DNA from: Limobrevibacterium gyesilva
GTDB lineage: Bacteria > Pseudomonadota > Alphaproteobacteria > Acetobacterales > Acetobacteraceae
NCBI RefSeq assembly: GCF_025989185.1
Contig: NZ_JAPDNT010000005.1
Span: 124,001 to 188,000, forward strand
Direction: 5' to 3'
Length of the DNA stretch: 64,000 nt
Part shown: piece after piece, positions 1-64,000 of the stretch
Layout of the letters: every line of letters starts with the position of its first letter
How positions within the stretch are numbered: position 1 is the first letter of the stretch
Made by a program: the position numbers and the translations under genes
Notes under the pieces: generated by a model
What the model was told of the DNA's origin: nothing
The model's input: the letters and a program-made list of their open reading frames with translations, nothing else
Database searches by the model: none

Positions 1-237
1 CTTGTCGTCGGGCATCAGGTCCACCACGGCGACGCGCAAGCCGAGCCCCACCTGCGGCGCGGCTAGGCCGATGCCCGGCGCCTTGTACATGGTTGCGAAC
101 ATGCGCGGGAGCAGTTCGCGCACGGCATCGCCGTCGGCCGGCGTCACCAGCCGCGTGCGTGCCCGCAGCACGGGGTGCGGGGCGATCAGGATGGGCATGG
201 TCTCGGCGTCGGCCGAAGGAAGGGTCCCGGTGGTCAT
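1..237 (-). CDS. def: Peptide deformylase, N-terminal part (cut by left edge)
   Basis: Removes the N-terminal formyl group from new proteins in the cytoplasm. Seventy-nine codons are visible on the minus strand from an ATG at 237 and the frame is open to the window edge. The motif GIGLAAPQVG (about residues 56-65) is deformylase motif 1. The metal-binding EGCLS and HExxH motifs would lie outside the window. The gene diverges from the hsp20 gene. A 40-residue N-terminal segment before the motif is normal. A paralogous deformylase-like protein cannot be excluded because the catalytic motifs are not visible. Confidence 0.9.
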   Translation of the reverse strand, partial: MTTGTLPSADAETMPILIAPHPVLRARTRLVTPADGDAVRELLPRMFATMYKAPGIGLAAPQVGLGLRVAVVDLMPDDK

Positions 238-407
238 GCACGCGATGTAGCTTCCGCCACGGGCACAATCAACGCACGCGGCATGGGAACCTGCTTTGGC
301 CGGCGCAGGCGACCCCTTGCAACCGGCCGTGCCGCTGCCAAAATACGCAGCGTCGGGTTGCCATGACGGGGCCCTGCAAATGCTTCGCTCGAAGGAGGAG
401 GCCCTCG

Positions 408-908
408 ATGACGACCAGGATGTTCACGTCTCCGCTGTTCCTCGGCTTCGACCATCTCGAGCAGATGCTCGAGCGTGCGTCCAAGACCTCGTCGGACGGC
501 TACCCGCCGTACAATATCGAGCAGACCGGCCCCACCGGGCTGCGCATTACTCTGGCCGTTGCCGGGTTCACCATGGACGACCTGCAGATCACCCAGGAAG
601 ACAACCAGCTGGTGATCCGTGGCCGGCAGGCGGACGACAGCCAGGGGCGGGTGTTCCTGCATCGCGGCATCGCCGCCCGCCAGTTCCAGCGTACTTTCGT
701 GCTCGCCGAGAATATCGAGGTGCGCGGCGCTTGGCTGGACAACGGCCTGCTGCATATCGACCTGGCCCGCCCGCAGCCGGAAAGCCGGGTCAAGACCATC
801 CGGATCGGCAGCCCGGCCACCGAAGCCCCTGGCAGCCTTCCTGGAAACGGCACGACCAACGGCGCCTTCGGTCAGGTCGTCGACGCCAAGACGGACAGCA
901 ACAGCTAG
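408..908 (+). CDS. Small heat-shock protein, Hsp20/IbpA type
   Basis: ATP-independent holdase that binds unfolding proteins in the cytoplasm. The 166-residue product has an alpha-crystallin domain at about residues 35-125, with an A-G-F-x-M-D-D-L segment (51-59) and a glycine-leucine turn before the last strand. It also has a C-terminal I-R-I (131-133), the IxI anchor used for oligomer assembly. The ATG at 408 is preceded by a purine-rich GAAGGAGGAG site (391-400). In-frame starts further upstream lack such a site. A DUF1150 gene follows 46 bp later, an arrangement common in Alphaproteobacteria. I saw no clear heat-shock promoter or ROSE-type leader. Confidence 0.93.
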   Translation: MTTRMFTSPLFLGFDHLEQMLERASKTSSDGYPPYNIEQTGPTGLRITLAVAGFTMDDLQITQEDNQLVIRGRQADDSQGRVFLHRGIAARQFQRTFVLAENIEVRGAWLDNGLLHIDLARPQPESRVKTIRIGSPATEAPGSLPGNGTTNGAFGQVVDAKTDSNS

Positions 909-954
909 CGGCAATGCGGCTTGTGCAAGCGCATATTCCGCGAGGAGATCGATC

Positions 955-1164
955 ATGACCTTCGACATCCACAAGATTTCCACCGACGAATTGGCCAAGC
1001 TCGGTGTTTCCCAGATCGCCTATATCAAGCCGGTCGTGGTAGACGGCGCCGCCGCCTTCGCGATCCACGCCGCGGACGGCACGCCGATGGCCGTTGCCGG
1101 CGACCGCGAGGTGGCGCTGGCCGCCATCATCCAGCACGAGATGCTGCCAAGCCTGGTGCACTGA
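955..1164 (+). CDS. DUF1150 family protein
   Basis: Sixty-nine-residue protein of unknown biochemical role that is regularly found just after hsp20 in Alphaproteobacteria. The start at 955 follows a GAGGAGATCG ribosome site. The sequence has the family pattern: a short helical start (ISTDELAKLG), then an IAYIKPV strand and a DGTPMAV turn ending in a helix. Co-transcription with hsp20 is inferred from the 46-bp gap and from the shared downstream terminator. Confidence 0.85.
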   Translation: MTFDIHKISTDELAKLGVSQIAYIKPVVVDGAAAFAIHAADGTPMAVAGDREVALAAIIQHEMLPSLVH

Positions 1165-1294
1165 TCCGGCGCCTGCACAAGCAAGGCCCGGGGACACTCC
1201 GGCAATACCGCCAACGCGCCATCGGGCAGGTCGCATGTGCCTGACCGATCGCGCCGCTTGGCAAGACCTTGTTACAGACGTTGCGTACACAATC

Positions 1295-1318
1295 AGGCCG
1301 GGGGACGCCCCCCGGCCT
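1295..1318. terminator. Rho-independent terminator between convergent genes
   Basis: A G+C-rich inverted repeat (AGGCCGGGG / CCCCGGCCT) with a very short loop is followed by TTTCGTTT on the plus strand. It lies between the ends of the DUF1150 gene and the minus-strand hpf gene and could serve both directions. Confidence 0.8.
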
Positions 1319-1346
1319 TTCGTTTGATGCCTCCGGTCCAGCCTCG

Positions 1347-1937
1347 CTAGTTCGAGGCGCCGGGATCGATCCAGCCGATATGGCCGTCGCTGCGGCGATA
1401 CACCACATTCAGCTCGCCGGTTGCGCTGTTGCGGAACATCATCACCGGCTGGTCGGCCAGGTCCATTCGCATCACCGCGTCGCTGACGGTCAGCAACAGG
1501 ATCTCGGTCGCGACTTCGGCCACGACGGTGGCGTAGGTGGCGGCCTGCTTGATGCCCCCCGCGACGCCGTCGATGGTTTCTTCCTCCTGGCGCAGGATGT
1601 ATTGTCGCCCGGCCTGCGGACGTTCCCGCTGGGCCTGGTCGCGGGAATGCTCGTTGACGCGGCGCCGGTAGCGCCGCAGGCGCTTGGCGATATGCTCCGC
1701 CGCATCGTCGAAGGCGCTGTTGGCATCGGCCGCCTCGCCCTCGCCACGCAGCATCAGCCCGCGACCGGCGTGCACGTTGATGTCGCAGGTGAAGAAGCTG
1801 CGGGCGCGGCTGAAGGTCACGTTGGCCTCCAGCGCGTGGTCGAAATATTTGCCTGCGATCGTGTCAAGTTGCTGGGCAACGCGCGTTCGCAGCGCGTCCG
1901 ACAGTTCTACCTGCTTGCCCGAAACCGTGATCTGCAT
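1347..1937 (-). CDS. hpf: Ribosome hibernation-promoting factor, long form
   Basis: Binds the 30S decoding channel and dimerises idle ribosomes in stationary phase. At 196 residues it is the long form. The N-terminal S30AE/RaiA domain (about 1-105) begins with QITVSGKQVELSDALR, and a linker rich in R, E and Q leads to the C-terminal dimerisation domain (about 135-190, with KQAATYATVVAEV and DGHIGWIDPG). It is the last gene of the kdsD-lptCAB-rpoN-hpf run, 51 bp after rpoN, the classical rpoN-hpf arrangement of Proteobacteria. Confidence 0.95.
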   Translation of the reverse strand: MQITVSGKQVELSDALRTRVAQQLDTIAGKYFDHALEANVTFSRARSFFTCDINVHAGRGLMLRGEGEAADANSAFDDAAEHIAKRLRRYRRRVNEHSRDQAQRERPQAGRQYILRQEEETIDGVAGGIKQAATYATVVAEVATEILLLTVSDAVMRMDLADQPVMMFRNSATGELNVVYRRSDGHIGWIDPGASN

Positions 1938-1988
1938 GCGCCTTTCCTCAGGTCCATGTTCGGGACCGCCTGCCGGCGAAAGCCCTCG

Positions 1989-3482
1989 TCAGGCCGGCAC
2001 GGCCTTCTCCCGTTTGCGCTGCACGGAACTCGGGATGCGCAGCGCATCCCGGTATTTGGCCACGGTCCTGCGGGCAATGTCCACGCCTTCCCTGCGCAGG
2101 ATTGCCACGATAGCGTCATCGGAAAGTATTTCGTCGGGCAGCTCGGCTTCCACCATCTGGCGGATGCGGTGACGGACCGCTTCAGCACTATGGCTTTCAC
2201 CCGACGTCCCGGCGATGGCCGTGGTGAAGAAATACTTCAGCTCGAACGTGCCGCGCGGTGTCGCGATGTATTTGTTGGCGGTCACGCGGCTCACCGTGCT
2301 CTCATGCAGCTCCACCGCGTCGGCGATGTCGCGCAGAATCAGCGGGCGCAGGAAACCGACGCCGTGGCGGAAGAATGCGTCCTGCTGGCGCACGATCTCG
2401 CTGGACACTTTCAGGATCGTCTGCGCCCGCTGCTGCAGCGATTTCACCAGCCAGTTCGCGGTCTGCAGCTTCTCCGCCAGAAACGCCTTGTCCTCGCGCG
2501 AGGCGCGCGGCAGCACGCGCGCGGTGAAGCTCTGATTCACCAGCAGGCGCGGCATGGTCTCGGGGTTCAGCTCCAGCAGCCAGCCGCCGTCGGGCGCGGG
2601 GCGCATCAGCACGTCGGGCACCACCGGCTGCGGCGGCGTCGCGTCCCAGCTTGCCCCAGGCTTGGGGTCAAGTCGGCGCAGCTCCGCAATCATGTCCTGC
2701 AGGTCGGCGGCATCCACCGCGCAGACCGCCAGCAACTGCTTCATGTCGCGCCGCGCCAGCAGATCGAGATGGTCCAGCAGCGCCTGCATGGCCGGGTCCA
2801 GCCGGTTCTTCTCGGCCAGTTGCACCGCCAGGCATTCCTTGAGGTCGCGGGCGAACATGCCGGTGGGATCGAAGCGCATCATCCGCGCCCGCACCGCCTC
2901 CACCCGCGCGTGTTCGGCCCCCATCGCTGCGGCCAGCGCCTCGGACGTGACCGACAGCCGGCCGGAGGGCTCCAGCAGCGCGATCAGATAGGCGCCGATC
3001 AGCCGGTCCACCGGATCATGGAACGAGAGCCGCAGCTGCTCGCTGAGGTGTTCGCGCAGCGTGGTGGCGTTCTCGGCGAAGTCCTCGATGCCGCGGTCGT
3101 CGCTGTCGAAGCTTTGCGAGCCGCCGTGCCCGTCGCCCAGGCGCACGCCGTCCGAAGCGCTGCCGGGGTCGTAGGTCTCCGCGTATTCCGGCGAATCGAG
3201 CGGGCCGGTGCCCTCGGCCGGCAACATGTCCGAGCGCGCGGCCTCGGCGGCGTCCGCCGGGCCCGGCGTCGCCGGGGCCACCTGGTCGGGCGCCGGCCGT
3301 TCGGCGGCCGCGAAATCGCCGGCCTCGTCGCGCTCGAGCAGCGGGTTGCGCTCAAGCTCCTCCTCGACGAAGGCGGCGACTTCCACGTTGGAGAATTGCA
3401 GGAGCTTGATGGCCTGACGCAGCTGCGGCGTCATGACCAGCGACTGGGATTGGCGAAGATCCAGACGGGGGCCGATCGCCAT
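1989..3482 (-). CDS. rpoN: RNA polymerase sigma-54 factor
   Basis: Directs RNA polymerase to -24/-12 promoters and needs enhancer-binding ATPases. The N-terminal activator region begins PRLDLRQSQSLVMTPQLRQA, an acidic linker follows, then the core-binding and helix-turn-helix regions, and the RpoN box (ARRTVAKYR) lies near the C-terminus. I chose the ATG at 3482 because family members start about here (MAIGPRLDLRQ); an in-frame ATG at 3557 and a TTG at 3566 are possible. The product is 497 residues from 3482. It lies downstream of lptB and upstream of hpf. Confidence 0.96.
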   Translation of the reverse strand: MAIGPRLDLRQSQSLVMTPQLRQAIKLLQFSNVEVAAFVEEELERNPLLERDEAGDFAAAERPAPDQVAPATPGPADAAEAARSDMLPAEGTGPLDSPEYAETYDPGSASDGVRLGDGHGGSQSFDSDDRGIEDFAENATTLREHLSEQLRLSFHDPVDRLIGAYLIALLEPSGRLSVTSEALAAAMGAEHARVEAVRARMMRFDPTGMFARDLKECLAVQLAEKNRLDPAMQALLDHLDLLARRDMKQLLAVCAVDAADLQDMIAELRRLDPKPGASWDATPPQPVVPDVLMRPAPDGGWLLELNPETMPRLLVNQSFTARVLPRASREDKAFLAEKLQTANWLVKSLQQRAQTILKVSSEIVRQQDAFFRHGVGFLRPLILRDIADAVELHESTVSRVTANKYIATPRGTFELKYFFTTAIAGTSGESHSAEAVRHRIRQMVEAELPDEILSDDAIVAILRREGVDIARRTVAKYRDALRIPSSVQRKREKAVPA

Positions 3483-3684
3483 CAACGGTTGCTCTGCGGC
3501 TGCTTCGAGGGACGGCGAATGCCGGTGTGCCGCAGTGCAGCGCGGACGCAGCCGCATGGCAAGCAAGAATCGTGCTGGACGACCGGCATGGGCCCAAGTC
3601 TAGCCGAAAGGGTCTGAACCCCGGGTTAGGAATCGCCGTCCGGTTACGCTTTGCAGCATGGGCCGGGTCGATTCGTGTCGCGTA

Positions 3685-4509
3685 TCAGAGGCTGAAGCGC
3701 TCGCCCAGGTAGACGCGGCGGACATCCTCGTTCGCCACCACCTCTGCCGGCCGGCCTTCCATCAGCAGCTGGCCGTCATGCAGGATGTAGGCCCGGTCGA
3801 TGATCTCCAGCGTCTCGCGCACGTTGTGGTCGGTGATCAGCACGCCGATGCCGCGGTCCTTCAGGTGCGAGACCAGGTCGCGGATCTCGCCCACCGCGAT
3901 CGGGTCGATGCCGGCCAGCGGCTCGTCCAGCAGGATGTAGCTGGGCTGGGTCGCCAGCGCGCGCGCGATCTCCACGCGCCGGCGCTCGCCGCCGGACAGG
4001 GCCAGCGCCGGGGTGCGGCGCAGATGGCCGATGCCGAACTCGGCCAGCAGTTCGTCCAGCATCTGGTCGCGCCGGTCCGGGTCGGGCTCGACCACTTCCA
4101 GCGCCGCCATCACGTTCTGCTCCACGTTCAGGCCGCGGAACACGCTGGCCTCCTGCGGCAGGTAGCCGATGCCCAGCCGGGCCCGGCGATACATCGGCAG
4201 GCCGGTGATGTCGTGGCCGTCCAGGCTGATCGAGCCGGTGTCCGGCCGCACCAGCCCGACGATCATGTAGAAGGTCGTGGTCTTGCCGGCGCCGTTGGGG
4301 CCCAGCAGCCCGACCGCCTCGCCGCGGCGCACCGAAATCGATACGTTCCGCACCACCGGCCGCTTCTTGTAGACCTTGCCGACGCCATGTGCGGCGAGCC
4401 CCGCGCCGGCCCGACCCGCTCCCGCCTTGCCCCCCCTCGCGAGCCCCGTGGCCGCCTGGTCCGTGTCCCCCGCGGCCGAGGCGGGGCGCAGCACCCCCAG
4501 ATCGGTCAT
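3685..4509 (-). CDS. lptB: LPS export ABC transporter ATP-binding protein
   Basis: Cytoplasmic ATPase of the LptBFG complex that extracts lipopolysaccharide from the inner membrane. Walker A is GPNGAGKTT (from residue 70), the signature is LSGGERRR, and Walker B ends ILLDEP. The last residues YLGERFSL are typical of LptB. It carries an unusual glycine- and alanine-rich extension of about 38 residues before the ATPase domain; an internal start is possible but none is better supported. It overlaps lptA by 4 bp (ATGA), suggesting translational coupling. Confidence 0.96.
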
Positions 4510-5504
4510 GGCCGTGCCCCCGCCTTGGGCGCCGCGGTGCCGCCAGTGGGGGCGCCGGCGGCGGCGTTGGCGTCGTTGGGCATGATCAGCCCCTGCACGC
4601 GCTGGCCGGGGTCGGAAATCATGTGTGCGATGCCGGTCTTCATGTTGACGTCGGCGGCGGGGCCGTTGAGCTGGTTCTGGCCGTGGGTGATGCGCACATG
4701 GCCGATGATGCGGGCCATCCCGGTGTCCGGCACATAGACGCCGCGGTCGCCACGGACCGTGTCGGTCTGGGTGCGCACCTCGACATTGCCGAACGCCTCC
4801 ACGCGCTGCAGCTTGCCGGAGGCCGTCAGGGGGTCGGCTTGCCCCGCCTTGGCGTCGTTGGCCTTGGCGGCAACCGGCCTGGCCGGCTCCTGGCCCGCCG
4901 AGGTCTCCGGCGGCGTGGTATAGCCCACCAGCGTGTCGGCCGAGACACGGCGGCCATCGGTGGTCACCACCACGGCGTTGCCGCGGCCGACGGCCATGTG
5001 CTGCTGCGACCAGTATTCCATGCTGTCGCGCGCGGTCAGCACCTGCTGCGGCGTGGTCAGCTTCAGGTTGCGCCCGGTCAGCACCAGCACCGCCTGGTCG
5101 ATGTCGTAGACCGCCTTGTCGCCTTGCGCCTCGTCGGTGGGGGAGTAGATGCGGACATTGCCCTCGGCCTCCAGCCGATAGACCTCAGAGCCGCCGGTGT
5201 CGGTTTCGGTGGCGCCGGCCGGCTGGGCCTGGGCCGGGGCGGGCGACCCCGCCGCCTTCTTGCGATACAACGCGATCAGCCGGTCGGCCACGACGGTGAC
5301 GTTGCCCCGCACCGCACGCGCGTCGCCGGTGGCGATGACCTTCTGTTCCTGGTCGCGCCACTCGAAGCCGCCGCTCGCGGTAACCTCGACCGGACCGCCG
5401 CTGGACAGGTCGAGCTGCTGCGCGGCGGCGGGGCGCGCGCACAGGACCGGGCCCGCGAGCACGGCCGACAACGCCAGCGCCATGACGGCGAGGCGGGCGG
5501 TCAC
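4506..5504 (-). CDS. lptA: LPS transport periplasmic protein LptA
   Basis: Forms the beta-jellyroll bridge that carries LPS across the periplasm. A signal peptide is visible ([20 protein letters not shown], cleavage near AAA-QQ). The OstA-like repeats contain strands such as [20 protein letters not shown] and [14 protein letters not shown]. At 332 residues it is longer than the E. coli protein (about 185), with a second strand block and a low-complexity C-terminal tail, as seen in other Rhodospirillales. It overlaps both lptB and lptC by 4 bp. Confidence 0.93.
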
Positions 5505-6166
5505 TGCTTGCGTCCGTTCAGCACCAGCCGGCCCGGGCCGGTGAAGTGCACCACCGCGCCGCGGTCGGTCATCGTGAAGCCTTGCGCATCCAGCGTCCCG
5601 AACGGGCCCTCGACATGGGTCTTGTCGGCGCTGGCCGCGGCGCCGTCATGGGTGTCGATGGTAACGGCATCGGTGCGCAGCGTGGTGCCGTCGTCGCGAT
5701 ACATGGTCACCTCGCCGGCCAGGTCGAGCTGACCCGCTTTCTGCATGTAGACGCCGGTGCTGGCCTCCACCATCAGCCAGCTTCCGGAATCGAGGCTGAT
5801 GTCGCCCTTCGGCAGGGTCATGTCCACCCGGTCCTGGCCCACCTGGCGGGCGGTGGCGGCGGTGATGGTATAGGGCTGATGGCGGTTGTCCTCGCCATGG
5901 TAGCGCGCCTGGGTGAGCTGGCCGCTGTCGGGCATGGTGCCGCGGCCGTAGAACAGCCTGGCCTGGTCGACCTCGCGCGTCAGTTCGGGCCACACGGCAA
6001 CCACAACCAGCAGCGCCAGCGCCACCAGCGGCAGCACGCGCTTGGTGAGCCCGACCACCCAGCGGCGCCGGGCGATGGCGCCGGCCGTCGGCGGCGGACG
6101 GACGTGCCCGCCCAACAGACGCCCGCCATCGCCACGTCGCGACGGCTGGATCGGCGCTGCCATCAC
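5501..6166 (-). CDS. lptC: LPS export ABC transporter periplasmic protein LptC
   Basis: Bitopic inner-membrane protein that hands LPS from LptBFG to LptA. One transmembrane helix follows an arginine-rich N-terminus (residues about 40-60, VLPLVALALLVVVAVWPEL) and precedes a beta-jellyroll periplasmic domain containing YTITAATARQVGQ and GEVTMYRDDGTTLRTD. It has 221 residues. The 4-bp overlaps with kdsD and lptA indicate one transcript for KDO synthesis and LPS export. Confidence 0.92.
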   Translation of the reverse strand: MMAAPIQPSRRGDGGRLLGGHVRPPPTAGAIARRRWVVGLTKRVLPLVALALLVVVAVWPELTREVDQARLFYGRGTMPDSGQLTQARYHGEDNRHQPYTITAATARQVGQDRVDMTLPKGDISLDSGSWLMVEASTGVYMQKAGQLDLAGEVTMYRDDGTTLRTDAVTIDTHDGAAASADKTHVEGPFGTLDAQGFTMTDRGAVVHFTGPGRLVLNGRKQ

Positions 6167-7146
6167 GCGACACCAGCCCGCAGCAGGTCGTGGACATGCA
6201 GGATGCCGACCGGGCGGCCGGCGGGATCGACCACGAACAGCGCGGTGATCGGCCGTTCGCGCGCGTTCATCTGGTGCAGCGCCTCGGCGGCCAGCGCGTC
6301 GGGGCCGATCGTGCGGGGCGAGGCGGTCATCACCTCGCCGACCCGCCGGGACAGCAGGTCGGGGCCCATGTGGCGCCGCAGGTCGCCGTCGGTCACGATG
6401 CCGACCAGCCGCCCATCTGCCGCGGTGACGCCCAGGCAGCCGAACTGCTTCGCGGTCATCAGCAGCAGCGCCGCATCCATTGCCAGTTCCGGGCCGGCCA
6501 GCGGCAAGGCGTCGCCGGGATGCATCAGGTCGCGCACCCGGCGCAGCCGCGCGCCCAGCTTGCCGCCGGGATGGAACTGGCGGAAATCGGCGGCGCCGAA
6601 GCCGTGGCGGGTCAGCAGGGCGACCGCCAGCGCATCGCCCAGCGCCATCTGCATGGTGGTGCTGGTGGTCGGCGCCAGGCCCAGCGGGCAGGCCTCGCGT
6701 GCCGGCGGCAGGATCAGCGCCACGTCGGCGGCCTGCGCCAGCGCACTGCCGTCGCGCCCGGTGATGCCGACCAGCGGCAGCCCGAAGCGGCGGGTATGGG
6801 CGATCAGGTCGGCCAGCTCCACGGTCTCGCCGGAATTCGACAGGGCCAGCACCGCGTCGCCTGGCACGATCATGCCGAGGTCGCCGTGCGAGGCCTCGGC
6901 CGGGTGGACGAACAGCGCCGGCGTGCCGGTGGAGGCGAGGGTGGCGGCGATCTTGCGGCCGACATGGCCGGACTTGCCCATGCCGGAGACGACCACGCGC
7001 CCGCTGGTGCCCGCCAGCAGGTCGACGGCGCGGGCGAAGCCGTCATCGAGGGCATCGGCCAGCGCGCGCAGCCCCGCGGCCTCGGTGGCCAGGACCGTCC
7101 GGGCGACGTCGAGGTCGGCGAGCAGGGGGGCGACATTGGCGGTCAT
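6163..7146 (-). CDS. kdsD: D-arabinose-5-phosphate isomerase (KpsF/GutQ family)
   Basis: Converts ribulose-5-phosphate to arabinose-5-phosphate, the first step to the LPS core sugar KDO. The N-terminal SIS domain (about 35-175) contains VVSGMGKSGHVGRKIAATLA and PAEASHGDLG, and two CBS domains follow (about 205-325, including CLGVTAADGRLVGIVTDGD). It is the first gene of the operon that continues into lptC, lptA, lptB, rpoN and hpf. Its start is about 130 bp from the end of the RNase D-like gene, so a promoter may lie in 7147-7278. Confidence 0.95.
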   Translation of the reverse strand: MTANVAPLLADLDVARTVLATEAAGLRALADALDDGFARAVDLLAGTSGRVVVSGMGKSGHVGRKIAATLASTGTPALFVHPAEASHGDLGMIVPGDAVLALSNSGETVELADLIAHTRRFGLPLVGITGRDGSALAQAADVALILPPAREACPLGLAPTTSTTMQMALGDALAVALLTRHGFGAADFRQFHPGGKLGARLRRVRDLMHPGDALPLAGPELAMDAALLLMTAKQFGCLGVTAADGRLVGIVTDGDLRRHMGPDLLSRRVGEVMTASPRTIGPDALAAEALHQMNARERPITALFVVDPAGRPVGILHVHDLLRAGVA

Positions 7147-7278
7147 GTGCGTGATTCGTTCCGAAGCGACGCGTCGGCGTGCTGTAGGGGGCAGCAGGCC
7201 CGGCGGTCAATGAAACCTTGCGGTCAAATAGGCGCAACACTCCCGGCGCGGAATGGGGCCGGAGGCGGGTCAGGCCCC

Positions 7279-7944
7279 CTAGTGGGCGAAGATGTCGGGC
7301 GCTTCCCAGCCGAGCAGGTCGAGCCGGCCGCGTGCGGGCAGGAAGGCGAAGCACTCTTCGGCCAGCTCCAGCCGGCCCTCGCGCAGCAGCAGGGCCTGCA
7401 GCTTCGCCCACAGCGCATGCAGGTGCAGCACGTCGGAGGCCGCATAGGCCAGTTGCTCCGAGGACAGCTCCGTGGCGCCCCAGTCCGAGGTCTGCTGCTG
7501 CTTGGACAGCTCGACGCCCAGCAATTCGCGGCACAGGTCCTTGAGCCCGTGGCGGTCGGTGAACGTGCGCACCAGCTTGGCGGCGATCTTGGTGCATTTC
7601 ACCGGCGCCACGCGGATGGCCAGCGCGTGCTGCAGCACGGCCACGTCGAAACGGGCGAAATGCATCAGTTTGGTGGTGGCGGGGTCGGCCATCAGCCGCT
7701 TGAGGTTGGGGCAGTCATAGCCCCGCCCGCCCAGCGATTCGGGGATCAGCTGCACCAGATGCGCCTGTCCGTCGCCGGCGGACATCTGCACCAGGCAAAG
7801 CCGGTCGCGATGCGGGTCCAGCCCCATGGTCTCGGTATCGACCGCGACGACCGGGCCGAGATCGAGGCCCTCCGGCAGGTCGTGCCGGTGGAGGTGGATG
7901 GTTGCATTGGCCATGAACTGCGTAACGTCCGCCATGTGTGTCAT
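7279..7944 (-). CDS. RNase D-like 3'-5' exonuclease (single DEDD domain)
   Basis: Probable RNA 3'-end trimming exonuclease. The DEDDy motifs are visible: VAVDTETMGL (Exo I, D and E), HFARFDVAVL (Exo II) and YAASDVLHLHALW (Exo III). The two HRDC domains of E. coli RNase D are missing, giving the short form of about 205-220 residues usual in Alphaproteobacteria. The start is uncertain: ATGs at 7944, 7935 and 7914 are all in frame and none has a strong ribosome site. The gene begins about 40 bp after the end of tRNA-Leu on the same strand, so it may share the tRNA transcript. Confidence 0.88.
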   Translation of the reverse strand: MTHMADVTQFMANATIHLHRHDLPEGLDLGPVVAVDTETMGLDPHRDRLCLVQMSAGDGQAHLVQLIPESLGGRGYDCPNLKRLMADPATTKLMHFARFDVAVLQHALAIRVAPVKCTKIAAKLVRTFTDRHGLKDLCRELLGVELSKQQQTSDWGATELSSEQLAYAASDVLHLHALWAKLQALLLREGRLELAEECFAFLPARGRLDLLGWEAPDIFAH

Positions 7945-7985
7945 GCGCCCCCGCGTGACGGCGCGTCGCGCGCGATGCGCCACAA

Positions 7986-8072
7986 TGGTGCCCAGGAGAA
8001 GACTCGAACTTCCACGACCTTGCGGCCACAGGTACCTGAAACCTGCGCGTCTACCAATTCCGCCACCTGGGC
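7986..8072 (-). tRNA. tRNA-Leu (anticodon CAG)
   Basis: The reverse strand folds as a class II tRNA with a GCCCAGG/CCTGGGC acceptor stem, anticodon stem CAGGT/ACCTG around the loop TTCAGGT (anticodon CAG), a long variable arm, a GTTCGAGTC T-loop and an encoded CCA end. It is 87 nt long and decodes CUG, the dominant leucine codon in this GC-rich genome. Confidence 0.97.
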
Positions 8073-8205
8073 ATGCGGTGGGCGGGCGATGTAGCCTTCC
8101 GCTTGCGTCCCGTCAACTGCCCTGAGCGGACAAAGCGCGTCTTGAGGCGGACAGGCGGCGCGCATATCAAGGGCGCGGATTTTGCAAGTATCGCAGGAGC
8201 GAACG

Positions 8206-9159
8206 ATGGCGACGCGCAGCGTGGCGACAGTGTTCGGCGGGTCCGGGTTCATCGGCCGCTATGTGGTCAAGCGGCTGGCCGCGGCGGGGTATGTGGTGCG
8301 GGTGGCGGTGCGCCACCCCGAAGGCGCGCTGTTCCTCAAGCCGATGGGCGCGGTCGGGCAGGTGGTGCCGCTGGGCGCGTCGGTGACGGACGCGGCCAGC
8401 GTCGCCCGCGCGGTGGAGGACGCGAGCCTGGTGGTGAACCTGGTGGGCATCCTGGCCGAGCGGCGTCCGGGCGATTTCCAGCGCATCCACGCCGATGCCG
8501 CCGGCCTGGTGGCGGCGCAGGCCAGCGCCGCCAGTGTGGAGCGGCTGGTGCATATCTCGGCGATCGGGGCCGATCCGGCGAGCCCGAGCCAGTACGCGAA
8601 GACCAAGGCCGCGGGCGAGCGCGCCGTGCAGGCCGCGTTCCCCGCGGCGACGATCCTGCGGCCGTCGGTGGTGTTCGGCGCCGAGGACCAGTTCCTCAAC
8701 CGCTTCGGCGCGATGGCCCAGTACTCCCCGGTGATGCCGGTGATCTGCGGCAACACGAAGTTCCAGCCGGTCCATGTGGGCGACGTGGCCGACGCGGCGA
8801 TGGCCGCCCTGGCGCGGGCGGACGCGGCAGGGGCCATCTATGAACTGGGCGGACCGAAGGTCTGGACCATGCGCGAGTTGCTGGCGTTCATCCTGAAGCA
8901 GACGCGCCGCGACCGCTGGCTGGTGGACGTCCCGCTCGGGCTGGCGCGGTTGCAGGCGGCGGTGCTGGAGCGGCTGCCCGGGAAGCTGCTGACCCGCGAC
9001 CAGTTGCTATTGCTGGCGCGCGACAACGTGGCGGCGCCGGGCATGCCCGGGCTGGCGGAGTTGCAGATTGCACCGACGCCGTTGGAACTGGTGGCCCCTG
9101 GCATTTTGCAACGCTTTCGCCCCGGCGGCGGCGGGCAGGATATGTATGCCATTGTATAG
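8206..9159 (+). CDS. NAD-dependent epimerase/dehydratase, complex I NDUFA9-like
   Basis: Extended short-chain dehydrogenase of the NDUFA9-like group. In mitochondria such proteins stabilise complex I; the bacterial role is not established. The N-terminal Rossmann motif is VFGGSGFIGRYVV (residues about 9-21), followed by a conserved LVGIL, then SAIGADP and a Y-A-K-T-K active-site-like segment. ATG 8206 has an AGGAG site 7-8 nt upstream; the in-frame start at 8182 does not. The product is 317 residues. It stands alone, divergent from tRNA-Leu. Confidence 0.88.
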   Translation: MATRSVATVFGGSGFIGRYVVKRLAAAGYVVRVAVRHPEGALFLKPMGAVGQVVPLGASVTDAASVARAVEDASLVVNLVGILAERRPGDFQRIHADAAGLVAAQASAASVERLVHISAIGADPASPSQYAKTKAAGERAVQAAFPAATILRPSVVFGAEDQFLNRFGAMAQYSPVMPVICGNTKFQPVHVGDVADAAMAALARADAAGAIYELGGPKVWTMRELLAFILKQTRRDRWLVDVPLGLARLQAAVLERLPGKLLTRDQLLLLARDNVAAPGMPGLAELQIAPTPLELVAPGILQRFRPGGGGQDMYAIV

Positions 9160-9356
9160 TCCCAAACCGGTCGTAATTTTCGTGCGACTGCATGTGATTG
9201 TTCTGAGGTGGAAGCAGAGTTGCTAAAATAACGGCAGTATTGCTGCCATATATGCCCAAAACCTGCTCGCGCCACCCATGTAGCTGACGTATACCGTCCG
9301 CATCGGGGACGGCGGCGCAGCGCGTGCCGGCAAAACCGTATCGAAGGAGACGGAAG

Positions 9357-10793
9357 ATGCCGGAGCGCATGCAGCAGTTCGTCCGCATTCCCAAGGAAAT
9401 GCCCGAGAAGCGTGACGCCGCGGCACGCCGCTTCGATTTCGACGAGATCTATCGCGACTTCGACCCGTCCAAGGCCCGCGAACAGTCCAGCCGGTGCAGC
9501 CAGTGCGGCGTGCCGTTCTGCCAGATCCACTGCCCGCTCTCGAACAACATCCCGGACTGGCTGAAGCTGACCGCCGAAGGCAGGCTCGAAGAGGCCTACG
9601 AGGTCTGCAGCAGCACCAACAACTTCCCGGAAATCTGCGGTCGCATCTGCCCCCAGGACCGCCTGTGCGAGGGCAACTGCGTCATCGAGAAGAGCTTCGA
9701 CAGCGTCACCATCGGCGCGGTGGAGCGGTTCATCACCGACAACGCGTTCGAGCAGGGCTGGGTGAAGTCGCCGGCGCCACGCCGCGAGCGGCCGCAATCG
9801 GTCGGCATCATCGGCGCCGGGCCGGCCGGCCTCGCCGCGGCCGAGCAGCTGCGCCGCCAGGGCTACCAGGTGCATGTGTACGACCGCAACGATCGCGTCG
9901 GCGGCCTGATGATGTACGGCATCCCCGGCTTCAAGCTGGAGAAGCATGTCGTGCTGCGGCGCTGGAAGCTGCTGGAGGAAGGCGGGATCGTCTTCCATCT
10001 GAACACCGCGATCGGCCGCGACATCGGCTTCGCGGCGCTGCGCGCCCGCCATGACGCGGTGCTGATCGCCACCGGCGTCTACAAGGCGCACGACATCGGC
10101 GGCCCCGGCGCCGGGCTGGCGGGCATCGTGCCGGCGCTCGACTACCTGACCACGTCCAACCGCCACGGCCTCGGCGACGCGGTGCCGGAATTCACCTCCG
10201 GCATGCTCGACGCAAAGGACAAGGATGTTGTCGTGATCGGCGGTGGCGACACCGCGATGGACTGCGTGCGCACGGCGGTGCGCCAGGGAGCGGTGTCGGT
10301 GAAGTGCCTGTACCGCCGCGACCGCGCCAACATGCCGGGCTCGATGCGCGAGGTGAAGAACGCCGAGGAAGAGGGGGTGGAGTTCGTCTGGCTGTCCGCC
10401 CCCGAGGCGTTCCTGGGCGAGGACCACGTGACCGGGGTGCGTGCCGTGCGCATGCATCTGGGCCTGCCGGACGCCTCCGGCCGGCAGTCGGTGGAGCCGA
10501 TCGAGGCCAGCCACTTCACCGTGCAGGCGGGCCTGGTGATCAAGGCGCTGGGCTTCGACCCGGAGGACCTGCCGGCGGCCTTCGGCGAGCCGGCGCTGGC
10601 GGTGTCGCGCCGGGGCACGCTGAAGACCGACCACCGCAGCTTCATGACCAGCCTTCCCGGGGTCTTCGCTTGCGGGGATATCGTACGAGGAGCGTCACTG
10701 GTAGTCTGGGCCATCCGCGACGGCCGCGACGCGGCCCAGCAGATGCACGCTTTCGTACAACAGACCACCGCTGCAGCGGTGGCAGCGGAGTAA
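9357..10793 (+). CDS. gltD: Glutamate synthase (NADPH) small subunit
   Basis: Transfers electrons from NADPH to the large subunit, which makes glutamate from glutamine and 2-oxoglutarate. N-terminal cysteines CSQCGVPFCQIHCP and CGRICPQDRLCEGNC bind 4Fe-4S clusters. GIIGAGPAGLAAAEQL is the FAD site and VVIGGGDTAMDC the NADPH site. The ATG at 9357 follows AAGGAGA (9344-9350) with 6-nt spacing; a GTG at 9324 is in frame but lacks this. It precedes the DUF2059 gene by 2 bp and gltB, with gltD first, the reverse of the E. coli order. Confidence 0.97.
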   Translation: MPERMQQFVRIPKEMPEKRDAAARRFDFDEIYRDFDPSKAREQSSRCSQCGVPFCQIHCPLSNNIPDWLKLTAEGRLEEAYEVCSSTNNFPEICGRICPQDRLCEGNCVIEKSFDSVTIGAVERFITDNAFEQGWVKSPAPRRERPQSVGIIGAGPAGLAAAEQLRRQGYQVHVYDRNDRVGGLMMYGIPGFKLEKHVVLRRWKLLEEGGIVFHLNTAIGRDIGFAALRARHDAVLIATGVYKAHDIGGPGAGLAGIVPALDYLTTSNRHGLGDAVPEFTSGMLDAKDKDVVVIGGGDTAMDCVRTAVRQGAVSVKCLYRRDRANMPGSMREVKNAEEEGVEFVWLSAPEAFLGEDHVTGVRAVRMHLGLPDASGRQSVEPIEASHFTVQAGLVIKALGFDPEDLPAAFGEPALAVSRRGTLKTDHRSFMTSLPGVFACGDIVRGASLVVWAIRDGRDAAQQMHAFVQQTTAAAVAAE

Positions 10794-10795
10794 GC

Positions 10796-11332
10796 ATGAT
10801 GCGCCGTACCATACCTGCCTTGGCGGCCTTCCTCGCCGTCGGCACCGTCGCCCACGCCCAGACGCCCGCGCCCACGCCCGCGCCCGCACCTGTCGCGCCG
10901 GCGGTGCCGGTCACCGAGGAGGGCCGCAAGGAGGCGGCGGCGCTGACCGAAATGATCGGCGTGAACAAGCAGAGCCAGCAACTGATCGCGATCATGCGCG
11001 GGCAGATGATCCAGCTGGTCATGCGCGCCGGCAACAAGCCGCAGGACGAAGCGACCAAGATCGTCGACGAGGTCCTGATGCCCGACTTCATGGCGCAGCA
11101 GAACGACCTCACCAACCAGATCATCGATGTGTGGGCCACGAACTTCACGGTCGATGACCTGAAGGGGCTGCGCGCCTTCTACAACACCCCGCTGGGCCAG
11201 AAGCTGATCGCGACCCTGCCGGCGGTGACCCAGCAGGGCATGAACGCCGGCCAGACCTGGGGACAGCGGATCTATCAGGCGTCGATTCAGAAGCACAAGT
11301 CGGAGCTCGAGGCCCGCGGCCTCAAGTTCTGA
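10796..11332 (+). CDS. DUF2059 domain protein, exported
   Basis: Periplasmic protein of unknown function inserted between gltD and gltB. A signal peptide (MMRRTIPALAAFLAVGTVAHA) precedes a proline-alanine linker (TPAPTPAPAPVAPA). The DUF2059 domain covers about residues 100-178 and contains FTVDDLKGLRAFYNTPLGQK. The start lies 2 bp after the gltD stop, and gltB begins 13 bp after its end, so it is very likely co-transcribed. Nothing in the sequence links it to ammonia assimilation. Confidence 0.85.
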   Translation: MMRRTIPALAAFLAVGTVAHAQTPAPTPAPAPVAPAVPVTEEGRKEAAALTEMIGVNKQSQQLIAIMRGQMIQLVMRAGNKPQDEATKIVDEVLMPDFMAQQNDLTNQIIDVWATNFTVDDLKGLRAFYNTPLGQKLIATLPAVTQQGMNAGQTWGQRIYQASIQKHKSELEARGLKF

Positions 11333-11345
11333 CGGAAAGGATGGC

Positions 11346-14300
11346 ATGACCCAGCGCATCGAGACCGGCCCCGCCGAGACTGGCGGCGAATTCGTGGCTG
11401 CCTGGGACGCCAATGCGCGCACCCTGGCGGCCACCTACGACAGCGCGATGGAGCACGACGCCTGTGGCGTCGGATTCATTGCGGCGCTCGACGGCAAGAA
11501 GCGCCGCGATGTCGTGCAGGCCGGGATCGATGCGCTGCGGGCGGTGTGGCACCGCGGCGCCGTGGACGCCGACGGCAAGACCGGCGACGGCGCCGGCATC
11601 CATATCGAGATCCCGCAGGATTTCTTCGCCGACGCGATCCGCCGCGGCGGCGACCGGCTGCGCCCCGGGATGATCGGCGTGGGCCAGGTGTTCCTGCCGA
11701 AGACCGATCTGGCGGCGCAGGAGCGCTGCCGCCAGATCGTCGAGTCCGAGATCCTGGCCTTCGGCTATCAGATCTATGGCTGGCGCCAGGTGCCGATCAA
11801 CGTCGACTGCATCGGCGAGAAGGCCAACGCGACGCGGCCCGAGATCGAGCAGATCATGCTGTGGAATCCCAAGGGCACCGACGAGGCGGAATTCGAGCGC
11901 GACCTGTACGTGATCCGCCGGCGCATCGAGAAGCAGGCGATCGCGGCACAGATCCAGGAGCTGTATTTCTGCTCGCTGTCCTGCCGCTCGATCATCTACA
12001 AGGGCATGTTCCTGGCCGAGAGCCTGACGGATTTCTATCCGGACCTGCGCGACGAGCGCTTCGTCTCGCGCTTCGCCATCTACCACCAGCGCTACTCGAC
12101 CAACACCTTTCCGACCTGGCGGCTGGCGCAGCCCTTCCGCATGCTTGCCCATAACGGCGAGATCAACACGGTCACCGGCAACAGCAACTGGATGCGGTCG
12201 CACGAGACCCGGCTGAGCAGCCCCGCGCTCGACCCGTTCATGGACGACATCAAGCCGGTGATCCAGGCCGGCGGCTCCGACACCGCCACCCTGGACAACG
12301 TGTTCGAGGTGCTGGTGCGCGCCGGGCGCGACGCGCCGATGACCAAGGCAATGATGATCCCGGCCAGCATCGGCAACGACGCCACCATGCCGCAGGCGCA
12401 TCGCGACATGTTCCTGTACTGCAACGCGGTGATGGAGCCATGGGACGGCCCGGCCGCCATCGCCGCCACCGACGGGCGCTGGGTGATCGCGGGGCTGGAC
12501 CGCAACGGCCTGCGCCCGCTGCGCTACACCATCAGCCGGCACGCCATGCTGATCGTGGGCAGCGAAACCGGCATGGTGAAGCTCGACGAAAGCGACATCG
12601 TCGAGAAGGGCCGGGTCGGCCCCGGCCAGACCATCGGCGTCGACCTGGACGCCGCACGCTTCTACGCCGACGAGGAATTGAAGGACGTGCTGGCGGCCCG
12701 CCAGCCCTTCAGCGAGTGGTCCAAGCGCATCCGCCAGATCGACCACATCATCAAGACCGATGCGCCCGAGCCGGTGCTGTTCGAGGGCGAGGCGCTGCGC
12801 CGCCGCCAGCTCACCGTCGGCACCACGCTGGAAGAGCTGGAGATGATCCTGCACCCGATGGTGGAGGATGCGCAGGAGGTCGTGGGCAGCATGGGCGACG
12901 ACACGCCCATCGCCGTGCTGTCCGAGAAGTACCGCGGCCTGCACCACTATTTCCGCCAGGCCTTCAGCCAGGTGACCAATCCGCCGATCGACAGCCTGCG
13001 CGAAACGCGGGTGATGTCGCTGAAGACCCGGCTGGGCAATCTGGGCAACGTGCTGGACGAGGATTCCAGCCAGTTCGACCTGCTGCAGCTGGAGAGCCCG
13101 GTGCTGTCCAACGCCGAGTTCGCGGCCATGCGCGAGACCATGGGCGCGTCGGCCTGCGTCGTGGACTGCACCTTCCCGGTGGCGGAAGGCGAGCCCGGCC
13201 TGCGGGCCGCGCTGGAGCGCATCCGCCGCGAGGCCGAGGAAGGCGTGCGCGCGGGCTGCACCCATGTGATCCTGACCGACGAGGCGATGGGGCCCGAGCG
13301 CGCCGCCATCCCGATGATCCTGGCGACTGCCGGCGTACACACGTATCTGGTGCAGTCGAGCCTGCGCACTTTCACCAGTCTGAACGTGCGCGCCGCCGAA
13401 TGCCTCGACGTGCACACCTTCGCGGTACTGATCGGCGTGGGCGCGACCACCGTCAATGCCTACCTCGCGCAGGAGAGCATCGCCGACCGCCACCGCCGCG
13501 GCCTGTTCGGCGCCATCACGCTGAAGGAGGCGGTGCAGCGCTACAAGAAGGCGGTGGACAAGGGGCTGCTGAAGGTGATGTCCAAGATGGGCATCTCCGT
13601 CATCTCGTCCTATCGCGGCGGCACCAATTTCGAGGCGATCGGGCTGTCGCGCGCGCTGGTGGCCGAGTTCTTCCCCGGCATGCAGTCGCGCATTTCCGGC
13701 ATCGGCCTGTCCGGCATCGCGCGCAAAGTGCTGGACATGCACGAATCCGCCTGGGGAGCGGAAACCGCGACGCTGTCGGTGGGCGGCATCTACAAGCTGC
13801 GCCGGCGCGGCGAGGCGCATGCCTTCGACGGCGGGCTGATCCACATGCTGCAGGAAGCCGTCGCCACCGACAGCTTCCAGAGCTATCGCCGCTATGCCGA
13901 CGGCGTGCGCAAGATGCCGCCGATCGCGCTGCGCGACCTGCTGGACTTCCGCACCGAAGGGCGCAAGCCGATCGCGGTCGAGGAAGTCGAAAGCATCACC
14001 GAGATCCGCAAGCGCCTGGTGTCTCCCGGCATCTCGCTGGGCGCGCTCAGCCCCGAGGCGCACGAGACGCTGTCGATCGCCATGAACCGGATCGGCGCGC
14101 GCAGCGACAGCGGCGAGGGCGGCGAGGACCCGGAGCGGGCGAAGCCGCGGCCGAACGGCGACAACGCGTCCTCGGCGATCAAGCAGATCGCCTCGGGCCG
14201 GTTCGGCGTGACCGCCGAATACCTGAACTCCTGCCGCGAGATCGAGATCAAGGTGGCCCAGGGCGCGAAGCCCGGCGAAGGCGGCCAGCTGCCGGGCTTC

Positions 14301-15902
14301 AAGGTGACCGGGCTGATCGCCAGGCTGCGCCACTCCACCCCCGGCGTGATGCTGATCAGCCCGCCGCCGCATCACGACATCTATTCGATCGAGGATCTGG
14401 CGCAGCTCATCTACGACCTCAAGCAGATCAACCCGGACGCCACCGTCTGCGTGAAGCTGGTGGCGCGCAGCGGCATCGGCACGATCGCGGCCGGCGTGGC
14501 GAAGGCGCGCGCGGATGCCATCCTGATCTCCGGCCATTCCGGCGGCACCGGCGCCAGCCCGCAGACCTCGGTGAAATATGCCGGGCTGCCGTGGGAGATG
14601 GGGCTGAGCGAGGCGCACCAGGTGCTGATGCTCAACCGCCTGCGCCACAAGGTGCGGCTGCGCACCGACGGCGGCATCAAGACCGGCCGCGACGTGGTGA
14701 TCGCGGCCATGCTGGGGGCCGAGGAATTCGGCATCGGCACCGCGTCCCTGGTGGCGATGGGCTGCATCATGGTGCGGCAGTGCCACAGCAACACCTGCCC
14801 GGTGGGCGTGTGCACGCAGGACGAGAAACTGCGCGAGAAATTCGAGGGATCGCCCGAGAAGGTGATCAACCTGTTCAGCTTCATCGCCGAGGACGTGCGC
14901 TACATCCTGGCAAGCCTGGGCGTGCGCAGCCTGGCCGAGGTGATCGGCCGTACCGACCTGCTGCACCAGGTCAGCCGCGGCGCGGAATTCCTCGACGACC
15001 TCGACCTCAATCCGCTGCTGGCGCAGGCCGATCCCGGACCTTATGCGCGCTACTGCACGCTGGAAGGCCGCAACGAGGTGCCGGAGACGCTGGACGCGAA
15101 GATGATCGCGGACGCCGCGGCGCTGTTCGACCGCGGCGAGAAGATGCAGTTGCAGTACAACATCCGCAACACGCAGCGCGCCATCGGCACCAGGTTCAGC
15201 AGCCGCGTGGTGCGCCGCTTCGGCATGACCGGATTGCAGGCGGGGCATCTGACGGTGCGCCTGCGCGGCTCGGCCGGCCAGTCGCTGGGTGCGTTCGCGG
15301 TGCAGGGGCTGAAGCTGGAAGTTTTCGGCGACGCCAACGACTATGTGGGCAAGGGGCTGTCGGGCGCCACCATCGTGGTGCGCCCGGCGCCGTCGTCCAA
15401 CCTGGTCAGCCAGCAGAACACGATCATCGGCAATACCGTGCTGTACGGCGCGACGGCGGGCTTCCTGTTCGCCGCCGGCCAGGCCGGCGAGCGGTTTGCG
15501 GTGCGCAACTCCGGCGCCACCGCGGTGGTGGAGGGCTGCGGGTCGAACGGCTGCGAGTACATGACCGGCGGCACTGTGGTGATCCTGGGCAGCGTGGGCG
15601 ACAATTTCGGTGCCGGCTTCACCGGCGGCATGGCCTTCGTCTACGACCCCGAAGGCACGTTCCATCTGCGGGTGAACCCGGAGTCGCTGTCCTCGCAGCG
15701 CGTCGCCTCCAGCCATTGGGAAGGCGTGCTGCGCGGCCTGGTCGCCATGCATGCCGACGAGACCAACAGCCGCTATGCCCGCATGCTGCTGCACGAGTGG
15801 GATCGCGCGCTGCCGCGCTTCTGGCAGGTGGTGCCGAAGGACTATGTGCGCTATCTGCCGGCGCCGCTGACCGAGGACGCGCAGGAAGCCATGCGCGCCT
15901 GA
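11346..15902 (+). CDS. gltB: Glutamate synthase (NADPH) large subunit
   Basis: Hydrolyses glutamine, channels ammonia to 2-oxoglutarate and makes glutamate. The class II amidotransferase nucleophile is Cys40 in ACGVGF, so about 39 residues form a cleaved propeptide. The central and FMN-binding domains include LISGHSGGTGASPQTSVK. A cysteine cluster, MGCIMVRQCHSNTCPVGVC, supplies the 3Fe-4S cluster. The C-terminal GXGXG beta-helix domain has repeated G-x-x-G turns. At 1518 residues it is full length. It is the last gene of the gltD-DUF2059-gltB operon and a hairpin follows its stop. Confidence 0.98.
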   Translation: MTQRIETGPAETGGEFVAAWDANARTLAATYDSAMEHDACGVGFIAALDGKKRRDVVQAGIDALRAVWHRGAVDADGKTGDGAGIHIEIPQDFFADAIRRGGDRLRPGMIGVGQVFLPKTDLAAQERCRQIVESEILAFGYQIYGWRQVPINVDCIGEKANATRPEIEQIMLWNPKGTDEAEFERDLYVIRRRIEKQAIAAQIQELYFCSLSCRSIIYKGMFLAESLTDFYPDLRDERFVSRFAIYHQRYSTNTFPTWRLAQPFRMLAHNGEINTVTGNSNWMRSHETRLSSPALDPFMDDIKPVIQAGGSDTATLDNVFEVLVRAGRDAPMTKAMMIPASIGNDATMPQAHRDMFLYCNAVMEPWDGPAAIAATDGRWVIAGLDRNGLRPLRYTISRHAMLIVGSETGMVKLDESDIVEKGRVGPGQTIGVDLDAARFYADEELKDVLAARQPFSEWSKRIRQIDHIIKTDAPEPVLFEGEALRRRQLTVGTTLEELEMILHPMVEDAQEVVGSMGDDTPIAVLSEKYRGLHHYFRQAFSQVTNPPIDSLRETRVMSLKTRLGNLGNVLDEDSSQFDLLQLESPVLSNAEFAAMRETMGASACVVDCTFPVAEGEPGLRAALERIRREAEEGVRAGCTHVILTDEAMGPERAAIPMILATAGVHTYLVQSSLRTFTSLNVRAAECLDVHTFAVLIGVGATTVNAYLAQESIADRHRRGLFGAITLKEAVQRYKKAVDKGLLKVMSKMGISVISSYRGGTNFEAIGLSRALVAEFFPGMQSRISGIGLSGIARKVLDMHESAWGAETATLSVGGIYKLRRRGEAHAFDGGLIHMLQEAVATDSFQSYRRYADGVRKMPPIALRDLLDFRTEGRKPIAVEEVESITEIRKRLVSPGISLGALSPEAHETLSIAMNRIGARSDSGEGGEDPERAKPRPNGDNASSAIKQIASGRFGVTAEYLNSCREIEIKVAQGAKPGEGGQLPGFKVTGLIARLRHSTPGVMLISPPPHHDIYSIEDLAQLIYDLKQINPDATVCVKLVARSGIGTIAAGVAKARADAILISGHSGGTGASPQTSVKYAGLPWEMGLSEAHQVLMLNRLRHKVRLRTDGGIKTGRDVVIAAMLGAEEFGIGTASLVAMGCIMVRQCHSNTCPVGVCTQDEKLREKFEGSPEKVINLFSFIAEDVRYILASLGVRSLAEVIGRTDLLHQVSRGAEFLDDLDLNPLLAQADPGPYARYCTLEGRNEVPETLDAKMIADAAALFDRGEKMQLQYNIRNTQRAIGTRFSSRVVRRFGMTGLQAGHLTVRLRGSAGQSLGAFAVQGLKLEVFGDANDYVGKGLSGATIVVRPAPSSNLVSQQNTIIGNTVLYGATAGFLFAAGQAGERFAVRNSGATAVVEGCGSNGCEYMTGGTVVILGSVGDNFGAGFTGGMAFVYDPEGTFHLRVNPESLSSQRVASSHWEGVLRGLVAMHADETNSRYARMLLHEWDRALPRFWQVVPKDYVRYLPAPLTEDAQEAMRA

Positions 15903-15907
15903 CCGGC

Positions 15908-15937
15908 CATCCCCTTTCCGTACGCGGGAGGGGGATG
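15908..15937 (+). terminator. Stem-loop after gltB
   Basis: Arms CATCCCC and GGGGATG enclose an inner CCG/CGG pair. There is no T tract, so it may act as a weak terminator or protect the mRNA end. Confidence 0.4.
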
Positions 15938-15996
15938 CACAGCCGCCAACGCCTCGTGTGTTGGCGCGGCGGAGCGCTGGTGCCATAAGGGCAGGG

Positions 15997-16665
15997 ATGC
16001 GATTCGTCTATCATCTGCCGCTGTCGCCTTATTGCCGCAAGGTCCGGCTGGTCCTGGCCGAGAAGCGCCTGCCCTTCGAGCTGCGCGTGGAGAAGGTGTG
16101 GGAACGGCACGACGACTATCTGGACCTGAATCCGGCCGGCACCGTGCCGACGTTGCTGGAAGATAACGGTCTGGCCGTGCCGGATTCCGGCGTGATCTGC
16201 GAATATCTCGACGAGGCCTATCCCGACATCTCGCTGATGGGGCAGACGCTGGGCGAGCGGGTGGAGATCCGCCGCCTGACGGCGTGGTTCGACGGCAAGT
16301 TCGCCGACGAGGTGACGCGCAACCTCAACGGCGAGAAATACCTCAAGCGCATGGCCGGCCGCGGCCAGCCCGATGCCGGTGCGCTGCGGGCCGGCTACGC
16401 CAATCTGCGCGGCCATCTGGAGTATATCGGCTGGCTGGCGGAAACCCGGAAATGGCTGGCCGGCAGCACCATCTCGCTGGCCGACTTCGCGGCCGCCGCA
16501 CACCTGTCCGTGCTGGACTTCACCGGCGACGTGGACTGGAAAATCAGCCCGTCCGCACGCGAATGGTACGCCCGCATGAAATCCCGCCCCAGCTTCCGCC
16601 CCCTGCTGGCCGACCGCGTGCCGGGCATGATCCCGCCCGAGCACTATGCGGATCTGGACTTCTAG
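15997..16665 (+). CDS. Glutathione S-transferase family protein
   Basis: Probable glutathione-dependent conjugating or reducing enzyme; the substrate is unknown. The N-terminal thioredoxin fold starts MRFVYHLPLSPYCRKVRLVL, with the S-P-Y-C segment at the catalytic position. N-P-A-G-T-V-P-T-L is the cis-proline site, and PDSGVICEYLDE binds the gamma-glutamyl group. The all-helical C-terminal domain has the usual SLADFAAAAHL segment. ATG 15997 was preferred over an in-frame TTG at 15958. It is monocistronic, and the palindromic repeat begins 5 bp after its stop. Confidence 0.9.
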   Translation: MRFVYHLPLSPYCRKVRLVLAEKRLPFELRVEKVWERHDDYLDLNPAGTVPTLLEDNGLAVPDSGVICEYLDEAYPDISLMGQTLGERVEIRRLTAWFDGKFADEVTRNLNGEKYLKRMAGRGQPDAGALRAGYANLRGHLEYIGWLAETRKWLAGSTISLADFAAAAHLSVLDFTGDVDWKISPSAREWYARMKSRPSFRPLLADRVPGMIPPEHYADLDF

Positions 16666-16670
16666 CGGGA

Positions 16671-16883
16671 AGGAAGGCAAGGCCAGGGCGCTGCCCTGGA
16701 CCCGCCAAGGGGCAGAAGCCCCTTGGATCCCAGGACTTAAGTGGTGTTGAGCAGAGGGGGCCGACCGTGCGGTTGCGAACCGCTCCGTAGGCCCCCTCTG
16801 CTCAACACCACTGCAAAGTAGCGGGTTCTAAGGGCTCCGCCCTTAGCGGGGTCCAGGGGCAGCGCCCCTGGCCTTGCCTTCCC
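16671..16883. repeat. Nested palindromic repeat between convergent genes
   Basis: A 213-bp set of nested inverted repeats fills the gap between the GST gene and the TPR gene. The outer arms (16671-16700 and 16852-16883) match over about 28 bp with two single-base gaps. Inside are a hairpin CCAAGGGGC/GCCCCTTGG (16705-16726), a perfect 22-bp inverted repeat (16741-16762 with 16790-16811) whose loop holds GCGGTT/AACCGC (16769-16783), and CTAAGGGC/GCCCTTAG (16828-16846). The right arm ends at the TPR stop codon. It may be a bidirectional terminator or an intergenic repeat family. Confidence 0.9.
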
Positions 16884-17719
16884 TACCGCCGGTCCGGCCC
16901 CGCATCGAGCAGGGCGATATTCTGCTCGGCAAGGTCGGCGGTGGCGGAGTCGGGGGCGAGGTCGATCGCGCGGGTCCAGTCGGTGCGCGCGCCGGCGCGG
17001 TCGTTGTGGCGTTGGCGGAGGATGCCGCGTTCCAGCAGGGCTTCGGGGTTGTCGGGGTCGATCGCGATGGCGTGGTCGATGTCGTTCTGGGCCTGGTCGA
17101 GTTTGCCGAGATGGCGCCAGGCCGTTGCGCGGGCGGTGAGGGCGTCGATGCGGCGGGGATCGACGTCGAGCGCGTGGGTCAGGTCGTCGATGGCGTCGTG
17201 GTAGCGTTCGAGGTTGCCGGCGGTGACGGCGTGGTCGATCAGCAGGTCGACATCGTCCGGTGACAAGGCCAGGGCGAGGGCGGCGGAGGCGAGGGCGTGG
17301 GTCGCGTCTCCGGCCATCAGCCAGGCCTGGGTGGCCTGGGCGTAGATGGTGGCGCGGGCGGCGTCGGCGTCGTGGCTGCTGCCGGCGAGCTCCTGCAGCA
17401 TGCCGGCGCCTTTGGCGGGATTGCCCAGGGCGATGTTCGACAGCGCCTGGCAGTGCGTGGCGCCGTCGCCGCCGCCTTGCCTTTCCCAGGTGTCGGCGAA
17501 GCTGGCGGCGCCGACGGGGTCGGTGGCGAGCATGGCCAGGCACTGCTCGTAGTCCGGGCCCTGGGCGATGCGCGGGGGGACCGGCGGGATCGGGAGCGCC
17601 TCGGTCGGGTCGGCCTCCAGCGCGGCATGGCGGCCGGGGAGGGCATACCAGCTGGTTCCGCCGGCTGCCGCCAGGAGCAGCAATCCGGCGCCACCGATCA
17701 TCGCGGCGTGCGTGTTCAT
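16883..17719 (-). CDS. TPR-repeat protein, membrane anchored or exported
   Basis: A 278-residue protein of unknown function. An N-terminal hydrophobic stretch (MIGGAGLLLLAAAGGTSWYA, about residues 7-26) acts as a signal or anchor. Several tetratricopeptide repeats follow from about residue 130, with recognisable A-x-x-D-L-x-x-A-L-x-x-D-P units such as DAIDDLTHALDVDPR and DIDHAIAIDPDNPEALLERG. Such proteins usually act as scaffolds. ATG 17719 starts the hydrophobic segment cleanly; longer in-frame extensions upstream look non-coding. It diverges from the epimerase-like gene. Confidence 0.8.
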   Translation of the reverse strand: MNTHAAMIGGAGLLLLAAAGGTSWYALPGRHAALEADPTEALPIPPVPPRIAQGPDYEQCLAMLATDPVGAASFADTWERQGGGDGATHCQALSNIALGNPAKGAGMLQELAGSSHDADAARATIYAQATQAWLMAGDATHALASAALALALSPDDVDLLIDHAVTAGNLERYHDAIDDLTHALDVDPRRIDALTARATAWRHLGKLDQAQNDIDHAIAIDPDNPEALLERGILRQRHNDRAGARTDWTRAIDLAPDSATADLAEQNIALLDAGPDRR

Positions 17720-17779
17720 GATGGCGGCAGTGTAATCTGGCCCTGGCGGGCGCGGCAAACCTGGAGGACGGGCCGAGGC

Positions 17780-18652
17780 ATGGTGCGGCATCACTTGATT
17801 GTTTTCGGCTGCGGCTACACGGGGGCCGCGGTGGCGCGGGCCGCCGCGGCGGCGGGGTTCGCGGTGACCGTGACCAGCCGCAGGCGGGGATGGGACGGGG
17901 CCCCGGAGGGGGTGGGCGTCGTGGATTTCGCCGCGGCAGGCGCGGTGTTGCCGCAGGCGACGCATGTGCTGGCCACGGTGCCGCCGGAGGGCGGGGGCGA
18001 TCCGGTGCTGGCGGTGCATGGCGCGGCGTTGCGGGCGGCGCCGGCGCTGCATTGGGCCGGGTATCTGTCGACGACGGGTGTGTATGGCGACCGTGGCGGC
18101 GGCTGGGTGGACGAGGCGACGCCGGTGGCGCCGGGCTCCGAGCGGTCGCGCCGGCGGGTGGCGGCGGAGCAGGGCTGGGCGGCGCTGGCCGGCCGGGTCG
18201 CGGTGGATCTGTTCCGGGTGGCCGGGATCTACGGGCCCGGGCGGTCGGCGCTGGACGATCTGCGGGCGGGGCGGGTGCGGATGGTGGTGAAGCCGGGGCA
18301 TGCGTTCGGCCGCATCCATCGCGACGACATCGCGGCGGCGGTGCTGGCGGCGATGCGCCAGGATCGGCCGGCGGGGGTGCGGGTGCTGCATCTGGCCGAC
18401 GACGTGCCGGCCGAGACCGTGGCGGTGGTGACGGAGGCGGCGCGGCTGCTGGGCATGGCGCCGCCGCCGGCGGTGCCGTTCGCGCAGGCGCAAGCGGGGA
18501 TGAGCGAGATGGCGCGCAGCTTCTGGATGGAGAACCGCAAGGTTTCCAGCGCGCGGACCCAGCAGATGCTGGACCTGCGCTGGCGCTATCCGTCGTATCG
18601 CGAGGGGCTACGCGCCATCCTGGCCGAGCAGCGTGGCGACCGTCCGGCGTAG
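17780..18652 (+). CDS. NAD(P)-binding SDR/epimerase-like protein (YeeZ type)
   Basis: Atypical short-chain dehydrogenase of unknown substrate. The nucleotide-binding site is degenerate: IVFGCGYTGAAVAR (residues 7-20) replaces GxxGxxG. Later landmarks are LSTTGVYGDRGGGWVDE and RVAGIYGPGRS, as in SDRs related to E. coli YeeZ. There is no clear YxxxK pair. The 290-residue product overlaps the convergent hydrolase gene by 45 bp at its 3' end. Confidence 0.8.
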   Translation: MVRHHLIVFGCGYTGAAVARAAAAAGFAVTVTSRRRGWDGAPEGVGVVDFAAAGAVLPQATHVLATVPPEGGGDPVLAVHGAALRAAPALHWAGYLSTTGVYGDRGGGWVDEATPVAPGSERSRRRVAAEQGWAALAGRVAVDLFRVAGIYGPGRSALDDLRAGRVRMVVKPGHAFGRIHRDDIAAAVLAAMRQDRPAGVRVLHLADDVPAETVAVVTEAARLLGMAPPPAVPFAQAQAGMSEMARSFWMENRKVSSARTQQMLDLRWRYPSYREGLRAILAEQRGDRPA

Positions 18653-19363
18653 CAGGGCGAGGTCTTGCGGGCGGGACAGGCGGTGGTCGCCGTCCTTGAT
18701 CAGGGTGACCTGCACGTCGGTGGCGGTGAGCTGCGCGGCGAGGGTCAGCGCCTGTTCCCAGGGGACGTCGGCGTCGAGCTGGCCGTGCAGGAGGCGCACG
18801 GGGCAGGTGAGGGGGATCGGTGCGCCCAGCATCAGGTGGCGGCGGCCGTCTTCGATCAGGCCCATGGTGATGGTGTAGGGATCGCCGTATTCGCTGGGGA
18901 TTTCGAGGCGGCCTTGCCGGGTCAGGGTGTCCTGCTCGGTGGGGCTCATGGCCTGCCACATCAGCCGCTCGGTGAAGTCGGGGGCGGCCGCGATGCCGAC
19001 CAGGCCGGTGACGCTGCCGGGGCGGGCGAGGGCGGCGAGCAGGGCGATCCAGCCGCCCATGGAGGAGCCGACCAGTAGCAGGGGGCCGTCGGCGACGCGG
19101 TCGATGACCGCCAGCGCGTCCTGGGCCCAGCGGCCGATGGTGCCGTCGGTGAAGGCGCCGCCGCTGGCGCCGTGGCCGGAATAGTCGAAGCGCAGCATGG
19201 CTTGCCCGGTGGCGGCGCAGAGGGCGGCGAGCTCGGTGGCCTTGGTGCCGGTCATGTCGCTGTTGAAGCCGGGCAGGAACACCACGGTGGGGGAACGCCC
19301 AGGCAGGTGCGCCCAGGCGAGTTGCACGCCGTCACCCCGGTCGAGCGTGCCGGTTCGTTCCAT
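18608..19363 (-). CDS. Alpha/beta hydrolase
   Basis: Serine hydrolase of unknown substrate. The oxyanion region is VVFLPGFNSDMTGTKA, the nucleophile elbow is GSSMGG, the acid is probably the Asp of GQLDADVPW, and the histidine is in KDGDHRLSRPQD, giving a complete triad. The 251-residue size and the LRFDYSGHGASGG segment resemble ABHD10-like hydrolases. ATG 19363 has AAAGGA 6 nt upstream, favouring it over a TTG at 19378. The 3' end overlaps the convergent epimerase-like gene. Confidence 0.87.
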   Translation of the reverse strand: MERTGTLDRGDGVQLAWAHLPGRSPTVVFLPGFNSDMTGTKATELAALCAATGQAMLRFDYSGHGASGGAFTDGTIGRWAQDALAVIDRVADGPLLLVGSSMGGWIALLAALARPGSVTGLVGIAAAPDFTERLMWQAMSPTEQDTLTRQGRLEIPSEYGDPYTITMGLIEDGRRHLMLGAPIPLTCPVRLLHGQLDADVPWEQALTLAAQLTATDVQVTLIKDGDHRLSRPQDLALLRRTVATLLGQDGA

Positions 19364-19407
19364 GCCGTGTCCTTTCAATCCGTCGGTTGCGTGATATAGC
19401 GCGGCGA

Positions 19408-20571
19408 ATGAGCGAATCCCCAGCCGATGTCCATCCGCCAGGACCCTATCCGGTGGTGCTGCAGGTGCTGCCGGCCCTTGGCGGGGGCGGGGTGGAGCGC
19501 GGGACGGTGGAGATGGCCTCGGCCATCGCCATCGCCGGCGGGCGGCCGCTGGTGGCGAGCGCGGGCGGGCGCCTTGCGGCGTCAGTGGAACGGGCGGGGG
19601 GGCGGAATGTCGTCCTGCCGCTGGACAGCAAGAATCCGTGGCGCATCTGGCGCAACGCGGCGTTGCTGGAGGCGCTGATCCGGCGCGAGCGGGTGGACAT
19701 CGTGCATGCGCGGTCGCGGGCGCCGGCGTGGTCGGCGTGGCTGGCGGCGCGGCGGGCCGGGGTGCATTTCGTGACCACCTATCACGCGCCGTATGGCGAG
19801 GGGTTCCCGCTGAAGCGGCGCTACAACGCGGTGATGGCGAAGGGCGAGCGGGTGATCGCGATCAGCCATTTCATCGCCGGCGTGATCCAGGCGCGGCATG
19901 GCGTGGATCCCGGCCGCATCCGGGTGATCCATCGCGGGGTCGATCCCGCGATGTTCGATCCGCAGACGGTGGGCAGCGAGCGGATCCTGCGGCTGGCGCG
20001 GAGCTGGCGGGTGCCGGACGGGCAGCCGACGGTGGTGCTGCCGGGGCGGCTGACGCGTTGGAAGGGCCAGGCGGTGCTGATCGAGGCGCTGGCGCGGATG
20101 GCAAACCGGGACGTGTGCGCGGTGCTGGTAGGGGCCGATCAGGGGCGGCACCGGTATGCTGCCGAGCTGGTGGCGCTGGCGGAGCGGCTGGGCGTGGGCG
20201 CGCGCGTGCGGCTGGTGGGGCATTGCGACGACATGCCGGCGGCGATGATGCTGTCCGACGTGGTGGTCAATGCCTCGACCGAGCCGGAGGGGTTCGGGCG
20301 GGTGGTGATCGAGGCGCAGGCGATGGCCCGGCCGGTGGTGGGCACCGACCATGGCGGCGCGGTGGAGACGATCGAGCACGGCGTGACCGGGTGGCGGGCG
20401 GCGCCTGGCGATCCGGCGGCGCTGGCGGTGGTGCTGGACCAGGCGCTGGCGATGCCGGCGGCGGAGCGGGCGGCGCTGGGGCGGCGGGCGCGGGCGGCGG
20501 TGCAGGCGCATTACACGGTGCAGGCGATGCAGGCGGCGACCATCGACGTGTATCGCGAGGTGCTGGGGTGA
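19408..20571 (+). CDS. Glycosyltransferase family 4
   Basis: GT-B fold enzyme probably acting in LPS or surface-glycan assembly in the cytoplasm. The N-terminal domain has LPALGGGGVERGTVEMA, and the C-terminal domain has the nucleotide-sugar pocket motif E-P-E-G-F-G-R-V-V-I-E-A-Q-A-M-A-R-P-V-V. The 387-residue product starts at ATG 19408, just upstream of the conserved region. Its stop overlaps the GTG start of the next glycosyltransferase by 4 bp (GTGA), so the two are translationally coupled and probably act in the same pathway. Acceptor and donor are not predictable. Confidence 0.9.
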   Translation: MSESPADVHPPGPYPVVLQVLPALGGGGVERGTVEMASAIAIAGGRPLVASAGGRLAASVERAGGRNVVLPLDSKNPWRIWRNAALLEALIRRERVDIVHARSRAPAWSAWLAARRAGVHFVTTYHAPYGEGFPLKRRYNAVMAKGERVIAISHFIAGVIQARHGVDPGRIRVIHRGVDPAMFDPQTVGSERILRLARSWRVPDGQPTVVLPGRLTRWKGQAVLIEALARMANRDVCAVLVGADQGRHRYAAELVALAERLGVGARVRLVGHCDDMPAAMMLSDVVVNASTEPEGFGRVVIEAQAMARPVVGTDHGGAVETIEHGVTGWRAAPGDPAALAVVLDQALAMPAAERAALGRRARAAVQAHYTVQAMQAATIDVYREVLG

Positions 20572-21470
20572 AGCGGATCCTGGTGATCCGCCTCGGCGCC
20601 CTCGGTGATTTCGTGCTGTCGTTCGGGCCGTTCGCGGCGATCCGGGCGCAGCATCCGGAGGCGGAGATCACGCTGCTGACGACGGCGCCTTTCGCCGGGC
20701 TGGCGGGACGGGCGCCGTGGTTCGATCGGGTGGAGGTGGATGCGCGGCCGCAGTGGTGGAACCTGCCGGGCGTGCTGCGGCTGCGGCGGCAGTTGCGCGG
20801 GTTCGATTTCGTCTATGACCTGCAAACGTCGGCCCGGTCGTCGAACTATTTCCGCCTTGCCGGGCGGCCGGGGTGGTCGGGCATCGCGCCGGGGTGCTCG
20901 CATCCGCATGCCAATCCGCTGCGCGATGGGATGCACACGCTGGAGCGGCAGCGCGAGCAGCTGGCGATGGCCGGGGTCACGGCGTTTCCCGCGCCGGATC
21001 TGGCCTGGCTGGGGGGCAAGGCGCCGGAGCTGGCGCGGCCGTATGCACTGTTGGTGCCGGGGGCGGCGCCGCACCGGCCGCGCAAGCGCTGGCCGGCCGA
21101 ACGCTACGGGGCGCTTGCCGAGGTTCTGGTGGCGCGGGGGGTGACGCCGGTGGTGGTTGGGGCCGCGGCGGAGGCGTCGCTGGCGGCGGCGATCCGGGCG
21201 GTCTGCCCGCAGGCCGTGGACCTGACCGGCCGGACGGCGATCGCGGATATCCATGGACTGGCGCGGAATGCGGCGCTGGCCGTGGGCAACGATACCGGGC
21301 CGATGCATCTGGCGGCGGCGTCGGGCTGCGCCTGCGTGGTGCTGTTCTCGGCCGACAGCGACCCGGCGTTGACGGCGCCGCGGGGGCCGGACGGGGCATG
21401 GCCGACGCTGCTACGCGTTGCCGACCTGTCCGATCTGCCAGTGGAAAGGGTTGCGGAGGCGCTTGCGTAA
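20568..21470 (+). CDS. Glycosyltransferase family 9 (heptosyltransferase-like)
   Basis: GT9 enzymes such as WaaC/WaaF add heptose to the LPS inner core. The protein starts VKRILVIRLGALGDFVLSFG, the family N-terminus, and has the donor-site segment GNDTGPMHLAAASG near the C-terminus. There are 300 residues from the GTG at 20568. It overlaps the preceding GT4 gene by 4 bp. Together with the lptABC and kdsD genes nearby, a role in LPS core assembly is reasonable but inferred. Confidence 0.9.
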   Translation: MKRILVIRLGALGDFVLSFGPFAAIRAQHPEAEITLLTTAPFAGLAGRAPWFDRVEVDARPQWWNLPGVLRLRRQLRGFDFVYDLQTSARSSNYFRLAGRPGWSGIAPGCSHPHANPLRDGMHTLERQREQLAMAGVTAFPAPDLAWLGGKAPELARPYALLVPGAAPHRPRKRWPAERYGALAEVLVARGVTPVVVGAAAEASLAAAIRAVCPQAVDLTGRTAIADIHGLARNAALAVGNDTGPMHLAAASGCACVVLFSADSDPALTAPRGPDGAWPTLLRVADLSDLPVERVAEALA

Positions 21471-21505
21471 GGCCATAGAAACCGGCCCTGTTCCACCTGG
21501 AGACC

Positions 21506-23464
21506 ATGCCCATGCCGGCCATCACCCTGCCCGACGGATCCGAGCGCCGTTTCGACGGGCCGGTGACGGGCACCGAGGTCGCGGCCGCGATCGGCCCGGG
21601 CCTGGCGCGCGCCGCCCTGGCCATGAAGATCGACGGCCAACTGGTGGACCTGTCCACGGTGATCGACCGGGACGCGACGGTGGTGTTCGTCACCCGCCGC
21701 GACGAAGACGCGCTGCAAATGATCCGCCACGACAGTGCCCATGTGCTGGCCGAGGCGGTGCAGGAGCTGTTCCCGGGCACGCAGGTGACCATCGGTCCGG
21801 CGATCGAGAACGGGTTCTATTACGACTTCGCCCGCAACGAGCCGTTCACGCCGGAGGATTTCCCCGCCATCGAGGCGAAGATGCGCGAGATCGTGGCCCG
21901 CGGCGCGCCGTTCGAGCGGCAGGTGTGGGACCGCGATGAGGCGATCGCCTTCTTCGAGCGCAAGGGCGAGAAATACAAGGCGCAGCTGATCCAGGACCTG
22001 CCGCGCAGCGAAGTGATCACGCTGTACAAGCAGGGCGACTGGATCGACCTGTGCCGCGGCCCGCATATGCGCAACGCTGGCGATATCGGCAGCGCGTTCA
22101 AGCTGATGAAGGTGGCGGGCGCCTATTGGCGGGGCGATCACCGCAACGCCATGCTCTCGCGCATCTACGGCACCGCCTGGCGCGACCAGAAGGAGCTGGA
22201 TGCCTATCTGAAGCAGCTGGAGGAAGCAGAGCGGCGCGACCACCGGCGTATCGGCAAGGACATGGGGCTGTTCCACCAGCAGGAGGAAGCGGTGGGCAGC
22301 GTGTTCTGGCACCCGAAGGGCTGGAAGCTGTACCGCCGGGCCGAGGACTACATGCGCCGCCGCCTGGATGGCGCCGGCTATCAGGAAGTGCGGACGCCGC
22401 AGTTGCTGGACCGTACGCTGTGGGAAGCGTCCGGCCATTGGGAGAAGTTCCGCGAGCACATGTTCATCGCCTCGGTCGAGGACGAGGACAAGACGCTGGC
22501 GCTGAAGCCGATGAACTGCCCGTGCCACGTGCTGATCTTCCGCCACACCCTGCGGTCGTATCGCGAGCTGCCGCTGCGGCTGGCGGAGTTCGGGTCCTGC
22601 CACCGCTACGAGCCAAGCGGCGCGCTGCACGGGATCATGCGGGTGCGCGCCTTCACCCAGGACGACGCGCATATCTTCTGCACGGAGTCGCAGATCGCCG
22701 ACGAGACGGTGCGGTTCGTGGAGCTGCTGGGGTCGATCTACGCCGATTTCGGCTTCCCCGAGTTCCGCGTGAAGTTCAGCGACCGGCCGGAGACTCGTGC
22801 CGGCAGCGACGCGACCTGGGACCGGGCGGAAGGGGCGCTGAAGGAAGCCTGCGCCACCGCCGGGGTGGCGTATGAGCTCAATCCCGGCGAGGGCGCGTTC
22901 TATGGCCCCAAGCTGGAATTCGTGCTGCGCGACGCGATCGGGCGCGACTGGCAGTGCGGCACGCTGCAGGTTGATTTCGTGATGCCGGAGCGGCTGGGCG
23001 CGGAATACGTGGCCGAGGACGGCAGCCGGCGCCGCCCGGTGATGCTGCATCGTGCCATTCTTGGCAGCTTCGAGCGGTTTCTGGGCATTCTGATCGAGCA
23101 ATATGCCGGCCGCTTCCCGCTGTGGCTGGCACCGGTGCAGGTGGCGGTGGCCACGATTGTCTCCGATGCCGACGACTATGCGCGCGAAGTGGCGGCCGCG
23201 TTCGAGGCGGCCGGGCTGTCGGTGAAGCTCGACCTGGGCCGCGAGAAGATCAACGCCAAGGTGCGCGAGCACAGCCTGCAGCACGTGCCGGTCATCGCCG
23301 TGGTCGGCCGCAAGGAGGCGGAGAGCCGCACGGTGGCCTTGCGCCGCCTGGGGGGCGATGCGCAGGACGTGGTATCGCTTGACGAAGCCGTGGCCCGGCT
23401 TGCGGACGAGGCGGTGCCACCCGATCTCAAGAAGGCCCGGTCACTGCTGGGCGAGGCCGCTTGA
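21506..23464 (+). CDS. thrS: Threonyl-tRNA synthetase
   Basis: Charges tRNA-Thr in the cytoplasm. The N-terminal TGS domain (about 1-65) is followed by the editing domain with [16 protein letters not shown], then the class II catalytic core with the zinc-binding [12 protein letters not shown] and motif 2 [15 protein letters not shown]. The anticodon-binding domain holds [18 protein letters not shown]. At 652 residues it is full length. A GGAG site precedes ATG 21506; ATG 21512 is an alternative. It is followed by infC, a common pairing. Confidence 0.98.
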
Positions 23465-23470
23465 AACAAG

Positions 23471-23514
23471 CCCGGGAAGTGAGCGAAACTTAACCGTATC
23501 GCCCATTTCCCGGG
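23471..23514 (+). promoter_or_regulatory. Stem-loop in the thrS-infC gap
   Basis: Arms CCCGGGAA (23471-23478) and TTCCCGGG (23507-23514) are perfect complements around a 28-nt loop. It lies between the thrS stop and the infC start, so it could end thrS transcripts or act as a leader structure for infC. No T tract follows. Confidence 0.45.
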
Positions 23515-23515
23515 C

Positions 23516-23551
23516 GACGATCCCGCAACAGACGACGATCCCGCAACAGAC
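23516..23551. repeat. Perfect 18-bp tandem duplication in the infC leader
   Basis: The 18-bp unit GACGATCCCGCAACAGAC occurs twice in direct succession (23516-23533 and 23534-23551), ending 2 bp before the AGGAG ribosome site of infC. Confidence 0.9.
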
Positions 23552-23579
23552 ACAGGAGACCACAATAGCCAGAGGACCC

Positions 23580-24101
23580 ATGCCCGCTCCCCCGACCCGT
23601 GACGGGCCGCGCGTGAACGAGGAGATCCGCGTTCCCCAGGTGCGACTGATCGACCAGGACGGCGAGATGCAAGGCGTGATGAGCGCCCGCGAGGCGATTC
23701 AGCGTGCCTACGCCGTCGGCCTCGATCTGCTGGAGATCAGCCCGAACGCCGATCCGCCGGTCGTCAAGATTCTTGACTTCGGCAAGTTCAAGTATGAACA
23801 GCAGAAGAAGCGCAACGAAGCCAAGAAGAAGCAAAAAGTCATCGAGATCAAAGAGATCAAGGTCCGCCCGAATATCGATGAGAACGACTATCAGGTCAAG
23901 CTGCGCGCCATGAAGACGTTCATCGAGGAAGGCGACAAGGTGAAGGTGACCCTGCGCTTCCGGGGGCGCGAAATGGCGCACCAGGACATCGGCATCAAGG
24001 TGCTGGAGCGTATCCGCGCCGACATGGACGCTCAGACCAAGGTCGAGCAGATGCCGCGGATGGAAAACCGCCAGATGGTGATGGTGCTGACGCCGCGTTG
24101 A
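23580..24101 (+). CDS. infC: Translation initiation factor IF-3
   Basis: Binds the 30S subunit and checks the start codon and initiator tRNA. The N-domain begins [18 protein letters not shown], a lysine-rich linker follows ([15 protein letters not shown]), and the C-domain carries [11 protein letters not shown]. From ATG 23580 it has 173 residues. The clear AGGAG site (23554-23558) is 21 nt away, which fits better with an in-frame ATA at 23565; a weaker GAGGA lies just before the ATG. IF-3 genes often use rare start codons for autoregulation, so the true start may be 23565. Confidence 0.95.
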
Positions 24102-24112
24102 TGCGCGGTTGG

Positions 24113-24151
24113 GCGGGGAAACCCGCCCGTGGGCGGGGAGGTTCCCCGCTC
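24113..24151 (+). terminator. Two consecutive hairpins after infC
   Basis: GGGCGGG-GAAA-CCCGCCC (24113-24130, with a GNRA loop) and GCGGGGA-GGT-TCCCCGC (24135-24151) follow the infC stop. They probably terminate or stabilise the infC mRNA; there is no T run. Confidence 0.5.
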
Positions 24152-24267
24152 GCCGGCGCGCCGGAAAGTGCCGACGCCTGGCCGCTCCGATCGTTGCGGA
24201 ACCCCCGCGACGGACGTTAAGCTTCTCCTCGGGCGGGCGACCACGCCACGCGCCGGGGGGAGCAGGA

Positions 24268-24678
24268 ATGTTTGCAAACGAAGCAGTCTGGGCGACGTGG
24301 TCGCCGCGGATGTTGAGTGTTCTGCGGATTTTCGTCGCGTTGCTGTTTCTGCAGCACGGCCTGATGAAGTATTTTGGCTTTCCCGCAAATTCGCCGCCGA
24401 ATTTCACGATGTTCTCGCTGGCCGGGCTGGCGGGGGCGATCGAGATCGTGGGCAGCCTGCTGCTGCTGGCTGGGCTGTATACGCGCCAGGCGGCGTTCAT
24501 CATGTCCGGTGAAATGGCGGTTGCCTACTTCATGCTCCGGCCGCAGCGCGGCTTCTTCCCGCTGACCAATGGCGGGGAGCTGGAGTCGCTCTACTGCTTC
24601 GTTTTCCTCTATCTGGTCTTTGCGGGGCCCGGGCCGTGGAGCATCGACGCGACGCGGAGGAGGGCGGCCATCGCCTGA
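24268..24678 (+). CDS. DoxX family membrane protein
   Basis: A 136-residue inner-membrane protein with four predicted helices (around MLSVLRIFVALLFLQHGLMK, LAGLAGAIEIVGSLLLLAGL, the MAVAYFML region, and YCFVFLYLVFAGPG). The FLQHGLMK and G-G-E-L-E pieces are family hallmarks. Functions in the family include oxidative-stress and quinone-linked roles; none is shown for this one. ATG 24268 follows GGGGGAGCAGG. No partner gene is adjacent. Confidence 0.85.
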   Translation: MFANEAVWATWSPRMLSVLRIFVALLFLQHGLMKYFGFPANSPPNFTMFSLAGLAGAIEIVGSLLLLAGLYTRQAAFIMSGEMAVAYFMLRPQRGFFPLTNGGELESLYCFVFLYLVFAGPGPWSIDATRRRAAIA

Positions 24679-24745
24679 CGCCCTGGCGCGAAGGGGCGCC
24701 GGATGGCTGAGGCGCGGGTGGAAGGGCGGTGGGATGCGTGCGGCT

Positions 24746-24985
24746 TTATTCCGGCCGCAGTTGCTCATAGGCGCGCCGCGCCGCGTCCTCGATCAGCGTG
24801 TCGGCCGCCGCATCGAGATGGGTGAAGCCGCAGCTTTCGCATTTCTTGACGGGGATCGTGACCCGGCAGTGGATCACGCCCCGGTCGGTGGTGCGGCGGA
24901 AGCGCAACTCTTCGCGCCGGCAGACCACCTTTCCTTGCTTGCAGAAATCGCAGGCGTTGCGTTCGTCCGTGTCGTCTTTCGCCAT
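24746..24985 (-). CDS. Small zinc-ribbon protein (YgiT-type)
   Basis: A 79-residue protein with cysteine pairs C-D-F-C (residues 12-15) and C-E-S-C (49-52), the layout of YgiT/MqsA-type zinc ribbons. It also has single cysteines at 22 and 40. In MqsA the ribbon precedes a DNA-binding domain, but here it ends after a short helix. No toxin gene is adjacent, so an antitoxin role is unsupported. The start ATG at 24985 is clear, and the gene is divergent from the ffh cluster. Confidence 0.7.
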   Translation of the reverse strand: MAKDDTDERNACDFCKQGKVVCRREELRFRRTTDRGVIHCRVTIPVKKCESCGFTHLDAAADTLIEDAARRAYEQLRPE

Positions 24986-25112
24986 CCGCGCCTCGTGCCG
25001 ACCGGCCGGTTCATGGCGATCGGATGCATACGGACGTACCAGTGGCAGCAGGCGCCGGGTGTGATGTAGATCACCCTGCCGATGTGAATTGCGTCATGCC
25101 CGCGACCGTTTC

Positions 25113-25141
25113 TTGACTCCGGGCGCAGGGGCGCTCATAAG
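25113..25141 (+). promoter_or_regulatory. Sigma-70-type promoter for the ffh cluster
   Basis: TTGACT (25113-25118) and CATAAG (25136-25141) are separated by exactly 17 bp. The -35 box matches 5 of 6 consensus bases and the -10 box 4 of 6. It lies 67 bp before the ffh start in the only long gap upstream of ffh-rpsP-rimM-trmD-rplS. Confidence 0.6.
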
Positions 25142-25208
25142 CCGCGCCTTGTCCGCCGCTCCGCGAGGGTTCGCGCAGCGGCGCGTCGGCTATTGAGGTG
25201 GTATCGAG

Positions 25209-26576
25209 GTGTTCGAGGCGTTATCCGGCAAGTTGACGGGGGTGTTCGAGCGGCTGCGCCGGCGTGGCGCGCTGAACGAGACCGACGTGATGGAGGCGCT
25301 GCGCGAGGTGCGCCTGGCGCTGCTGGATGCCGACGTCGCCCTGCCGGTGGTGAAGGACTTCATCGCCAAGGTGCGCGAGCGCGCGGTCGGCCAGGAAGTG
25401 CTGGACTCCGTGTCGCCGGGCCAGCAGGTCGTCAAGATCGTCAACGACGTGATGGTCGAGGCGCTGGGCGGCGCCGGGGCGGTCGGGCTCAACCTCAACG
25501 CGCCGGCTCCGATTCCCATCCTGATGGTGGGCCTGCAGGGCTCCGGCAAGACCACGACCTCCGGCAAGATCGCGCTGCGGCTGTCGCAGCGGCTGCGCCG
25601 GAAGGTGCTGCTGGCCAGCCTGGACACGCAGCGCCCGGCCGCGCAGTTGCAGTTGCAACAGCTCGCCGAGCGTGCCGGCGTGGGCAGCCTGCCGATCGTG
25701 GCGGGCCAGACGCCGCTGCAGATTGCGGCCCGCGCCATGGAGACGGCGCGGCGCGAGGTCTACGATGTGGTCATCCTCGACACCGCCGGCCGCCTGTCCA
25801 TCGACGCGGCGTTGATGGAGGAGGTGAAGCAGATCCGCTTCGCCACCAACCCCGCCGAGACGCTGCTGGTGGTCGATGCCATGACCGGCCAGGACGCGGT
25901 GAACACGGCCAAGGCGTTCAACGACGCCGTGGGCGTTACCGGCATCGTCATGACCCGCATGGACGGCGATGCCCGCGGTGGCGCCGCGCTGTCGATGCGT
26001 GCGGTCACAGGCGCGCCGATCAAGCTGACCGGCTCGGGCGAGAAGCTGGATGCGCTGGAGGATTTCCATCCCGAGCGCGTCGCCGGCCGCATCCTGGGCA
26101 TGGGCGACGTGGTCGGGCTGGTGGAGCGCGCCGCCGAGACCATCGACCAGGCGGAGGCGGAGAAGCTCGCCCGGAAGATGGCGAAGGGGACCTTCGACCT
26201 CGAGGATTTCGCGGCCCAGCTCAAGCAGATCACCAAGATGGGCAGCCTCTCCTCGATCCTGGGCATGCTGCCGGGGGCGGCGAAGCTGCAGCAGCAGATC
26301 GGGGATGCGAACCTCGATCAGAAGATGCTGAGGCGGCAGGCGGCGATCATCTCGTCGATGACGGCGAAGGAGCGGCGGACGCCCGATATCATCAAGGCGA
26401 GCCGCAAGAAGCGCATCGCCGCCGGGTCCGGCACCACGGTGCAGGACGTGAACCGGCTGTTGAAGCAGTTCGACGACATGTCCGGGATGATGAAGCGGAT
26501 GAACAAGCTCGGGCAGAAGGGCCTAATGCGGCATGGCCTGTCCGCGTTGATGCCGGGAGGCCGGCGGCCTTTCTGA
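25209..26576 (+). CDS. ffh: Signal recognition particle GTPase
   Basis: Binds signal sequences on ribosomes and targets them to FtsY at the inner membrane. The N domain (1-95) is followed by the G domain with GLQGSGKTTT, DTQRPAA, DTAGR and TRMDGDARGG, and by the methionine-rich M domain (SGMMKRMNKLGQKGLM). It starts at a GTG (25209), which aligns with the MFEALSGKL N-terminus of the family; 455 residues. It is the first gene of the cluster with rpsP, rimM, trmD and rplS. Confidence 0.98.
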   Translation: MFEALSGKLTGVFERLRRRGALNETDVMEALREVRLALLDADVALPVVKDFIAKVRERAVGQEVLDSVSPGQQVVKIVNDVMVEALGGAGAVGLNLNAPAPIPILMVGLQGSGKTTTSGKIALRLSQRLRRKVLLASLDTQRPAAQLQLQQLAERAGVGSLPIVAGQTPLQIAARAMETARREVYDVVILDTAGRLSIDAALMEEVKQIRFATNPAETLLVVDAMTGQDAVNTAKAFNDAVGVTGIVMTRMDGDARGGAALSMRAVTGAPIKLTGSGEKLDALEDFHPERVAGRILGMGDVVGLVERAAETIDQAEAEKLARKMAKGTFDLEDFAAQLKQITKMGSLSSILGMLPGAAKLQQQIGDANLDQKMLRRQAAIISSMTAKERRTPDIIKASRKKRIAAGSGTTVQDVNRLLKQFDDMSGMMKRMNKLGQKGLMRHGLSALMPGGRRPF

Positions 26577-26621
26577 CGCTGTTGATTTTCTGAAACGACC
26601 AACTGACGGAGTGACTGACCG

Positions 26622-26957
26622 ATGGGTCTCAAGATCCGACTTTCCCGCGCCGGGGCCAAGAAGCGCCCGTACTACCACATCGTGGTGGCCGACAGCCGCA
26701 GCCCGCGCGACGGCCGCTTCATCGAGAAGCTGGGCAGCTACAACCCGATGCTGCCGCAGGAGCATGCGGACCGCATCCGCCTGCAGGGCGAGCGCATCAT
26801 GCACTGGGTGAGCCAGGGCGCGGTGCCGACCGACCGCGTGGCGCGTTTCCTGGGCCATGCCGGCCTGGCGCCGATGCCGGCCTACAACGAGCAGCCCGTG
26901 CAGTCCGCGCCGAAGAAGAAGGCGCAGGAGCGCGCCAAGGCCGCCGCAGGCGGCTGA
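26622..26957 (+). CDS. rpsP: 30S ribosomal protein S16
   Basis: Stabilises the 16S rRNA 5' domain. It starts [20 protein letters not shown], the S16 signature, and includes [13 protein letters not shown]. At 111 residues it has a short lysine-, alanine- and glutamate-rich tail common in Alphaproteobacteria. It lies 45 bp after ffh and 19 bp before rimM. Confidence 0.98.
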
Positions 26958-26976
26958 AACCGGGAGCGGATGACCC

Positions 26977-27513
26977 TTGGCTGACAGGCGCATCCAGATG
27001 GGGGTGATCGGACGGCCGCACGGGGTGCGTGGGCTGGTGCATGTGCACAGCTACACGGCCGACCCCGCGGACCTGCCGGCGTACGGCCCGTTCTTCGACG
27101 AACGCGGCCGCCGCTTCACCCTGCGCTGGCAAGGCGAAGGGGTCGCCCGCCTCAGCGAGCTGGTCGACGGCAAGCCGGTGCCGGTCAATGACCGCGGCGC
27201 CGCCGAGCGGCTGGTGAACACGCGCCTGTATGTCGACCGCGACCGCCTGCCGCCGCCGGAGGAGGAGGAGTTCTACCTCGCCGACCTGGTGGGGCTGGAC
27301 GCGGTGGGGCCGGACGGGACTGCGCTCGGGCGGGTGGAGGCGGTGCATGACTATGGCGCCGGCGCCAGCCTGGAGATCGGCCGGCTGATCGTGCCGTTCA
27401 CCCGGGCGTGCGTGCCGGTGGTGGACATCGCGGCCGGCCGGATCACGGTGGTGCCGCCCGAGGAGGTCGTGGTGCCGGCGCCCGCCGAGGCGTCCGCGGA
27501 GGCGGTGCGATGA
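26977..27513 (+). CDS. rimM: Ribosome maturation factor RimM
   Basis: Helps assemble the 30S head near S19. The N-terminal RimM domain begins [20 protein letters not shown], and a PRC-barrel domain follows ([20 protein letters not shown]). The 178-residue start at 26977 is a TTG with GGGAG ten nt upstream; an ATG at 26998 would trim seven residues. The stop overlaps trmD by 4 bp. Confidence 0.95.
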
Positions 27514-28250
27514 GCTGGCGCGCCACCGTGCTGACGCTGTTCCCCGAGATGTTTCCGGGACCACTGGGCCAGTCGCTGGCTGGGCGGGCGCTGGAGCGCG
27601 GGATCTGGTCGCTGGCGGCGCGCGACATCCGTGCGCAGGCCGCCGACCGGCACCGCACGGTGGACGACACGCCGTTCGGCGGTGGCGCCGGGATGGTGAT
27701 GCGGCCCGACATCGTCGATGCCGCCCTGGCCGAATGCGCGGACGACCGTCCGGCCGTGTTCCTGACGCCGCGTGGCCGCAAGCTGACGCAGGCCACGGTG
27801 CGCCGGCTGGCCGAGGGCCCCGGCGTGGTGCTGCTTTGCGGCCGCTACGAGGGCGTGGACCAGCGCGTGATCGAGGCGCGCGGACTGGAGGAGATCAGCA
27901 TCGGCGACTATGTGCTGTCCGGCGGCGAGCCGGCGGCGATGGTGCTGCTGGATGCCTGTGTGCGGCTGCTGCCTGGGGTGATGGGCGCGGCCGAGAGCGC
28001 GGACGAGGAGAGCTTCTCGGCCGGGCTGCTGGAATACCCGCATTACACCCGTCCGGCGGAATGGCAGGGACGGCGCGTGCCGGACGTGCTGCTGTCCGGC
28101 AACCACGCCGCCATCGCGGCCTGGCGGCGGGCGGAAGCGGAGCGGATCACCCGGGAACGCCGGCCCGACCTGTGGGCCGGCCATGGACCGGAATTGCGCC
28201 AATCAGACGTGCGCGGCGGGGCGGTTGCCACCGTCCCGGCCGCGCCTTAG
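27510..28250 (+). CDS. trmD: tRNA (guanine37-N1)-methyltransferase
   Basis: Methylates G37 next to the anticodon to prevent frameshifting. The SPOUT trefoil-knot region is visible ([15 protein letters not shown] and [21 protein letters not shown]), as is the [18 protein letters not shown] segment. It has 246 residues. The ATG overlaps the rimM stop (ATGA), and rplS follows 27 bp later. Confidence 0.98.
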
Positions 28251-28277
28251 ATCGATCAGGACGAAAGGACCACAACG

Positions 28278-28676
28278 ATGAACATCATCCAGCAATACGA
28301 GGCGGAGCAGATTTCCCGCCTTACCGCCGAGCGCGCCGTGCCGGAGTTTCGCCCCGGCGACACGCTGCGGGTGGCCGTAAAGGTGGTCGAGGGTGAGCGT
28401 AGCCGTGTGCAGAACTTCGAGGGCGTGTGCATCGCCCGCTCGAACAAGGGGTTGAACAGCAACTTCACCGTGCGCAAGATCAGCTATGGCGAGGGTGTGG
28501 AGCGCGTGTTCGCGCTGTATGCGCCAACCATCGCCGAGATCGCGGTGGTCCGCCGCGGCGACGTGCGCCGCGCCAAGCTGTATTACCTGCGTGGCCGCCG
28601 CGGCAAGTCCGCGCGCATCGCCGAGCGCGCCCGCGAAACCACCACGACCACCACCGAGACCGCCGCCGCCGAATAA
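28278..28676 (+). CDS. rplS: 50S ribosomal protein L19
   Basis: Sits at the subunit interface. It starts [11 protein letters not shown] and contains [20 protein letters not shown] and [15 protein letters not shown], both L19 hallmarks. At 132 residues it has a threonine/glutamate-rich tail ([11 protein letters not shown]), longer than in E. coli. leuC follows 22 bp later, so ribosomal and leucine genes may share transcripts. Confidence 0.98.
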
Positions 28677-28698
28677 CCGGCGGCCGAAGGGGGAAACG

Positions 28699-30111
28699 AT
28701 GACCGAAACGAAACCGAGAACGCTGTTCGACAAGGTGTGGGACGCACACGTGGTCGAGCAGCTTCCGGACGGGACCTGCGTTCTGTACATCGACCGTCAC
28801 CTCGTGCACGAGGTGACGAGCCCGCAGGCCTTCGAGGGGCTTCGGCTGGCCGGCCGCAAGGTGCGCCGGCCCGACGCCACCATCGCGGTCGTCGATCACA
28901 ACATCCCCACGTCGGACCGGCGCCTGGGCATCGCCGAGGAAGAGAGCCGCATCCAGGTCGAGACGCTGGAGCGCAACGTCGCCGCGTTCGGTGTGCCGTA
29001 TTTCCCGGTGCTGGATGCGCGCCAGGGCATCGTGCACATCGTCGGGCCGGAGCAGGGCATCAGCCTGCCGGGCATGACGATCGTGTGCGGCGACAGCCAC
29101 ACCTCGACGCATGGCGCGCTGGGCTCGCTGGCGTTCGGCATCGGCACCAGCGAGGTGGAGCATGTGCTCGCCACGCAGACGCTGCTGCAGAAGCCGGCGA
29201 AGAACATGCTGGTGCGGGTGGACGGGACGCTGCCGTTCGGCTGCTCGGCGAAGGACATCGTGCTGGCGATCATCGGCAAGATCGGCACCGCCGGCGGCAC
29301 CGGCCATGTGATCGAGTATGCCGGCGAGGCGATCCGGGCGCTGGACATGGCCGGGCGCATGAGCGTGTGCAACATGAGCATCGAGGCCGGTGCGCGGGCG
29401 GGCATGATCGCGCCCGATCAGACCACGTTCGACTATGTCCGCGGCAAGCCCTATGCGCCCAAGGGCGAGGCGCTGGAGCGGGCGATCGCCTATTGGGCCA
29501 CGCTGCCGTCCGACGCCGGGGCACAGTACGACAAGACGGTGGTGCTGAACGCGGCGGACATCGCGCCGATGGTGACCTGGGGCACCAATCCGGAAGCGGT
29601 GGTGCCGGTGACCGGCGTGGTGCCGGATCCGGCGGCCGAGCCGGACGAGGCCAAGCGTGCGCAGATGCAGCGCATGCTGGAGTATATGGACCTGACGGCG
29701 GGGCAGAAGCTCGCGGGGGTGCCGGTCGATGTGGTGTTCATCGGCAGTTGCACCAACGGGCGGATCGAAGACCTCCGCATGGCCGCGGCGGTGACGCGCG
29801 GGCGCAAGGTGGCTGACGGCGTGCGCGCCATGGTGGTGCCGGGCTCGGGCATCGTCAAGCAACTGGCCGAAGCCGAAGGCCTGGACAAGGTTTTCCTGGA
29901 GGCGGGCTTCGAGTGGCGGGAGCCTGGCTGCTCGATGTGCCTGGGCATGAACCCGGACAAGCTGACGCCGGGCCAGCGCTGCGCCAGCACGTCGAACCGC
30001 AATTTCGAAGGGCGGCAGGGGCCGGGCGGGCGGACGCATCTGCTGTCACCGGCGATGGCCGCCGCCGCCGCCGTGACCGGGCGGCTGACCGACGTTCGCG
30101 ACATGGCGTGA
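28699..30111 (+). CDS. leuC: 3-isopropylmalate dehydratase large subunit
   Basis: Isomerises 2-isopropylmalate to 3-isopropylmalate in leucine synthesis, with LeuD. The 4Fe-4S ligands are in FIGSCTNGR and CSMCLGMN, and [15 protein letters not shown] is the aconitase-family motif. At 470 residues it is full length. The ATG at 28699 follows AAGGGGGA. leuD starts 8 bp after its stop. Confidence 0.98.
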
Positions 30112-30118
30112 GGGCACG

Positions 30119-30742
30119 ATGGACAAGTTCACCACACTGACCGCGGTGGCGGCGCCGCTGCCGATCGCCAATGTCGATACCGACAAGATCATTCCGGCGC
30201 GCTTCCTCAAGACGATCAAGCGCACCGGGCTGGGCGTGCATCTGTTCGACACGCTGCGCTATGACTCCGAGGGGCGGGAGCGGCCGGAGTTCGTGCTCAA
30301 CACCGAGCCGTACCGCAAGGCGCAGGTGCTCATTGCGCACGAGAATTTCGGCTGCGGCTCGTCGCGCGAGCATGCGCCGTGGGCGTTGCTGGATTTCGGC
30401 ATTCGCTGCGTGATCGCACCGGACTTCGCCGACATCTTCCACAACAACTGCTTCAAGAACGGTATCCTGCCGGTGCGCCTGCCGCGCGCGGTGTGCGATC
30501 AGTTGATGGAAGACGCGAGACTTGGCGGCAATGCGCGGGTCACCGTCGATCTGGAGCGCCAGGTGGTGGTGCGGCCGAACGGGGAGGAGATCCACTTCGA
30601 GATCGACCCGTTCCGCAAGCACCTGCTGCTGAACGGCCTGGACGACATCGGCCAGACGCTGCAATACGCGCCGAAGATCGATACCTATGAGAGCAGGCAG
30701 CGTGAGGAGAAATCCTGGCTGCCCGGCATCACTGTCGCCTGA
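30119..30742 (+). CDS. leuD: 3-isopropylmalate dehydratase small subunit
   Basis: Swivel-domain partner of LeuC. It contains [30 protein letters not shown] and [13 protein letters not shown], the diagnostic motifs. At 207 residues it is the long form typical of Proteobacteria. It is flanked by leuC (8 bp) and leuB (15 bp). Confidence 0.98.
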
Positions 30743-30756
30743 CCACGGGAAGTAGA

Positions 30757-31869
30757 ATGGCCGCCAACAAGAAACTGCTGGTCCTGCCGGGTGACGGCAT
30801 CGGACCCGAGGTGATGCGTGAGGTCGTGCGCGTCATCGACTGGATGGACCGCAAGCGCCGGGTGAGTTTCGACCTGGTCGAGGATCTGGTGGGCGGGGCC
30901 AGCATCGATGCGCGGGGCGCGCCGATCACGCCGGACACGGTGGCGCGGGCGAAGGAAGCCGACGCCGTGCTGTTCGGTTCGGTGGGCGGGCCGAAATGGG
31001 AGACGCTCGGGTTTGATATGCGCCCCGAGCTCGCGATCCTGACGTTGCGCCGCGAACTTGGCCTGTTCGCCAATCTGCGTCCGGCGATCGTGCTGGATCC
31101 GCTGTTGAACGCGAGCACGCTGAAGCCGGAGATCGTCAAGGGCCTGGACCTGATGATCGTGCGCGAGAGCACGGGGGGAATCTATTTCGGCGAGCCGCGC
31201 GGCGTGGAGACGCTGGCGGACGGCAGCAAGCGCGGCTTCAACACCGAGGTCTACAGCACGCCCGAGATCGAGCGCGTGGCGCGGGTGGCGTTCGACCTTG
31301 CGCGCAAGCGCCAGAGCCGCGTGTGCAGCGTGGAGAAGGCGAACGTGATGGAAAGCGGGCTGCTGTGGCGGCAGACCGTGACCGCCCTGCAGCAGCGGGA
31401 ATATCCCGATATCGAGCTGTCGCACATGTATGCTGACAACTGCGCGATGCAGCTGGTGCGCAACCCGCGCCAGTTCGACGTGATCGTGACCACCAATCTG
31501 TTCGGCGACCTGCTGTCGGACCTGGCATCCATGCTGACGGGGTCGCTGGGCATGCTGCCGTCGGCGACGCTGGGCGCGCCCGATTCGTCGGGCCGCCGGC
31601 ATGCGCTGTACGAGCCGATCCATGGCAGCGCGCCGGACATCGCCGGCAAGGGCATCGCCAATCCGCTGGCGCAGATGCTGAGCTTCGCCATGCTGCTGCG
31701 GTACTCGTTCGACATGCAGGAGGACGCGGAGATGATCGAGCGGGCCTGCACGAATGTGCTGGCGAGCGGCCTGCGTACCGCCGATGTGATGGCGCCCGGC
31801 TGTGCCAAGGTGGGGACCCATGTGATGGGCGAAGCCGTGCTGCGCGAACTGGACAAGCTTGCTGGCTGA
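30757..31869 (+). CDS. leuB: 3-isopropylmalate dehydrogenase
   Basis: NAD-dependent oxidative decarboxylation of 3-isopropylmalate to 2-ketoisocaproate. It shows [10 protein letters not shown], the substrate loop [22 protein letters not shown] and [14 protein letters not shown], all expected for LeuB. It has 370 residues and is the last gene of the leuCDB set, 51 bp before tRNA-Arg. Confidence 0.98.
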
Positions 31870-31920
31870 TATCTGCTCTTGCTCCCGTGCGGCGGTTCGG
31901 TTACATCGCGGCACTCGGTT

Positions 31921-31997
31921 GCGCCCGTAGCTCAATTGGATAGAGCACCAGACTACGAATCTGGGGGTTGGAGGTTCGAGTCCTTCCGGGCGCGCCA
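31921..31997 (+). tRNA. tRNA-Arg (anticodon ACG)
   Basis: A 77-nt cloverleaf with a GCGCCCG/CGGGCGC acceptor stem, the D-arm AGCTCAATTGGATAGAGC, anticodon stem CCAGA/TCTGG around CTACGAA (anticodon ACG), the T-loop GGTTCGAGTCC and an encoded CCA. It marks the left border of the accessory region, although no duplicated attachment site was found. Confidence 0.97.
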
Positions 31998-32027
31998 GTA
32001 ATTTCAATCAGTTAGATGGAAACGAGT

Positions 32028-32041
32028 CCCGCTTCGGCGGG
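32028..32041 (+). terminator. Hairpin downstream of tRNA-Arg
   Basis: CCCGC-TTCG-GCGGG, a stem closed by a UUCG tetraloop, 30 nt after the tRNA end. It probably terminates the tRNA transcript, although no T tract follows. The rest of 32042-32433 shows no gene I can support. Confidence 0.5.
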
Positions 32042-32433
32042 GCCTGCTGTTGCGGCCCACAAGCGGAGCCCGCGAACGGACATTAGTCCCGGATCCGGGT
32101 TTGATTGTGCGCTATGCGAGCCTGATCTTGGCCACATGGTGTGGCGCCAGTTGCCGCCGGATGGCCGTTGCATCTGCCGAACCATGGAGTGCGGCCGGCT
32201 CACTTCCTGACCGCTTCACGGTGGATGTTGAGCCGGCGAATCGCGGCGCCAGCGGCGCATCCTCAAGTGTGACCGGTTCGTCGTGCTCCGGTCAGCGGGC
32301 GGTCCATACATTGCGATTGCCGGCGACGCTCTCATCGCCTTTTGCGAGGGCGTCGGCGCCTGCATACCGCTCACGGAACGTGGCGGCGTCGTACTGGGCT
32401 TGCTTCGCTTTTGCAGGGAGGCATTGGTTCGGT

Positions 32434-32651
32434 AGGTGACCAGTCTCTCGAACCGGGCCGGGCTTGTGAAATCGAGGGCGGAATGTTGCCTGACGGGTGT
32501 AGAGGCCGCCGAGGTGGCAGGCGATGGCCTGGTTCGTTTTGAGGCGGGTGTCGAAGACGGTGCGCCAGACGAGCTTGGCTTTCAGGGTCCTGGAGAACGT
32601 CTCGACCATAAAATTGTCATAGGTGCTCCCCTTGCCGGACATTGAGATCAG
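32434..32651 (-). pseudogene. IS3-family OrfB C-terminal fragment, frameshifted
   Basis: It encodes SMSGKGSTYDNFMVETFSRT, which contains the last E of the DDE triad, and after a frameshift QHSALDFTSPARFERLV. The integrase core before it is missing. It directly abuts the OrfA stop. Confidence 0.75.
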
Positions 32652-32914
32652 GGTGCCGCCTCCTGACGGAGGATTTCGTTCTCCCGCCGCAGCCGCTTCA
32701 ACCCGGCTGCCATGTCCGCCTCCGCCTGCCCTCCAGAGGCCACGGCCTGCCGGTCCCGGCTCCGGCTGATCCACCGACCCAGCGTCGACAGCCCGACACC
32801 GAGGTCCCCAGCAACATCCGGCTGGGTCCGCCCGTTCGTCAGAGCCAGCCGGACCGCCGCCTCCTCCAAGTCCTCGCAAGCCGGCGTTGCTGTGCTATCG
32901 CGTTCCTCTCGCAC
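32648..32914 (-). pseudogene. IS3-family OrfA (helix-turn-helix part), remnant
   Basis: An 88-codon frame whose core EEAAVRLALTNGRT followed by QPDVAGDLGVGLSTLGRWI matches the OrfA helix-turn-helix, with a leucine-zipper-like tail (GLKRLRRENEILRQE). The first residues differ from normal OrfA starts, suggesting that the 5' end is also altered. It belongs to the decayed element described with the surrounding entry. Confidence 0.75.
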
Positions 32915-33222
32915 GCCTCACGGCAATGTTTCGCTGTCTTGCTGGGGCTGACTGAAGCGGGCTGCAAGCGCGATCCCCCTCTGGGATGAGCTTTGAGTTC
33001 CACCAACTTCTCCTCGCAACTGCGTGATTACTTATGGAATGCAATAAGAATCCGCGCCAAATCCGTTTCAATTTCGATTGTACCTCTGCCATTAAGGTTG
33101 CTAAAGATACGTATACTAGATAGACTTTGATAATGATGCAGGCGCCAAAGGAATTGGCGAACTGTGCTCTGTGCCAGGTTGAGGTCCCGTGACTCGGTGG
33201 ACCTTCAATGCCGGGGGAGCTT
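32915..33222 (+). other. AT-rich gap before the PAS kinase gene
   Basis: About 308 bp without a credible gene. It is visibly richer in A+T than its neighbours around 33020-33140 and contains TATACT (33112-33117), a possible -10 box without a convincing -35 partner. It probably holds the promoter of the kinase gene. Confidence 0.4.
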
Positions 33223-35052
33223 ATGAGCAATCTCGTTCGAGCGACCGACGCCGCGCAGTCGGCCCCAAGCCTGCGCAATGAATATGTCTTGAATCAACCG
33301 AATCTTGTCTTGGATTTGCTGCCGCTCGGCGTTTGCATTTGCGACCGGGGCGGGGTGATCCTTCGCTATAACCGGAGCGCTGCCGAGCTCTGGGGCCGAG
33401 CCCCACGGCCTGGCGAGCTGGTAGAACGAGTCTGGGGCACCTACGGCCTGCGCCGTCCAGACGATGGTGCGATCGGGTCGGCCGGATGCCTGGTGAGCGG
33501 TGTCGTGGCTACAGGAACGCCTGTCCGCGATCAGGAGATTGTGATCGAGCGGCCGGATGGCTCATGCATTGTAGCCCGGGTGAATGCCGATGCGCTCAGG
33601 GACGGGGCCGGGGCTGTCGTTGGTGTCGTCGTTTGTTTTCGCGACGTCACCGAGCGCCGGCGCCTCCAGGCAGCGTTGCGGGACAACGAACGGCACTCCC
33701 AGACGCTGCTCGACGCGCTCCCTGTCGCCGTCTACACGACCGACGCGGCGGGGAGGATCAAGTTCTACAACCAGGCTGCTGTCGATCTCTGGGGGCGTCA
33801 CCCTGAACCTGGTAGGGACGCGTGGTGCGGGTCCTGGCGCCTTTATTGGCCGGACGGCAGGCCGATGTCGCACGATGAATGCCCCATGGCCGTGGCGCTA
33901 AAGGAGGGACGAGCGATCCGAGGCGCGGAGGCCATCGCCGAGCGCCCCGACGGCACGCGTGTCCCGTTCCTCGCATACCCGACACCTATATGGGACGAGA
34001 CGGGTGCGGTGACCGGCGCCGTCAACACGCTGGTGGATATCACCGAACGCAAGCACGGCGAGGAGCTCTCACAATACTTCGCATTGATTGTCGAATCCTC
34101 GAACGACGCGATCGTCGGCAAGGATCTCAACGGCATCATCACCAGCTGGAACCAAGGCGCAGAGCGGCTTTTCGGATATGCCGCAGAGGAGGTGATTGGC
34201 CGGCCGATCATGATCGTGATCCCAACGGAGCGCCATGACGAGGAGCAAGAGATTCTCACGCGCATCCGCCGTGGCGAGCGTATCGACCACTATGAGACCG
34301 TTCGTCAACGCAAGGACGGAAGCCACGTCGAAATCTCGCTCTCGGTGTCGCCTGTCAGGAATGCGGAGGGCAGGATCATCGGCGCGTCGAAGATTGCCCG
34401 AGACATTTCCGAACGCAGGCGTGCGCAACAGCAGCAGAATCTGCTGCTCAGAGAGATGAGCCACCGGGTCAAGAACTTGTTCGCCCTCGCAGGCGGTGTC
34501 GTGACACTAAGCGCGCGCTTTGCGCAAACGCCGGGAGAAATGGCAGATGCGGTCCGGAAAAGGCTGAATGCGCTGTCGCAGGCACACGACCTTACGCTGC
34601 CTGATCTCAATGACGGAACAGAAAGACCGGAGAAACACACGACGCTGCACGCTCTCGTTCGGACCATCGTTTCGCCTTACAGCGATCCCGAGCAGGATGG
34701 CGATGAGCGTATCACCGTCCGAGGACCGGATGTGCCGATCGGCGGCAGCGCGATGACCAGCCTGGCGCTTCTGTTGCACGAGTTTGCGACGAATGCCGTG
34801 AAATACGGGGCGCTTTCGACGTCGACTGGACATGTCAGTGTCGATTGGTTCGTCGTTGAGGACGAACTCCGCTTCGCATGGAGGGAGCGCGAAGGGCCGC
34901 CTCTCGACGAGCAGGCATACAGTGAAGGCTTCGGCACCTTGCTCGGCCGCGCGACTGTCAAGGGTCAGCTGGGCGGTTCGATCCGTCGCGACTGGGAGCC
35001 TGAGGGCCTGACGATACACCTCACTGTTTCCCTGAGCCGCCTCACCCAGTGA
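33223..35052 (+). CDS. PAS-domain sensor histidine kinase, HWE family
   Basis: A 609-residue cytoplasmic sensor with three PAS domains (about 25-145, 150-275, 280-400; each ends in DITER-like or DVTER-like text) and a C-terminal HWE kinase. The phosphoacceptor is His414 in REMSHRVKN, the N box is FATNAVKY (Asn524), and Trp553-Arg-Glu555 is the diagnostic WxE. No membrane segment is seen. ATG 33223 has GGGGGAG just upstream. HWE/HisKA2 kinases commonly feed PhyR in Alphaproteobacteria, so it is a candidate input to the phyR system 19 kb away; there is no dedicated response regulator beside it. Confidence 0.9.
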   Translation: MSNLVRATDAAQSAPSLRNEYVLNQPNLVLDLLPLGVCICDRGGVILRYNRSAAELWGRAPRPGELVERVWGTYGLRRPDDGAIGSAGCLVSGVVATGTPVRDQEIVIERPDGSCIVARVNADALRDGAGAVVGVVVCFRDVTERRRLQAALRDNERHSQTLLDALPVAVYTTDAAGRIKFYNQAAVDLWGRHPEPGRDAWCGSWRLYWPDGRPMSHDECPMAVALKEGRAIRGAEAIAERPDGTRVPFLAYPTPIWDETGAVTGAVNTLVDITERKHGEELSQYFALIVESSNDAIVGKDLNGIITSWNQGAERLFGYAAEEVIGRPIMIVIPTERHDEEQEILTRIRRGERIDHYETVRQRKDGSHVEISLSVSPVRNAEGRIIGASKIARDISERRRAQQQQNLLLREMSHRVKNLFALAGGVVTLSARFAQTPGEMADAVRKRLNALSQAHDLTLPDLNDGTERPEKHTTLHALVRTIVSPYSDPEQDGDERITVRGPDVPIGGSAMTSLALLLHEFATNAVKYGALSTSTGHVSVDWFVVEDELRFAWREREGPPLDEQAYSEGFGTLLGRATVKGQLGGSIRRDWEPEGLTIHLTVSLSRLTQ

Positions 35053-35371
35053 CTGGTACCACATAGTACGATTCAGATATTGCGAATGCGACACTTTATG
35101 GTTGCGGCGCCCTTTCGGCGACCTGTTTGTCACCGATGAAGCCGGCGAGCGCCGTCGGGAACAGCAGATGCCGATGACTTCGACGCGCTGATCGGTCTTT
35201 GTTTGCCCATGACGTTCGCGGTCAACAGCAACAGCCGCTGCATGGGCCGGCCTGACCTCTGTCCGTTCATCCTGACGCAAGCCATCATTGCCAAGCTCGG
35301 CTTCATCCATGACCTCGTGAAAAAGCGGCGGTTGGCCGACGCGTAGAGGATACGGGAACACAGACGCAAAA
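35053..35371. other. Gap without a supported gene
   Basis: About 320 bp between the kinase gene and the terminator at 35372. A 45-codon frame from ATG 35209 exists, but it has no clear ribosome site and resembles nothing I know. I see no repeat or RNA structure. Confidence 0.4.
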
Positions 35372-35400
35372 AGGCCGGACATATCGTGTCCGGCCTTTCT
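35372..35400. terminator. Strong bidirectional terminator
   Basis: A perfect 12-bp inverted repeat AAAGGCCGGACA / TGTCCGGCCTTT around a 5-nt loop (TATCG), with A and T runs on both flanks. It sits between the plus-strand kinase region and the minus-strand gene block. Confidence 0.85.
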
Positions 35401-35465
35401 TCAGCGCGATATGAGCCAGCGTTCCAAAGCCCGGTGTTCAGTGCCGCCAGGTTCGAGGAGTGCGT

Positions 35466-35780
35466 TTAACGGCGACCGAGCAGCAACCCGACTGCGAAAG
35501 CGGCGGCGGCGGCGACCATGACCGAGGTCATGGGTTGGCTTTCGACGTGCTCCAGCACATCCTTGCGGTATCGGTTGCCGCGCTCGATGGCCTGCTCGCC
35601 AATATCGCCGGCGGCCGCGGAGACCTTGCGGGCGGCTTCCCGGACCGCGGCGCCCGCCTCCGTGGCGGCGTCGCTGATCCGATGGCTCATGTCGTCCGCC
35701 GTGTTCGCGGCAGTGCCGATGGTGTCGCGGGCTTCCTTGCCCACCTGCTTGATTGTGCGGCTGTAATCGGTGTCGGTCAT
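35466..35780 (-). CDS. DUF883/ElaB-YqjD-like tail-anchored protein
   Basis: A 104-residue protein with a long amphipathic helical region rich in A, E and K (residues 10-75) and one C-terminal transmembrane helix (MTSVMVAAAAAFAVGLLLGRR) preceded by E-x-Q-P, the ElaB/YqjD plan. YqjD binds ribosomes at the inner membrane in stationary phase in E. coli; that role is only suggested here. ATG 35780 has GGAGAA 6 nt upstream. A second protein of this plan lies at 50398-50637. Confidence 0.8.
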   Translation of the reverse strand: MTDTDYSRTIKQVGKEARDTIGTAANTADDMSHRISDAATEAGAAVREAARKVSAAAGDIGEQAIERGNRYRKDVLEHVESQPMTSVMVAAAAAFAVGLLLGRR

Positions 35781-35868
35781 TGGTGTTCTCCATTGTTCTT
35801 GAGCGATCATCATCCTTTGTCCGTCGCGAGGGCGGGGGTGCGGCGCCCGCCTTTGCAGGAGATTGCGC

Positions 35869-36258
35869 TCAGGAGTTGTACTTGAAGTCCGGCAGGCTTT
35901 TCAGCATGTCCTTGGTCGCGCCCGGCAGCACCATGCGGTTGTTGCTGACCTGGAGTGAGCTGTAGGGGACCACGACGTATTTCGTCCCCATCCCGAGGAA
36001 GCCGCCGACCGAGAGCACGGCGAAGGGAACTTTCTCGTTGGGGGTAACGATCAGGTCATCGATCGTACCGACCGTCTCGTTGGCCTCGTTCACCACGGTG
36101 CTGCCCACCACCTTGGACGTGCGGTACCCCGTTGCCAAGGATTGTGGATCGACCTTCATGATGGACACAGTCTGGGGCTTGCCTTGCGCGAATACAGCGG
36201 GAGCGGACAGGCAAGCAGCCAAGGTTGCGGCGAGCGTGACATTAAAGGCGCGGTTCAT
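35869..36258 (-). CDS. Exported PRC-barrel domain protein
   Basis: A 129-residue protein with a signal peptide (MNRAFNVTLAATLAACLSAPAVFA) and a PRC-barrel domain (about 45-125) with STVVNEANETVGTIDDLIV and FAVLSVGGFLGMG. PRC-barrel proteins of this exported type are common in alphaproteobacterial stress regulons, but their function is unknown. ATG 36258 follows GGAGAA. It lies 60 bp downstream of the csbD-like gene on the same strand. Confidence 0.82.
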   Translation of the reverse strand: MNRAFNVTLAATLAACLSAPAVFAQGKPQTVSIMKVDPQSLATGYRTSKVVGSTVVNEANETVGTIDDLIVTPNEKVPFAVLSVGGFLGMGTKYVVVPYSSLQVSNNRMVLPGATKDMLKSLPDFKYNS

Positions 36259-36318
36259 CGCGTTCTCCATAAGAATATCCAACTCCGCGGGAATCGCGGA
36301 AGCTCTTTCGAGCTGCGG

Positions 36319-36489
36319 CTATTTCCGCAGCGCGTCCTTGGCGCGGCCGACGGCGCTTTGTACCTTGCCCTCGACCTTGTCGGCCTTGCCTTCGGTCTGC
36401 AGCTTGTCGTCGCCGACGGCCTTGCCGACCGCCTCCTTGACGCTACCCTTCGCCTGTTTGGCAGTGCCGATGATCCGATCCTTGTCCAT
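36319..36489 (-). CDS. CsbD family stress protein
   Basis: A 56-residue hydrophilic protein with the CsbD pattern: DRIIGTAKQAKGSVKEAVGK, then GDDKLQTEGKADKVEGKVQ. The family is induced by general stress sigma factors in many bacteria (sigma-B in Bacillus) and its function is unknown. A near-consensus EcfG promoter (GGAAC-N17-ATT) lies 110 bp upstream at 36601-36625 on this strand. Confidence 0.88.
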   Translation of the reverse strand: MDKDRIIGTAKQAKGSVKEAVGKAVGDDKLQTEGKADKVEGKVQSAVGRAKDALRK

Positions 36490-36600
36490 GACGTATCCTG
36501 TTGGTTGCGGTTTTGCCCGTTGGGGCCCGTGTTGAGTGCCGAGATCGCCTCGTGGGCGGGCCAATTGCCGCGCTGGCCGGCAGGCACTCGGTAAGGTGGT

Positions 36601-36625
36601 AATCAGAGACGAGCCGATTGGTTCC
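36601..36625 (-). promoter_or_regulatory. Near-consensus EcfG-type promoter
   Basis: Reads GGAAC (36625-36621), 17-nt spacer, ATT (36603-36601) on the minus strand, one base from GGAAC-N17-GTT. It points to the csbD-like gene. Confidence 0.35.
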
Positions 36626-36693
36626 CGGAAATCCGCAAAGATGGACAGCGAACACGGCGTGCAGGGATGGGGCCGCCAGATCCGTGCGAAGAG

Positions 36694-36718
36694 GGAACCT
36701 GGGCGACGTCGCGGCGTT
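36694..36718 (+). promoter_or_regulatory. EcfG-type promoter
   Basis: GGAAC (36694-36698), spacer of 17, GTT (36716-36718): a perfect match to the general stress sigma consensus. The start codon of the tiny lipoprotein gene is 32 bp downstream. Confidence 0.8.
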
Positions 36719-36749
36719 GTGCCTTGTGATCATTGTGCGGGAGGCTGCA

Positions 36750-36923
36750 ATGCGACTGTCGATCTTCGCCGTTCTGCTCCCTGTCTGTCTGGGTGGCTGC
36801 CTCAGCTTCACCGGAACGACGCCGGCCAAGGAGACCGTCGTGGTGCCACCGGCCAACACCACCACGGTCGTGCCGGCGCCGGCGACGGTCGTATGTTCCA
36901 ACGGACTGCGCCCGCCCTGCTGA
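36750..36923 (+). CDS. Tiny lipoprotein, 'VVCxNGxxPPC' family (copy 1)
   Basis: A 57-residue predicted lipoprotein with lipobox LGGC (Cys18) after a hydrophobic signal (MRLSIFAVLLPVC). A threonine- and valine-rich body ends VVCSNGLRPPC. Two other genes in the window (40988-41149 and 50769-50915) share the lipobox context GGC[LV]S and the C-terminal VVCxNGxxPPC, so they are paralogues. GGGAGG precedes the ATG, and a perfect EcfG promoter lies just upstream. The function is unknown; the paired cysteines suggest a disulfide in the periplasm. Confidence 0.8.
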   Translation: MRLSIFAVLLPVCLGGCLSFTGTTPAKETVVVPPANTTTVVPAPATVVCSNGLRPPC

Positions 36924-36983
36924 TTGGGTGGATTCGATCGTTCGCCGACGTTCCGGCGGCAGGGCGATGCCCTGCCGCCGTTT

Positions 36984-38282
36984 CTATGCCAGCAGGGTGA
37001 CGAACATGGCTTCGGACGCCAGCGCCATCACCAAGGTGGCGAGCCAACCGACTGTCTTCAGCACGGGGGGCAGAGCAAACTGGCCCATCACCGAGCGCCG
37101 GCTGGCGAGCAGCATGAGCATCGTCATGACCGGCGTGGCCACCACCCCGTTGACCACGGCGCTCCAGAACAGCGCTTTCACCGGGTCGATCGGTGAGAGG
37201 TTGATCAGCACGCCAAAGCCCGTGGCGATGGCGATGGTTCCGTAGAACGCCTTGGCGGCATGCGCCTTCCGCGCCAGGCCGACCGGCCAGCGGAATGTCT
37301 CGCCGAGGGCGAACGCAGCCGAGCCTGCCAGCACCGGTAACGCGAGAATGCCGGTGCCGATGATACCGAGGGCGAACAAGGTGAAGGCAAACCGTCCCGC
37401 GAGGGGGCGGAGGGCCTCAGCCGCCTCGGCGGAGGTTTGGATGTCGGTGTGGCCGCTGGCGTTCAGGGTGGCCGCCGCGGTCACCATGATGAACAGCGCC
37501 ATCACATTGGAAAATGCCATCCCGACATAGGTATCGAGGCGAATGCGCTCAAGCTCGAACGGTGCTTGATGTGGCGCCGCGCGCAGCGGCCTGGCCGTGG
37601 TGTCTTCCTTGACCTCTTCGACCTCCTGGCTGGCCTGCCAGAAGAACAGGTAGGGGCTGATGGTGGTGCCGAACACCGCAACCACGGCGGTGACGTAGGC
37701 GCTCGACCAGGCGATGTGCGGATAGACCAGGTTGAGCGCCACTGCCTCCCAGGGCACGTGGACCACGAAGGCGGTGGCGACATAGGCAAACAGCGAGAGG
37801 GTCAGCTATTTCAGGATGGCGGCGTAGCGGGAATAGTGGACGAACACTTCCAACAGCACTGAGAGAACGGCGAACACCCCGACATAGACGAGCGAGGGGC
37901 CGCCGATCAGCAGCTTGAGCGCCGCGCCCATGGCGCCGAGGTCGGCGCCGATATTGATGACATTCGCCGTCACGAGCAGCGCAACTGCAGCATGCAGGAT
38001 CCAGGAAGGGAAATGGCGGCGCAGGTTGCCGGCCAGCCCGCGCCCGGTGACCCGGCCGATCTGCGCACTGATCTGCTGGATCGCGCACATCAGCGGATAG
38101 GTGAGCAGCAATGTCCAGGCGAGGCCATATGCAAACTGCGCGCCGGCCTGGGAATAGGTGGCGATCCCGCTGGGATCGTCGTCCGACGCGCCGGTGATCA
38201 GACCGGGCCCGATGATATCGCGCAGGAGCGGACGCGCCGGCTGCCTGTCCGGAGTGCCGTGCGCGATCTGTTCTACGGTCAT
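36984..38282 (-). pseudogene. Nramp-family metal transporter interrupted by an amber stop
   Basis: Proton-coupled divalent metal (Mn/Fe) importer of the Nramp family, about 430 residues if read through. The first part (37806-38282) has the TM1 motif GLITGASDDDPSGIATYSQA, with the metal-binding DPSG. Then comes TAG at 37808-37806, after which the same frame continues with LTLSLFAYVATAFVVHVPW and the remaining helices to 36984. Relatives have Trp at the stop position, so TGG to TAG is the likely change. No start codon lies close after the stop, so this is called a pseudogene. Recoding or a sequencing error is less likely. Confidence 0.8.
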
Positions 38283-38349
38283 CTGGCGTCTCCCGTCGAT
38301 TGCAGGGGATCATTCACGGTGGGACTCCGGCGCGGGCTGGAAACGCGCT

Positions 38350-38763
38350 TTATTGCGGCCCACGAACCAACCCGACGATGAAGCCGGCAATCGCGGCGGT
38401 GGCCAGGCCGCGCATGCCGGCGCCGGAGAGCGGTCCGCCCCGAAGCGCCGGGCGCGGGGCGAGCACGAGGGCCGTGCCTGGTGGCCGGCCGGCTTTCGCT
38501 GCTTGCCTCGCGGCCAGCAGCAGACCGGCTGTGGCCAGGAGGAAGGGCCCTGCAACCACGAGCGGCGCGCCGACCGGGCCAACCCGCGGCAGGGCGAACA
38601 TCCAGAGGGCAACCAGCAGGCAATTGACCGTGGCGATTCCGGTCAGGGCGGCACAGGCGCCGAACACGACGGTCATCGCGTAGCGGTGGACGGTGCGTTT
38701 CGTATGTTCGATCCCGGCTATGCGGATCAGCGCACCCAGCGACGTCAGGAGCAGCTGCTTCAT
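38350..38763 (-). CDS. Membrane protein, unknown
   Basis: A 137-residue protein with two strong hydrophobic segments (YAMTVVFGACAALTGIATVN; VGAPLVVAGPFLLATAGLLL) in the middle and a third, weaker one at the C-terminus (LATAAIAGFIVGLV). The plan resembles small holin-superfamily/DUF1469-like envelope proteins. A near-consensus promoter, GGAAC-N17-GTA, lies about 65 bp upstream on this strand (38827-38851). I do not recognise a function. Confidence 0.6.
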   Translation of the reverse strand: MKQLLLTSLGALIRIAGIEHTKRTVHRYAMTVVFGACAALTGIATVNCLLVALWMFALPRVGPVGAPLVVAGPFLLATAGLLLAARQAAKAGRPPGTALVLAPRPALRGGPLSGAGMRGLATAAIAGFIVGLVRGPQ

Positions 38764-38826
38764 GTGACGCGAACCTCCATCGGGTGCCGGGCCGGGGCGC
38801 GGCCTGTCTTGTGCTTTCGTGTGCAA

Positions 38827-38851
38827 TACGGTCAGGACGTGAGAGAGTTCC
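38827..38851 (-). promoter_or_regulatory. Near-consensus EcfG-type promoter
   Basis: Minus strand GGAAC (38851-38847), N17, GTA (38829-38827): one base off the consensus -10. It faces the membrane-protein gene starting at 38763. Confidence 0.3.
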
Positions 38852-38935
38852 CCGTTCGGCTCGTGTCCTTTGTTTTCAGTGGCCTGCTGGCCCCTGCGTC
38901 CGCCGCAAGATGCGGCGAACTTCGGGGGCAGGACA

Positions 38936-40912
38936 CTAGCGTGCAGACGGGCGCGCGGGGGGCGGTTTGGTCGCCGTGGGAGCACCGGGGTGCGCCGCAC
39001 CCTCCCGCACCAGACTGACGCATGCGTTGTCCTCCCCGATGCCGAGCTGGATCGTGGGCAGCAGCGCCGCTGGCGGGAACAGCAGGCCGAGCCCCAGGGC
39101 GCCGGCGCCGCGCGCGCCGAGTTCCGCCGCGCCCGGGGCGAAGCGTGGGTCCTTGAGGGTGCCGGTGATGGCGATAGGCGCGGCGAGCGTGCCGATCGTG
39201 AAGTGCTTGGCCTGGGTGCGCAGCTGCGCGGCAATGGTTTCGGTGCGCAAGTCGACGCTTCCCTGCACGGTGGTGCGGTGGTCGGTGGTGTCGAGCATCA
39301 AGGTGCGGGTTCGCAGCACACCCTTGGTGAGCACGACGTCGCCCACCAGGCAGCGGATCTGTGCGCGGTCTGGAAACCCGAGCGCCGAGAGTGCCGCATT
39401 GCCGATCTGCAGCCCCGACAGATCGACGATCAGCTCGCTGACATTGCCGCCCGCCATGAAGAGCGACAGGTGGCCGTTGCCGTGGACAAGGATGTCGCTG
39501 AGCGACTTGCCCGTCGAGTCGATCTGCGCCTCTCCGCCCAGCACGCCGCTACCGTGGATGAGGTGGGTCGCGGCCAGCAGCCGCCCGACGTCGAGGCTCT
39601 GCAGCTTGATATCGGCCACAGTGTGCATGCTGTCCTGCACCGGCGTCATGTCGATCTGGCCGAGGGCCTGACCGCGGCCGACCCCGACGCGAAAGTCGGT
39701 GGCCCTGATATGCCCATCCTCGATGTCGAGGCGGGTCGCGATCGTGTCGAACGGAACCGACCGGCCGACGATGCTGTCGCCGCGATAGGCGATGTGGAAG
39801 TCGGCCGAACGGATCTTCGACAGGTCCATCGGCACGTTGGGGATCAGACGCGGGTTGGCGATTGCCTGCGCCACGGCACGCTGCTGGGCCGGGGTCTGGT
39901 CGGGTGTGCTCATGCGCCCGGGCTGCGAGCCGATCAAGCCGATGAAATCCTCGAGATCGGCCCGCCGCGACCATACGCTGCCCGTAATGACCGGGCGCGC
40001 GGGCCGGGTGTCGACGCTCAGCTCGCCGTTGAGGTCGCTGCTGCCGAGGCGCCCGGCGATGTTGGCGAGATGGAGCAGCCCGCCAGCATAGGCGACGGAG
40101 CTGGTCAGGCTGAACGGCGGCGTCGGGGGAGACGCTACGCCCGTAAGCGGATAGAGCGAGGCCATGTCCTGGCCGGAGAGCTCGAGCTTCAGGTCGGCGC
40201 CCTGCGGGTGGAACGGGTCGCTTACGGTGCCGACGAGGCTGATTCGAGACTGTCCGCTGGCCAGCCGGATATCGACGGGGTAGGGATTCGCCGGGTCGCG
40301 CAGGCTGAGCAGTGCGCCGCCGGTCAGCCGGCCGTTGATCGGCTGGCCTTGATAGGTGCCGGCGACGTCGCCGATGAGGGTTCCCTCGGCACCTCCGTCG
40401 GTGCTGATTGCGATCTCGATGTCAGCGCCGAGCGCGGGCGCGAGCACATGGGCGTGGCTGTCGCTGATACGCACCACCCCGATGGCGGGGCGTGGCCAGT
40501 GTGTACCTGTGCTGCTGGCGGGCAGGACGAGACTGTCGTTGTTCGCGCCGCTTCTTGTCTGCACGGCGGCGACGTCCATGCCGGCGATGGCAATCTCGGG
40601 GATGGTTAGCATCCGGCCATGCAGCAGTGGGTCCAGATCGAGGGCCAGCTGGAGCCGTTCGATGGTGGCGAGATAGGGGACGTCGGCGATCTCGGCGGTG
40701 CCCGCGATCCTCACCTGGGTCAGGGTGATGCGGATCGGCGAGGAGAGGCTCACGGCGAGCTGGCCAATGGTGACCTTGCGGCCGAGCGCTGCGGACGCCT
40801 CGGCCTCGACAAACGGGCGCAGCCAGCGTGGCGAGGTGGCGACCGCGAGACCGAGCAGCAGCAGGACCGCACCGGCCACGATCGGCCAGCGGCGTCTTCC
40901 TGCCCGAATCAT
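38936..40912 (-). CDS. AsmA family protein
   Basis: A large inner-membrane-anchored periplasmic protein of 658 residues. AsmA-like proteins bridge the envelope and move or sort phospholipids. The N-terminal anchor is WPIVAGAVLLLLGLAVA, then a repeating beta-rich body follows. The AsmA C-terminal region holds NVSELIVDLSGLQIGNAALSA-like text and GSVDLRTETIAAQLRTQ followed by KHFTI. The tail is proline-rich. There is no obvious operon partner, and about 170 bp separate it from the next minus-strand gene. Confidence 0.85.
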   Translation of the reverse strand: MIRAGRRRWPIVAGAVLLLLGLAVATSPRWLRPFVEAEASAALGRKVTIGQLAVSLSSPIRITLTQVRIAGTAEIADVPYLATIERLQLALDLDPLLHGRMLTIPEIAIAGMDVAAVQTRSGANNDSLVLPASSTGTHWPRPAIGVVRISDSHAHVLAPALGADIEIAISTDGGAEGTLIGDVAGTYQGQPINGRLTGGALLSLRDPANPYPVDIRLASGQSRISLVGTVSDPFHPQGADLKLELSGQDMASLYPLTGVASPPTPPFSLTSSVAYAGGLLHLANIAGRLGSSDLNGELSVDTRPARPVITGSVWSRRADLEDFIGLIGSQPGRMSTPDQTPAQQRAVAQAIANPRLIPNVPMDLSKIRSADFHIAYRGDSIVGRSVPFDTIATRLDIEDGHIRATDFRVGVGRGQALGQIDMTPVQDSMHTVADIKLQSLDVGRLLAATHLIHGSGVLGGEAQIDSTGKSLSDILVHGNGHLSLFMAGGNVSELIVDLSGLQIGNAALSALGFPDRAQIRCLVGDVVLTKGVLRTRTLMLDTTDHRTTVQGSVDLRTETIAAQLRTQAKHFTIGTLAAPIAITGTLKDPRFAPGAAELGARGAGALGLGLLFPPAALLPTIQLGIGEDNACVSLVREGAAHPGAPTATKPPPARPSAR

Positions 40913-40987
40913 CGCGACACCGGTTTGGAGCGGTCCGGCGAATGTCGGGGCCGCAGCGACGAGCGCAACGGGCCGGTTCGAAGGCGC

Positions 40988-41149
40988 TTAGTAGCAGGGT
41001 GGAGGCGAGCCATTTGGGCATACCACGGCTGGCGCGGGGGTCTCGGGAACCACGACTGTCGTCTGGGTCGGCGTAGGCGTTTTCGAGTAGCTGACGCAGC
41101 CGCCCAAAAGAAGCGAAGCGAGCGCCAGCAGGACCGCCGTTCTGCGCAT
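40988..41149 (-). CDS. Tiny lipoprotein, 'VVCxNGxxPPC' family (copy 2)
   Basis: A 53-residue product: signal MRRTAVLLALASLLLGGC with lipobox Cys18, a threonine/proline/valine linker and the end VVCPNGSPPPCY. It is a paralogue of the tiny lipoproteins at 36750 and 50769. AGGAGG lies 6 nt before the ATG (41149). No EcfG consensus was found directly upstream; it lies 33 bp after the small membrane gene and may be transcribed with it. Confidence 0.78.
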   Translation of the reverse strand: MRRTAVLLALASLLLGGCVSYSKTPTPTQTTVVVPETPAPAVVCPNGSPPPCY

Positions 41150-41182
41150 TGTCGTCCTCCTATTGCTGCGATCGTGAAACGC

Positions 41183-41356
41183 CTAGTAGGTGTACCAGCC
41201 GAAATTGGGGCCGCCGACGAGCGCCAGAACCAGAAGAACGACCAGCAGGACGCCGATCAGGCCAAGTCCGCCGTTGCCGTAGTATTGTCGGCGATAACCG
41301 TAATATCCGCCGCCACTGAAGAGGAGGAAGAGAAGGATTACCAAGAGGAGAAGCAT
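41183..41356 (-). CDS. Small hydrophobic protein (DUF3309-like)
   Basis: Fifty-seven residues, with two hydrophobic stretches (MLLLLVILLFLLF; LGLIGVLLVVLLVLALVGG) separated by a glycine/tyrosine segment (SGGGYYGYRRQYYGNGG). The layout resembles DUF3309 proteins. ATG 41356 has GGAG 6 nt upstream. A near-consensus promoter GGAAC-N17-ATT lies at 41415-41439 on this strand. Confidence 0.7.
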   Translation of the reverse strand: MLLLLVILLFLLFSGGGYYGYRRQYYGNGGLGLIGVLLVVLLVLALVGGPNFGWYTY

Positions 41357-41414
41357 GGCACTCTCCGAAAATGTGGGTCCGTGAGGGCGTAGCGGCCCCT
41401 GCTATCCGAAATAC

Positions 41415-41439
41415 AATGCACGCCGAGGATCAAAGTTCC
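41415..41439 (-). promoter_or_regulatory. Near-consensus EcfG-type promoter
   Basis: Minus strand GGAAC (41439-41435), N17, ATT (41417-41415). The distance to the small membrane protein start (41356) is 59 bp, normal for this promoter class. Confidence 0.35.
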
Positions 41440-41523
41440 CGGTGCCGGAGATACTGACCGATGCAACCAGGCGTGCCGCGGCGCGTTTGCCCAACGAGCG
41501 ATCCAGCAGGAGCAGCGCGCATC

Positions 41524-41988
41524 ATGAAGAATGCATTGAACGCCCCCGCGAATGCGTCGGGGAACGCCCCGGAGAGTGCCCGGGCGCCGGAAACGCGCAC
41601 GAAGGTTGAGCAGCCGCATGCGCATTTCAAGCAGCCAGCGGAGGTGGTGGTCGATCCTTTGCTGTCGAAGGATGAGAAAGTGCACGCGCTGGAGGCGATG
41701 GAGCAGTATGCCCGGCAATTGGCGACCGCTTCCGCCGAGGGCATGGGCGGCGGCGAGGACGCCAGGCTGCACGAGGTGCTCGTGGCGAAGGACGCACTCG
41801 ACCTGCCGCCTTCCGATCTCGCCTTCGCGGTCGTGATGCAGAGTCTCAGGGCCAAGCTGCCGGAGGCCGAGGGGACCGAGGCGCATGCGCCGATCATCCG
41901 CGCGATCGAGGCGGTCGAGGCGGCCTCGGCGGCGATCGCGCGCATGGTACAGGCCCCCGCCACGGCATTGGGCGATCCAAAGTCGTGA
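41524..41988 (+). CDS. Hypothetical helical protein
   Basis: A 154-residue acidic, helix-rich protein without signal or membrane segment. The core reads HFKQPAEVVVDPLLSKDEK and then an alpha-helical EAMEQYARQLATASAEGM, a pattern also seen in short uncharacterised alphaproteobacterial proteins. The start is uncertain: ATG 41524 is taken because the upstream extension looks random. I assign no function. Confidence 0.55.
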   Translation: MKNALNAPANASGNAPESARAPETRTKVEQPHAHFKQPAEVVVDPLLSKDEKVHALEAMEQYARQLATASAEGMGGGEDARLHEVLVAKDALDLPPSDLAFAVVMQSLRAKLPEAEGTEAHAPIIRAIEAVEAASAAIARMVQAPATALGDPKS

Positions 41989-42101
41989 TTCGGCCTGGAG
42001 GTCGGCGGCAGCGGGCGAAATCGGTCCCCTGGGCGAGCACCCAGCCAGGCGCTGCCTGGTGCGCTGTCGTGACGGTGACTGCGGGGAGAGAATAGGTCCT
42101 G

Positions 42102-42494
42102 TCAGTCCGGGTGACGGAACGAGGTTTTGATGCCGAGCGCGGCGAGCGCGTCGGACAGCGCTTCGTTGTTGTAGGGCTTGCTGACCACCCGAAGCTGGGA
42201 ATCGGACGTGAAACGGCCAATGAACTGGGCGCGGTCATGGCCGCTGGCGATAACGATGGGCAAGTCTGGCCAGGTGGCGCGGATTTCCAGGACGAGCTTA
42301 TCGCCGGGGCGGTCGGGCAGGCCGATATCGATGATGGCGGCATCGAACCGCCAGCCGCCGTCGTGCACCTTGGCCATTGCCTCGGCGGCGCTCGCCGCTT
42401 CTTCGACCTGGAAGCCCGCATCGCGCAGAGTATCGACCGCGACCATGCGGATCAGCGGCTCGTCCTCGACGACGAGAATCCGGGGCGATAGCAT
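42102..42494 (-). CDS. Single-domain response regulator
   Basis: A 130-residue receiver domain with no output domain. Acidic pocket EDE (residues 10-12), phosphoacceptor Asp in IIDIGLPDR (about residue 56), Ser in IASGHD and Lys in SKPYNN are present, so it should be phosphorylatable. Single-domain regulators act as phosphate sinks or relays in alphaproteobacterial stress signalling (for example LovR or MrrA type), which fits an island with an HWE kinase and PhyR. It is transcribed alone. Confidence 0.88.
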   Translation of the reverse strand: MLSPRILVVEDEPLIRMVAVDTLRDAGFQVEEAASAAEAMAKVHDGGWRFDAAIIDIGLPDRPGDKLVLEIRATWPDLPIVIASGHDRAQFIGRFTSDSQLRVVSKPYNNEALSDALAALGIKTSFRHPD

Positions 42495-42620
42495 GGGTCC
42501 ATCCAGTGCGCCGCAAATCCTAGCCCCGAGCGCCTGTGAGGTGAAGGGCCGGGTGACGATCGTGGCAACGCCCGTAAACCCGCGCAGATGATTTGTGATG
42601 GAGCCATTGTCTTTGGTTGT

Positions 42621-42645
42621 GGAACCTTTCTCGCACCGATCACTT
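42621..42645 (+). promoter_or_regulatory. Near-consensus EcfG-type promoter
   Basis: GGAAC (42621-42625), N17, CTT (42643-42645) on the plus strand, one base from the consensus. It lies 103 bp before the small frame at 42748 that leads into the AI-2E-type transporter gene. Confidence 0.3.
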
Positions 42646-42747
42646 TAGAGGGCGGACCGGCGGCTGATGCCGACGGGACCGCGTGTGCGCGGGCCGCAGA
42701 ACCGCCGGGTGGAGATCGTGACCCGGTAGCCTCGGGGAGGCGAAGAA

Positions 42748-42909
42748 ATGATGGCGGACGAGCTGATGAGCGGGACCGTTGTCGAGCCCGGCCGGGCGAT
42801 AATGCCCGGCGTGTTCCGCGCCCTGTCGCGGTGGTGGTGGTCCTGGGAGGTCCCCTTGGGCTCGCGCTGCCTGGGGTGGGTCTGGGCTTCGTGTCCGACT
42901 TCTGAATGA
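42748..42909 (+). CDS. Possible 53-residue leader protein coupled to the transporter gene
   Basis: Short frame with a good ribosome site (GGGGAGG, 7 nt before ATG 42748). Its TGA overlaps the ATG of the next gene (ATGA), the pattern of translational coupling. The product contains a tryptophan cluster (RWWWSWEVP) and a Cys/Trp-rich end; no family recognised. It could be a true small protein or only a device for translating the transporter gene, whose own ribosome site is weak. Confidence 0.35.
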   Translation: MMADELMSGTVVEPGRAIMPGVFRALSRWWWSWEVPLGSRCLGWVWASCPTSE

Positions 42910-44915
42910 CCTCTTCGGGAGCGGGTCCGACCGAGCCGGGCACGGGGCAGTCGTCCCTGGCCGGGGAGATGCGGGCGGCCGATGGCCATGGCGGACCGAA
43001 CGACCTTGGCACATTGACGTCGCTTGCCATCGGCGTGGTGATCGTCGTTGCGCTGTATGTCGGCCGCGACGTGCTGGTGCCGATCGCGCTCGCGATCCTG
43101 CTGTCCTTCGTGCTGGCCCCGGTGGTGCGGCTGCTGCGGCGGGCATGGCTGGGCCGGGTGCCGGCGGTGTTCCTGGCGGTGACACTGGCGCTGGGAGTGA
43201 TCCTGTCGCTGGGCGGGCTGATCGGCATGCAGATGTCGCAGCTGATCCCCGACATTCCCCGCTACGCCAGCACGATCGATCAGAAGATTGCGAGCGTGCG
43301 CACGAGGGTGGTGGGGCAGATGTCGGGCATCGTCGACGTGCTCGGCAAGCAGCTGCAACGGGCCAGCGCCCCATCGGCGCAGCCGCCGCCCGGACCGGCG
43401 GCGGGTCCGGGGGAAGAAGCGGGCAAGCCGATGCCGGTGGAGATACGCCAGCCTGAACCGACGCCGATCGAGATCGCGGAGCGGATCCTGGCCCCGTTGG
43501 TCCCTCCGCTGGCGACTGCCGGCATCGTGTTCATCGTGACGATCTTCATCCTGTTGCAGCAGGCGGATCTGCGCGACCGCTTCATCCGGCTGTTCGGCCT
43601 CCAGGACCTGCACCGCACCACGCGCGCGCTGGATGACACGACGCGCCGGCTGAGCCGCTATCTGCTGACGCAGCTCGGGTTGAATGCATTTTTCGGCCTG
43701 CTGATCGGGGTCGGGCTGCTGCTGATCGGGGTTCCCAACCCGCTGCTATGGGGAACGCTGGCAGCGCTGTTCCGCTTCGTGCCGTATATCGGCTCGGTGC
43801 TGTCGGGCTTGCTGCCGACCGCGCTGGCGGCGGCGATCGATCCGGGTTGGAGTATGGCGATCTACACTGCGGCGCTGTTCGTGGTGACCGAGACGGTGAT
43901 GGGGCAGTTCGTCGACCCCCTCGCCTACGGGCGCAGCACGGGTCTGTCACCGGTCTCGGTGGTGATCGCGGCGATCTTCTGGACCTGGATGTGGGGTCCC
44001 ATCGGGCTGATCCTGTCGATGCCGTTGACCGTGTGCCTGGTGGTCCTCGGCCGGCACGTGCAGCGGCTGGAGTTTCTGGATGTGCTGATGGGCGACCGCC
44101 CGGCACTGACCCCGGCCGAGAGTTTCTATCAGCGCATCCTCGCCAACGATCCAGACGAAGCGCTGGAATATGCCGAGTTCCTGCTCAAGGACCGGTCGCT
44201 CTCGACCTATTACGACGAGGTGGCGATCAAGGGGCTGCAACTTGCGGCGAACGATGCCGAACGCGGCGTGCTGAGCGTGGCCCTGCTCGCCCGCATCCAG
44301 GGGGCGATGAGCCGGCTGATCGAGGAACTCGATGGCTTCAGCGACGTGGCGCCCGCCTCCGCCAAACCGCGGAGCGAGGCCACCTCCGGCGTGGACATGC
44401 CTGCGCAGGAGGCGCCGCCGAGCCCGGCCGCGTCCGAGCGGATTGAGCCGGAAGAGGGCAAGTTGGTCGGCGCGTGGTCCGGGCCGGCACCCGTGCTATG
44501 CATCGCCGGCAGCGGTGCGCTCGATGGCGCGGTGACGGACATGCTGGTGCAGTTGCTTGCCAAGAACGGGCTCGGCGCGCGGGCCGTGCCGTTCGCGGCT
44601 GCGTCGCGCGAGGCGATCGGAAGCCTGGATGCGACGGGGGTGGCGATGGTCTGCATCTGCTATCTCGACATCAGCTTCAGCCCCTCGCAACTGCGCTACC
44701 TGGTGCGGCGTGTTCGCCAGATCGCGCCGCGGACGCCGGTTCTGGTCGGACTATGGCCGCGGGAGGATGCGCAGGCGAGCGAGGAGCGGCTGCAGGCCGC
44801 GGTGGATGCCGATTATTACGTGTCGTCACTGCGCGAGGGGGTGAACGCCTGCCTGGCGCTGGCGCGCGCGGCGCGTCAGGTCAACCTGCCGGGGTGTGTC
44901 GTACGCGCCGCATGA
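42906..44915 (+). CDS. AI-2E/PerM family transporter with extra C-terminal domain
   Basis: A 669-residue protein. Residues about 30-380 form the AI-2E family membrane part: helices such as IALAILLSFVLAPVVRLL and a FVPYIGSVLSG loop, then GPIGLILSMPLTVCLVVLG. A proline-rich insert lies near residue 160. The rest (about 390-669) is soluble: a helical region (PAESFYQRILANDPDEALEY), a disordered acidic linker, then a domain with LCIAGSGALDGAVTDMLVQL and VAMVCICYLDISFSP that looks like a Rossmann or cobalamin-binding-like fold without the DxHxxG motif. Most family members end after the membrane part. Confidence 0.85.
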   Translation: MTSSGAGPTEPGTGQSSLAGEMRAADGHGGPNDLGTLTSLAIGVVIVVALYVGRDVLVPIALAILLSFVLAPVVRLLRRAWLGRVPAVFLAVTLALGVILSLGGLIGMQMSQLIPDIPRYASTIDQKIASVRTRVVGQMSGIVDVLGKQLQRASAPSAQPPPGPAAGPGEEAGKPMPVEIRQPEPTPIEIAERILAPLVPPLATAGIVFIVTIFILLQQADLRDRFIRLFGLQDLHRTTRALDDTTRRLSRYLLTQLGLNAFFGLLIGVGLLLIGVPNPLLWGTLAALFRFVPYIGSVLSGLLPTALAAAIDPGWSMAIYTAALFVVTETVMGQFVDPLAYGRSTGLSPVSVVIAAIFWTWMWGPIGLILSMPLTVCLVVLGRHVQRLEFLDVLMGDRPALTPAESFYQRILANDPDEALEYAEFLLKDRSLSTYYDEVAIKGLQLAANDAERGVLSVALLARIQGAMSRLIEELDGFSDVAPASAKPRSEATSGVDMPAQEAPPSPAASERIEPEEGKLVGAWSGPAPVLCIAGSGALDGAVTDMLVQLLAKNGLGARAVPFAAASREAIGSLDATGVAMVCICYLDISFSPSQLRYLVRRVRQIAPRTPVLVGLWPREDAQASEERLQAAVDADYYVSSLREGVNACLALARAARQVNLPGCVVRAA

Positions 44916-44974
44916 TCTTTTCTCATCTCGACTCCTGGCGTCGGTCACCGTCGGAAAATACCCAGCGTGGAGCG

Positions 44975-44999
44975 GGAACCATCAAGCGAGAGCCGCGTT
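44975..44999 (+). promoter_or_regulatory. EcfG-type promoter
   Basis: GGAAC (44975-44979), N17, GTT (44997-44999). The next bases are CC, so the reverse strand also reads GGAAC-N17-GTT. The PRC-barrel gene starts 51 bp downstream on the plus strand. Confidence 0.8.
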
Positions 45000-45049
45000 C
45001 CCATCGCTGTCGCCCATCTGGGCATTTACCCGAAGGCAGGGAGATCGGC

Positions 45050-45466
45050 ATGTCCGGCACATCGACGGGGTTTTCCAAGCCGGCCGCGGGAGAGTGCGAA
45101 GACGGTGGGTTGGCGGTCAGCGAGACGGAGCGGCTGATCGCATCGGACAAGGTAGAGAGCACTGCGGTCTATGATCACAGTGGAAACCATCTTGGCTTCG
45201 TGCAGAACGTCATGATCGACAAGTATTCCGGCCAGGTGGCCTATGCGGTGATGAGCTTCGGCGGTTTCCTTGGGCTGGGTGCGCAGTACCACCCGCTGCC
45301 GTGGAAGAAGCTTACGTATGACCGTTCGATCGGCGGATACGTGGTGGATCTCACGCGCGAGAAGCTCGAGGGCGCGCCGCATTATGCCGCCGACGAGCAG
45401 CCCTGGACCGATCCGCGGTACGGGCGCTCGGTCCATGATTACTACGACGTGCCCTATTACCTGTGA
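45050..45466 (+). CDS. Cytoplasmic PRC-barrel domain protein
   Basis: A 138-residue soluble protein. The PRC-barrel (about 30-110) contains TAVYDHSGNHLGFVQNVMID and VAYAVMSFGGFLGLG, and the tail is rich in tyrosine and aspartate. Unlike the PRC-barrel protein at 35869 it lacks a signal peptide. ATG 45050 follows AGGGAG. It lies directly downstream of a perfect EcfG promoter. The function of this stress-linked subgroup is unknown. Confidence 0.85.
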   Translation: MSGTSTGFSKPAAGECEDGGLAVSETERLIASDKVESTAVYDHSGNHLGFVQNVMIDKYSGQVAYAVMSFGGFLGLGAQYHPLPWKKLTYDRSIGGYVVDLTREKLEGAPHYAADEQPWTDPRYGRSVHDYYDVPYYL

Positions 45467-45485
45467 CCGCTTCGCAACGTATTGC

Positions 45486-45510
45486 GGAACCATGCTGGTT
45501 GCAGGGTGTT
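45486..45510 (+). promoter_or_regulatory. EcfG-type promoter
   Basis: GGAAC (45486-45490), N17, GTT (45508-45510), perfect consensus. It lies between the PRC-barrel gene and the 25-residue peptide gene, whose ATG is 37 bp downstream. Confidence 0.8.
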
Positions 45511-45546
45511 GTTGCTCGATGTTTTACTTTCACGATGGAGGCTTCC

Positions 45547-45624
45547 ATGGGTCGCGGTATCCTTCTTTGGCTGCTTGGCGTTCCGATTCCGATCATCATC
45601 CTGCTTGCCTTGCTTTGGCACTGA
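45547..45624 (+). CDS. 25-residue hydrophobic peptide
   Basis: Twenty-six codons with a clear ribosome site (GGAGG, 5 nt before the ATG). The product is MGRGILLWLLGVPIPIIILL followed by ALLWH, a single membrane-spanning segment with a Pro-x-Pro kink. The perfect EcfG promoter just upstream and the next gene 4 bp downstream argue that it is a real gene. I recall similar tiny proteins in other Alphaproteobacteria; the function is unknown. Confidence 0.7.
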   Translation: MGRGILLWLLGVPIPIIILLALLWH

Positions 45625-45628
45625 GACG

Positions 45629-46003
45629 ATGGCGGGTACAACTTCTTTATCGCGTGCGCGTGGCGACCTGCATGGAACCGCCGCGGATGGCGGTCCAGTG
45701 GGCGTGAGCCCCTCGCCGCTGCCCTGGACTGCCGTCATCGGCGGCGCAGTGGCGGCGGTCGCAATCACCCTGGTCCTGGTCACGCTGGGGTCTGGTCTGG
45801 GGCTGGCCTGGGTGTCGCCGGTGCGTGGCGACAATCCGTCGGCGGCCGGCTTCACGATCACCGCGGCTGCCTGGCTCATCGTGGTGCAATGGGTGGCGGC
45901 GGGCCTCGGCGGGTTCATCACCGGACGGCTGCGCACGAAATGGGTCGGCACGCACACCCATGAGGTGTTCTTCCGCGATACCGCGCATGGGCTCCTGACC
46001 TAG
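45629..46003 (+). pseudogene. Membrane protein truncated by an amber codon and deletion
   Basis: A 124-codon frame with two membrane segments (TAVIGGAVAAVAITLVLVTL; FTITAAAWLIVVQWVAAGL), then GGFITGRLRTKWVGTHTHEV and FFRDTAHGLLT. Relatives continue after this with W-A-x-A-T and further hydrophobic sequence. Here TAG (46001-46003) replaces the Trp codon, and the frame after it reads ATATLG before running into ferritin-gene sequence. The C-terminal third is therefore missing. It may still yield a truncated protein. It is probably co-transcribed with the 25-residue peptide from the EcfG promoter. Confidence 0.65.
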
Positions 46004-46020
46004 GCGACCGCGACGCTGGG

Positions 46021-46530
46021 GAGAGGGCGCGCCGCCATATCGAGGATGGCGGGGTTACCGAAGGCTACAGCGGCGACACCGAAACCGCATGCCGAATTCT
46101 CAACGAGGCGCTGGCGACCGAACTTGTCTGCGTTCTTCGTTACAAGCGCCACTACTTCATGGCGCAGGGCCTCCATTCCGAGCCGGTGAAGGAGGAGTTC
46201 CTGGAGCATGCGGGGGAAGAACAGGAGCACGCCGACCGGATCGCCGAGCGCATCGTGCAGCTGGGCGGCAAGCCCAATTTTTCCCCGGAGGGTCTGGTGT
46301 CGCGCAGCCACGCCGAATATGTCGAGGGCGAGACACTGCTCGACATGATCCGGGAGGATCTCGTCGCGGAGCGCGTGGTGATCGACAGCTACCGGGAGAT
46401 CGCCGCGTATTTCGCGCCGTTTGATACGACGACGCAGCGGATGATCGAGGAGATCCAGGCGGTGGAGGAGGGACATGCCGACGACCTCGCTGAACTCCTG
46501 CAGCATTGTCCGCGCGATCCCACTGACTGA
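46021..46530 (+). pseudogene. Ferritin-like/bacterioferritin-type protein, 5' end lost
   Basis: Four-helix ferritin-like protein. The open frame reads ERARRHIEDGGVTEGYSGDT and then LNEALATELVCVLRYKRHYFM from 46021, with iron-site residues E (in ATELV), EEQEHAD and EEGHADD. The expected N-terminal start codon is absent: the frame runs back without ATG, GTG or TTG to a stop at 45961, through sequence belonging to the truncated membrane-protein gene. The first usable start is ATG 46159, which would remove most of helix A and a metal ligand. A deletion has fused two genes, so loss of function is likely. Confidence 0.65.
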
Positions 46531-46599
46531 GTGGAGAGGGAGGGTGGTGGCGATCGCGCTGACGATCCGGAATTCGCGATAAGCGAGAGGAGGCAGGGC

Positions 46600-49251
46600 G
46601 TGGCCAGCAGCAGGGCGGTGACCCGGGCCATGGCGGGGAAAGGCAGCCGGCTCGCCGCCTACGCAACGAAGCGCAACTTCACCAAGACCACGGAGCCGAG
46701 CGGCGCGGACGATGTTGCGCCGGCGCCGGCGCTGCGCTTCGTCATCCAGAAACATGACGCGACGCGGCCGCACTATGACCTGCGGCTGGAGCTGGATGGT
46801 GTGTTCAAGTCCTGGGCGGTGACGCGGGGGCCCTCGCTCGATCCGCACGACAAGCGCCTGGCGGTGGAGGTCGAGGATCATCCGCTGGAGTACGGCGATT
46901 TCGAGGGGGTCATACCGGAGGGCCAGTATGGCGGCGGGACAGTTCAGCTCTGGGATCGCGGGTTCTGGACGCCGGAGGAGATGACGGCCGAGGAAGGGCT
47001 ACGGTCCGGCGAATTGAAATTCACACTGCAGGGCGAGCGACTGCACGGAAGCTGGGTGCTGGTGCGGATGAAGCACGACCGCAATGCCCGCGGAAAGGCG
47101 GTCCGGCGGACCAACTGGCTGCTGATCAAGCATCGCGATGCGGCGGCGCGAGAGGCCGACGGGGGCGCCATCCTCGCCGAGGGCCGTTCCGTGGCGTCGG
47201 GGCGGACGATGGCGGCCATCGGAGCGCGCAAGGGGCCGGCGCCGACGCCCTTCATGACGGCCGGTTCCGCCGACGCGAAAGCGGGGGTGGTGAGGCATTC
47301 GCGGCATGGCCGTGCGGCCAAGCGTCGGAAGGCGCCAGAGGCGTCGCTTCCCGACTTCATAGAACCGCAGCTCTGCCGGCTGGTGCAGCGAGCGCCTTCG
47401 GGCGCGGCTTGGGTGCACGAGATCAAGTTTGATGGCTATCGGGTTCAGTTGCGCGTCGAGGGCGGACGGGCGGTGCTGCGGACCCGCAAAGGGCTGGACT
47501 GGACCGACAAATTCTCCGCCATCGCCGATGCGGCCCGCGCCTTGCCGACCGCCATCCTGGATGGGGAGATCGTGGCGCTCGACAGCAATGGCGCACCCGA
47601 TTTCGCCGCGTTGCAGGCGGCGTTGGCCGATGACGAGACCGACGATCTGGTCTTCTTCGCCTTCGATCTTCTGTTCGCTGCTGGCGAAGATCTTCGGCCG
47701 CGCACGCTGTCAGACCGGAAGGCCGCGTTGCAGCGAATGCTGACCTCCCTGCCCGACGGTGGCGGGGCGCTGCTACGCTACGTCGATCATTTCGCGACGG
47801 GCGGGGAAGCAGTGTTGCGCTCGGCCTGCCGGCTGTCGCTGGAGGGCATCGTTTCCAAGCGGCTGGACGCGCCATACCGGTCGGGGCGCGGCGATGCCTG
47901 GACCAAGGCGAAGTGCCGCGCCGGACATGAGGTGGTGATCGGCGGCTGGGCCAGCGAAGCGGGCGAGCTGCGCTCGTTGCTGGTGGGTGTCCATCGCGGC
48001 AAACAGTTCGTGTACGTGGGACGGGTGGGCACCGGATTCACCCAGTTGGCCGCCGAGCGCGTACTGCCGCGGCTGCGGACGGTTGCCAGTGCAACCAGCC
48101 CATTCACCGGCAAGAGCGCGCCGCGGCGGGAGACGAATGTGACCTGGGCACGCCCGGAGTTGGTGGCGGAGATCGAGTTCACCGGCTGGACTGGGGCAGG
48201 GATGGTACGCCAGGCCGCGTTCAAGGGGTTGCGGGAGGACAAGCCGGCCGCGGACGTGGAGGCCGAGGCGCCGGCTCGGGAGACGACGCTGGCATGGCCG
48301 GCGACGCCTGCCAGGTCAAAGCCCGCGGCGCGGACGCCGGTTGCGGACAACGTGGTCATGGGGGTGCCGATCAGCCACCCCGGGAAAATGATGTGGCCCG
48401 ATGGCGGGGGCGGTGCGCTGGTCAGCAAGCTCGATCTCGCGCGCTACTACGAGGCGGTGGGGCAGTGGATGATCCGCCACCTGAGGGGGCGACCGTGCTC
48501 GATCCGCCGCGCGCCGGATGGCTATGGGGGCGACCAGTTCTTCCAGCGCCATGCCATGCCAGGCACGTCTAACCTGCTGGAGCTCGTGACGGTGCCGGGC
48601 GACCGCAAACCCTATCTGCAGATCGACCGGCTGGAAGGGCTGGCGGCGATGGCGCAGGTGGCTGCGCTGGAGTTGCACCCGTGGAACTGCGCGCCCGGCC
48701 GCCCGAATGTCCCGGGGCGGCTGGTGTTCGATCTCGATCCTGGCCCCGACGTCGATTTCGCGATGGTCGTCGAGGCGGCGCGGGAGATGCGCGACCGGCT
48801 GGACGCAGTCGGGCTGGTGAGCTTCTGCAAGACGACGGGAGGCAAAGGGTTGCATGTGGTGACGCCGCTGGCGGCGCCCAGGCAGCGGGGCCCTGATTGG
48901 CCGCAGGCGAAGGGGTTCGCCCGGCTGATCTGCACGCAAATGGCAAACGAGCGGCCGGATCGGTTCGTCACGAAGATGGCCAAGGCGCAGCGGGCAGGGC
49001 GGATCTTTCTCGATTATCTGCGTAACGACCGGATGTCCACCGCGGTGGCGCCACTTTCGCCACGGGCGCGGCCGGGCGCCACGGTGTCCATGCCGCTGCG
49101 GTGGACGCAGGTACGCGCGCGACTCGATCCGGGCCGGTTCACCGTGCGCACGGCGCCCGCGCTGATCGCCAGGAGCACGGCATGGCGGGACTACGAGGAC
49201 GCCTCCCGGCCGCTGGCACCGGCGATCGCGCGGCTGAGCAAGGCAGGCTGA
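46600..49251 (+). CDS. ligD: Multifunctional NHEJ DNA ligase LigD
   Basis: Repairs double-strand breaks with Ku. The 883-residue product has the order phosphoesterase-ligase-polymerase. The phosphoesterase has [14 protein letters not shown] (His52, His58). The ligase has Lys276 in [17 protein letters not shown] and [15 protein letters not shown]. The polymerase has [10 protein letters not shown], the metal ligands Asp711 and Asp713 in FDLDPG, and [11 protein letters not shown]. The GTG at 46600 was chosen because AGAGGAGG lies 6 nt upstream; ATG 46630 is an alternative. It converges on ku. Confidence 0.95.
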
Positions 49252-49365
49252 GCGTGGGGGGAGGCGTTCGAGGGCTGGACATTTGGCCGGTGGATCGCCG
49301 GACGGTTCCCGACGGCCGAACGACGGGCCGAAGGGGACTGCGCAGATCCGTCTCGGCGGGTGGCC

Positions 49366-50253
49366 TCAGCCGTGACGCCGCACCGACGGGCGGGGTTTGC
49401 CCTTCGATGCCGGCGCTTTCCGCCGCTTCGGCCGGAGGGCTGGTCCCTTTTGGGAGGATTCCTCGCCGGTGAATCGGCCGAGGCTGCGTTTCAGCGTCGT
49501 CATCAGATCGATGACGTTGCTGCCGCCATCTTCATCCTCTTCGATGGCCTCGATCCCTTCGCCCTTCAGCCTGGCGTCGATCAAGCCTCTGAGGCGCGTT
49601 TCGTAGCGGTCCTCGAAATCGGCGGGGTCGTATTTGCCGGCCTGGCGGTCGATGAGCTGGGTGGCGAGCTTGATCATCTCGGGATCGGTCCCGACGCCAG
49701 CCATGTCCTCGAACAGGGCTTTCGGGCTGTTGAGGTCGCGCTGCTCGTGCAGGGTGTGGGCGACCAGGCCGTCGCCTAACGGCAAGATGGCGACCGGCCG
49801 TTCGCGGCGGGCGATAACGACACGTGAGAGCGCGGCCATGCCCGTATCGCGAATCGCCTCCCAGAGCACCTTGTAGACGTCCTGGCCCGACTTGTCGTCG
49901 GCGGCGAGGTAGTAGCTGGCGTCGAAATAGATCGGATCGATCGCGCCAGCTTTGACAAACTTGCCGATCTTCATGGTGGACGAGCTGTCCACCCGCGCGG
50001 TCTCGAAATCTTCCTCCGTGAGGATGATATAGGAGTCTTTCTTGTACTCGTAGCCCTTCACGAGGTCGCCGCGCGCGAGCTCCTCACCGGTCTCCACGTC
50101 CTGGCTTATCATGCGAATGCGGTTGCCGGTTTTCGGATTGATCAGGTTGAAATGCAGGGAACCGCTGTCGTGCTGGGCGCTGTAGAGCGCCACCGGGCAG
50201 GACACGAGCGCGAGCCGGAGATGGCCGCGCCAGATCGGACGTTGGTCCGCCAT
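49366..50253 (-). CDS. ku: Non-homologous end joining protein Ku
   Basis: Homodimeric ring that binds DNA ends and recruits LigD. It starts RPIWRGHLRLALVSCPVALY and has FNLINPKTGNRI and KGYEYKKDSYIILTEEDFE, the bacterial Ku signatures. Its 295 residues end in a basic tail (KRRKAPASKGKPRPSVRRHG), expected for end threading. ATG 50253 follows CGGAGAC. A perfect EcfG promoter starts 32 bp upstream on this strand. Stress-sigma control of Ku is documented in Sinorhizobium meliloti. Confidence 0.96.
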   Translation of the reverse strand: MADQRPIWRGHLRLALVSCPVALYSAQHDSGSLHFNLINPKTGNRIRMISQDVETGEELARGDLVKGYEYKKDSYIILTEEDFETARVDSSSTMKIGKFVKAGAIDPIYFDASYYLAADDKSGQDVYKVLWEAIRDTGMAALSRVVIARRERPVAILPLGDGLVAHTLHEQRDLNSPKALFEDMAGVGTDPEMIKLATQLIDRQAGKYDPADFEDRYETRLRGLIDARLKGEGIEAIEEDEDGGSNVIDLMTTLKRSLGRFTGEESSQKGPALRPKRRKAPASKGKPRPSVRRHG

Positions 50254-50284
50254 GACAGTCTCCGCAGAATACCGAGAAACCTGC

Positions 50285-50309
50285 AACGCCTTGGAAGGAG
50301 CTTTGTTCC
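50285..50309 (-). promoter_or_regulatory. EcfG-type promoter of ku
   Basis: Minus strand GGAAC (50309-50305), N17, GTT (50287-50285), perfect consensus; the ku start codon is 32 bp downstream. Confidence 0.8.
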
Positions 50310-50397
50310 CAGCAGGCGTGGCGATCAGGACTGCAACTTTTGCCGGGACTAAAACGTTGACCTATCGGCAACACGAAGTGGCAGCATGGAGGCGGCG

Positions 50398-50637
50398 ATG
50401 AGCGACGAGGCCAGGAGCACGATGGAATCCATTCAGAGCGCTACGCAGGCAGTGGCAGACGGTGTGAGCGAGGCCGCGGGCCGGGCAACGACGGCAGCGC
50501 GACAAGCGAGTGACGGGGTGAGTGAGTTCCGGGCGGTGATCCGCAGGCAGCCAATCACCATGGCGTTCCTGATGCTGGGGATGGGTTATGTTCTGGGCCG
50601 GATTTCGGGCGGCGACGGCGGCCGGGACCGGCGATAG
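50398..50637 (+). CDS. DUF883/ElaB-like tail-anchored protein (second copy)
   Basis: A 79-residue protein with a helical alanine-rich region (SATQAVADGVSEAAGRATTA), then R-R-Q-P and a C-terminal transmembrane helix ending GMGYVLGRIS. It has the same plan as the protein at 35466-35780. ATG 50398 is used because an in-frame ATG at 50386 has no better ribosome site. It diverges from ku; no EcfG consensus is seen on its own strand. Confidence 0.72.
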   Translation: MSDEARSTMESIQSATQAVADGVSEAAGRATTAARQASDGVSEFRAVIRRQPITMAFLMLGMGYVLGRISGGDGGRDRR

Positions 50638-50768
50638 GAGATGCCGAAGTTTGACGCCGGATGTTGTCCGTGGTGGCTCGGGCTCATGGTGAGACTGTTG
50701 ACCGGCGAAACGCCATGGATCGCCATAGGCGGCGACGGTCCCGCCGAATGAAAGGCAGCAGGATCGGA

Positions 50769-50915
50769 TCAGCAGGGCGGCGCGGTGCCATTCGCGCAGA
50801 CGACCGTGCTGCCTGGGGGGGCGATCACGGTCTGATGTGGCGGAGAGCTGCTGCTGAAGCTCAGGCAGCCCCCCAGGGCGAGGGGAACCAGAAGGACGAG
50901 GTGTGACAGGCGCAT
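50769..50915 (-). CDS. Tiny lipoprotein, 'VVCxNGxxPPC' family (copy 3)
   Basis: A 48-residue product: MRLSHLVLLVPLALGGC (lipobox Cys17), then LSFSSSSPPHQTVIAPPGST and the end VVCANGTAPPC. It is the shortest of the three paralogues. GGAG lies 7 nt before ATG 50915. No perfect EcfG promoter is seen upstream. Confidence 0.78.
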   Translation of the reverse strand: MRLSHLVLLVPLALGGCLSFSSSSPPHQTVIAPPGSTVVCANGTAPPC

Positions 50916-51028
50916 GCAACATCTCCGACCGTCATGAACACTACCCGGAAAATGCGCGCGTATATGGTTCGGTTCCGTGGCAATACGTGGCGGCATCGGG
51001 CAGTCACCACATCGTGTGGCCCGGCGGC

Positions 51029-51643
51029 CTACGGCGATGACGCGGCGGCGTCGTTGGTAAGTCCAGGATCGCGCCGGAAGCGGAGACGCAGATCCGAGGG
51101 GGACGTAGATGAGAGCATCTCGGCCTGGAGCTGCTCGATATAGGCGCGCATCAGGCGGCTACGCAGGAAATCGAGCGGCAATTGCTCCGACCAGCTTCCT
51201 TTCAACGACACAGTCAACAGACCGTCTTCGATATCTCCATTCACGCGCACCGTGCCGCGATTTGCCTTCGCATGGTCAAGATAGGGCGGCGCGACGACGG
51301 CGAGATACAGACCCAGGGCAATCGCCTGGTCGAGCCCAATGGATGCGTCGATCCGGCCGACATCGATCTCGACGCGCTCGAAAGCAAGGCCGGCGATCTG
51401 CTGCAATCCGGAAATCACGTCTGTGATGAGATCGGCGACGGAGACCTCGACCATCTCGCCGGTGGCATAGACCAGTCGGTAGGCGACGGCCATCGACTGG
51501 ACATGCTCCTCGATGAAGCGAAGGTCTTCACGCTGCTCCACGGGCAGCATACGCTTCTTCAGATTCATCAAGCTAACGATGACCTGGAAGTTGTTTTTGA
51601 CGCGATGGTTCAACTCCCGGAGGAGGCTTTCGGTCTTCGGCAT
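51029..51643 (-). CDS. HisKA_2-type histidine-kinase-like protein with degenerate ATPase domain
   Basis: A 204-residue protein after ecfG. Residues 8-30 form the dimerisation/phosphotransfer helix with LRELNHRVKNNFQVIVSLMN (His13). The following domain has the length of an HATPase_c fold, but where the N box should be it reads LGLYLAVVAPPYLDHAK (110-126) without the catalytic Asn, and there is no DxGxG motif. It has no sensor domain. It may act as a PhyR phosphotransfer or phosphatase protein; PhyP of Sphingomonas, also beside phyR, works as a phosphatase. ATG 51643 follows TAGGAG. Confidence 0.8.
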   Translation of the reverse strand: MPKTESLLRELNHRVKNNFQVIVSLMNLKKRMLPVEQREDLRFIEEHVQSMAVAYRLVYATGEMVEVSVADLITDVISGLQQIAGLAFERVEIDVGRIDASIGLDQAIALGLYLAVVAPPYLDHAKANRGTVRVNGDIEDGLLTVSLKGSWSEQLPLDFLRSRLMRAYIEQLQAEMLSSTSPSDLRLRFRRDPGLTNDAAASSP

Positions 51644-51754
51644 CTCGCTCCTACTTGTCCGGCAAACACCGCACCGTGCAGGCTGAGACCTGATAAATGG
51701 TTCGACTATCTGAGCCGGTATCCGCGCCGCCATATCCGCGGCGGGTAGCGCGGA

Positions 51755-52330
51755 TCAGCTTTCCATGCCCGGCGGACTCGATGCCGTCCATGCAGTATCG
51801 ACAACGGCATCCCCCGCCTCATCGTCGCCGAATTGCGGGCTCTCCGGCATTGTCAACAGTTCCGCGAGCTTCGCACGGGCCCGGTTTGCGCGGCTTTTCA
51901 TCGTCCCGACAGCGCAACCACACAATTTTGCCGCCTCCTCGTAGGACAAGCCGGACGCGCCGACAAGTATGAGCGCTTCGCGATGGTCGGGGGCCAATTT
52001 GTCGAGAGCCTCACGAACATCCAGAAGCTGCATATGCCCTTCCTGAAGCGGCCTGGTCGACAGGCGGGCGGCGTATTGGCCGTCGGTGTCCGCCACTTCG
52101 TGCCGCCGCTTGCGGAAGTCGGTATAGAACTCGTTGCGCAGGATTGTGTAGAGCCACGCGACCATGTTGGAGCCAGGTTCGAACGAGGCGAGGTTCGCCC
52201 AGGCCTTCATCAGGGTTTCCTGGACCAGATCGTCGGCCCGGGCACTGCGGCCGCACAGCGAAATGGCGAAGGCGCGGATCTTTGGCAGCGCGGCCAGAAG
52301 GTCGGCGCGGACATCGGGCGCGTCTGTCAT
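51755..52330 (-). CDS. ecfG: General stress response ECF sigma factor EcfG
   Basis: ECF sigma factor that drives the alphaproteobacterial general stress regulon. Its 191 residues include region 2 (about 10-80, with RADDLVQETLMKAWANL and WLYTILRNEFYTDFRKR) and region 4 (about 110-165, with LILVGASGLSYEEAAKLCGC). The ATG overlaps the nepR stop (ATGA), so sigma and anti-sigma are translationally coupled. Identification as EcfG rests on both sequence and the phyR-nepR neighbours. Confidence 0.95.
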   Translation of the reverse strand: MTDAPDVRADLLAALPKIRAFAISLCGRSARADDLVQETLMKAWANLASFEPGSNMVAWLYTILRNEFYTDFRKRRHEVADTDGQYAARLSTRPLQEGHMQLLDVREALDKLAPDHREALILVGASGLSYEEAAKLCGCAVGTMKSRANRARAKLAELLTMPESPQFGDDEAGDAVVDTAWTASSPPGMES

Positions 52331-52569
52331 GGCTTCTTGCCCGATTTGCAATCCAGTTCCCGCAGGAGACTCAGAAAACGCTCCGGTACCGGCTCGCGGA
52401 GCACCTCGTCGTAGACAGCACGCAACTGGCGCCCAATGTACGCCTGTAGATCCGCTGCCAGTGCCGTGGTCGGTATAGCGGCAGGGCTTTCGGCAGTCCG
52501 GCCGGCCCTTGGGGGAGGGTTGATCATGTCTTGCCTGTGGCGTGGTTTTGATCGGTCGCGCTGACCCAT
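52327..52569 (-). CDS. nepR: Anti-sigma factor NepR
   Basis: Holds EcfG inactive until phosphorylated PhyR captures it. The 80-residue product has the NepR core (residues 41-73): LQAYIGRQLRAVYDEVLREP followed by VPERFLSLLRELD, after a disordered N-terminus. ATG 52569 has GGAG 6-7 nt upstream; ATG 52527 is a weaker alternative. It overlaps ecfG by 4 bp and is divergent from phyR. Confidence 0.95.
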   Translation of the reverse strand: MGQRDRSKPRHRQDMINPPPRAGRTAESPAAIPTTALAADLQAYIGRQLRAVYDEVLREPVPERFLSLLRELDCKSGKKP

Positions 52570-52699
52570 TTTGCTCTCCAATGACGCAAAACCGGATAAG
52601 TTCCAGCAAGATGTGGTCAGACGCGACGATAGCAACCGAAGCCACGGAATGTCGCAGGCGTCACGGATCAACCGCCGGACAGCTACATCACCCCGGGCA

Positions 52700-52724
52700 A
52701 ACGGCGATCACACGAAAAAGTTCC
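52700..52724 (-). promoter_or_regulatory. EcfG-type promoter of nepR-ecfG
   Basis: Minus strand GGAAC (52724-52720), N17, GTT (52702-52700), perfect consensus. It gives a leader of about 125 nt for nepR. It predicts positive autoregulation of the sigma operon. Confidence 0.82.
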
Positions 52725-52733
52725 AGGATTAAG

Positions 52734-52758
52734 GGAACATTTGCAGCAATCGGGCGTT
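52734..52758 (+). promoter_or_regulatory. EcfG-type promoter of phyR
   Basis: GGAAC (52734-52738), N17, GTT (52756-52758), perfect consensus, 34 bp before the phyR ATG. Its -35 box lies 9 bp from the -35 box of the divergent nepR promoter. Confidence 0.85.
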
Positions 52759-52791
52759 AACGCCGGAGATTCCGGAAAGGGGGCCTTCCCG

Positions 52792-53685
52792 ATGACAGTA
52801 GGTGCCTTGATTGCACCGCACTTGCCGTATCTGCGGCGGTTCGCCCGCGCGCTCACGGGAAGCCAGCGCAGTGGAGACGCCTACGCGATGGCGACCCTGG
52901 AGGCGGTCGCGGCTGATTGCGACAATGCCCACGACGGTCCGCTCACGCGCCTCGCGCTGTTCGAAGTGTTCCTGAGGATCTGGGGTTCCCTTCCAGTCAA
53001 TAACGCCGCCGCCGACTTGCCTGCATCGCAGATCATGGATGCGGCCGACCGAACGCTTGAATCCCTTACCCCGCTGTCGCGCGTCGTCTTTCTGCTCCGC
53101 ACGGTCGAGGGCTTCACGGTGGAGGAGATTGCCGACATTTTGCGCCGTGATACCAGCGAGGTCGATTCCCTGCTGGAGTGCGCAGGGCGCGAGATCGCCG
53201 CACAACTGCGTACGAACGTACTCATCATCGAGGACGAGCCCATCATCGCCATGGACATCGAGACACTCGTCTGCGATCTCGGTCATACGGTGATGCAGAT
53301 CGCCCGCACCCACGGTGAGGCCGTCGCCGCGATCAAGAGGCAATCGCCGGGGTTGGTTCTGGCCGATATTCAGCTGGCCGACGGCAGTTCTGGCCTTGAA
53401 GCTGTCAATGAGATCCTCGGAGGAATGTCGGTGCCGGTGGTGTTCATCACGGCCTATCCCGAGCGACTACTGACAGGTGAGCGGCCGGAACCGACGTTCC
53501 TGATCACCAAGCCGTTCCAAGCAGAGACCGTCAAGGCGATCATCAGCCAGGCTCTCTTCTTCGATCGGCGAGCGTCCCTGGTGAAGGGGACCGGGATCAC
53601 CACTGGTGGCGCGAGGGAGGAGTCCGCCCACTATCCCGCGGAGCCAGACCGTGGAAGCGGCCGCCCTGGTGGTAACAATACCTGA
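52792..53685 (+). CDS. phyR: Anti-anti-sigma response regulator PhyR
   Basis: Master switch of the general stress response. When phosphorylated its sigma-like domain binds NepR and frees EcfG. The sigma-like domain is residues 1-140 (HLPYLRRFARALTG; SRVVFLLRTVEGFTVEEIAD). The receiver follows (TNVLIIEDEP, Asp192 in VLADIQLADG, Thr220 in VVFITAYPERLLTGE, Lys240). ATG 52792 was chosen because the promoter -10 element lies at 52756, ruling out the longer frame from 52741. The C-terminal 40-residue extension after the receiver (GSGRPGGNN) is unusual. Confidence 0.96.
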   Translation: MTVGALIAPHLPYLRRFARALTGSQRSGDAYAMATLEAVAADCDNAHDGPLTRLALFEVFLRIWGSLPVNNAAADLPASQIMDAADRTLESLTPLSRVVFLLRTVEGFTVEEIADILRRDTSEVDSLLECAGREIAAQLRTNVLIIEDEPIIAMDIETLVCDLGHTVMQIARTHGEAVAAIKRQSPGLVLADIQLADGSSGLEAVNEILGGMSVPVVFITAYPERLLTGERPEPTFLITKPFQAETVKAIISQALFFDRRASLVKGTGITTGGAREESAHYPAEPDRGSGRPGGNNT

Positions 53686-53802
53686 ACTTTCGTCTCACAA
53701 AAAAAAGCTCAATGGCGGCCCCGAAGCTCGCTGCGGCCGAACGACGATCCAGGCCGACCGATATTGCTGCCCGCGGGCGCGGTACCAGCAAGGAGCAAGG
53801 AC

Positions 53803-54291
53803 ATGAGCACCGAAAATCCCCGCAATCTGATCTGGAAGCATATCCACGGCATCGGGACTTGCATGATGGTGACGCATGACGGGGAGCACGTGCGCGCGCG
53901 GCCAATGACCGGCATTGTGCGGCCCGAGCAGAACGTGATCTGGTTCTTTACGGATACCCAGACCAGCAAGGACGAGGAGTTGCAACGCGACCCACGTGCA
54001 AGCCTCACGTTTGCGGACCTACGCGATCAGAACTTCGTCTCAGTTTCCGGTCGCATCACGCGTGTCCTGGACAAGGAGACGATCAGCGATCTCTGGGACG
54101 AAGGGGCGGAGGCTTATTTCCCCAACGGGCCCGATGATCCGGGCGTCGTGCTGCTGAAATTCGTCCCCGAATTTGGCGAGTACTGGGACGCACCGTCCAG
54201 CACAATCGTGATGGCGATCAAGTTCATCGAGGCGCACATCATGGGTGAGAGGCCGGACCTTGGCACCAGCGGGGCGGCAAAGTTCTCGTAG
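53803..54291 (+). CDS. Pyridoxamine 5'-phosphate oxidase-like general stress protein
   Basis: A 162-residue flavin-binding split-barrel protein of the general stress protein 26 type. It contains GTCMMVTHDGEHVRARPMTG and VIWFFTDTQTSKDEELQRDP, and ends with a W-D-A-P-S segment. Family members bind FMN or F420, and the reaction is unknown. ATG 53803 has AAGGAG about 10 nt upstream. No EcfG consensus was found in its 117-bp upstream gap; it may be read through from phyR. Confidence 0.87.
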   Translation: MSTENPRNLIWKHIHGIGTCMMVTHDGEHVRARPMTGIVRPEQNVIWFFTDTQTSKDEELQRDPRASLTFADLRDQNFVSVSGRITRVLDKETISDLWDEGAEAYFPNGPDDPGVVLLKFVPEFGEYWDAPSSTIVMAIKFIEAHIMGERPDLGTSGAAKFS

Positions 54292-54492
54292 GAAGTATTA
54301 GACGTCTGGAACCAACCGCCGGAACCCACTTGAATCCACAGACATTGCCGCATCTCGCGCTGCCGTACCTTGTGCCATTGAACGACAGCTGGTTGCGAAA
54401 CCGGGTGTGGTTGACCGGTCGAACAAGAGTGGCGCTTGGCGCCGGACGGCGAGCTTCGTTTGCTGACGACAAATCTGGACGTGGCCGGTCGT

Positions 54493-55386
54493 TCAGACCC
54501 GGCGGTCGCGGCTCGCGGCGATGAGGACGGCGGCCACCACGATGGCGCCGCCGATCAGGGTGTTGCGATCGGGGTTCTCGTCGAAGACGAGCCATACCCA
54601 GACCGGGGCCAGCACACTCTCCAGCACCGAGATCAGGCCGGCGTCCGCCGAAGGGATCAGGCGCACGCCGGTGGTGAACATGATCAGCGCCAGACCCATC
54701 TGGCCGAAGCCGAACACCGCCAGCAGCGCCATGTCGTGCGCCGGCACAACCATCTGCGCAAACGGCAGGCTGGCCACGGCGACGATGAGCACCGCGAGGC
54801 AGCTTGATTCGGTGGTTGGCACGTCCGGCCGCACCCGGGCTAGCACCACCGTGCCGGCGAAGGTGAGGCTCATGAGCGCCGAGAGCACATCGCCCCACTG
54901 CCGGCCGGCCTCGCGGGTGCCGGAAACCATGACGAGCACGCCGACAACGGTCACCAGGATGGCGACCAGCTTGGCGGGAGACACACGCTCTTTCAGGGCG
55001 AGCCAGGCCAGGGCGGCCGCGAACAGCGGGGCGGCGGCCTGGAACACGATCACCGCGGCCACGGTGGTCATGCTCAGCGCGTTGATGAAGCAGATCATCG
55101 ACGCGGCGAAGCACAGGGCCATGGCGACGCCGACCCAGCCGAGCCGGCGGAAAGATTGCGGCATGGCCCGGCCGTCACGGGCGGCGAGGTAGCCCAGCAG
55201 GAACACGGCGGCGAACACCGAACGCCAGAACAGGGTCGTCCAGGGATCGGTGTCGGCCCAGCGTTGCAACAGGCCGGCGCTGCTCCAGACCATGGTGGCG
55301 CCGGTCACCAGCAATGCACCACGGCGATACTCTGCCGCCGCTGCTTCACGCGGCAAGGCAGCGGCGAACGGGCCAGCGTGGCTCAC
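54493..55386 (-). CDS. EamA family (DMT superfamily) transporter
   Basis: A 297-residue membrane protein with ten predicted helices in two EamA repeats (first LLVTGATMVWSSAGLLQRWA, second from about residue 165, LMSLTFAGTVVLARVRP). Family members export metabolites or amino acids; the substrate is unknown. The GTG start at 55386 has GGAG 7 nt upstream. It stands alone at the right edge of the stress island. Confidence 0.9.
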   Translation of the reverse strand: MSHAGPFAAALPREAAAAEYRRGALLVTGATMVWSSAGLLQRWADTDPWTTLFWRSVFAAVFLLGYLAARDGRAMPQSFRRLGWVGVAMALCFAASMICFINALSMTTVAAVIVFQAAAPLFAAALAWLALKERVSPAKLVAILVTVVGVLVMVSGTREAGRQWGDVLSALMSLTFAGTVVLARVRPDVPTTESSCLAVLIVAVASLPFAQMVVPAHDMALLAVFGFGQMGLALIMFTTGVRLIPSADAGLISVLESVLAPVWVWLVFDENPDRNTLIGGAIVVAAVLIAASRDRRV

Positions 55387-55841
55387 ACTCGAACTCCAGG
55401 TACCAATGCAATCTTTAATGTTATGCCATCTGCCCGGCGCTGCCCATCCCGCGGGCGAACCGGACGCAATCCCGGCAAGAAAGGGAGACGGGGCTCTGCC
55501 CCCGGAGCGTCCTCAACCGCTCTGGCGAACAACGCAAGAACAGGGTCGGCAGGAGCGCTATCCTTCCGAGGTTCAGCGCAACCCGGACCGGTGGCTTGAA
55601 GCATCGCCACCCGTTCGCAGATCAACTCGGTTCGCGGGGATGGCCATGGGTCTCATGCGGTGAGACGGTCCCCGCGCCGGCGGGAGCTCGCGCTCTCGCG
55701 GCCACCTCGGGCTGCCCTCCCGCCCCAGGGGCCGGCGGTATCCTGCTTGTCGCGGCTTTGGGGGATGCGGCCTCGGGTAGGCTGTCGATGAATACCTGAC
55801 CGTTTTTTGCCGGGCAGATGGTGATGCCGCAACGTCGGGTG
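55387..55841. other. Gap bounded by a 13-bp inverted repeat
   Basis: A 455-bp gap without a supported gene. CCATCTGCCCGGC at 55426-55438 and its reverse complement at 55809-55821 face inward, enclosing about 370 bp, in the way the ends of a small non-autonomous element might. A TTTTTT run (55803-55808) adjoins the right copy. No transposase-like frame lies inside. Confidence 0.35.
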
Positions 55842-56501
55842 TCATGTGAAGTTGTCGATTACGAGGCGGCCGGCCCGGGTAAGATGTTGCTTCAAGCGGC
55901 GCAGTGCGGCTTCGCAGTTCCCCGTCCTGCAGGCCGTTACGATCGCCCGATGATCCCGAAGCCATTCCACGGTATTCCGCGGCAGTGCCGCGTAGGCGTT
56001 CTGATAGTGCTTCACGCTGCTGCGGAGCGTCAGAACCATCGCGAGGTGCCTTGGCCGGCGCGCAGGCGCATAGAGTGTTTCATGGAATCGGTCGTCGAGC
56101 TCGCTCCAGCGTGGCCCGTGCGCCTCGTGTTCTGCGGTGGAAAGTATCGTCTCGATCGCGAGCAGATCATCTCTCGACATGCAGCTCATGGCGCGTTCCA
56201 GAAGGTCGCATTCGAGCAGTATCCGCAGCTCATAGATTTCTTGCACCTCGGCCGCATCAAGGCGCGACACATAGGCGCCCCGGTTGGGGTGGACGACGAC
56301 CAAGCCCTCCGCCTCCAGGCGCCTGAGAGCCTCCCGGATGGGGATGCGGCTGACACTGAAGCGTTCAGCGAGTTCCTCCTGGCGCAAGGCCTCACCCGGA
56401 GGCAGCTCTCCTTGCGCGATGTCGGCGCGCAAAGCGTCGGCAATGAGATCCGGGGTTGTCCGGGCGAGCGGCAAAGCAGGAGAAGATCGGTTGCGGTTCA
56501 T
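55842..56501 (-). CDS. GntR family regulator, FCD (FadR) subfamily
   Basis: A 219-residue DNA-binding repressor or activator responding to a small carboxylate or sugar acid. The winged helix is residues about 15-80 (SVSRIPIREALRRLEAEGLV). The FCD ligand domain follows, with RILLECDLLERA and ELDDRFHETLYAPA, including the Asp and His usual for metal binding. It diverges from the OsmC gene; an ATGT-AA-ACAT palindrome lies between them. Confidence 0.92.
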   Translation of the reverse strand: MNRNRSSPALPLARTTPDLIADALRADIAQGELPPGEALRQEELAERFSVSRIPIREALRRLEAEGLVVVHPNRGAYVSRLDAAEVQEIYELRILLECDLLERAMSCMSRDDLLAIETILSTAEHEAHGPRWSELDDRFHETLYAPARRPRHLAMVLTLRSSVKHYQNAYAALPRNTVEWLRDHRAIVTACRTGNCEAALRRLKQHLTRAGRLVIDNFT

Positions 56502-56509
56502 GACGCCTT

Positions 56510-56519
56510 ATGTAAACAT
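56510..56519. promoter_or_regulatory. Possible GntR operator
   Basis: ATGT-AA-ACAT, a short palindrome in the 45-bp divergent gap between the gntR-type gene and the OsmC gene. The site is a guess from position and symmetry. Confidence 0.25.
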
Positions 56520-56546
56520 GTATCCAATCCTGGTCCAAGCGGAGAT

Positions 56547-57032
56547 ATGACCTTGGCGGAAAAGCAGCATGTCTACCGGGTCTCGGTGGAATGGCTCGGC
56601 AATCGAGGCGTGGGAACGGTCGATTATGCGAGCTACGGTCGCGACCATCTGATTACCGCCCCAGGAAAGCCGGAGATCGCGGGATCTTCCGATCCTGCGT
56701 TTCGCGGGAATCCGCAACGATGGAATCCTGAAGACCTGTTGTTGGCCTCGATCTCGGCATGCCACAAGCTGTGGTACCTCAGTCTTTGCGCCCGGGCCGG
56801 CGTCTGCGTTCTCACGTATCTTGACGACGCCGAGGGCACAATGATCGAAGCGCCGGGCGCCGGTCGGTTTGTGCGCGCGGTCCTCCGTCCCCAGATCACG
56901 ATCCGTGCCGGCGACGATATCGAGCTGGCGATGCGCCTGCATCGAGAGGCGCACGCCAACTGCTTCATCGCCAACTCGGTGAACTTCCCGATCGAATGCG
57001 AGCCTCAAATCATGGCCATGGCACCCAGCTGA
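56547..57032 (+). CDS. OsmC family peroxiredoxin-like protein
   Basis: A 161-residue OsmC/Ohr-fold protein, probably reducing organic hydroperoxides. It has NPEDLLLASISACHKLWYLS with the first Cys-containing helix, and REAHANCFIANSVNFPIEC with the second Cys; the two cysteines are at the expected positions for a redox pair. ATG 56547 follows GGAG closely. It is divergent from the GntR regulator, which may control it. Confidence 0.88.
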   Translation: MTLAEKQHVYRVSVEWLGNRGVGTVDYASYGRDHLITAPGKPEIAGSSDPAFRGNPQRWNPEDLLLASISACHKLWYLSLCARAGVCVLTYLDDAEGTMIEAPGAGRFVRAVLRPQITIRAGDDIELAMRLHREAHANCFIANSVNFPIECEPQIMAMAPS

Positions 57033-57252
57033 ACAGGAAAGCAACCTGCAAATTCACGAGAAGCCGGCTTCTCTGGTAGCCGGTCTCCTGGAGCAGCTTG
57101 AGAAGCTCCCGGTGTTCGACGGACATGACGCCGCCGATGGCTTCGATTTCTCCGCGCAAGCGGGCCGCATGGCCGAGACAGGCATCCCGCCCCCTTCTCC
57201 CGTTCACTTCAAGAATGGCTGCGACGTGGTGCCCTGCTCCTCAAGGGCGCTG

Positions 57253-57567
57253 TCAGGCTGCTGGTTCGATCTTGCGCAGGAATGTGCGCTCCTCCGCGAG
57301 GATCAGCTTCTCTGTCTCGGCCATCACGAAATTGGCGTTGCCTTCGGTATCGGCGCGAAGGCGAGCTCGATAGGTCTCGTAAGCGGCAAGACTGTCGAAG
57401 GAGATCAGTCCATAGGCGATGTTATTGGTGCCTTCATGTGGCATCCAGTAGCCGAGAAGATCGCCGCCGCAAGTGGGAATGATCCGAAGCCAGTTCTGCG
57501 CGTATCTTTCAAATGTATCGCGCTTGAAGGGATCAATCTTGTAGCGAATGAAAGCGGTGATGGTCAT
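57253..57567 (-). CDS. NIPSNAP family protein
   Basis: A 104-residue ferredoxin-like (dimeric alpha/beta barrel) protein. It starts [20 protein letters not shown] and ends with [23 protein letters not shown] proteins are small and uncharacterised in bacteria; relatives are often beside sugar or aromatic catabolic genes. ATG 57567 has GGAGAC 6-7 nt upstream, favouring it over longer frames. Confidence 0.85.
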
Positions 57568-57884
57568 GGTCGTCTCCGTGCGTGAACCCACGTCGCGTTC
57601 TTGCACACCGACGCGGAGGCATGTTTCGCTCGTGACCGAAGTCTTCTTGAACCGGGTACTCAGGCGCGGCTGAAACGCAGCGGGACGACTGAGCCATGTG
57701 ACAGACGCATCCAGCCCCGCCTTGCGCCGGTCGCCGACACCGAATTCGCGCAGATCTTGACGTCCTCCCCGCCGTGTCAGGCCGGGCATCACGACCACGT
57801 GTTCCTCCACTTGGATGCTGCAAGGGCCGGCGCAAGGCGTTCATATAGAGGAGCTGCCGCGGCACACGCGAGGAGTGGTATCCC
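57568..57884. other. Gap before the dehydrogenase operon
   Basis: About 317 bp between divergent genes (NIPSNAP and the dehydrogenase small subunit). It should contain both promoters. A TTGACG box lies near 57757 but I find no good -10 partner. No gene or repeat is supported. Confidence 0.4.
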
Positions 57885-58553
57885 ATGCGTCCAGAAGCGA
57901 GATCCGGCCCAGGCCAGGGGGACTTCGCGCTTCTTGGCGATTCGGTCACACCTCTCGCCCGAGCGTCGACGATAAACGACACGGTCATGACCCTGGGAGC
58001 CCTGCATGGCGCCGGGCCTTCGGACACGCCGGTCTTTTCTGTTCTTGACCACTCACAGACGACCGCCGGATCGCACGATCCCGTACGACGGGCGTTGCTG
58101 GTAACCCTGCTCGCCGCATACGTGACGACGCTCGTCTCGCCGGCTCTCGCCGCGCCAAGCACTGACGCGGCACTCGCCGCGTTTCTGGCAGCCTCGAAAC
58201 TCCTGACAGGTCGCCCCACGCTTGAATCCGAACAGGCTTCTCGTCTGTTTGGCGCCCTTACCGCTGACGACCCGCAATTTCCAGAGAAAGTGCAGGCATT
58301 GGCGTCCCTAATTGATCAAAGGAAGATCGACCCACTCCGCTTGCAGCAAGTACTTGACGCCGAGCGCTCTGAGCTTGCCGCATTGCCGCGCGACATTGTG
58401 ACCGCGTGGTATGTGGGTGTTGTCGGTGACGACGAGCGTGCACGCTGCATCACGTTCGAAACGAGTCTGATGAACGTCATCGTCAGCGACCGCTTGAAGC
58501 CGCCCAGTTACTGTTATGGAGTCTACGGCAGCTGGGCGCAAAAGCCGACTTAG
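57885..58553 (+). CDS. Membrane-bound FAD sugar/alcohol dehydrogenase, small subunit
   Basis: Third subunit of the fructose/sorbitol/gluconate dehydrogenase type, needed for export and stability of the flavoprotein. The 222-residue product has an arginine pair and a hydrophobic signal (VRRALLVTLLAAYVTTLVSP, cleavage near ALA-AP), then a helical domain like sorbitol dehydrogenase small subunits (AAFLAASKLLTGRPTLES and TAWYVGVVGDDERARCITFE). ATG 57885 has AGGAG 9 nt upstream; ATG 57987 would give a shorter leader. The twin-arginine signal may carry the folded large subunit out. Confidence 0.82.
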   Translation: MRPEARSGPGQGDFALLGDSVTPLARASTINDTVMTLGALHGAGPSDTPVFSVLDHSQTTAGSHDPVRRALLVTLLAAYVTTLVSPALAAPSTDAALAAFLAASKLLTGRPTLESEQASRLFGALTADDPQFPEKVQALASLIDQRKIDPLRLQQVLDAERSELAALPRDIVTAWYVGVVGDDERARCITFETSLMNVIVSDRLKPPSYCYGVYGSWAQKPT

Positions 58554-58563
58554 AGGTGGTCAG

Positions 58564-60162
58564 ATGGCCCAGGATCTTTCGGCTGACATTGTTGTCATCG
58601 GCTCTGGGGTCTGTGGTTTATTGGCGGCGCATCGCCTGGTCATGCAAGGCGCCTCTCTGCTGATTCTCGAAGCTGGGCCGCGGGTTGATCGCGGCCGCAT
58701 CGTGGCCGCCTACAGGAATTCAGCGTGGAAGGGAAACTGGATGGCGCCCTATCCATCCATGCCATGGGCCCCGCATCCCAACTATCACCCCAAGGACAAC
58801 GGTTATCTCATCCAGGCTGGACCCTATCCCTATCCAGCCGAATACATTCGTGTCGTCGGCGGCACGATCTGGCATTGGGCTGCGCATGCGTGGCGCGTGC
58901 TGCCGAACGACTTGAAGATCAAAAGCCTCTACGGTGTGGGGCGCGATTGGCCCCTGTCCTATGAGGAGCTTGAGCCGTACTACTACGAGGCCGAGGTCAA
59001 GATGGGAGTCTCCGGCGCGCCGAACACCGGCTCTCCGCGCACGAAGCCCTTCCCCATGGAACCGGTCGCCGAGCCGTGGGCGATGCGCCGGTTTCGCGAG
59101 CGCCTCGCCGCCGGCGGTTACGAGGTCGTCAGCAACACGACGGCACGCAACAGCCGAACCTACGACGGCAGGCCGGCCTGCTGCGGCAACAACAACTGCC
59201 AGCCGATTTGCCCGATCGGCGCGCAATATGACGGCGGGGTGGCGGCCAGCGCTGCGGAGGCGGCTGGCGCGAAGATCATTCCCAACGCGGTCGTGTACCG
59301 GATCGAGCATGATCCACAAGGGCGTATTGTCGCGGTTCACTACTACGATCCGAACAAGACCTCGTACCGCGTGACGGGGAAAACCTTCATTCTCGCGGCA
59401 AACGGGATCGAGAGTCCGAAGCTGCTGTTGATGTCGGCCAGCGACAAATACCCGAAGGGGTTGGCGAACGGCTCGGACATGGTCGGCCGCAATCTGATGG
59501 ACCACCCGAGCAGTTCGCTGACCTTCGACGCCGAAGAAGAACTGTGGCTCGGGCGCGGCCATCAGAGTCCGTCCTCGATCAACACCTTCCGTGATGGCGC
59601 CTTTCGCTCGGAGTATGCTGCGTTCCGTCTCGACTTCACGAATATTTCGCAGGTGCGTTCTGCGGCAGAAGATCTTATTGCAGCGGGGGTGTATGGACCC
59701 GAGTTGGAGAAGCAACTGCGCTATCGCTCGGCGCACCAGGTCAATGTCAAGGATGTGCTGGAAGTATTGCCCAATCCGGAAAACCGGGTCGTTCTGAGCT
59801 CCCAGAAGGATGCGCTAGGGATACCGAAGCCAGAGGTTCACTACGCATTGGATGACTACGTCCACAAGGGGATGGCCGCAGCGAAGGTCGAATACGCGCG
59901 CATTGCGGAGCTGATGGGCGGAACCAACCTGCGCTACACGCCGGACGGCCAGTACGCCAACAATCAGCACATCACCGGCACGATGAGTATGGGCAATGAT
60001 CCGAAAGATTCCGTCGTCGATAGGTTCGGGCGTGCGCACGATCACCCGAACCTGTTCATCGCAGGCACCGGTGTGATGCCGACGGCAGCCACGGTCAACT
60101 CCACGCTGACCGGGGTCGCACTGGCTCTACGAACCGCGCAGCACATTCACGAGACGAGCTGA
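58564..60162 (+). CDS. Membrane-bound FAD-dependent dehydrogenase, GMC large subunit
   Basis: Catalytic flavoprotein (532 residues) that oxidises a sugar or polyol on the periplasmic side. The FAD site is VVIGSGVCGLLAAHRL (residues 11-26), and GGTIWHWAAHAWR and the C-terminal GTMSMGNDPKDSVVD with GTGVMPTAATVNSTLTG are GMC landmarks. Cys206, Cys207, Cys212 and Cys216 in PACCGNNNCQPICPIG match the 3Fe-4S site known from fructose and FAD-glucose dehydrogenases. It starts 10 bp after the small subunit. The exact substrate (gluconate, sorbitol, fructose or other) cannot be told from sequence alone. Confidence 0.92.
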   Translation: MAQDLSADIVVIGSGVCGLLAAHRLVMQGASLLILEAGPRVDRGRIVAAYRNSAWKGNWMAPYPSMPWAPHPNYHPKDNGYLIQAGPYPYPAEYIRVVGGTIWHWAAHAWRVLPNDLKIKSLYGVGRDWPLSYEELEPYYYEAEVKMGVSGAPNTGSPRTKPFPMEPVAEPWAMRRFRERLAAGGYEVVSNTTARNSRTYDGRPACCGNNNCQPICPIGAQYDGGVAASAAEAAGAKIIPNAVVYRIEHDPQGRIVAVHYYDPNKTSYRVTGKTFILAANGIESPKLLLMSASDKYPKGLANGSDMVGRNLMDHPSSSLTFDAEEELWLGRGHQSPSSINTFRDGAFRSEYAAFRLDFTNISQVRSAAEDLIAAGVYGPELEKQLRYRSAHQVNVKDVLEVLPNPENRVVLSSQKDALGIPKPEVHYALDDYVHKGMAAAKVEYARIAELMGGTNLRYTPDGQYANNQHITGTMSMGNDPKDSVVDRFGRAHDHPNLFIAGTGVMPTAATVNSTLTGVALALRTAQHIHETS

Positions 60163-60293
60163 GCAATGTGCGGGCATTGCGTGGAATCTTTATCCGCGAC
60201 CCGCTTGACCTCTCCGCTGCGACCGCCGCGTCCCGCGGGCTACGATGACCGACCAGCCGAACGCCCTTCTTCACGGTGGGGAAGTCGCTCGCC

Positions 60294-61700
60294 ATGAAAT
60301 CGATCCTACCCTTGCCGATTGCGTCCGGCGCCATCGCCATCGCGCTCGCGAGCGTGAATGCGCTCCCTGCATTTGCTGCGCCCCCTGCCGACGCCGACCT
60401 GATCCAGCGCGGCCAGTACCTTGCAGCCGCAGGGGACTGCGTCGCCTGCCACACCACGCCTGGCGGCAAGGCGCTCGCAGGTGGGCTGTCGCTGCCAACC
60501 CCGGTTGGCGCGATCGTGTCGACCAATATCACGCCTTCGAAGACATACGGTATCGGCACCTATACGCTCCCGCAGTTCGCGGACGCACTACGCAAAGGCG
60601 TGCGTGCTGACGGCCAGCGCCTGTATCCCGCGATGCCGTACACCTCGTATGCGCAAGTGTCGGACGACGACGTCAAAGCGCTTTACGCGTACTTCATGAA
60701 CGCGGTCGCGCCCGTCGATGCGCCTTCGCCGCAGACAGAGCTGTCCTTCCCGTTCAATATTCGGCTGTCAATGGCTGCATGGAACCTCCTGTTCCTCGAC
60801 AGCAAGCCATTCGAACCCGACCCGAGCAAGAGCGCCGAGTGGAACCGTGGCGCTTACCTGGTCCGTGGCCTCACGCATTGCAGTGCCTGTCATACGCCGC
60901 GCAACGTGTTGATGGCTGAAAAGGCGTCGCGCGACCTCGGCGGCGGCGAGGTTGGCCCCTGGCACGCGCCGAACATTACGTCCGACGCGAACAGTGGGAT
61001 CGGCGGATGGAGCGAACGCGATCTGATCGACTACATGCGTGACGGGCGCGCGGTGAACAAGGCACAAGCGGCTGGCCCGATGGCCGAGGCGATCGACAAC
61101 AGCCTGCATCTTCTGCAGGACAGCGACTTGCGTTCGATTGCCGTGTATCTGAAAGCCGTGCCGGCGGTGCGTAATGACGAGGACGCCCGCCCAGCATTCG
61201 GATGGGGCGCAGCTGCCGATGACCTCAGCGGCATCCGCGGTGTTCCGTTGCCGGCGGATCCGAATCAGATGTCGGGCCCGCAGCTCTACGATGCATATTG
61301 CGCGACCTGCCACCAAAGCGATGGGCAAGGGAGCGACGACGGCGGCCTGCCGTCACTCTTCCACAACACGGCACTCGGTCGAACCAACACGAATAACCTG
61401 GTCATGGTGCTCCTGGACGGAATTCACCGGCTGCCCGGTGCATCCGACATACTGATGCCGGGCTTCGCGCATGAGCTGTCGGATCAGCAGATCGCGACGC
61501 TTGGCGCGTATCTCACCCAACGCTACGGCAACCCGAGCGCCGCGGTTACAACCGCGCAGGTGCAAGACCTGCGAGCCGGGAGCGCCTCGTCGTTCCTGAT
61601 CGTGGCGACGCGCGTAGCGATGTCTGCGGTGGCGGTTCTCGCCATCCTGGTTGCGGCATTCTGGATGTTCAGGCGACGGCGCCAGGGAGCGGCGCAGTAG
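60294..61700 (+). CDS. Triheme cytochrome c subunit of the FAD dehydrogenase
   Basis: Passes electrons from the flavoprotein to ubiquinone. The 468-residue product has a signal peptide (MKSILPLPIASGAIAIALAS), three CxxCH sites (C49-VAC-H, C196-SAC-H, C336-ATC-H) and one C-terminal membrane helix (AMSAVAVLAILVAAFWMF) followed by arginines. Length and heme spacing match the cytochrome subunits of gluconate and sorbitol dehydrogenases of acetic acid bacteria. ATG 60294 begins the signal peptide; a GTG at 60276 is less likely. Confidence 0.93.
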   Translation: MKSILPLPIASGAIAIALASVNALPAFAAPPADADLIQRGQYLAAAGDCVACHTTPGGKALAGGLSLPTPVGAIVSTNITPSKTYGIGTYTLPQFADALRKGVRADGQRLYPAMPYTSYAQVSDDDVKALYAYFMNAVAPVDAPSPQTELSFPFNIRLSMAAWNLLFLDSKPFEPDPSKSAEWNRGAYLVRGLTHCSACHTPRNVLMAEKASRDLGGGEVGPWHAPNITSDANSGIGGWSERDLIDYMRDGRAVNKAQAAGPMAEAIDNSLHLLQDSDLRSIAVYLKAVPAVRNDEDARPAFGWGAAADDLSGIRGVPLPADPNQMSGPQLYDAYCATCHQSDGQGSDDGGLPSLFHNTALGRTNTNNLVMVLLDGIHRLPGASDILMPGFAHELSDQQIATLGAYLTQRYGNPSAAVTTAQVQDLRAGSASSFLIVATRVAMSAVAVLAILVAAFWMFRRRRQGAAQ

Positions 61701-61742
61701 GTTCGGTCCCTCTGGCGGGGGAGGTCGGCCGTCCCGGCCGGC

Positions 61743-62510
61743 TCAGCGCGCGCCGCCATTCACCTGGAAGCATTGCTTGGTGATCAGCGCGGCGTCATCG
61801 CTGGCCAGGAACAAGGCCAGGGCGGCGACGTGGGAAGGTTCCACGTCATCGGGGATGCACTGCCTTGCCCGGCCGGCCGCGATCTGCGCCTCGTCCTGGA
61901 ACCAGAGCGCACGCTGGCGCGGCGTGATCACTTGCCCCGGCGCGATCGCATTGACGCGGATGCGCCATTGTCCGACGTCGCGCGCCAGCGAATTGGTGAA
62001 ACCGACTGCCGCCGCCTTGGCCGCGCTGTAGGCCTGCATCGATGGGCCACCGCCGATCCAGGCGCCCGAACTCATGTTGATGATCGAACCGAAGCCGAGT
62101 TCGCGCATCTGCGGCACGACTGCCTGCGCGGCGAAATACTGATGCTTGAAATTCACCGACATCGACCAGTCGAACTCCGCTTCGTCAACTGCGAGGAAGT
62201 CCTGCCGCCGGTCGTTGGCCGCGTTGTTGACCAGAACCGCGGCCGGGCCCAGGCCGGCATACAGCGTGGCGAAAGCCGCTTTCAGCGCCTCGATATCGGT
62301 CAGATCGCATGCCACGAACAACGGCCGTGGGTTGCCGGCGCGGGCGAGCGCGTCGATCAGCGGTTCGGCAGCCGCCGAATCGCGGTCGAGAAATCCAACC
62401 CGTGCGCCCTGCTCGGCGAAAGCGCGGACAAAGGCGGCGCCGATGCCACTGGCGCCGCCGGTCACCACAACGGTGCGCCCGGCGAGGCAAGGATAGCGCG
62501 TTTGTGTCAT
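61743..62510 (-). CDS. Short-chain dehydrogenase, probable sugar dehydrogenase
   Basis: A 255-residue SDR oxidoreductase. NAD(P) site TGGASGIGAAF, NNAAN, catalytic Ser in INMSSGAW, and Tyr/Lys in YSAAK are all present. Together with the ABC importer genes upstream in the same operon (4-bp overlap) it probably oxidises the imported sugar at C1, as in oxidative pentose or galactose pathways; this is inference. It converges on the cytochrome c gene. Confidence 0.9.
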   Translation of the reverse strand: MTQTRYPCLAGRTVVVTGGASGIGAAFVRAFAEQGARVGFLDRDSAAAEPLIDALARAGNPRPLFVACDLTDIEALKAAFATLYAGLGPAAVLVNNAANDRRQDFLAVDEAEFDWSMSVNFKHQYFAAQAVVPQMRELGFGSIINMSSGAWIGGGPSMQAYSAAKAAAVGFTNSLARDVGQWRIRVNAIAPGQVITPRQRALWFQDEAQIAAGRARQCIPDDVEPSHVAALALFLASDDAALITKQCFQVNGGAR

Positions 62511-63613
62511 GCGATGCGTCCTTCGCTGATCGGGTCGAACAGGCAGATCTTGCGCGTGTCGACGGCAAAGCGCGCGGTCTCGCCCATCGTCAGGCGGATG
62601 TCCGGCGCGACACGGCCGAGCGCCTGTTCTCCGCCGAGGCGCAGAACCACGATGGTTTCCGCCCCGGTCGGCTCGGTCATCTCGACCGGCGCAGCAACCG
62701 TGACGGTCGTGCCGGGCGCATCGCTGAAGTGCCGGGTCGGCTCGGTGATGCATTCCGGCCGGATCCCCAGCACGACCTCCCGCCCTGCCCATGTCTGTGC
62801 GACGTCCGGTGCGGGCAGGCGAACGGCCGTTTCCCCTTGCCCCATGACCGCGACAACGGCTCCGTCGACCATCTCGAGCCGCGCGGCAAGCGTGTTCATC
62901 GGGGGCGCCCCCATGAAGCGCGCGACGAACAGGTTCGCCGGCCGGTTGTAGACCGTGTCCGGATCGGCAAACTGCTGCACCACGCCCTGATGCATGACTG
63001 CGATGCGCGAGGCCAACGTCATCGCCTCGATCTGGTCGTGAGTCACATAGACGATGGTGGAGCCGAGGCGCTGGTGCAGCCGCTTGATCTCCATGCGCAT
63101 CTCGACACGCAGTTTGGCATCAAGATTGGACAGCGGCTCGTCGAACAGGAACAGCAGGGGATCGCGCACCAGCGCACGGCCCATGGCAACGCGCTGCCGC
63201 TGCCCGCCCGACAGTTGCGATGGCTTGCGATCGAGCAGCGCCTCGATCTGCAGGAGCCGGGCGACGCGGTCGAGGATTTCGGCCTGCTGCTGCTTTGGCA
63301 CTTTTCGACATTCCATGCCGAACGTCATGTTGCGCCGCACCGTCATCGACGGGTACAGCGCGTAGGACTGGAACACCATCGCGATGTTCCGGTCCTTGGC
63401 TGCGACGCCGTTCATCGGCCTCCCGCCGATCTCGATCATGCCCTCGCTCGCCGTGTCGAGCCCGGAAATGATGTTGAGCAGCGTCGATTTTCCACATCCC
63501 GATGGCCCGACCAGGATGGTGAATTCGCCGCTGTCGATCTCGAGGTTGATGTCCTTGAGCACCGGCAGCGGGCCATAGTGCTTGGAGACGTTGCGGATGG
63601 TCAGCGCTGACAT
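62507..63613 (-). CDS. Carbohydrate ABC transporter ATP-binding protein (MalK/UgpC type)
   Basis: ATPase of a sugar importer. Walker A GPSGCGKST, Q-loop FQSYALYPSMTVRRNM, signature LSGGQRQR, Walker B LLFLFDEPLSNLDAKLR, H-loop THDQIEAM. After about residue 235 comes the OB-type regulatory domain of the MalK class (VLGIRPECI). It has 368 residues. It overlaps the SDR gene by 4 bp and directly follows the permease gene. Confidence 0.95.
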   Translation of the reverse strand: MSALTIRNVSKHYGPLPVLKDINLEIDSGEFTILVGPSGCGKSTLLNIISGLDTASEGMIEIGGRPMNGVAAKDRNIAMVFQSYALYPSMTVRRNMTFGMECRKVPKQQQAEILDRVARLLQIEALLDRKPSQLSGGQRQRVAMGRALVRDPLLFLFDEPLSNLDAKLRVEMRMEIKRLHQRLGSTIVYVTHDQIEAMTLASRIAVMHQGVVQQFADPDTVYNRPANLFVARFMGAPPMNTLAARLEMVDGAVVAVMGQGETAVRLPAPDVAQTWAGREVVLGIRPECITEPTRHFSDAPGTTVTVAAPVEMTEPTGAETIVVLRLGGEQALGRVAPDIRLTMGETARFAVDTRKICLFDPISEGRIA

Positions 63614-64000
63614 CTATTTCACGGCTCCCGAAGTCAGGCCACGCACGAAATACCGGCCGCCGAACAGGTAGACCAGCAAGGTCGGCGCGGCCGCCATCAG
63701 CACCGCGGCGCTTTGCTGACCATATTGCGGCGCCTGGCTGATCTGGGCGGACAACGCGATCAGCGCGGCGGTGACGGGCTGGTTCTCGCCTGTGGAAAAG
63801 GTGACGCCATAGAGGAACTCGTTCCAGATGCCGGTGAACTGCCAGATCACCGTCACGATCAGGATCGGCGGCGACAGCGGCAACACGATCCGCCAGAAGA
63901 TGCGGAAGAACCCGGCGCCGTCGATTCGCGCCGCTTTCAGCAGATCAGCGGGAATGCTGACGTAGTAGTTCCGGCAGAACAGGGTGGTGAAGCTTATCCC
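63614..64000 (-). CDS. Carbohydrate ABC transporter permease (MalG type), C-terminal part
   Basis: The last 128 codons of an inner-membrane permease; the start lies beyond the right edge. The EAA loop that contacts the ATPase reads DLLKAARIDGAGFFRIFWRI followed by VLPLSPP, and the C-terminus has FGGRYFVRGLTSGAVK, typical of the second permease of sugar importers. The stop codon is adjacent to the ATPase start. The substrate-binding protein and the first permease are presumably upstream, outside the window. Confidence 0.95.
   Translation of the reverse strand, partial: GISFTTLFCRNYYVSIPADLLKAARIDGAGFFRIFWRIVLPLSPPILIVTVIWQFTGIWNEFLYGVTFSTGENQPVTAALIALSAQISQAPQYGQQSAAVLMAAAPTLLVYLFGGRYFVRGLTSGAVK

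Follow-up and report, generated by a model that had tools for sequence, protein, structure and literature searches.

A General Stress Response Switch and Its Likely Targets in Two Divergent, Apparently Acquired Islands of Limobrevibacterium gyesilva

Genes and Promoters of the Window Island

The window is the whole 64-kb stretch (64,000 nucleotides) of the Limobrevibacterium gyesilva genome that was analyzed; C24 is a second contig of the same assembly. The relevant features are given below by window position and strand, with promoter distances counted from the end of the −10 box to the gene start.

31921-31997, +, tRNA-Arg(acg), left edge of the variable region
32400-32950, −, IS transposase remnant, reading frames broken; HTH_Tnp_1 in one fragment
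33208-35052, +, PAS-rich HWE histidine kinase, candidate PhyR-activating sensor
35466-35780, −, DUF883-like small membrane protein (match below the Pfam cutoff)
35869-36258, −, PRC-barrel protein, homologue of C24:42733-43119
36319-36489, −, CsbD-like protein, homologue of C24:43210-43383
36694-36718, +, EcfG-type promoter GGAAC-N16-CGTT, 31 nt upstream of the lipoprotein start
36750-36923, +, 57-aa putative lipoprotein, read from the sequence
36984-38282, −, Nramp-family transporter, broken by one in-frame TAG (37806-37808)
41183-41356, −, DUF3309 membrane protein
41415-41439, −, EcfG-like promoter GGAAC-N16-CATT, 58 nt upstream of DUF3309
42102-42494, −, single-domain response regulator
44975-44999, +, EcfG-type promoter GGAAC-N16-CGTT, 50 nt upstream of PRC-barrel
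45050-45466, +, second PRC-barrel protein
45486-45510, +, EcfG-like promoter GGAAC-N16-TGTT, 36 nt upstream of the 25-aa peptide
45547-45624, +, 25-aa hydrophobic peptide MGRGILLWLLGVPIPIIILLALLWH, identical copy at C24:36587-36664
45629-46003, +, membrane-protein remnant, longer version at C24:36742-37641 (compared by eye)
46531-49251, +, LigD (NHEJ ligase)
49366-50253, −, Ku (NHEJ)
50285-50309, −, EcfG-type promoter GGAAC-N16-CGTT, 31 nt upstream of Ku
50769-50915, −, 48-aa putative lipoprotein resembling the 57-aa one at 36750; GGAAC-N17-CATT 35 nt upstream of its start
51029-51643, −, short HisKA_2 protein, 204 aa, with an HRxxN motif (HRVKN)
51755-52330, −, EcfG sigma factor, sigma regions 2 and 4
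52327-52527, −, NepR anti-sigma factor (Pfam NepR 4.4e-16), 4-nt overlap with ecfG
52580-52604, −, EcfG-like promoter GGAAC-N16-CATT, 52 nt upstream of nepR, nearer than the CGTT site
52700-52724, −, EcfG-type promoter GGAAC-N16-CGTT, toward nepR-ecfG, 172 nt upstream of nepR
52734-52758, +, EcfG-type promoter GGAAC-N16-CGTT, 33 nt upstream of phyR
52792-53685, +, PhyR (PhyR_sigma2 1.5e-21, PhyR_sigma-like 1.1e-15, Response_reg 4.7e-11)
53803-54291, +, pyridoxamine 5'-phosphate oxidase-like protein (general stress protein type)

Pfam searches place the whole core of a general stress response (GSR) in the window, namely PhyR, NepR, EcfG, and HisKA_2, and the window EcfG groups in a tree with EcfG proteins adjoining phyR in named genomes. 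The protein at 51029-51643, in which Pfam matched no ATPase domain, is likely a phosphotransferase or phosphatase of the PhyT/PhyP kind. It resembles PhyP/PhyT of Sphingomonas melonis in its place at the phyR locus, the HRxxN motif, and the degenerated ATPase part, although PhyP, in the part of the published account drawn on here (PMC5898713), is membrane-anchored with a periplasmic sensor, whereas the present protein is short.

At the left end, the tRNA and IS remnant that the original prediction had noted next to the cluster are both present. The tRNA-Arg follows leuB here, as it does in 22 of 29 relatives' loci. A Pfam search gave no hit for the second fragment of the remnant, which we take to be rve-like, and the remnant as a whole is presumably IS3-like. 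The island is partly decayed: the TAG in the Nramp gene stands at a Trp position of its C24 homologue (74.5% identical), and the membrane-protein remnant stops at a TAG and then runs into a ferritin-like gene without a clear start.

GGAAC-N16-CGTT is the textbook EcfG promoter. In the window, the looser pattern GGAAC-N17-GTT has seven matches at six places, all six inside 35466-54291, compared with a mean of 0.80 matches in shuffled windows (0 of 100 shuffles reached seven), which bears out the predicted cluster of six sites. Five of these places read GGAAC-N16-CGTT, the exception being 45486 with TGTT, and the self-palindromic match at 44975 (+) gives the extra one at 44977 (−). Every place faces a gene start, as had been claimed, at 31-172 nt rather than the 30-135 nt first given. 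The earlier remark that all spacers are 17 nt is a consequence of the search pattern, but the spacing is indeed specific: across 190.7 kb of this genome (C45:84001-220000 and the entire C24 contig), GGAAC-N16-CGTT occurs 10 times inside the two islands described here and 0 times in the 157.6 kb outside, while each of 13 other spacings (11-24) yields 0-2 sites in any one part. EcfG-type sequences precede Ku, PRC-barrel, tiny lipoprotein, and peptide genes, in agreement with their proposed role as likely targets; an exact GGAAC-N17-GTT search of the window found no perfect site upstream of LigD. The core genes nepR-ecfG and phyR are preceded by GGAAC-N16-CGTT sites standing back to back, with 9 nt between their −35 boxes, a layout that would suit autoregulation.

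A Second Island in the Same Genome

A second island at C24:35.3-47.1 kb carries its own PhyR, EcfG, and HWE kinase (by Pfam), its own NepR (recognized from its position and sequence), and homologues of many window cargo genes. The assembly (98.5% complete) holds two full PhyR and two close EcfG proteins, and the window and C24 copies are 63% (PhyR) and 67% (EcfG) identical. The genome thus carries two divergent islands of one kind. Duplication of the window island within the genome would account for the common cargo, including the Nramp genes and the identical 25-aa peptide; however, the low identities of the regulators, the different gene order, and the position of both copies in the PhyR and EcfG trees, nearer by path to other genomes' genes than to each other, make such an origin highly improbable.

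Confinement of Perfect Promoters

Genome-wide, there are 60 GGAAC-N16-CGTT sites, 10 of which lie within the ∼33 kb of the islands, five in each. All 10 are non-coding, and 8 have a downstream start by an automated rule; outside the islands, 9 of 50 are non-coding and 41 fall in coding frames. A shift test, for which 46 of the outside loci were usable, found 9 to be non-coding at the site itself, compared with 11 for each of two shifts. A positive control, Alsobacter contig C1 (without phyR), gave 31 of 38 non-coding sites versus 7-14 of 38 when shifted, and the Fisher test between this contig and the outside sites of the present genome gave 2.0e-9. Because shifted positions are non-coding at least as often as the outside sites themselves, unlike in Alsobacter, perfect EcfG promoters are essentially confined to the two islands; this holds for the exact consensus only, as degenerate promoters elsewhere would escape the scan. 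A genome-wide regulon, which is usual but not defining for a GSR, was not found with this consensus. The original prediction had named a similar motif density throughout the genome as evidence against island clustering, and the scan left that clustering standing. Control spacings (N20-29) average 36 sites per spacing genome-wide, and the CATT variant has 3 of 17 sites in the islands, before nepR, nepR, and DUF3309. Two outside sites of this genome, C1:35703 and C56:204332, stand before gene starts and may be EcfG promoters. Confinement is not general, because in G052, which has the same PhyR type, 15 of 37 outside sites are non-coding.

The clustering had also been presented as unusual, which it is not: of the 80 phyR loci that scored highest among named genomes (stretches of at most ∼21 kb, chiefly from Hyphomicrobiales), 25 hold at least five GGAAC-N17-GTT matches. 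In Alsobacter metallidurans (NZ_BMES01000002.1), 19.6 kb around phyR contain 15 CGTT sites, with Ku nearby; its PhyR is 61% identical, and its genome likewise has two PhyR/EcfG modules, but it differs in possessing a genome-wide scattered site set besides the cluster. What is unusual here is that the scattered part of the regulon is missing; what is new is this confinement together with two divergent, apparently acquired islands.

The window cluster could instead belong to an ordinary phyR neighborhood, with the remaining regulon scattered behind degenerate promoters that the exact pattern misses. Dense phyR surroundings are common in Hyphomicrobiales, 14 CATT sites (counted whatever their coding context) lie outside the islands, and the part of PMC7083833 drawn on here gives Sphingopyxis granuli TFA a regulon of 104 genes in 79 putative operons with flexible −10 boxes, in contrast to perfect promoters lying essentially in two islands. 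Against this, one-mismatch sites at spacing 16 number 29 (21 + 8) in the 157.6-kb flanks, within the 17-44 of 13 other spacings; the 103 sites in which A, G, or T takes the place of C before GTT amount to ∼34 per letter, near the 36 of the control spacings (a control borrowed from CGTT); and the same exact test does recover a scattered set in Alsobacter. We consider this explanation possible but rather unlikely.

Distribution and Origin of the Islands

GC3 (called ORFs of at least 90 aa) is 0.72-0.86 in the islands, compared with mostly 0.84-0.95 to the left of the window island and 0.83-0.93 (confident calls) around the C24 island. Since the DNA to the right of the window island is likewise low in GC3, that island may belong to a larger variable region. 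The C24 island is flanked by genes for a hydrolase and an HhH-GPD glycosylase; 6 of 29 loci from relatives show an empty site, with 5-48 nt separating these two genes. No such site turned up for the window island, nor was its right end located.

Among 150 genomes of the family (at most 15 candidates scored per genome), the islands' PhyR type was detected in 11, the family's own type in 76, and neither in 63; the two types were not seen together. Six genera were sampled with two genomes each and include the islands' type; in 5 of them, it is present in one genome and absent from the other (absent partners 97, 97, 88, 87, and 66% complete). Of the islands-type loci, 7 of 10 contain one or more cargo homologues (CsbD, PRC, DUF883, DUF2383, PNPOx, transglutaminase, or Nramp; some of them weak), compared with 0 of 10 family-type loci, and a GGAAC-N17-GTT match is found at 7 of 10 versus 2 of 10. 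None of this cargo was recognized at the other three islands-type loci (L088, L089, L090), and at L089 and L090 PhyR also lacked an adjoining EcfG.

Both the PhyR and EcfG trees place the islands' type among Alsobacter, Beijerinckiaceae, and their kin (SH-aLRT 96 for PhyR, 82-88 for EcfG). That this PhyR type is instead old in the family and was lost in most lineages, rather than obtained from Hyphomicrobiales, is consistent with the single clade that it makes up within the family in each tree and with AU tests that leave unrejected a position outside Hyphomicrobiales (p 0.323) or outside Hyphomicrobiales, Sphingomonas, and Rhodobacterales (p 0.331). The tree placement itself, the identity of only 33-47% to the family's own PhyR, the within-genus presence and absence, the GC3 shift, and the C24 empty site all speak against vertical inheritance, which we regard as improbable. 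The idea that the response could move as a unit gains from the existence of another, divergent island whose cargo is largely alike, the patchy presence, GC3, and the C24 empty site; it is weakened by the partial decay of the window island, by the lack of an integrase among the 20 window proteins and 10 C24 proteins scanned with Pfam, and by the absence of any exact 14-mer of tRNA-Arg recurring in C45:84001-220000 or C24.

Proposed Function and Relation to Known Systems

On balance, we favor the reading that ∼33.2-54.3 kb is a horizontally acquired GSR island, one of two divergent ones, whose switch mainly drives island-borne genes. Alongside the complete PhyR-NepR-EcfG switch and HisKA_2/HWE signalling proteins of its own, it bears stress genes as cargo, several of them with putative EcfG promoters. 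Under stress, the HWE kinases would become active and PhyR would be phosphorylated; phosphorylated PhyR would pull NepR off EcfG, which would then transcribe its own operon, phyR, ku, and the PRC-barrel, lipoprotein, and micropeptide genes. The promoter sequence shared by the two islands would also lead one to expect cross-talk.

Similar arrangements are found in systems with the same regulators. In the parts of the published accounts drawn on here, nepR2 of S. granuli TFA overlaps ecfG1 by 4 bp behind GGAAC-N16-CGTT with phyR nearby, and targets of like kind include ku, csbD, and gsp in TFA (PMC7083833) and ku, PRC-barrel, and general stress protein 26 in S. melonis Fr1 (PMC6599016). The same holds for what we take from the literature on copy number: one PhyR/NepR pair is general, and Rhizobium etli has a plasmid-borne EcfG2 in the accessory genome (PMC3892343), while two PhyR and two NepR are described for Sinorhizobium meliloti (told in PMC4814048) and Sphingopyxis (PMC7083833). 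Unlike these multi-copy systems, as far as those sections describe them, each of the two loci here combines PhyR, NepR, EcfG, a kinase, and promoter-bearing cargo in foreign-looking DNA. More tentatively, we envisage a self-contained, portable GSR: a single block of sensor, switch, sigma factor, and promoter-bearing targets would pass from Hyphomicrobiales-like donors to a family often without PhyR, there controlling mainly its own cargo; two coexisting blocks may be wired via one promoter code.

Such a small GSR with few targets is available for study. Global stress responses are normally regarded as part of the core regulation, their targets dispersed along the chromosome, and for that reason their lateral transfer is hard to picture. 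A switch and its targets in one block would function as soon as they arrived and might afterwards draw host genes under their control. One family offers what may be different stages, namely none, island only (the present genome), and island plus some outside promoters (G052), so that regulon growth becomes directly testable. These findings suggest that bacteria may be able to pass a stress response to one another as a single package.

EcfG-type sites in the window and in the genome

The predicted cluster of EcfG sites was borne out. The broader pattern GGAAC-N17-GTT has seven matches at six places in the window, all within the stretch originally named, compared with a mean of 0.80 matches in the shuffled window. 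Five of the six places have the form GGAAC-N16-CGTT, which is the form published for Sphingopyxis (PMC7083833); in PMC6599016 the S. melonis motif is given as GGAAC-N17-20-GTT. Each site faces a gene start, as had been proposed, but the proposed distance of about 30-135 bp did not hold, the observed downstream distance being 31-172 nt.

The window is C45:124001-188000 of the source assembly (5.37 Mb, 80 contigs), which contains 163 occurrences of GGAAC-N17-GTT and 60 of GGAAC-N16-CGTT. Genome-wide, the control spacings 20-29 give 363 sites in total (∼36 each) and spacing 17 gives 26. Ten of the 60 CGTT sites lie in two clusters, five in the window and five at C24:35751-46150, within a second island on another contig (the C24 island). 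A chance origin of the clusters was rejected by the shuffles, the other-spacing controls, and a binomial probability of 4.5e-12, which was computed after the clusters had been seen and with the summed island length set at ∼33.1 kb.

A similar density of the motif throughout the genome, which would have argued against the original prediction, was not found: the outside sites are mostly coding, and they are non-coding no more often than shifted positions. The surroundings of all 50 remaining CGTT sites were inspected; 41 lie in coding frames and nine do not. Three of these nine have a downstream start by the automated rule, and in one of the three, C23:39478, a start codon sits within the site. 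The other two, C1:35703, 22 nt ahead of a start, and C56:204332, 46 nt ahead of a lysine-rich protein, are possible outside promoters. In the shift test, for which 46 of 48 loci were used (L041 and L047, with two sites each, were left out), 9/46 positions are non-coding at the site versus 11/46 and 11/46 at 350 nt on either side. Among control-spacing sites outside the islands, 11/37 are non-coding.

Coding was called with a codon model that had been trained on the source genome and that calls too few of the genes whose composition is atypical. Random positions are called non-coding in 60/150 cases in the window island and 97/150 in the C24 island, with 70/150 in the right and 18/150 in the left flank of the window island, 16/150 and 34/150 in the C24 flanks, and 111/300 in the phyR region of Alsobacter metallidurans. 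Because atypical genes are under-called and many random island positions are non-coding, the non-coding status of the island sites rests also on gene starts. Reversed-pattern controls were dropped, as composition makes them unreliable (e.g., 16 vs 66 in genome G023), and other spacings and shifted positions were used instead.

Two islands with a shared promoter layout

Features of the C24 island and positions of the 25-27 aa peptide
C24:38879-42574: HWE kinase with CHASE3, PhyR, NepR, EcfG
C24, around these core genes: PRC-barrel, CsbD, DUF2383, PNPOx, Nramp, transglutaminase-like, DUF1328-like, membrane proteins
Window 45547-45624: peptide
C24:36587-36664 (L032:6587): peptide
L149:8795, L154:8804, and L168:4046 (extracted loci): peptide

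The window and C24 copies share 63% identity in PhyR, 67% in EcfG, and 74.5% in Nramp, and CsbD, PRC, and PNPOx are also common to both islands; the names of the C24 DUF1328 and PNPOx genes are tentative, by resemblance to the window copy. A 25-aa peptide is identical in both islands, with each copy downstream of an EcfG-type promoter. No further full PhyR and no further close EcfG were found in the assembly. In the window, an in-frame TAG occurs in Nramp (37806-37808) and in a membrane protein (46001-46003), where the C24 homologue has Trp; the Nramp stop and the truncated membrane gene suggest that selection no longer acts on some of the cargo.

In the window, the promoters of phyR and nepR-ecfG stand back to back, their -35 boxes separated by 9 nt. 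This layout recurs in the C24 island, where the promoter facing nepR has CATT. The window scan placed EcfG-like sequence upstream of phyR, nepR-ecfG, ku, one PRC-barrel gene, the 25-aa peptide, two lipoproteins, and DUF3309; it found none before the HWE kinase, DUF883, PRC1, CsbD, Nramp, AsmA, RR, AI-2E, and PNPOx genes. Two sites to which the automated rule gave no downstream start were assigned by hand, 52700 to nepR (172 nt) and C24:35751 to a small ORF (30 nt). The 36694 site, at first doubted for its apparent GC-richness, was kept as a plausible EcfG promoter, being non-coding and 31 nt upstream of a small ORF with GGAGG. The 44975 promoter (44975-45001) fits GGAAC-N17-GTT on both strands.

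Comparison with Alsobacter and a family member

Clustering as such had been put forward as unusual, a view that did not survive comparison, as dense promoter clusters at phyR occur elsewhere. Over 38 kb, the phyR region of Alsobacter metallidurans (reached through L111) has 16 sites; the coding test calls every one non-coding, and 15 of them fall within 19.6 kb. Both genomes have a dense cluster at phyR but differ in that Alsobacter also has a scattered set: of its 85 GGAAC-N16-CGTT sites, 38 lie on contig C1, which is without this phyR locus, and 31/38 are non-coding there versus 7-14/38 at six shifted positions, with 24 having a downstream start. The test thus does detect a scattered regulon where one is present. 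Two PhyR/EcfG modules stand one at each end of a promoter-rich 20 kb stretch in Alsobacter (L258/L278; G150:C2:1452001-1490000), and one PhyR there matches as two pieces in different frames. The family member G052, of the close (island) PhyR type, carries a modest scattered promoter set, with 15/37 outside sites non-coding versus 4-9 of 34-36 shifted positions (Fisher p 0.029 against the outside sites of the source genome).

Probable insertion sites and island boundaries

The C24 island is flanked by an alpha/beta hydrolase on one side and an HhH-GPD glycosylase on the other. These two genes are 5-48 nt apart in 6/29 relatives' loci; the glycosylase is 778 nt away in L321 and 928 nt away, at 35% identity, in L318, and the other 21 loci gave no glycosylase match within the 1.5 kb examined. 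At the left edge of the window island, tRNA-Arg follows leuB in 22/29 relatives' loci. The first 70 nt past this tRNA are mutually unlike by eye in 19 relatives and the source genome, and the site is probably a hot spot. Proteins behind the tRNA in the 19 relatives gave only two weak matches in the contigs of the source genome (one left of the window island, 32% over 267 aa; one at ∼+76 kb, 28% over 79 aa), so the right boundary was not located by these genes. No attachment repeats of tRNA-Arg were found in C45:84001-220000 or C24, and the repeat-family search gave only weak families among the longest listed. Both islands have a lower GC3 than most of the genes flanking them, and GC3 is also low in the DNA right of the window island. 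To the right of the window, at 82372-87815 in window coordinates (C45 ∼206.4-211.8 kb, L224), the genes appear, from protein starts, to resemble a type I-C CRISPR-Cas set.

Distribution and origin of the PhyR type

By author-set E-value cuts on ≤15 candidates scored per genome, the best matches to the window PhyR split the 150 family genomes into 11 of the close type (the source genome, plus ten whose PhyR is 55-69% identical), 76 whose best match has 33-47% identity, and 63 without a full PhyR. No genome has both PhyR types among the matches listed for these 150 genomes (≤15 candidates each). The close type occurs in six genera from which two genomes were sampled; in five of these genera one genome has it and the other lacks it, and in the sixth both have it (completeness of the absent partners: G112 88%, G113 87%, G144 66%, G108 and G118 97%).

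The close type forms a single clade in the PhyR tree (60 rows, SH-aLRT 95) and in the EcfG tree (61 rows, SH-aLRT 98). In both, it adjoins Alsobacter, Beijerinckiaceae, and kin, apart from the family's own type, which in the PhyR tree is itself apart from Sphingomonas and Rhodobacterales PhyR. From at least 567 relatives' phyR loci the best 80 were kept, and 32 of those 80 entered the PhyR tree; for the EcfG tree, matches had to reach ≥120 residues, with ≤2 per locus, and 3/13 type loci (L083, L089, L090) gave none. L131 and L088 are one and the same contig piece (G073), which the trees contain as L088 only. Rows labeled "Rhiz" include Denitrobaculum (Rhodospirillaceae) and one proteobacterium, both outside the group constrained in the AU tests. 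These tests did not reject alternatives with the close type outside Hyphomicrobiales (p 0.323) or outside Hyphomicrobiales plus Sphingomonas and Rhodobacterales (p 0.331), both non-significant, and we therefore regard horizontal transfer of the close type as likely but short of proof. Ten of the 76 loci of the family's own type, taken from the top of the matches listed, were examined (L091-L100); 10/10 have two EcfG-like genes, and 2/10 have a GGAAC-N17-GTT match. The promoter code of the family's own phyR loci may differ.

Signaling, the peptide, and standing of the finding

The general stress response (GSR) runs from stress through an HWE kinase to PhyR phosphorylation, NepR capture, and EcfG release. 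Here, stress would be sensed by an HWE kinase, which would phosphorylate PhyR, and phosphorylated PhyR would capture NepR and so release EcfG; the candidate sensors are the 33208-35052 protein and the kinase of the C24 island. The 51029-51643 protein, in which HRVKN is present and no ATPase domain was matched, is a possible phosphotransferase or phosphatase of the PhyT/PhyP kind (PMC5898713). In Sphingopyxis, ku, csbD, and gsp have been measured as GSR targets; the S. melonis list includes ku, PRC-barrel, and general stress protein 26.

The hydrophobic peptide of 25-27 aa (MGRGILLWLLGVPIPIIILLALLWH and kin) has a pattern match in 9/108 loci scanned, and 5/9 of these have an EcfG-like promoter within 110 nt; it is possibly a GSR micropeptide family. 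Among the papers listed on EcfG/PhyR or the GSR with islands, and on EcfG/PhyR with horizontal transfer or Acetobacteraceae, we recognized no account of a GSR island. The system itself is known, and its arrangement in this organism is real and unusual.
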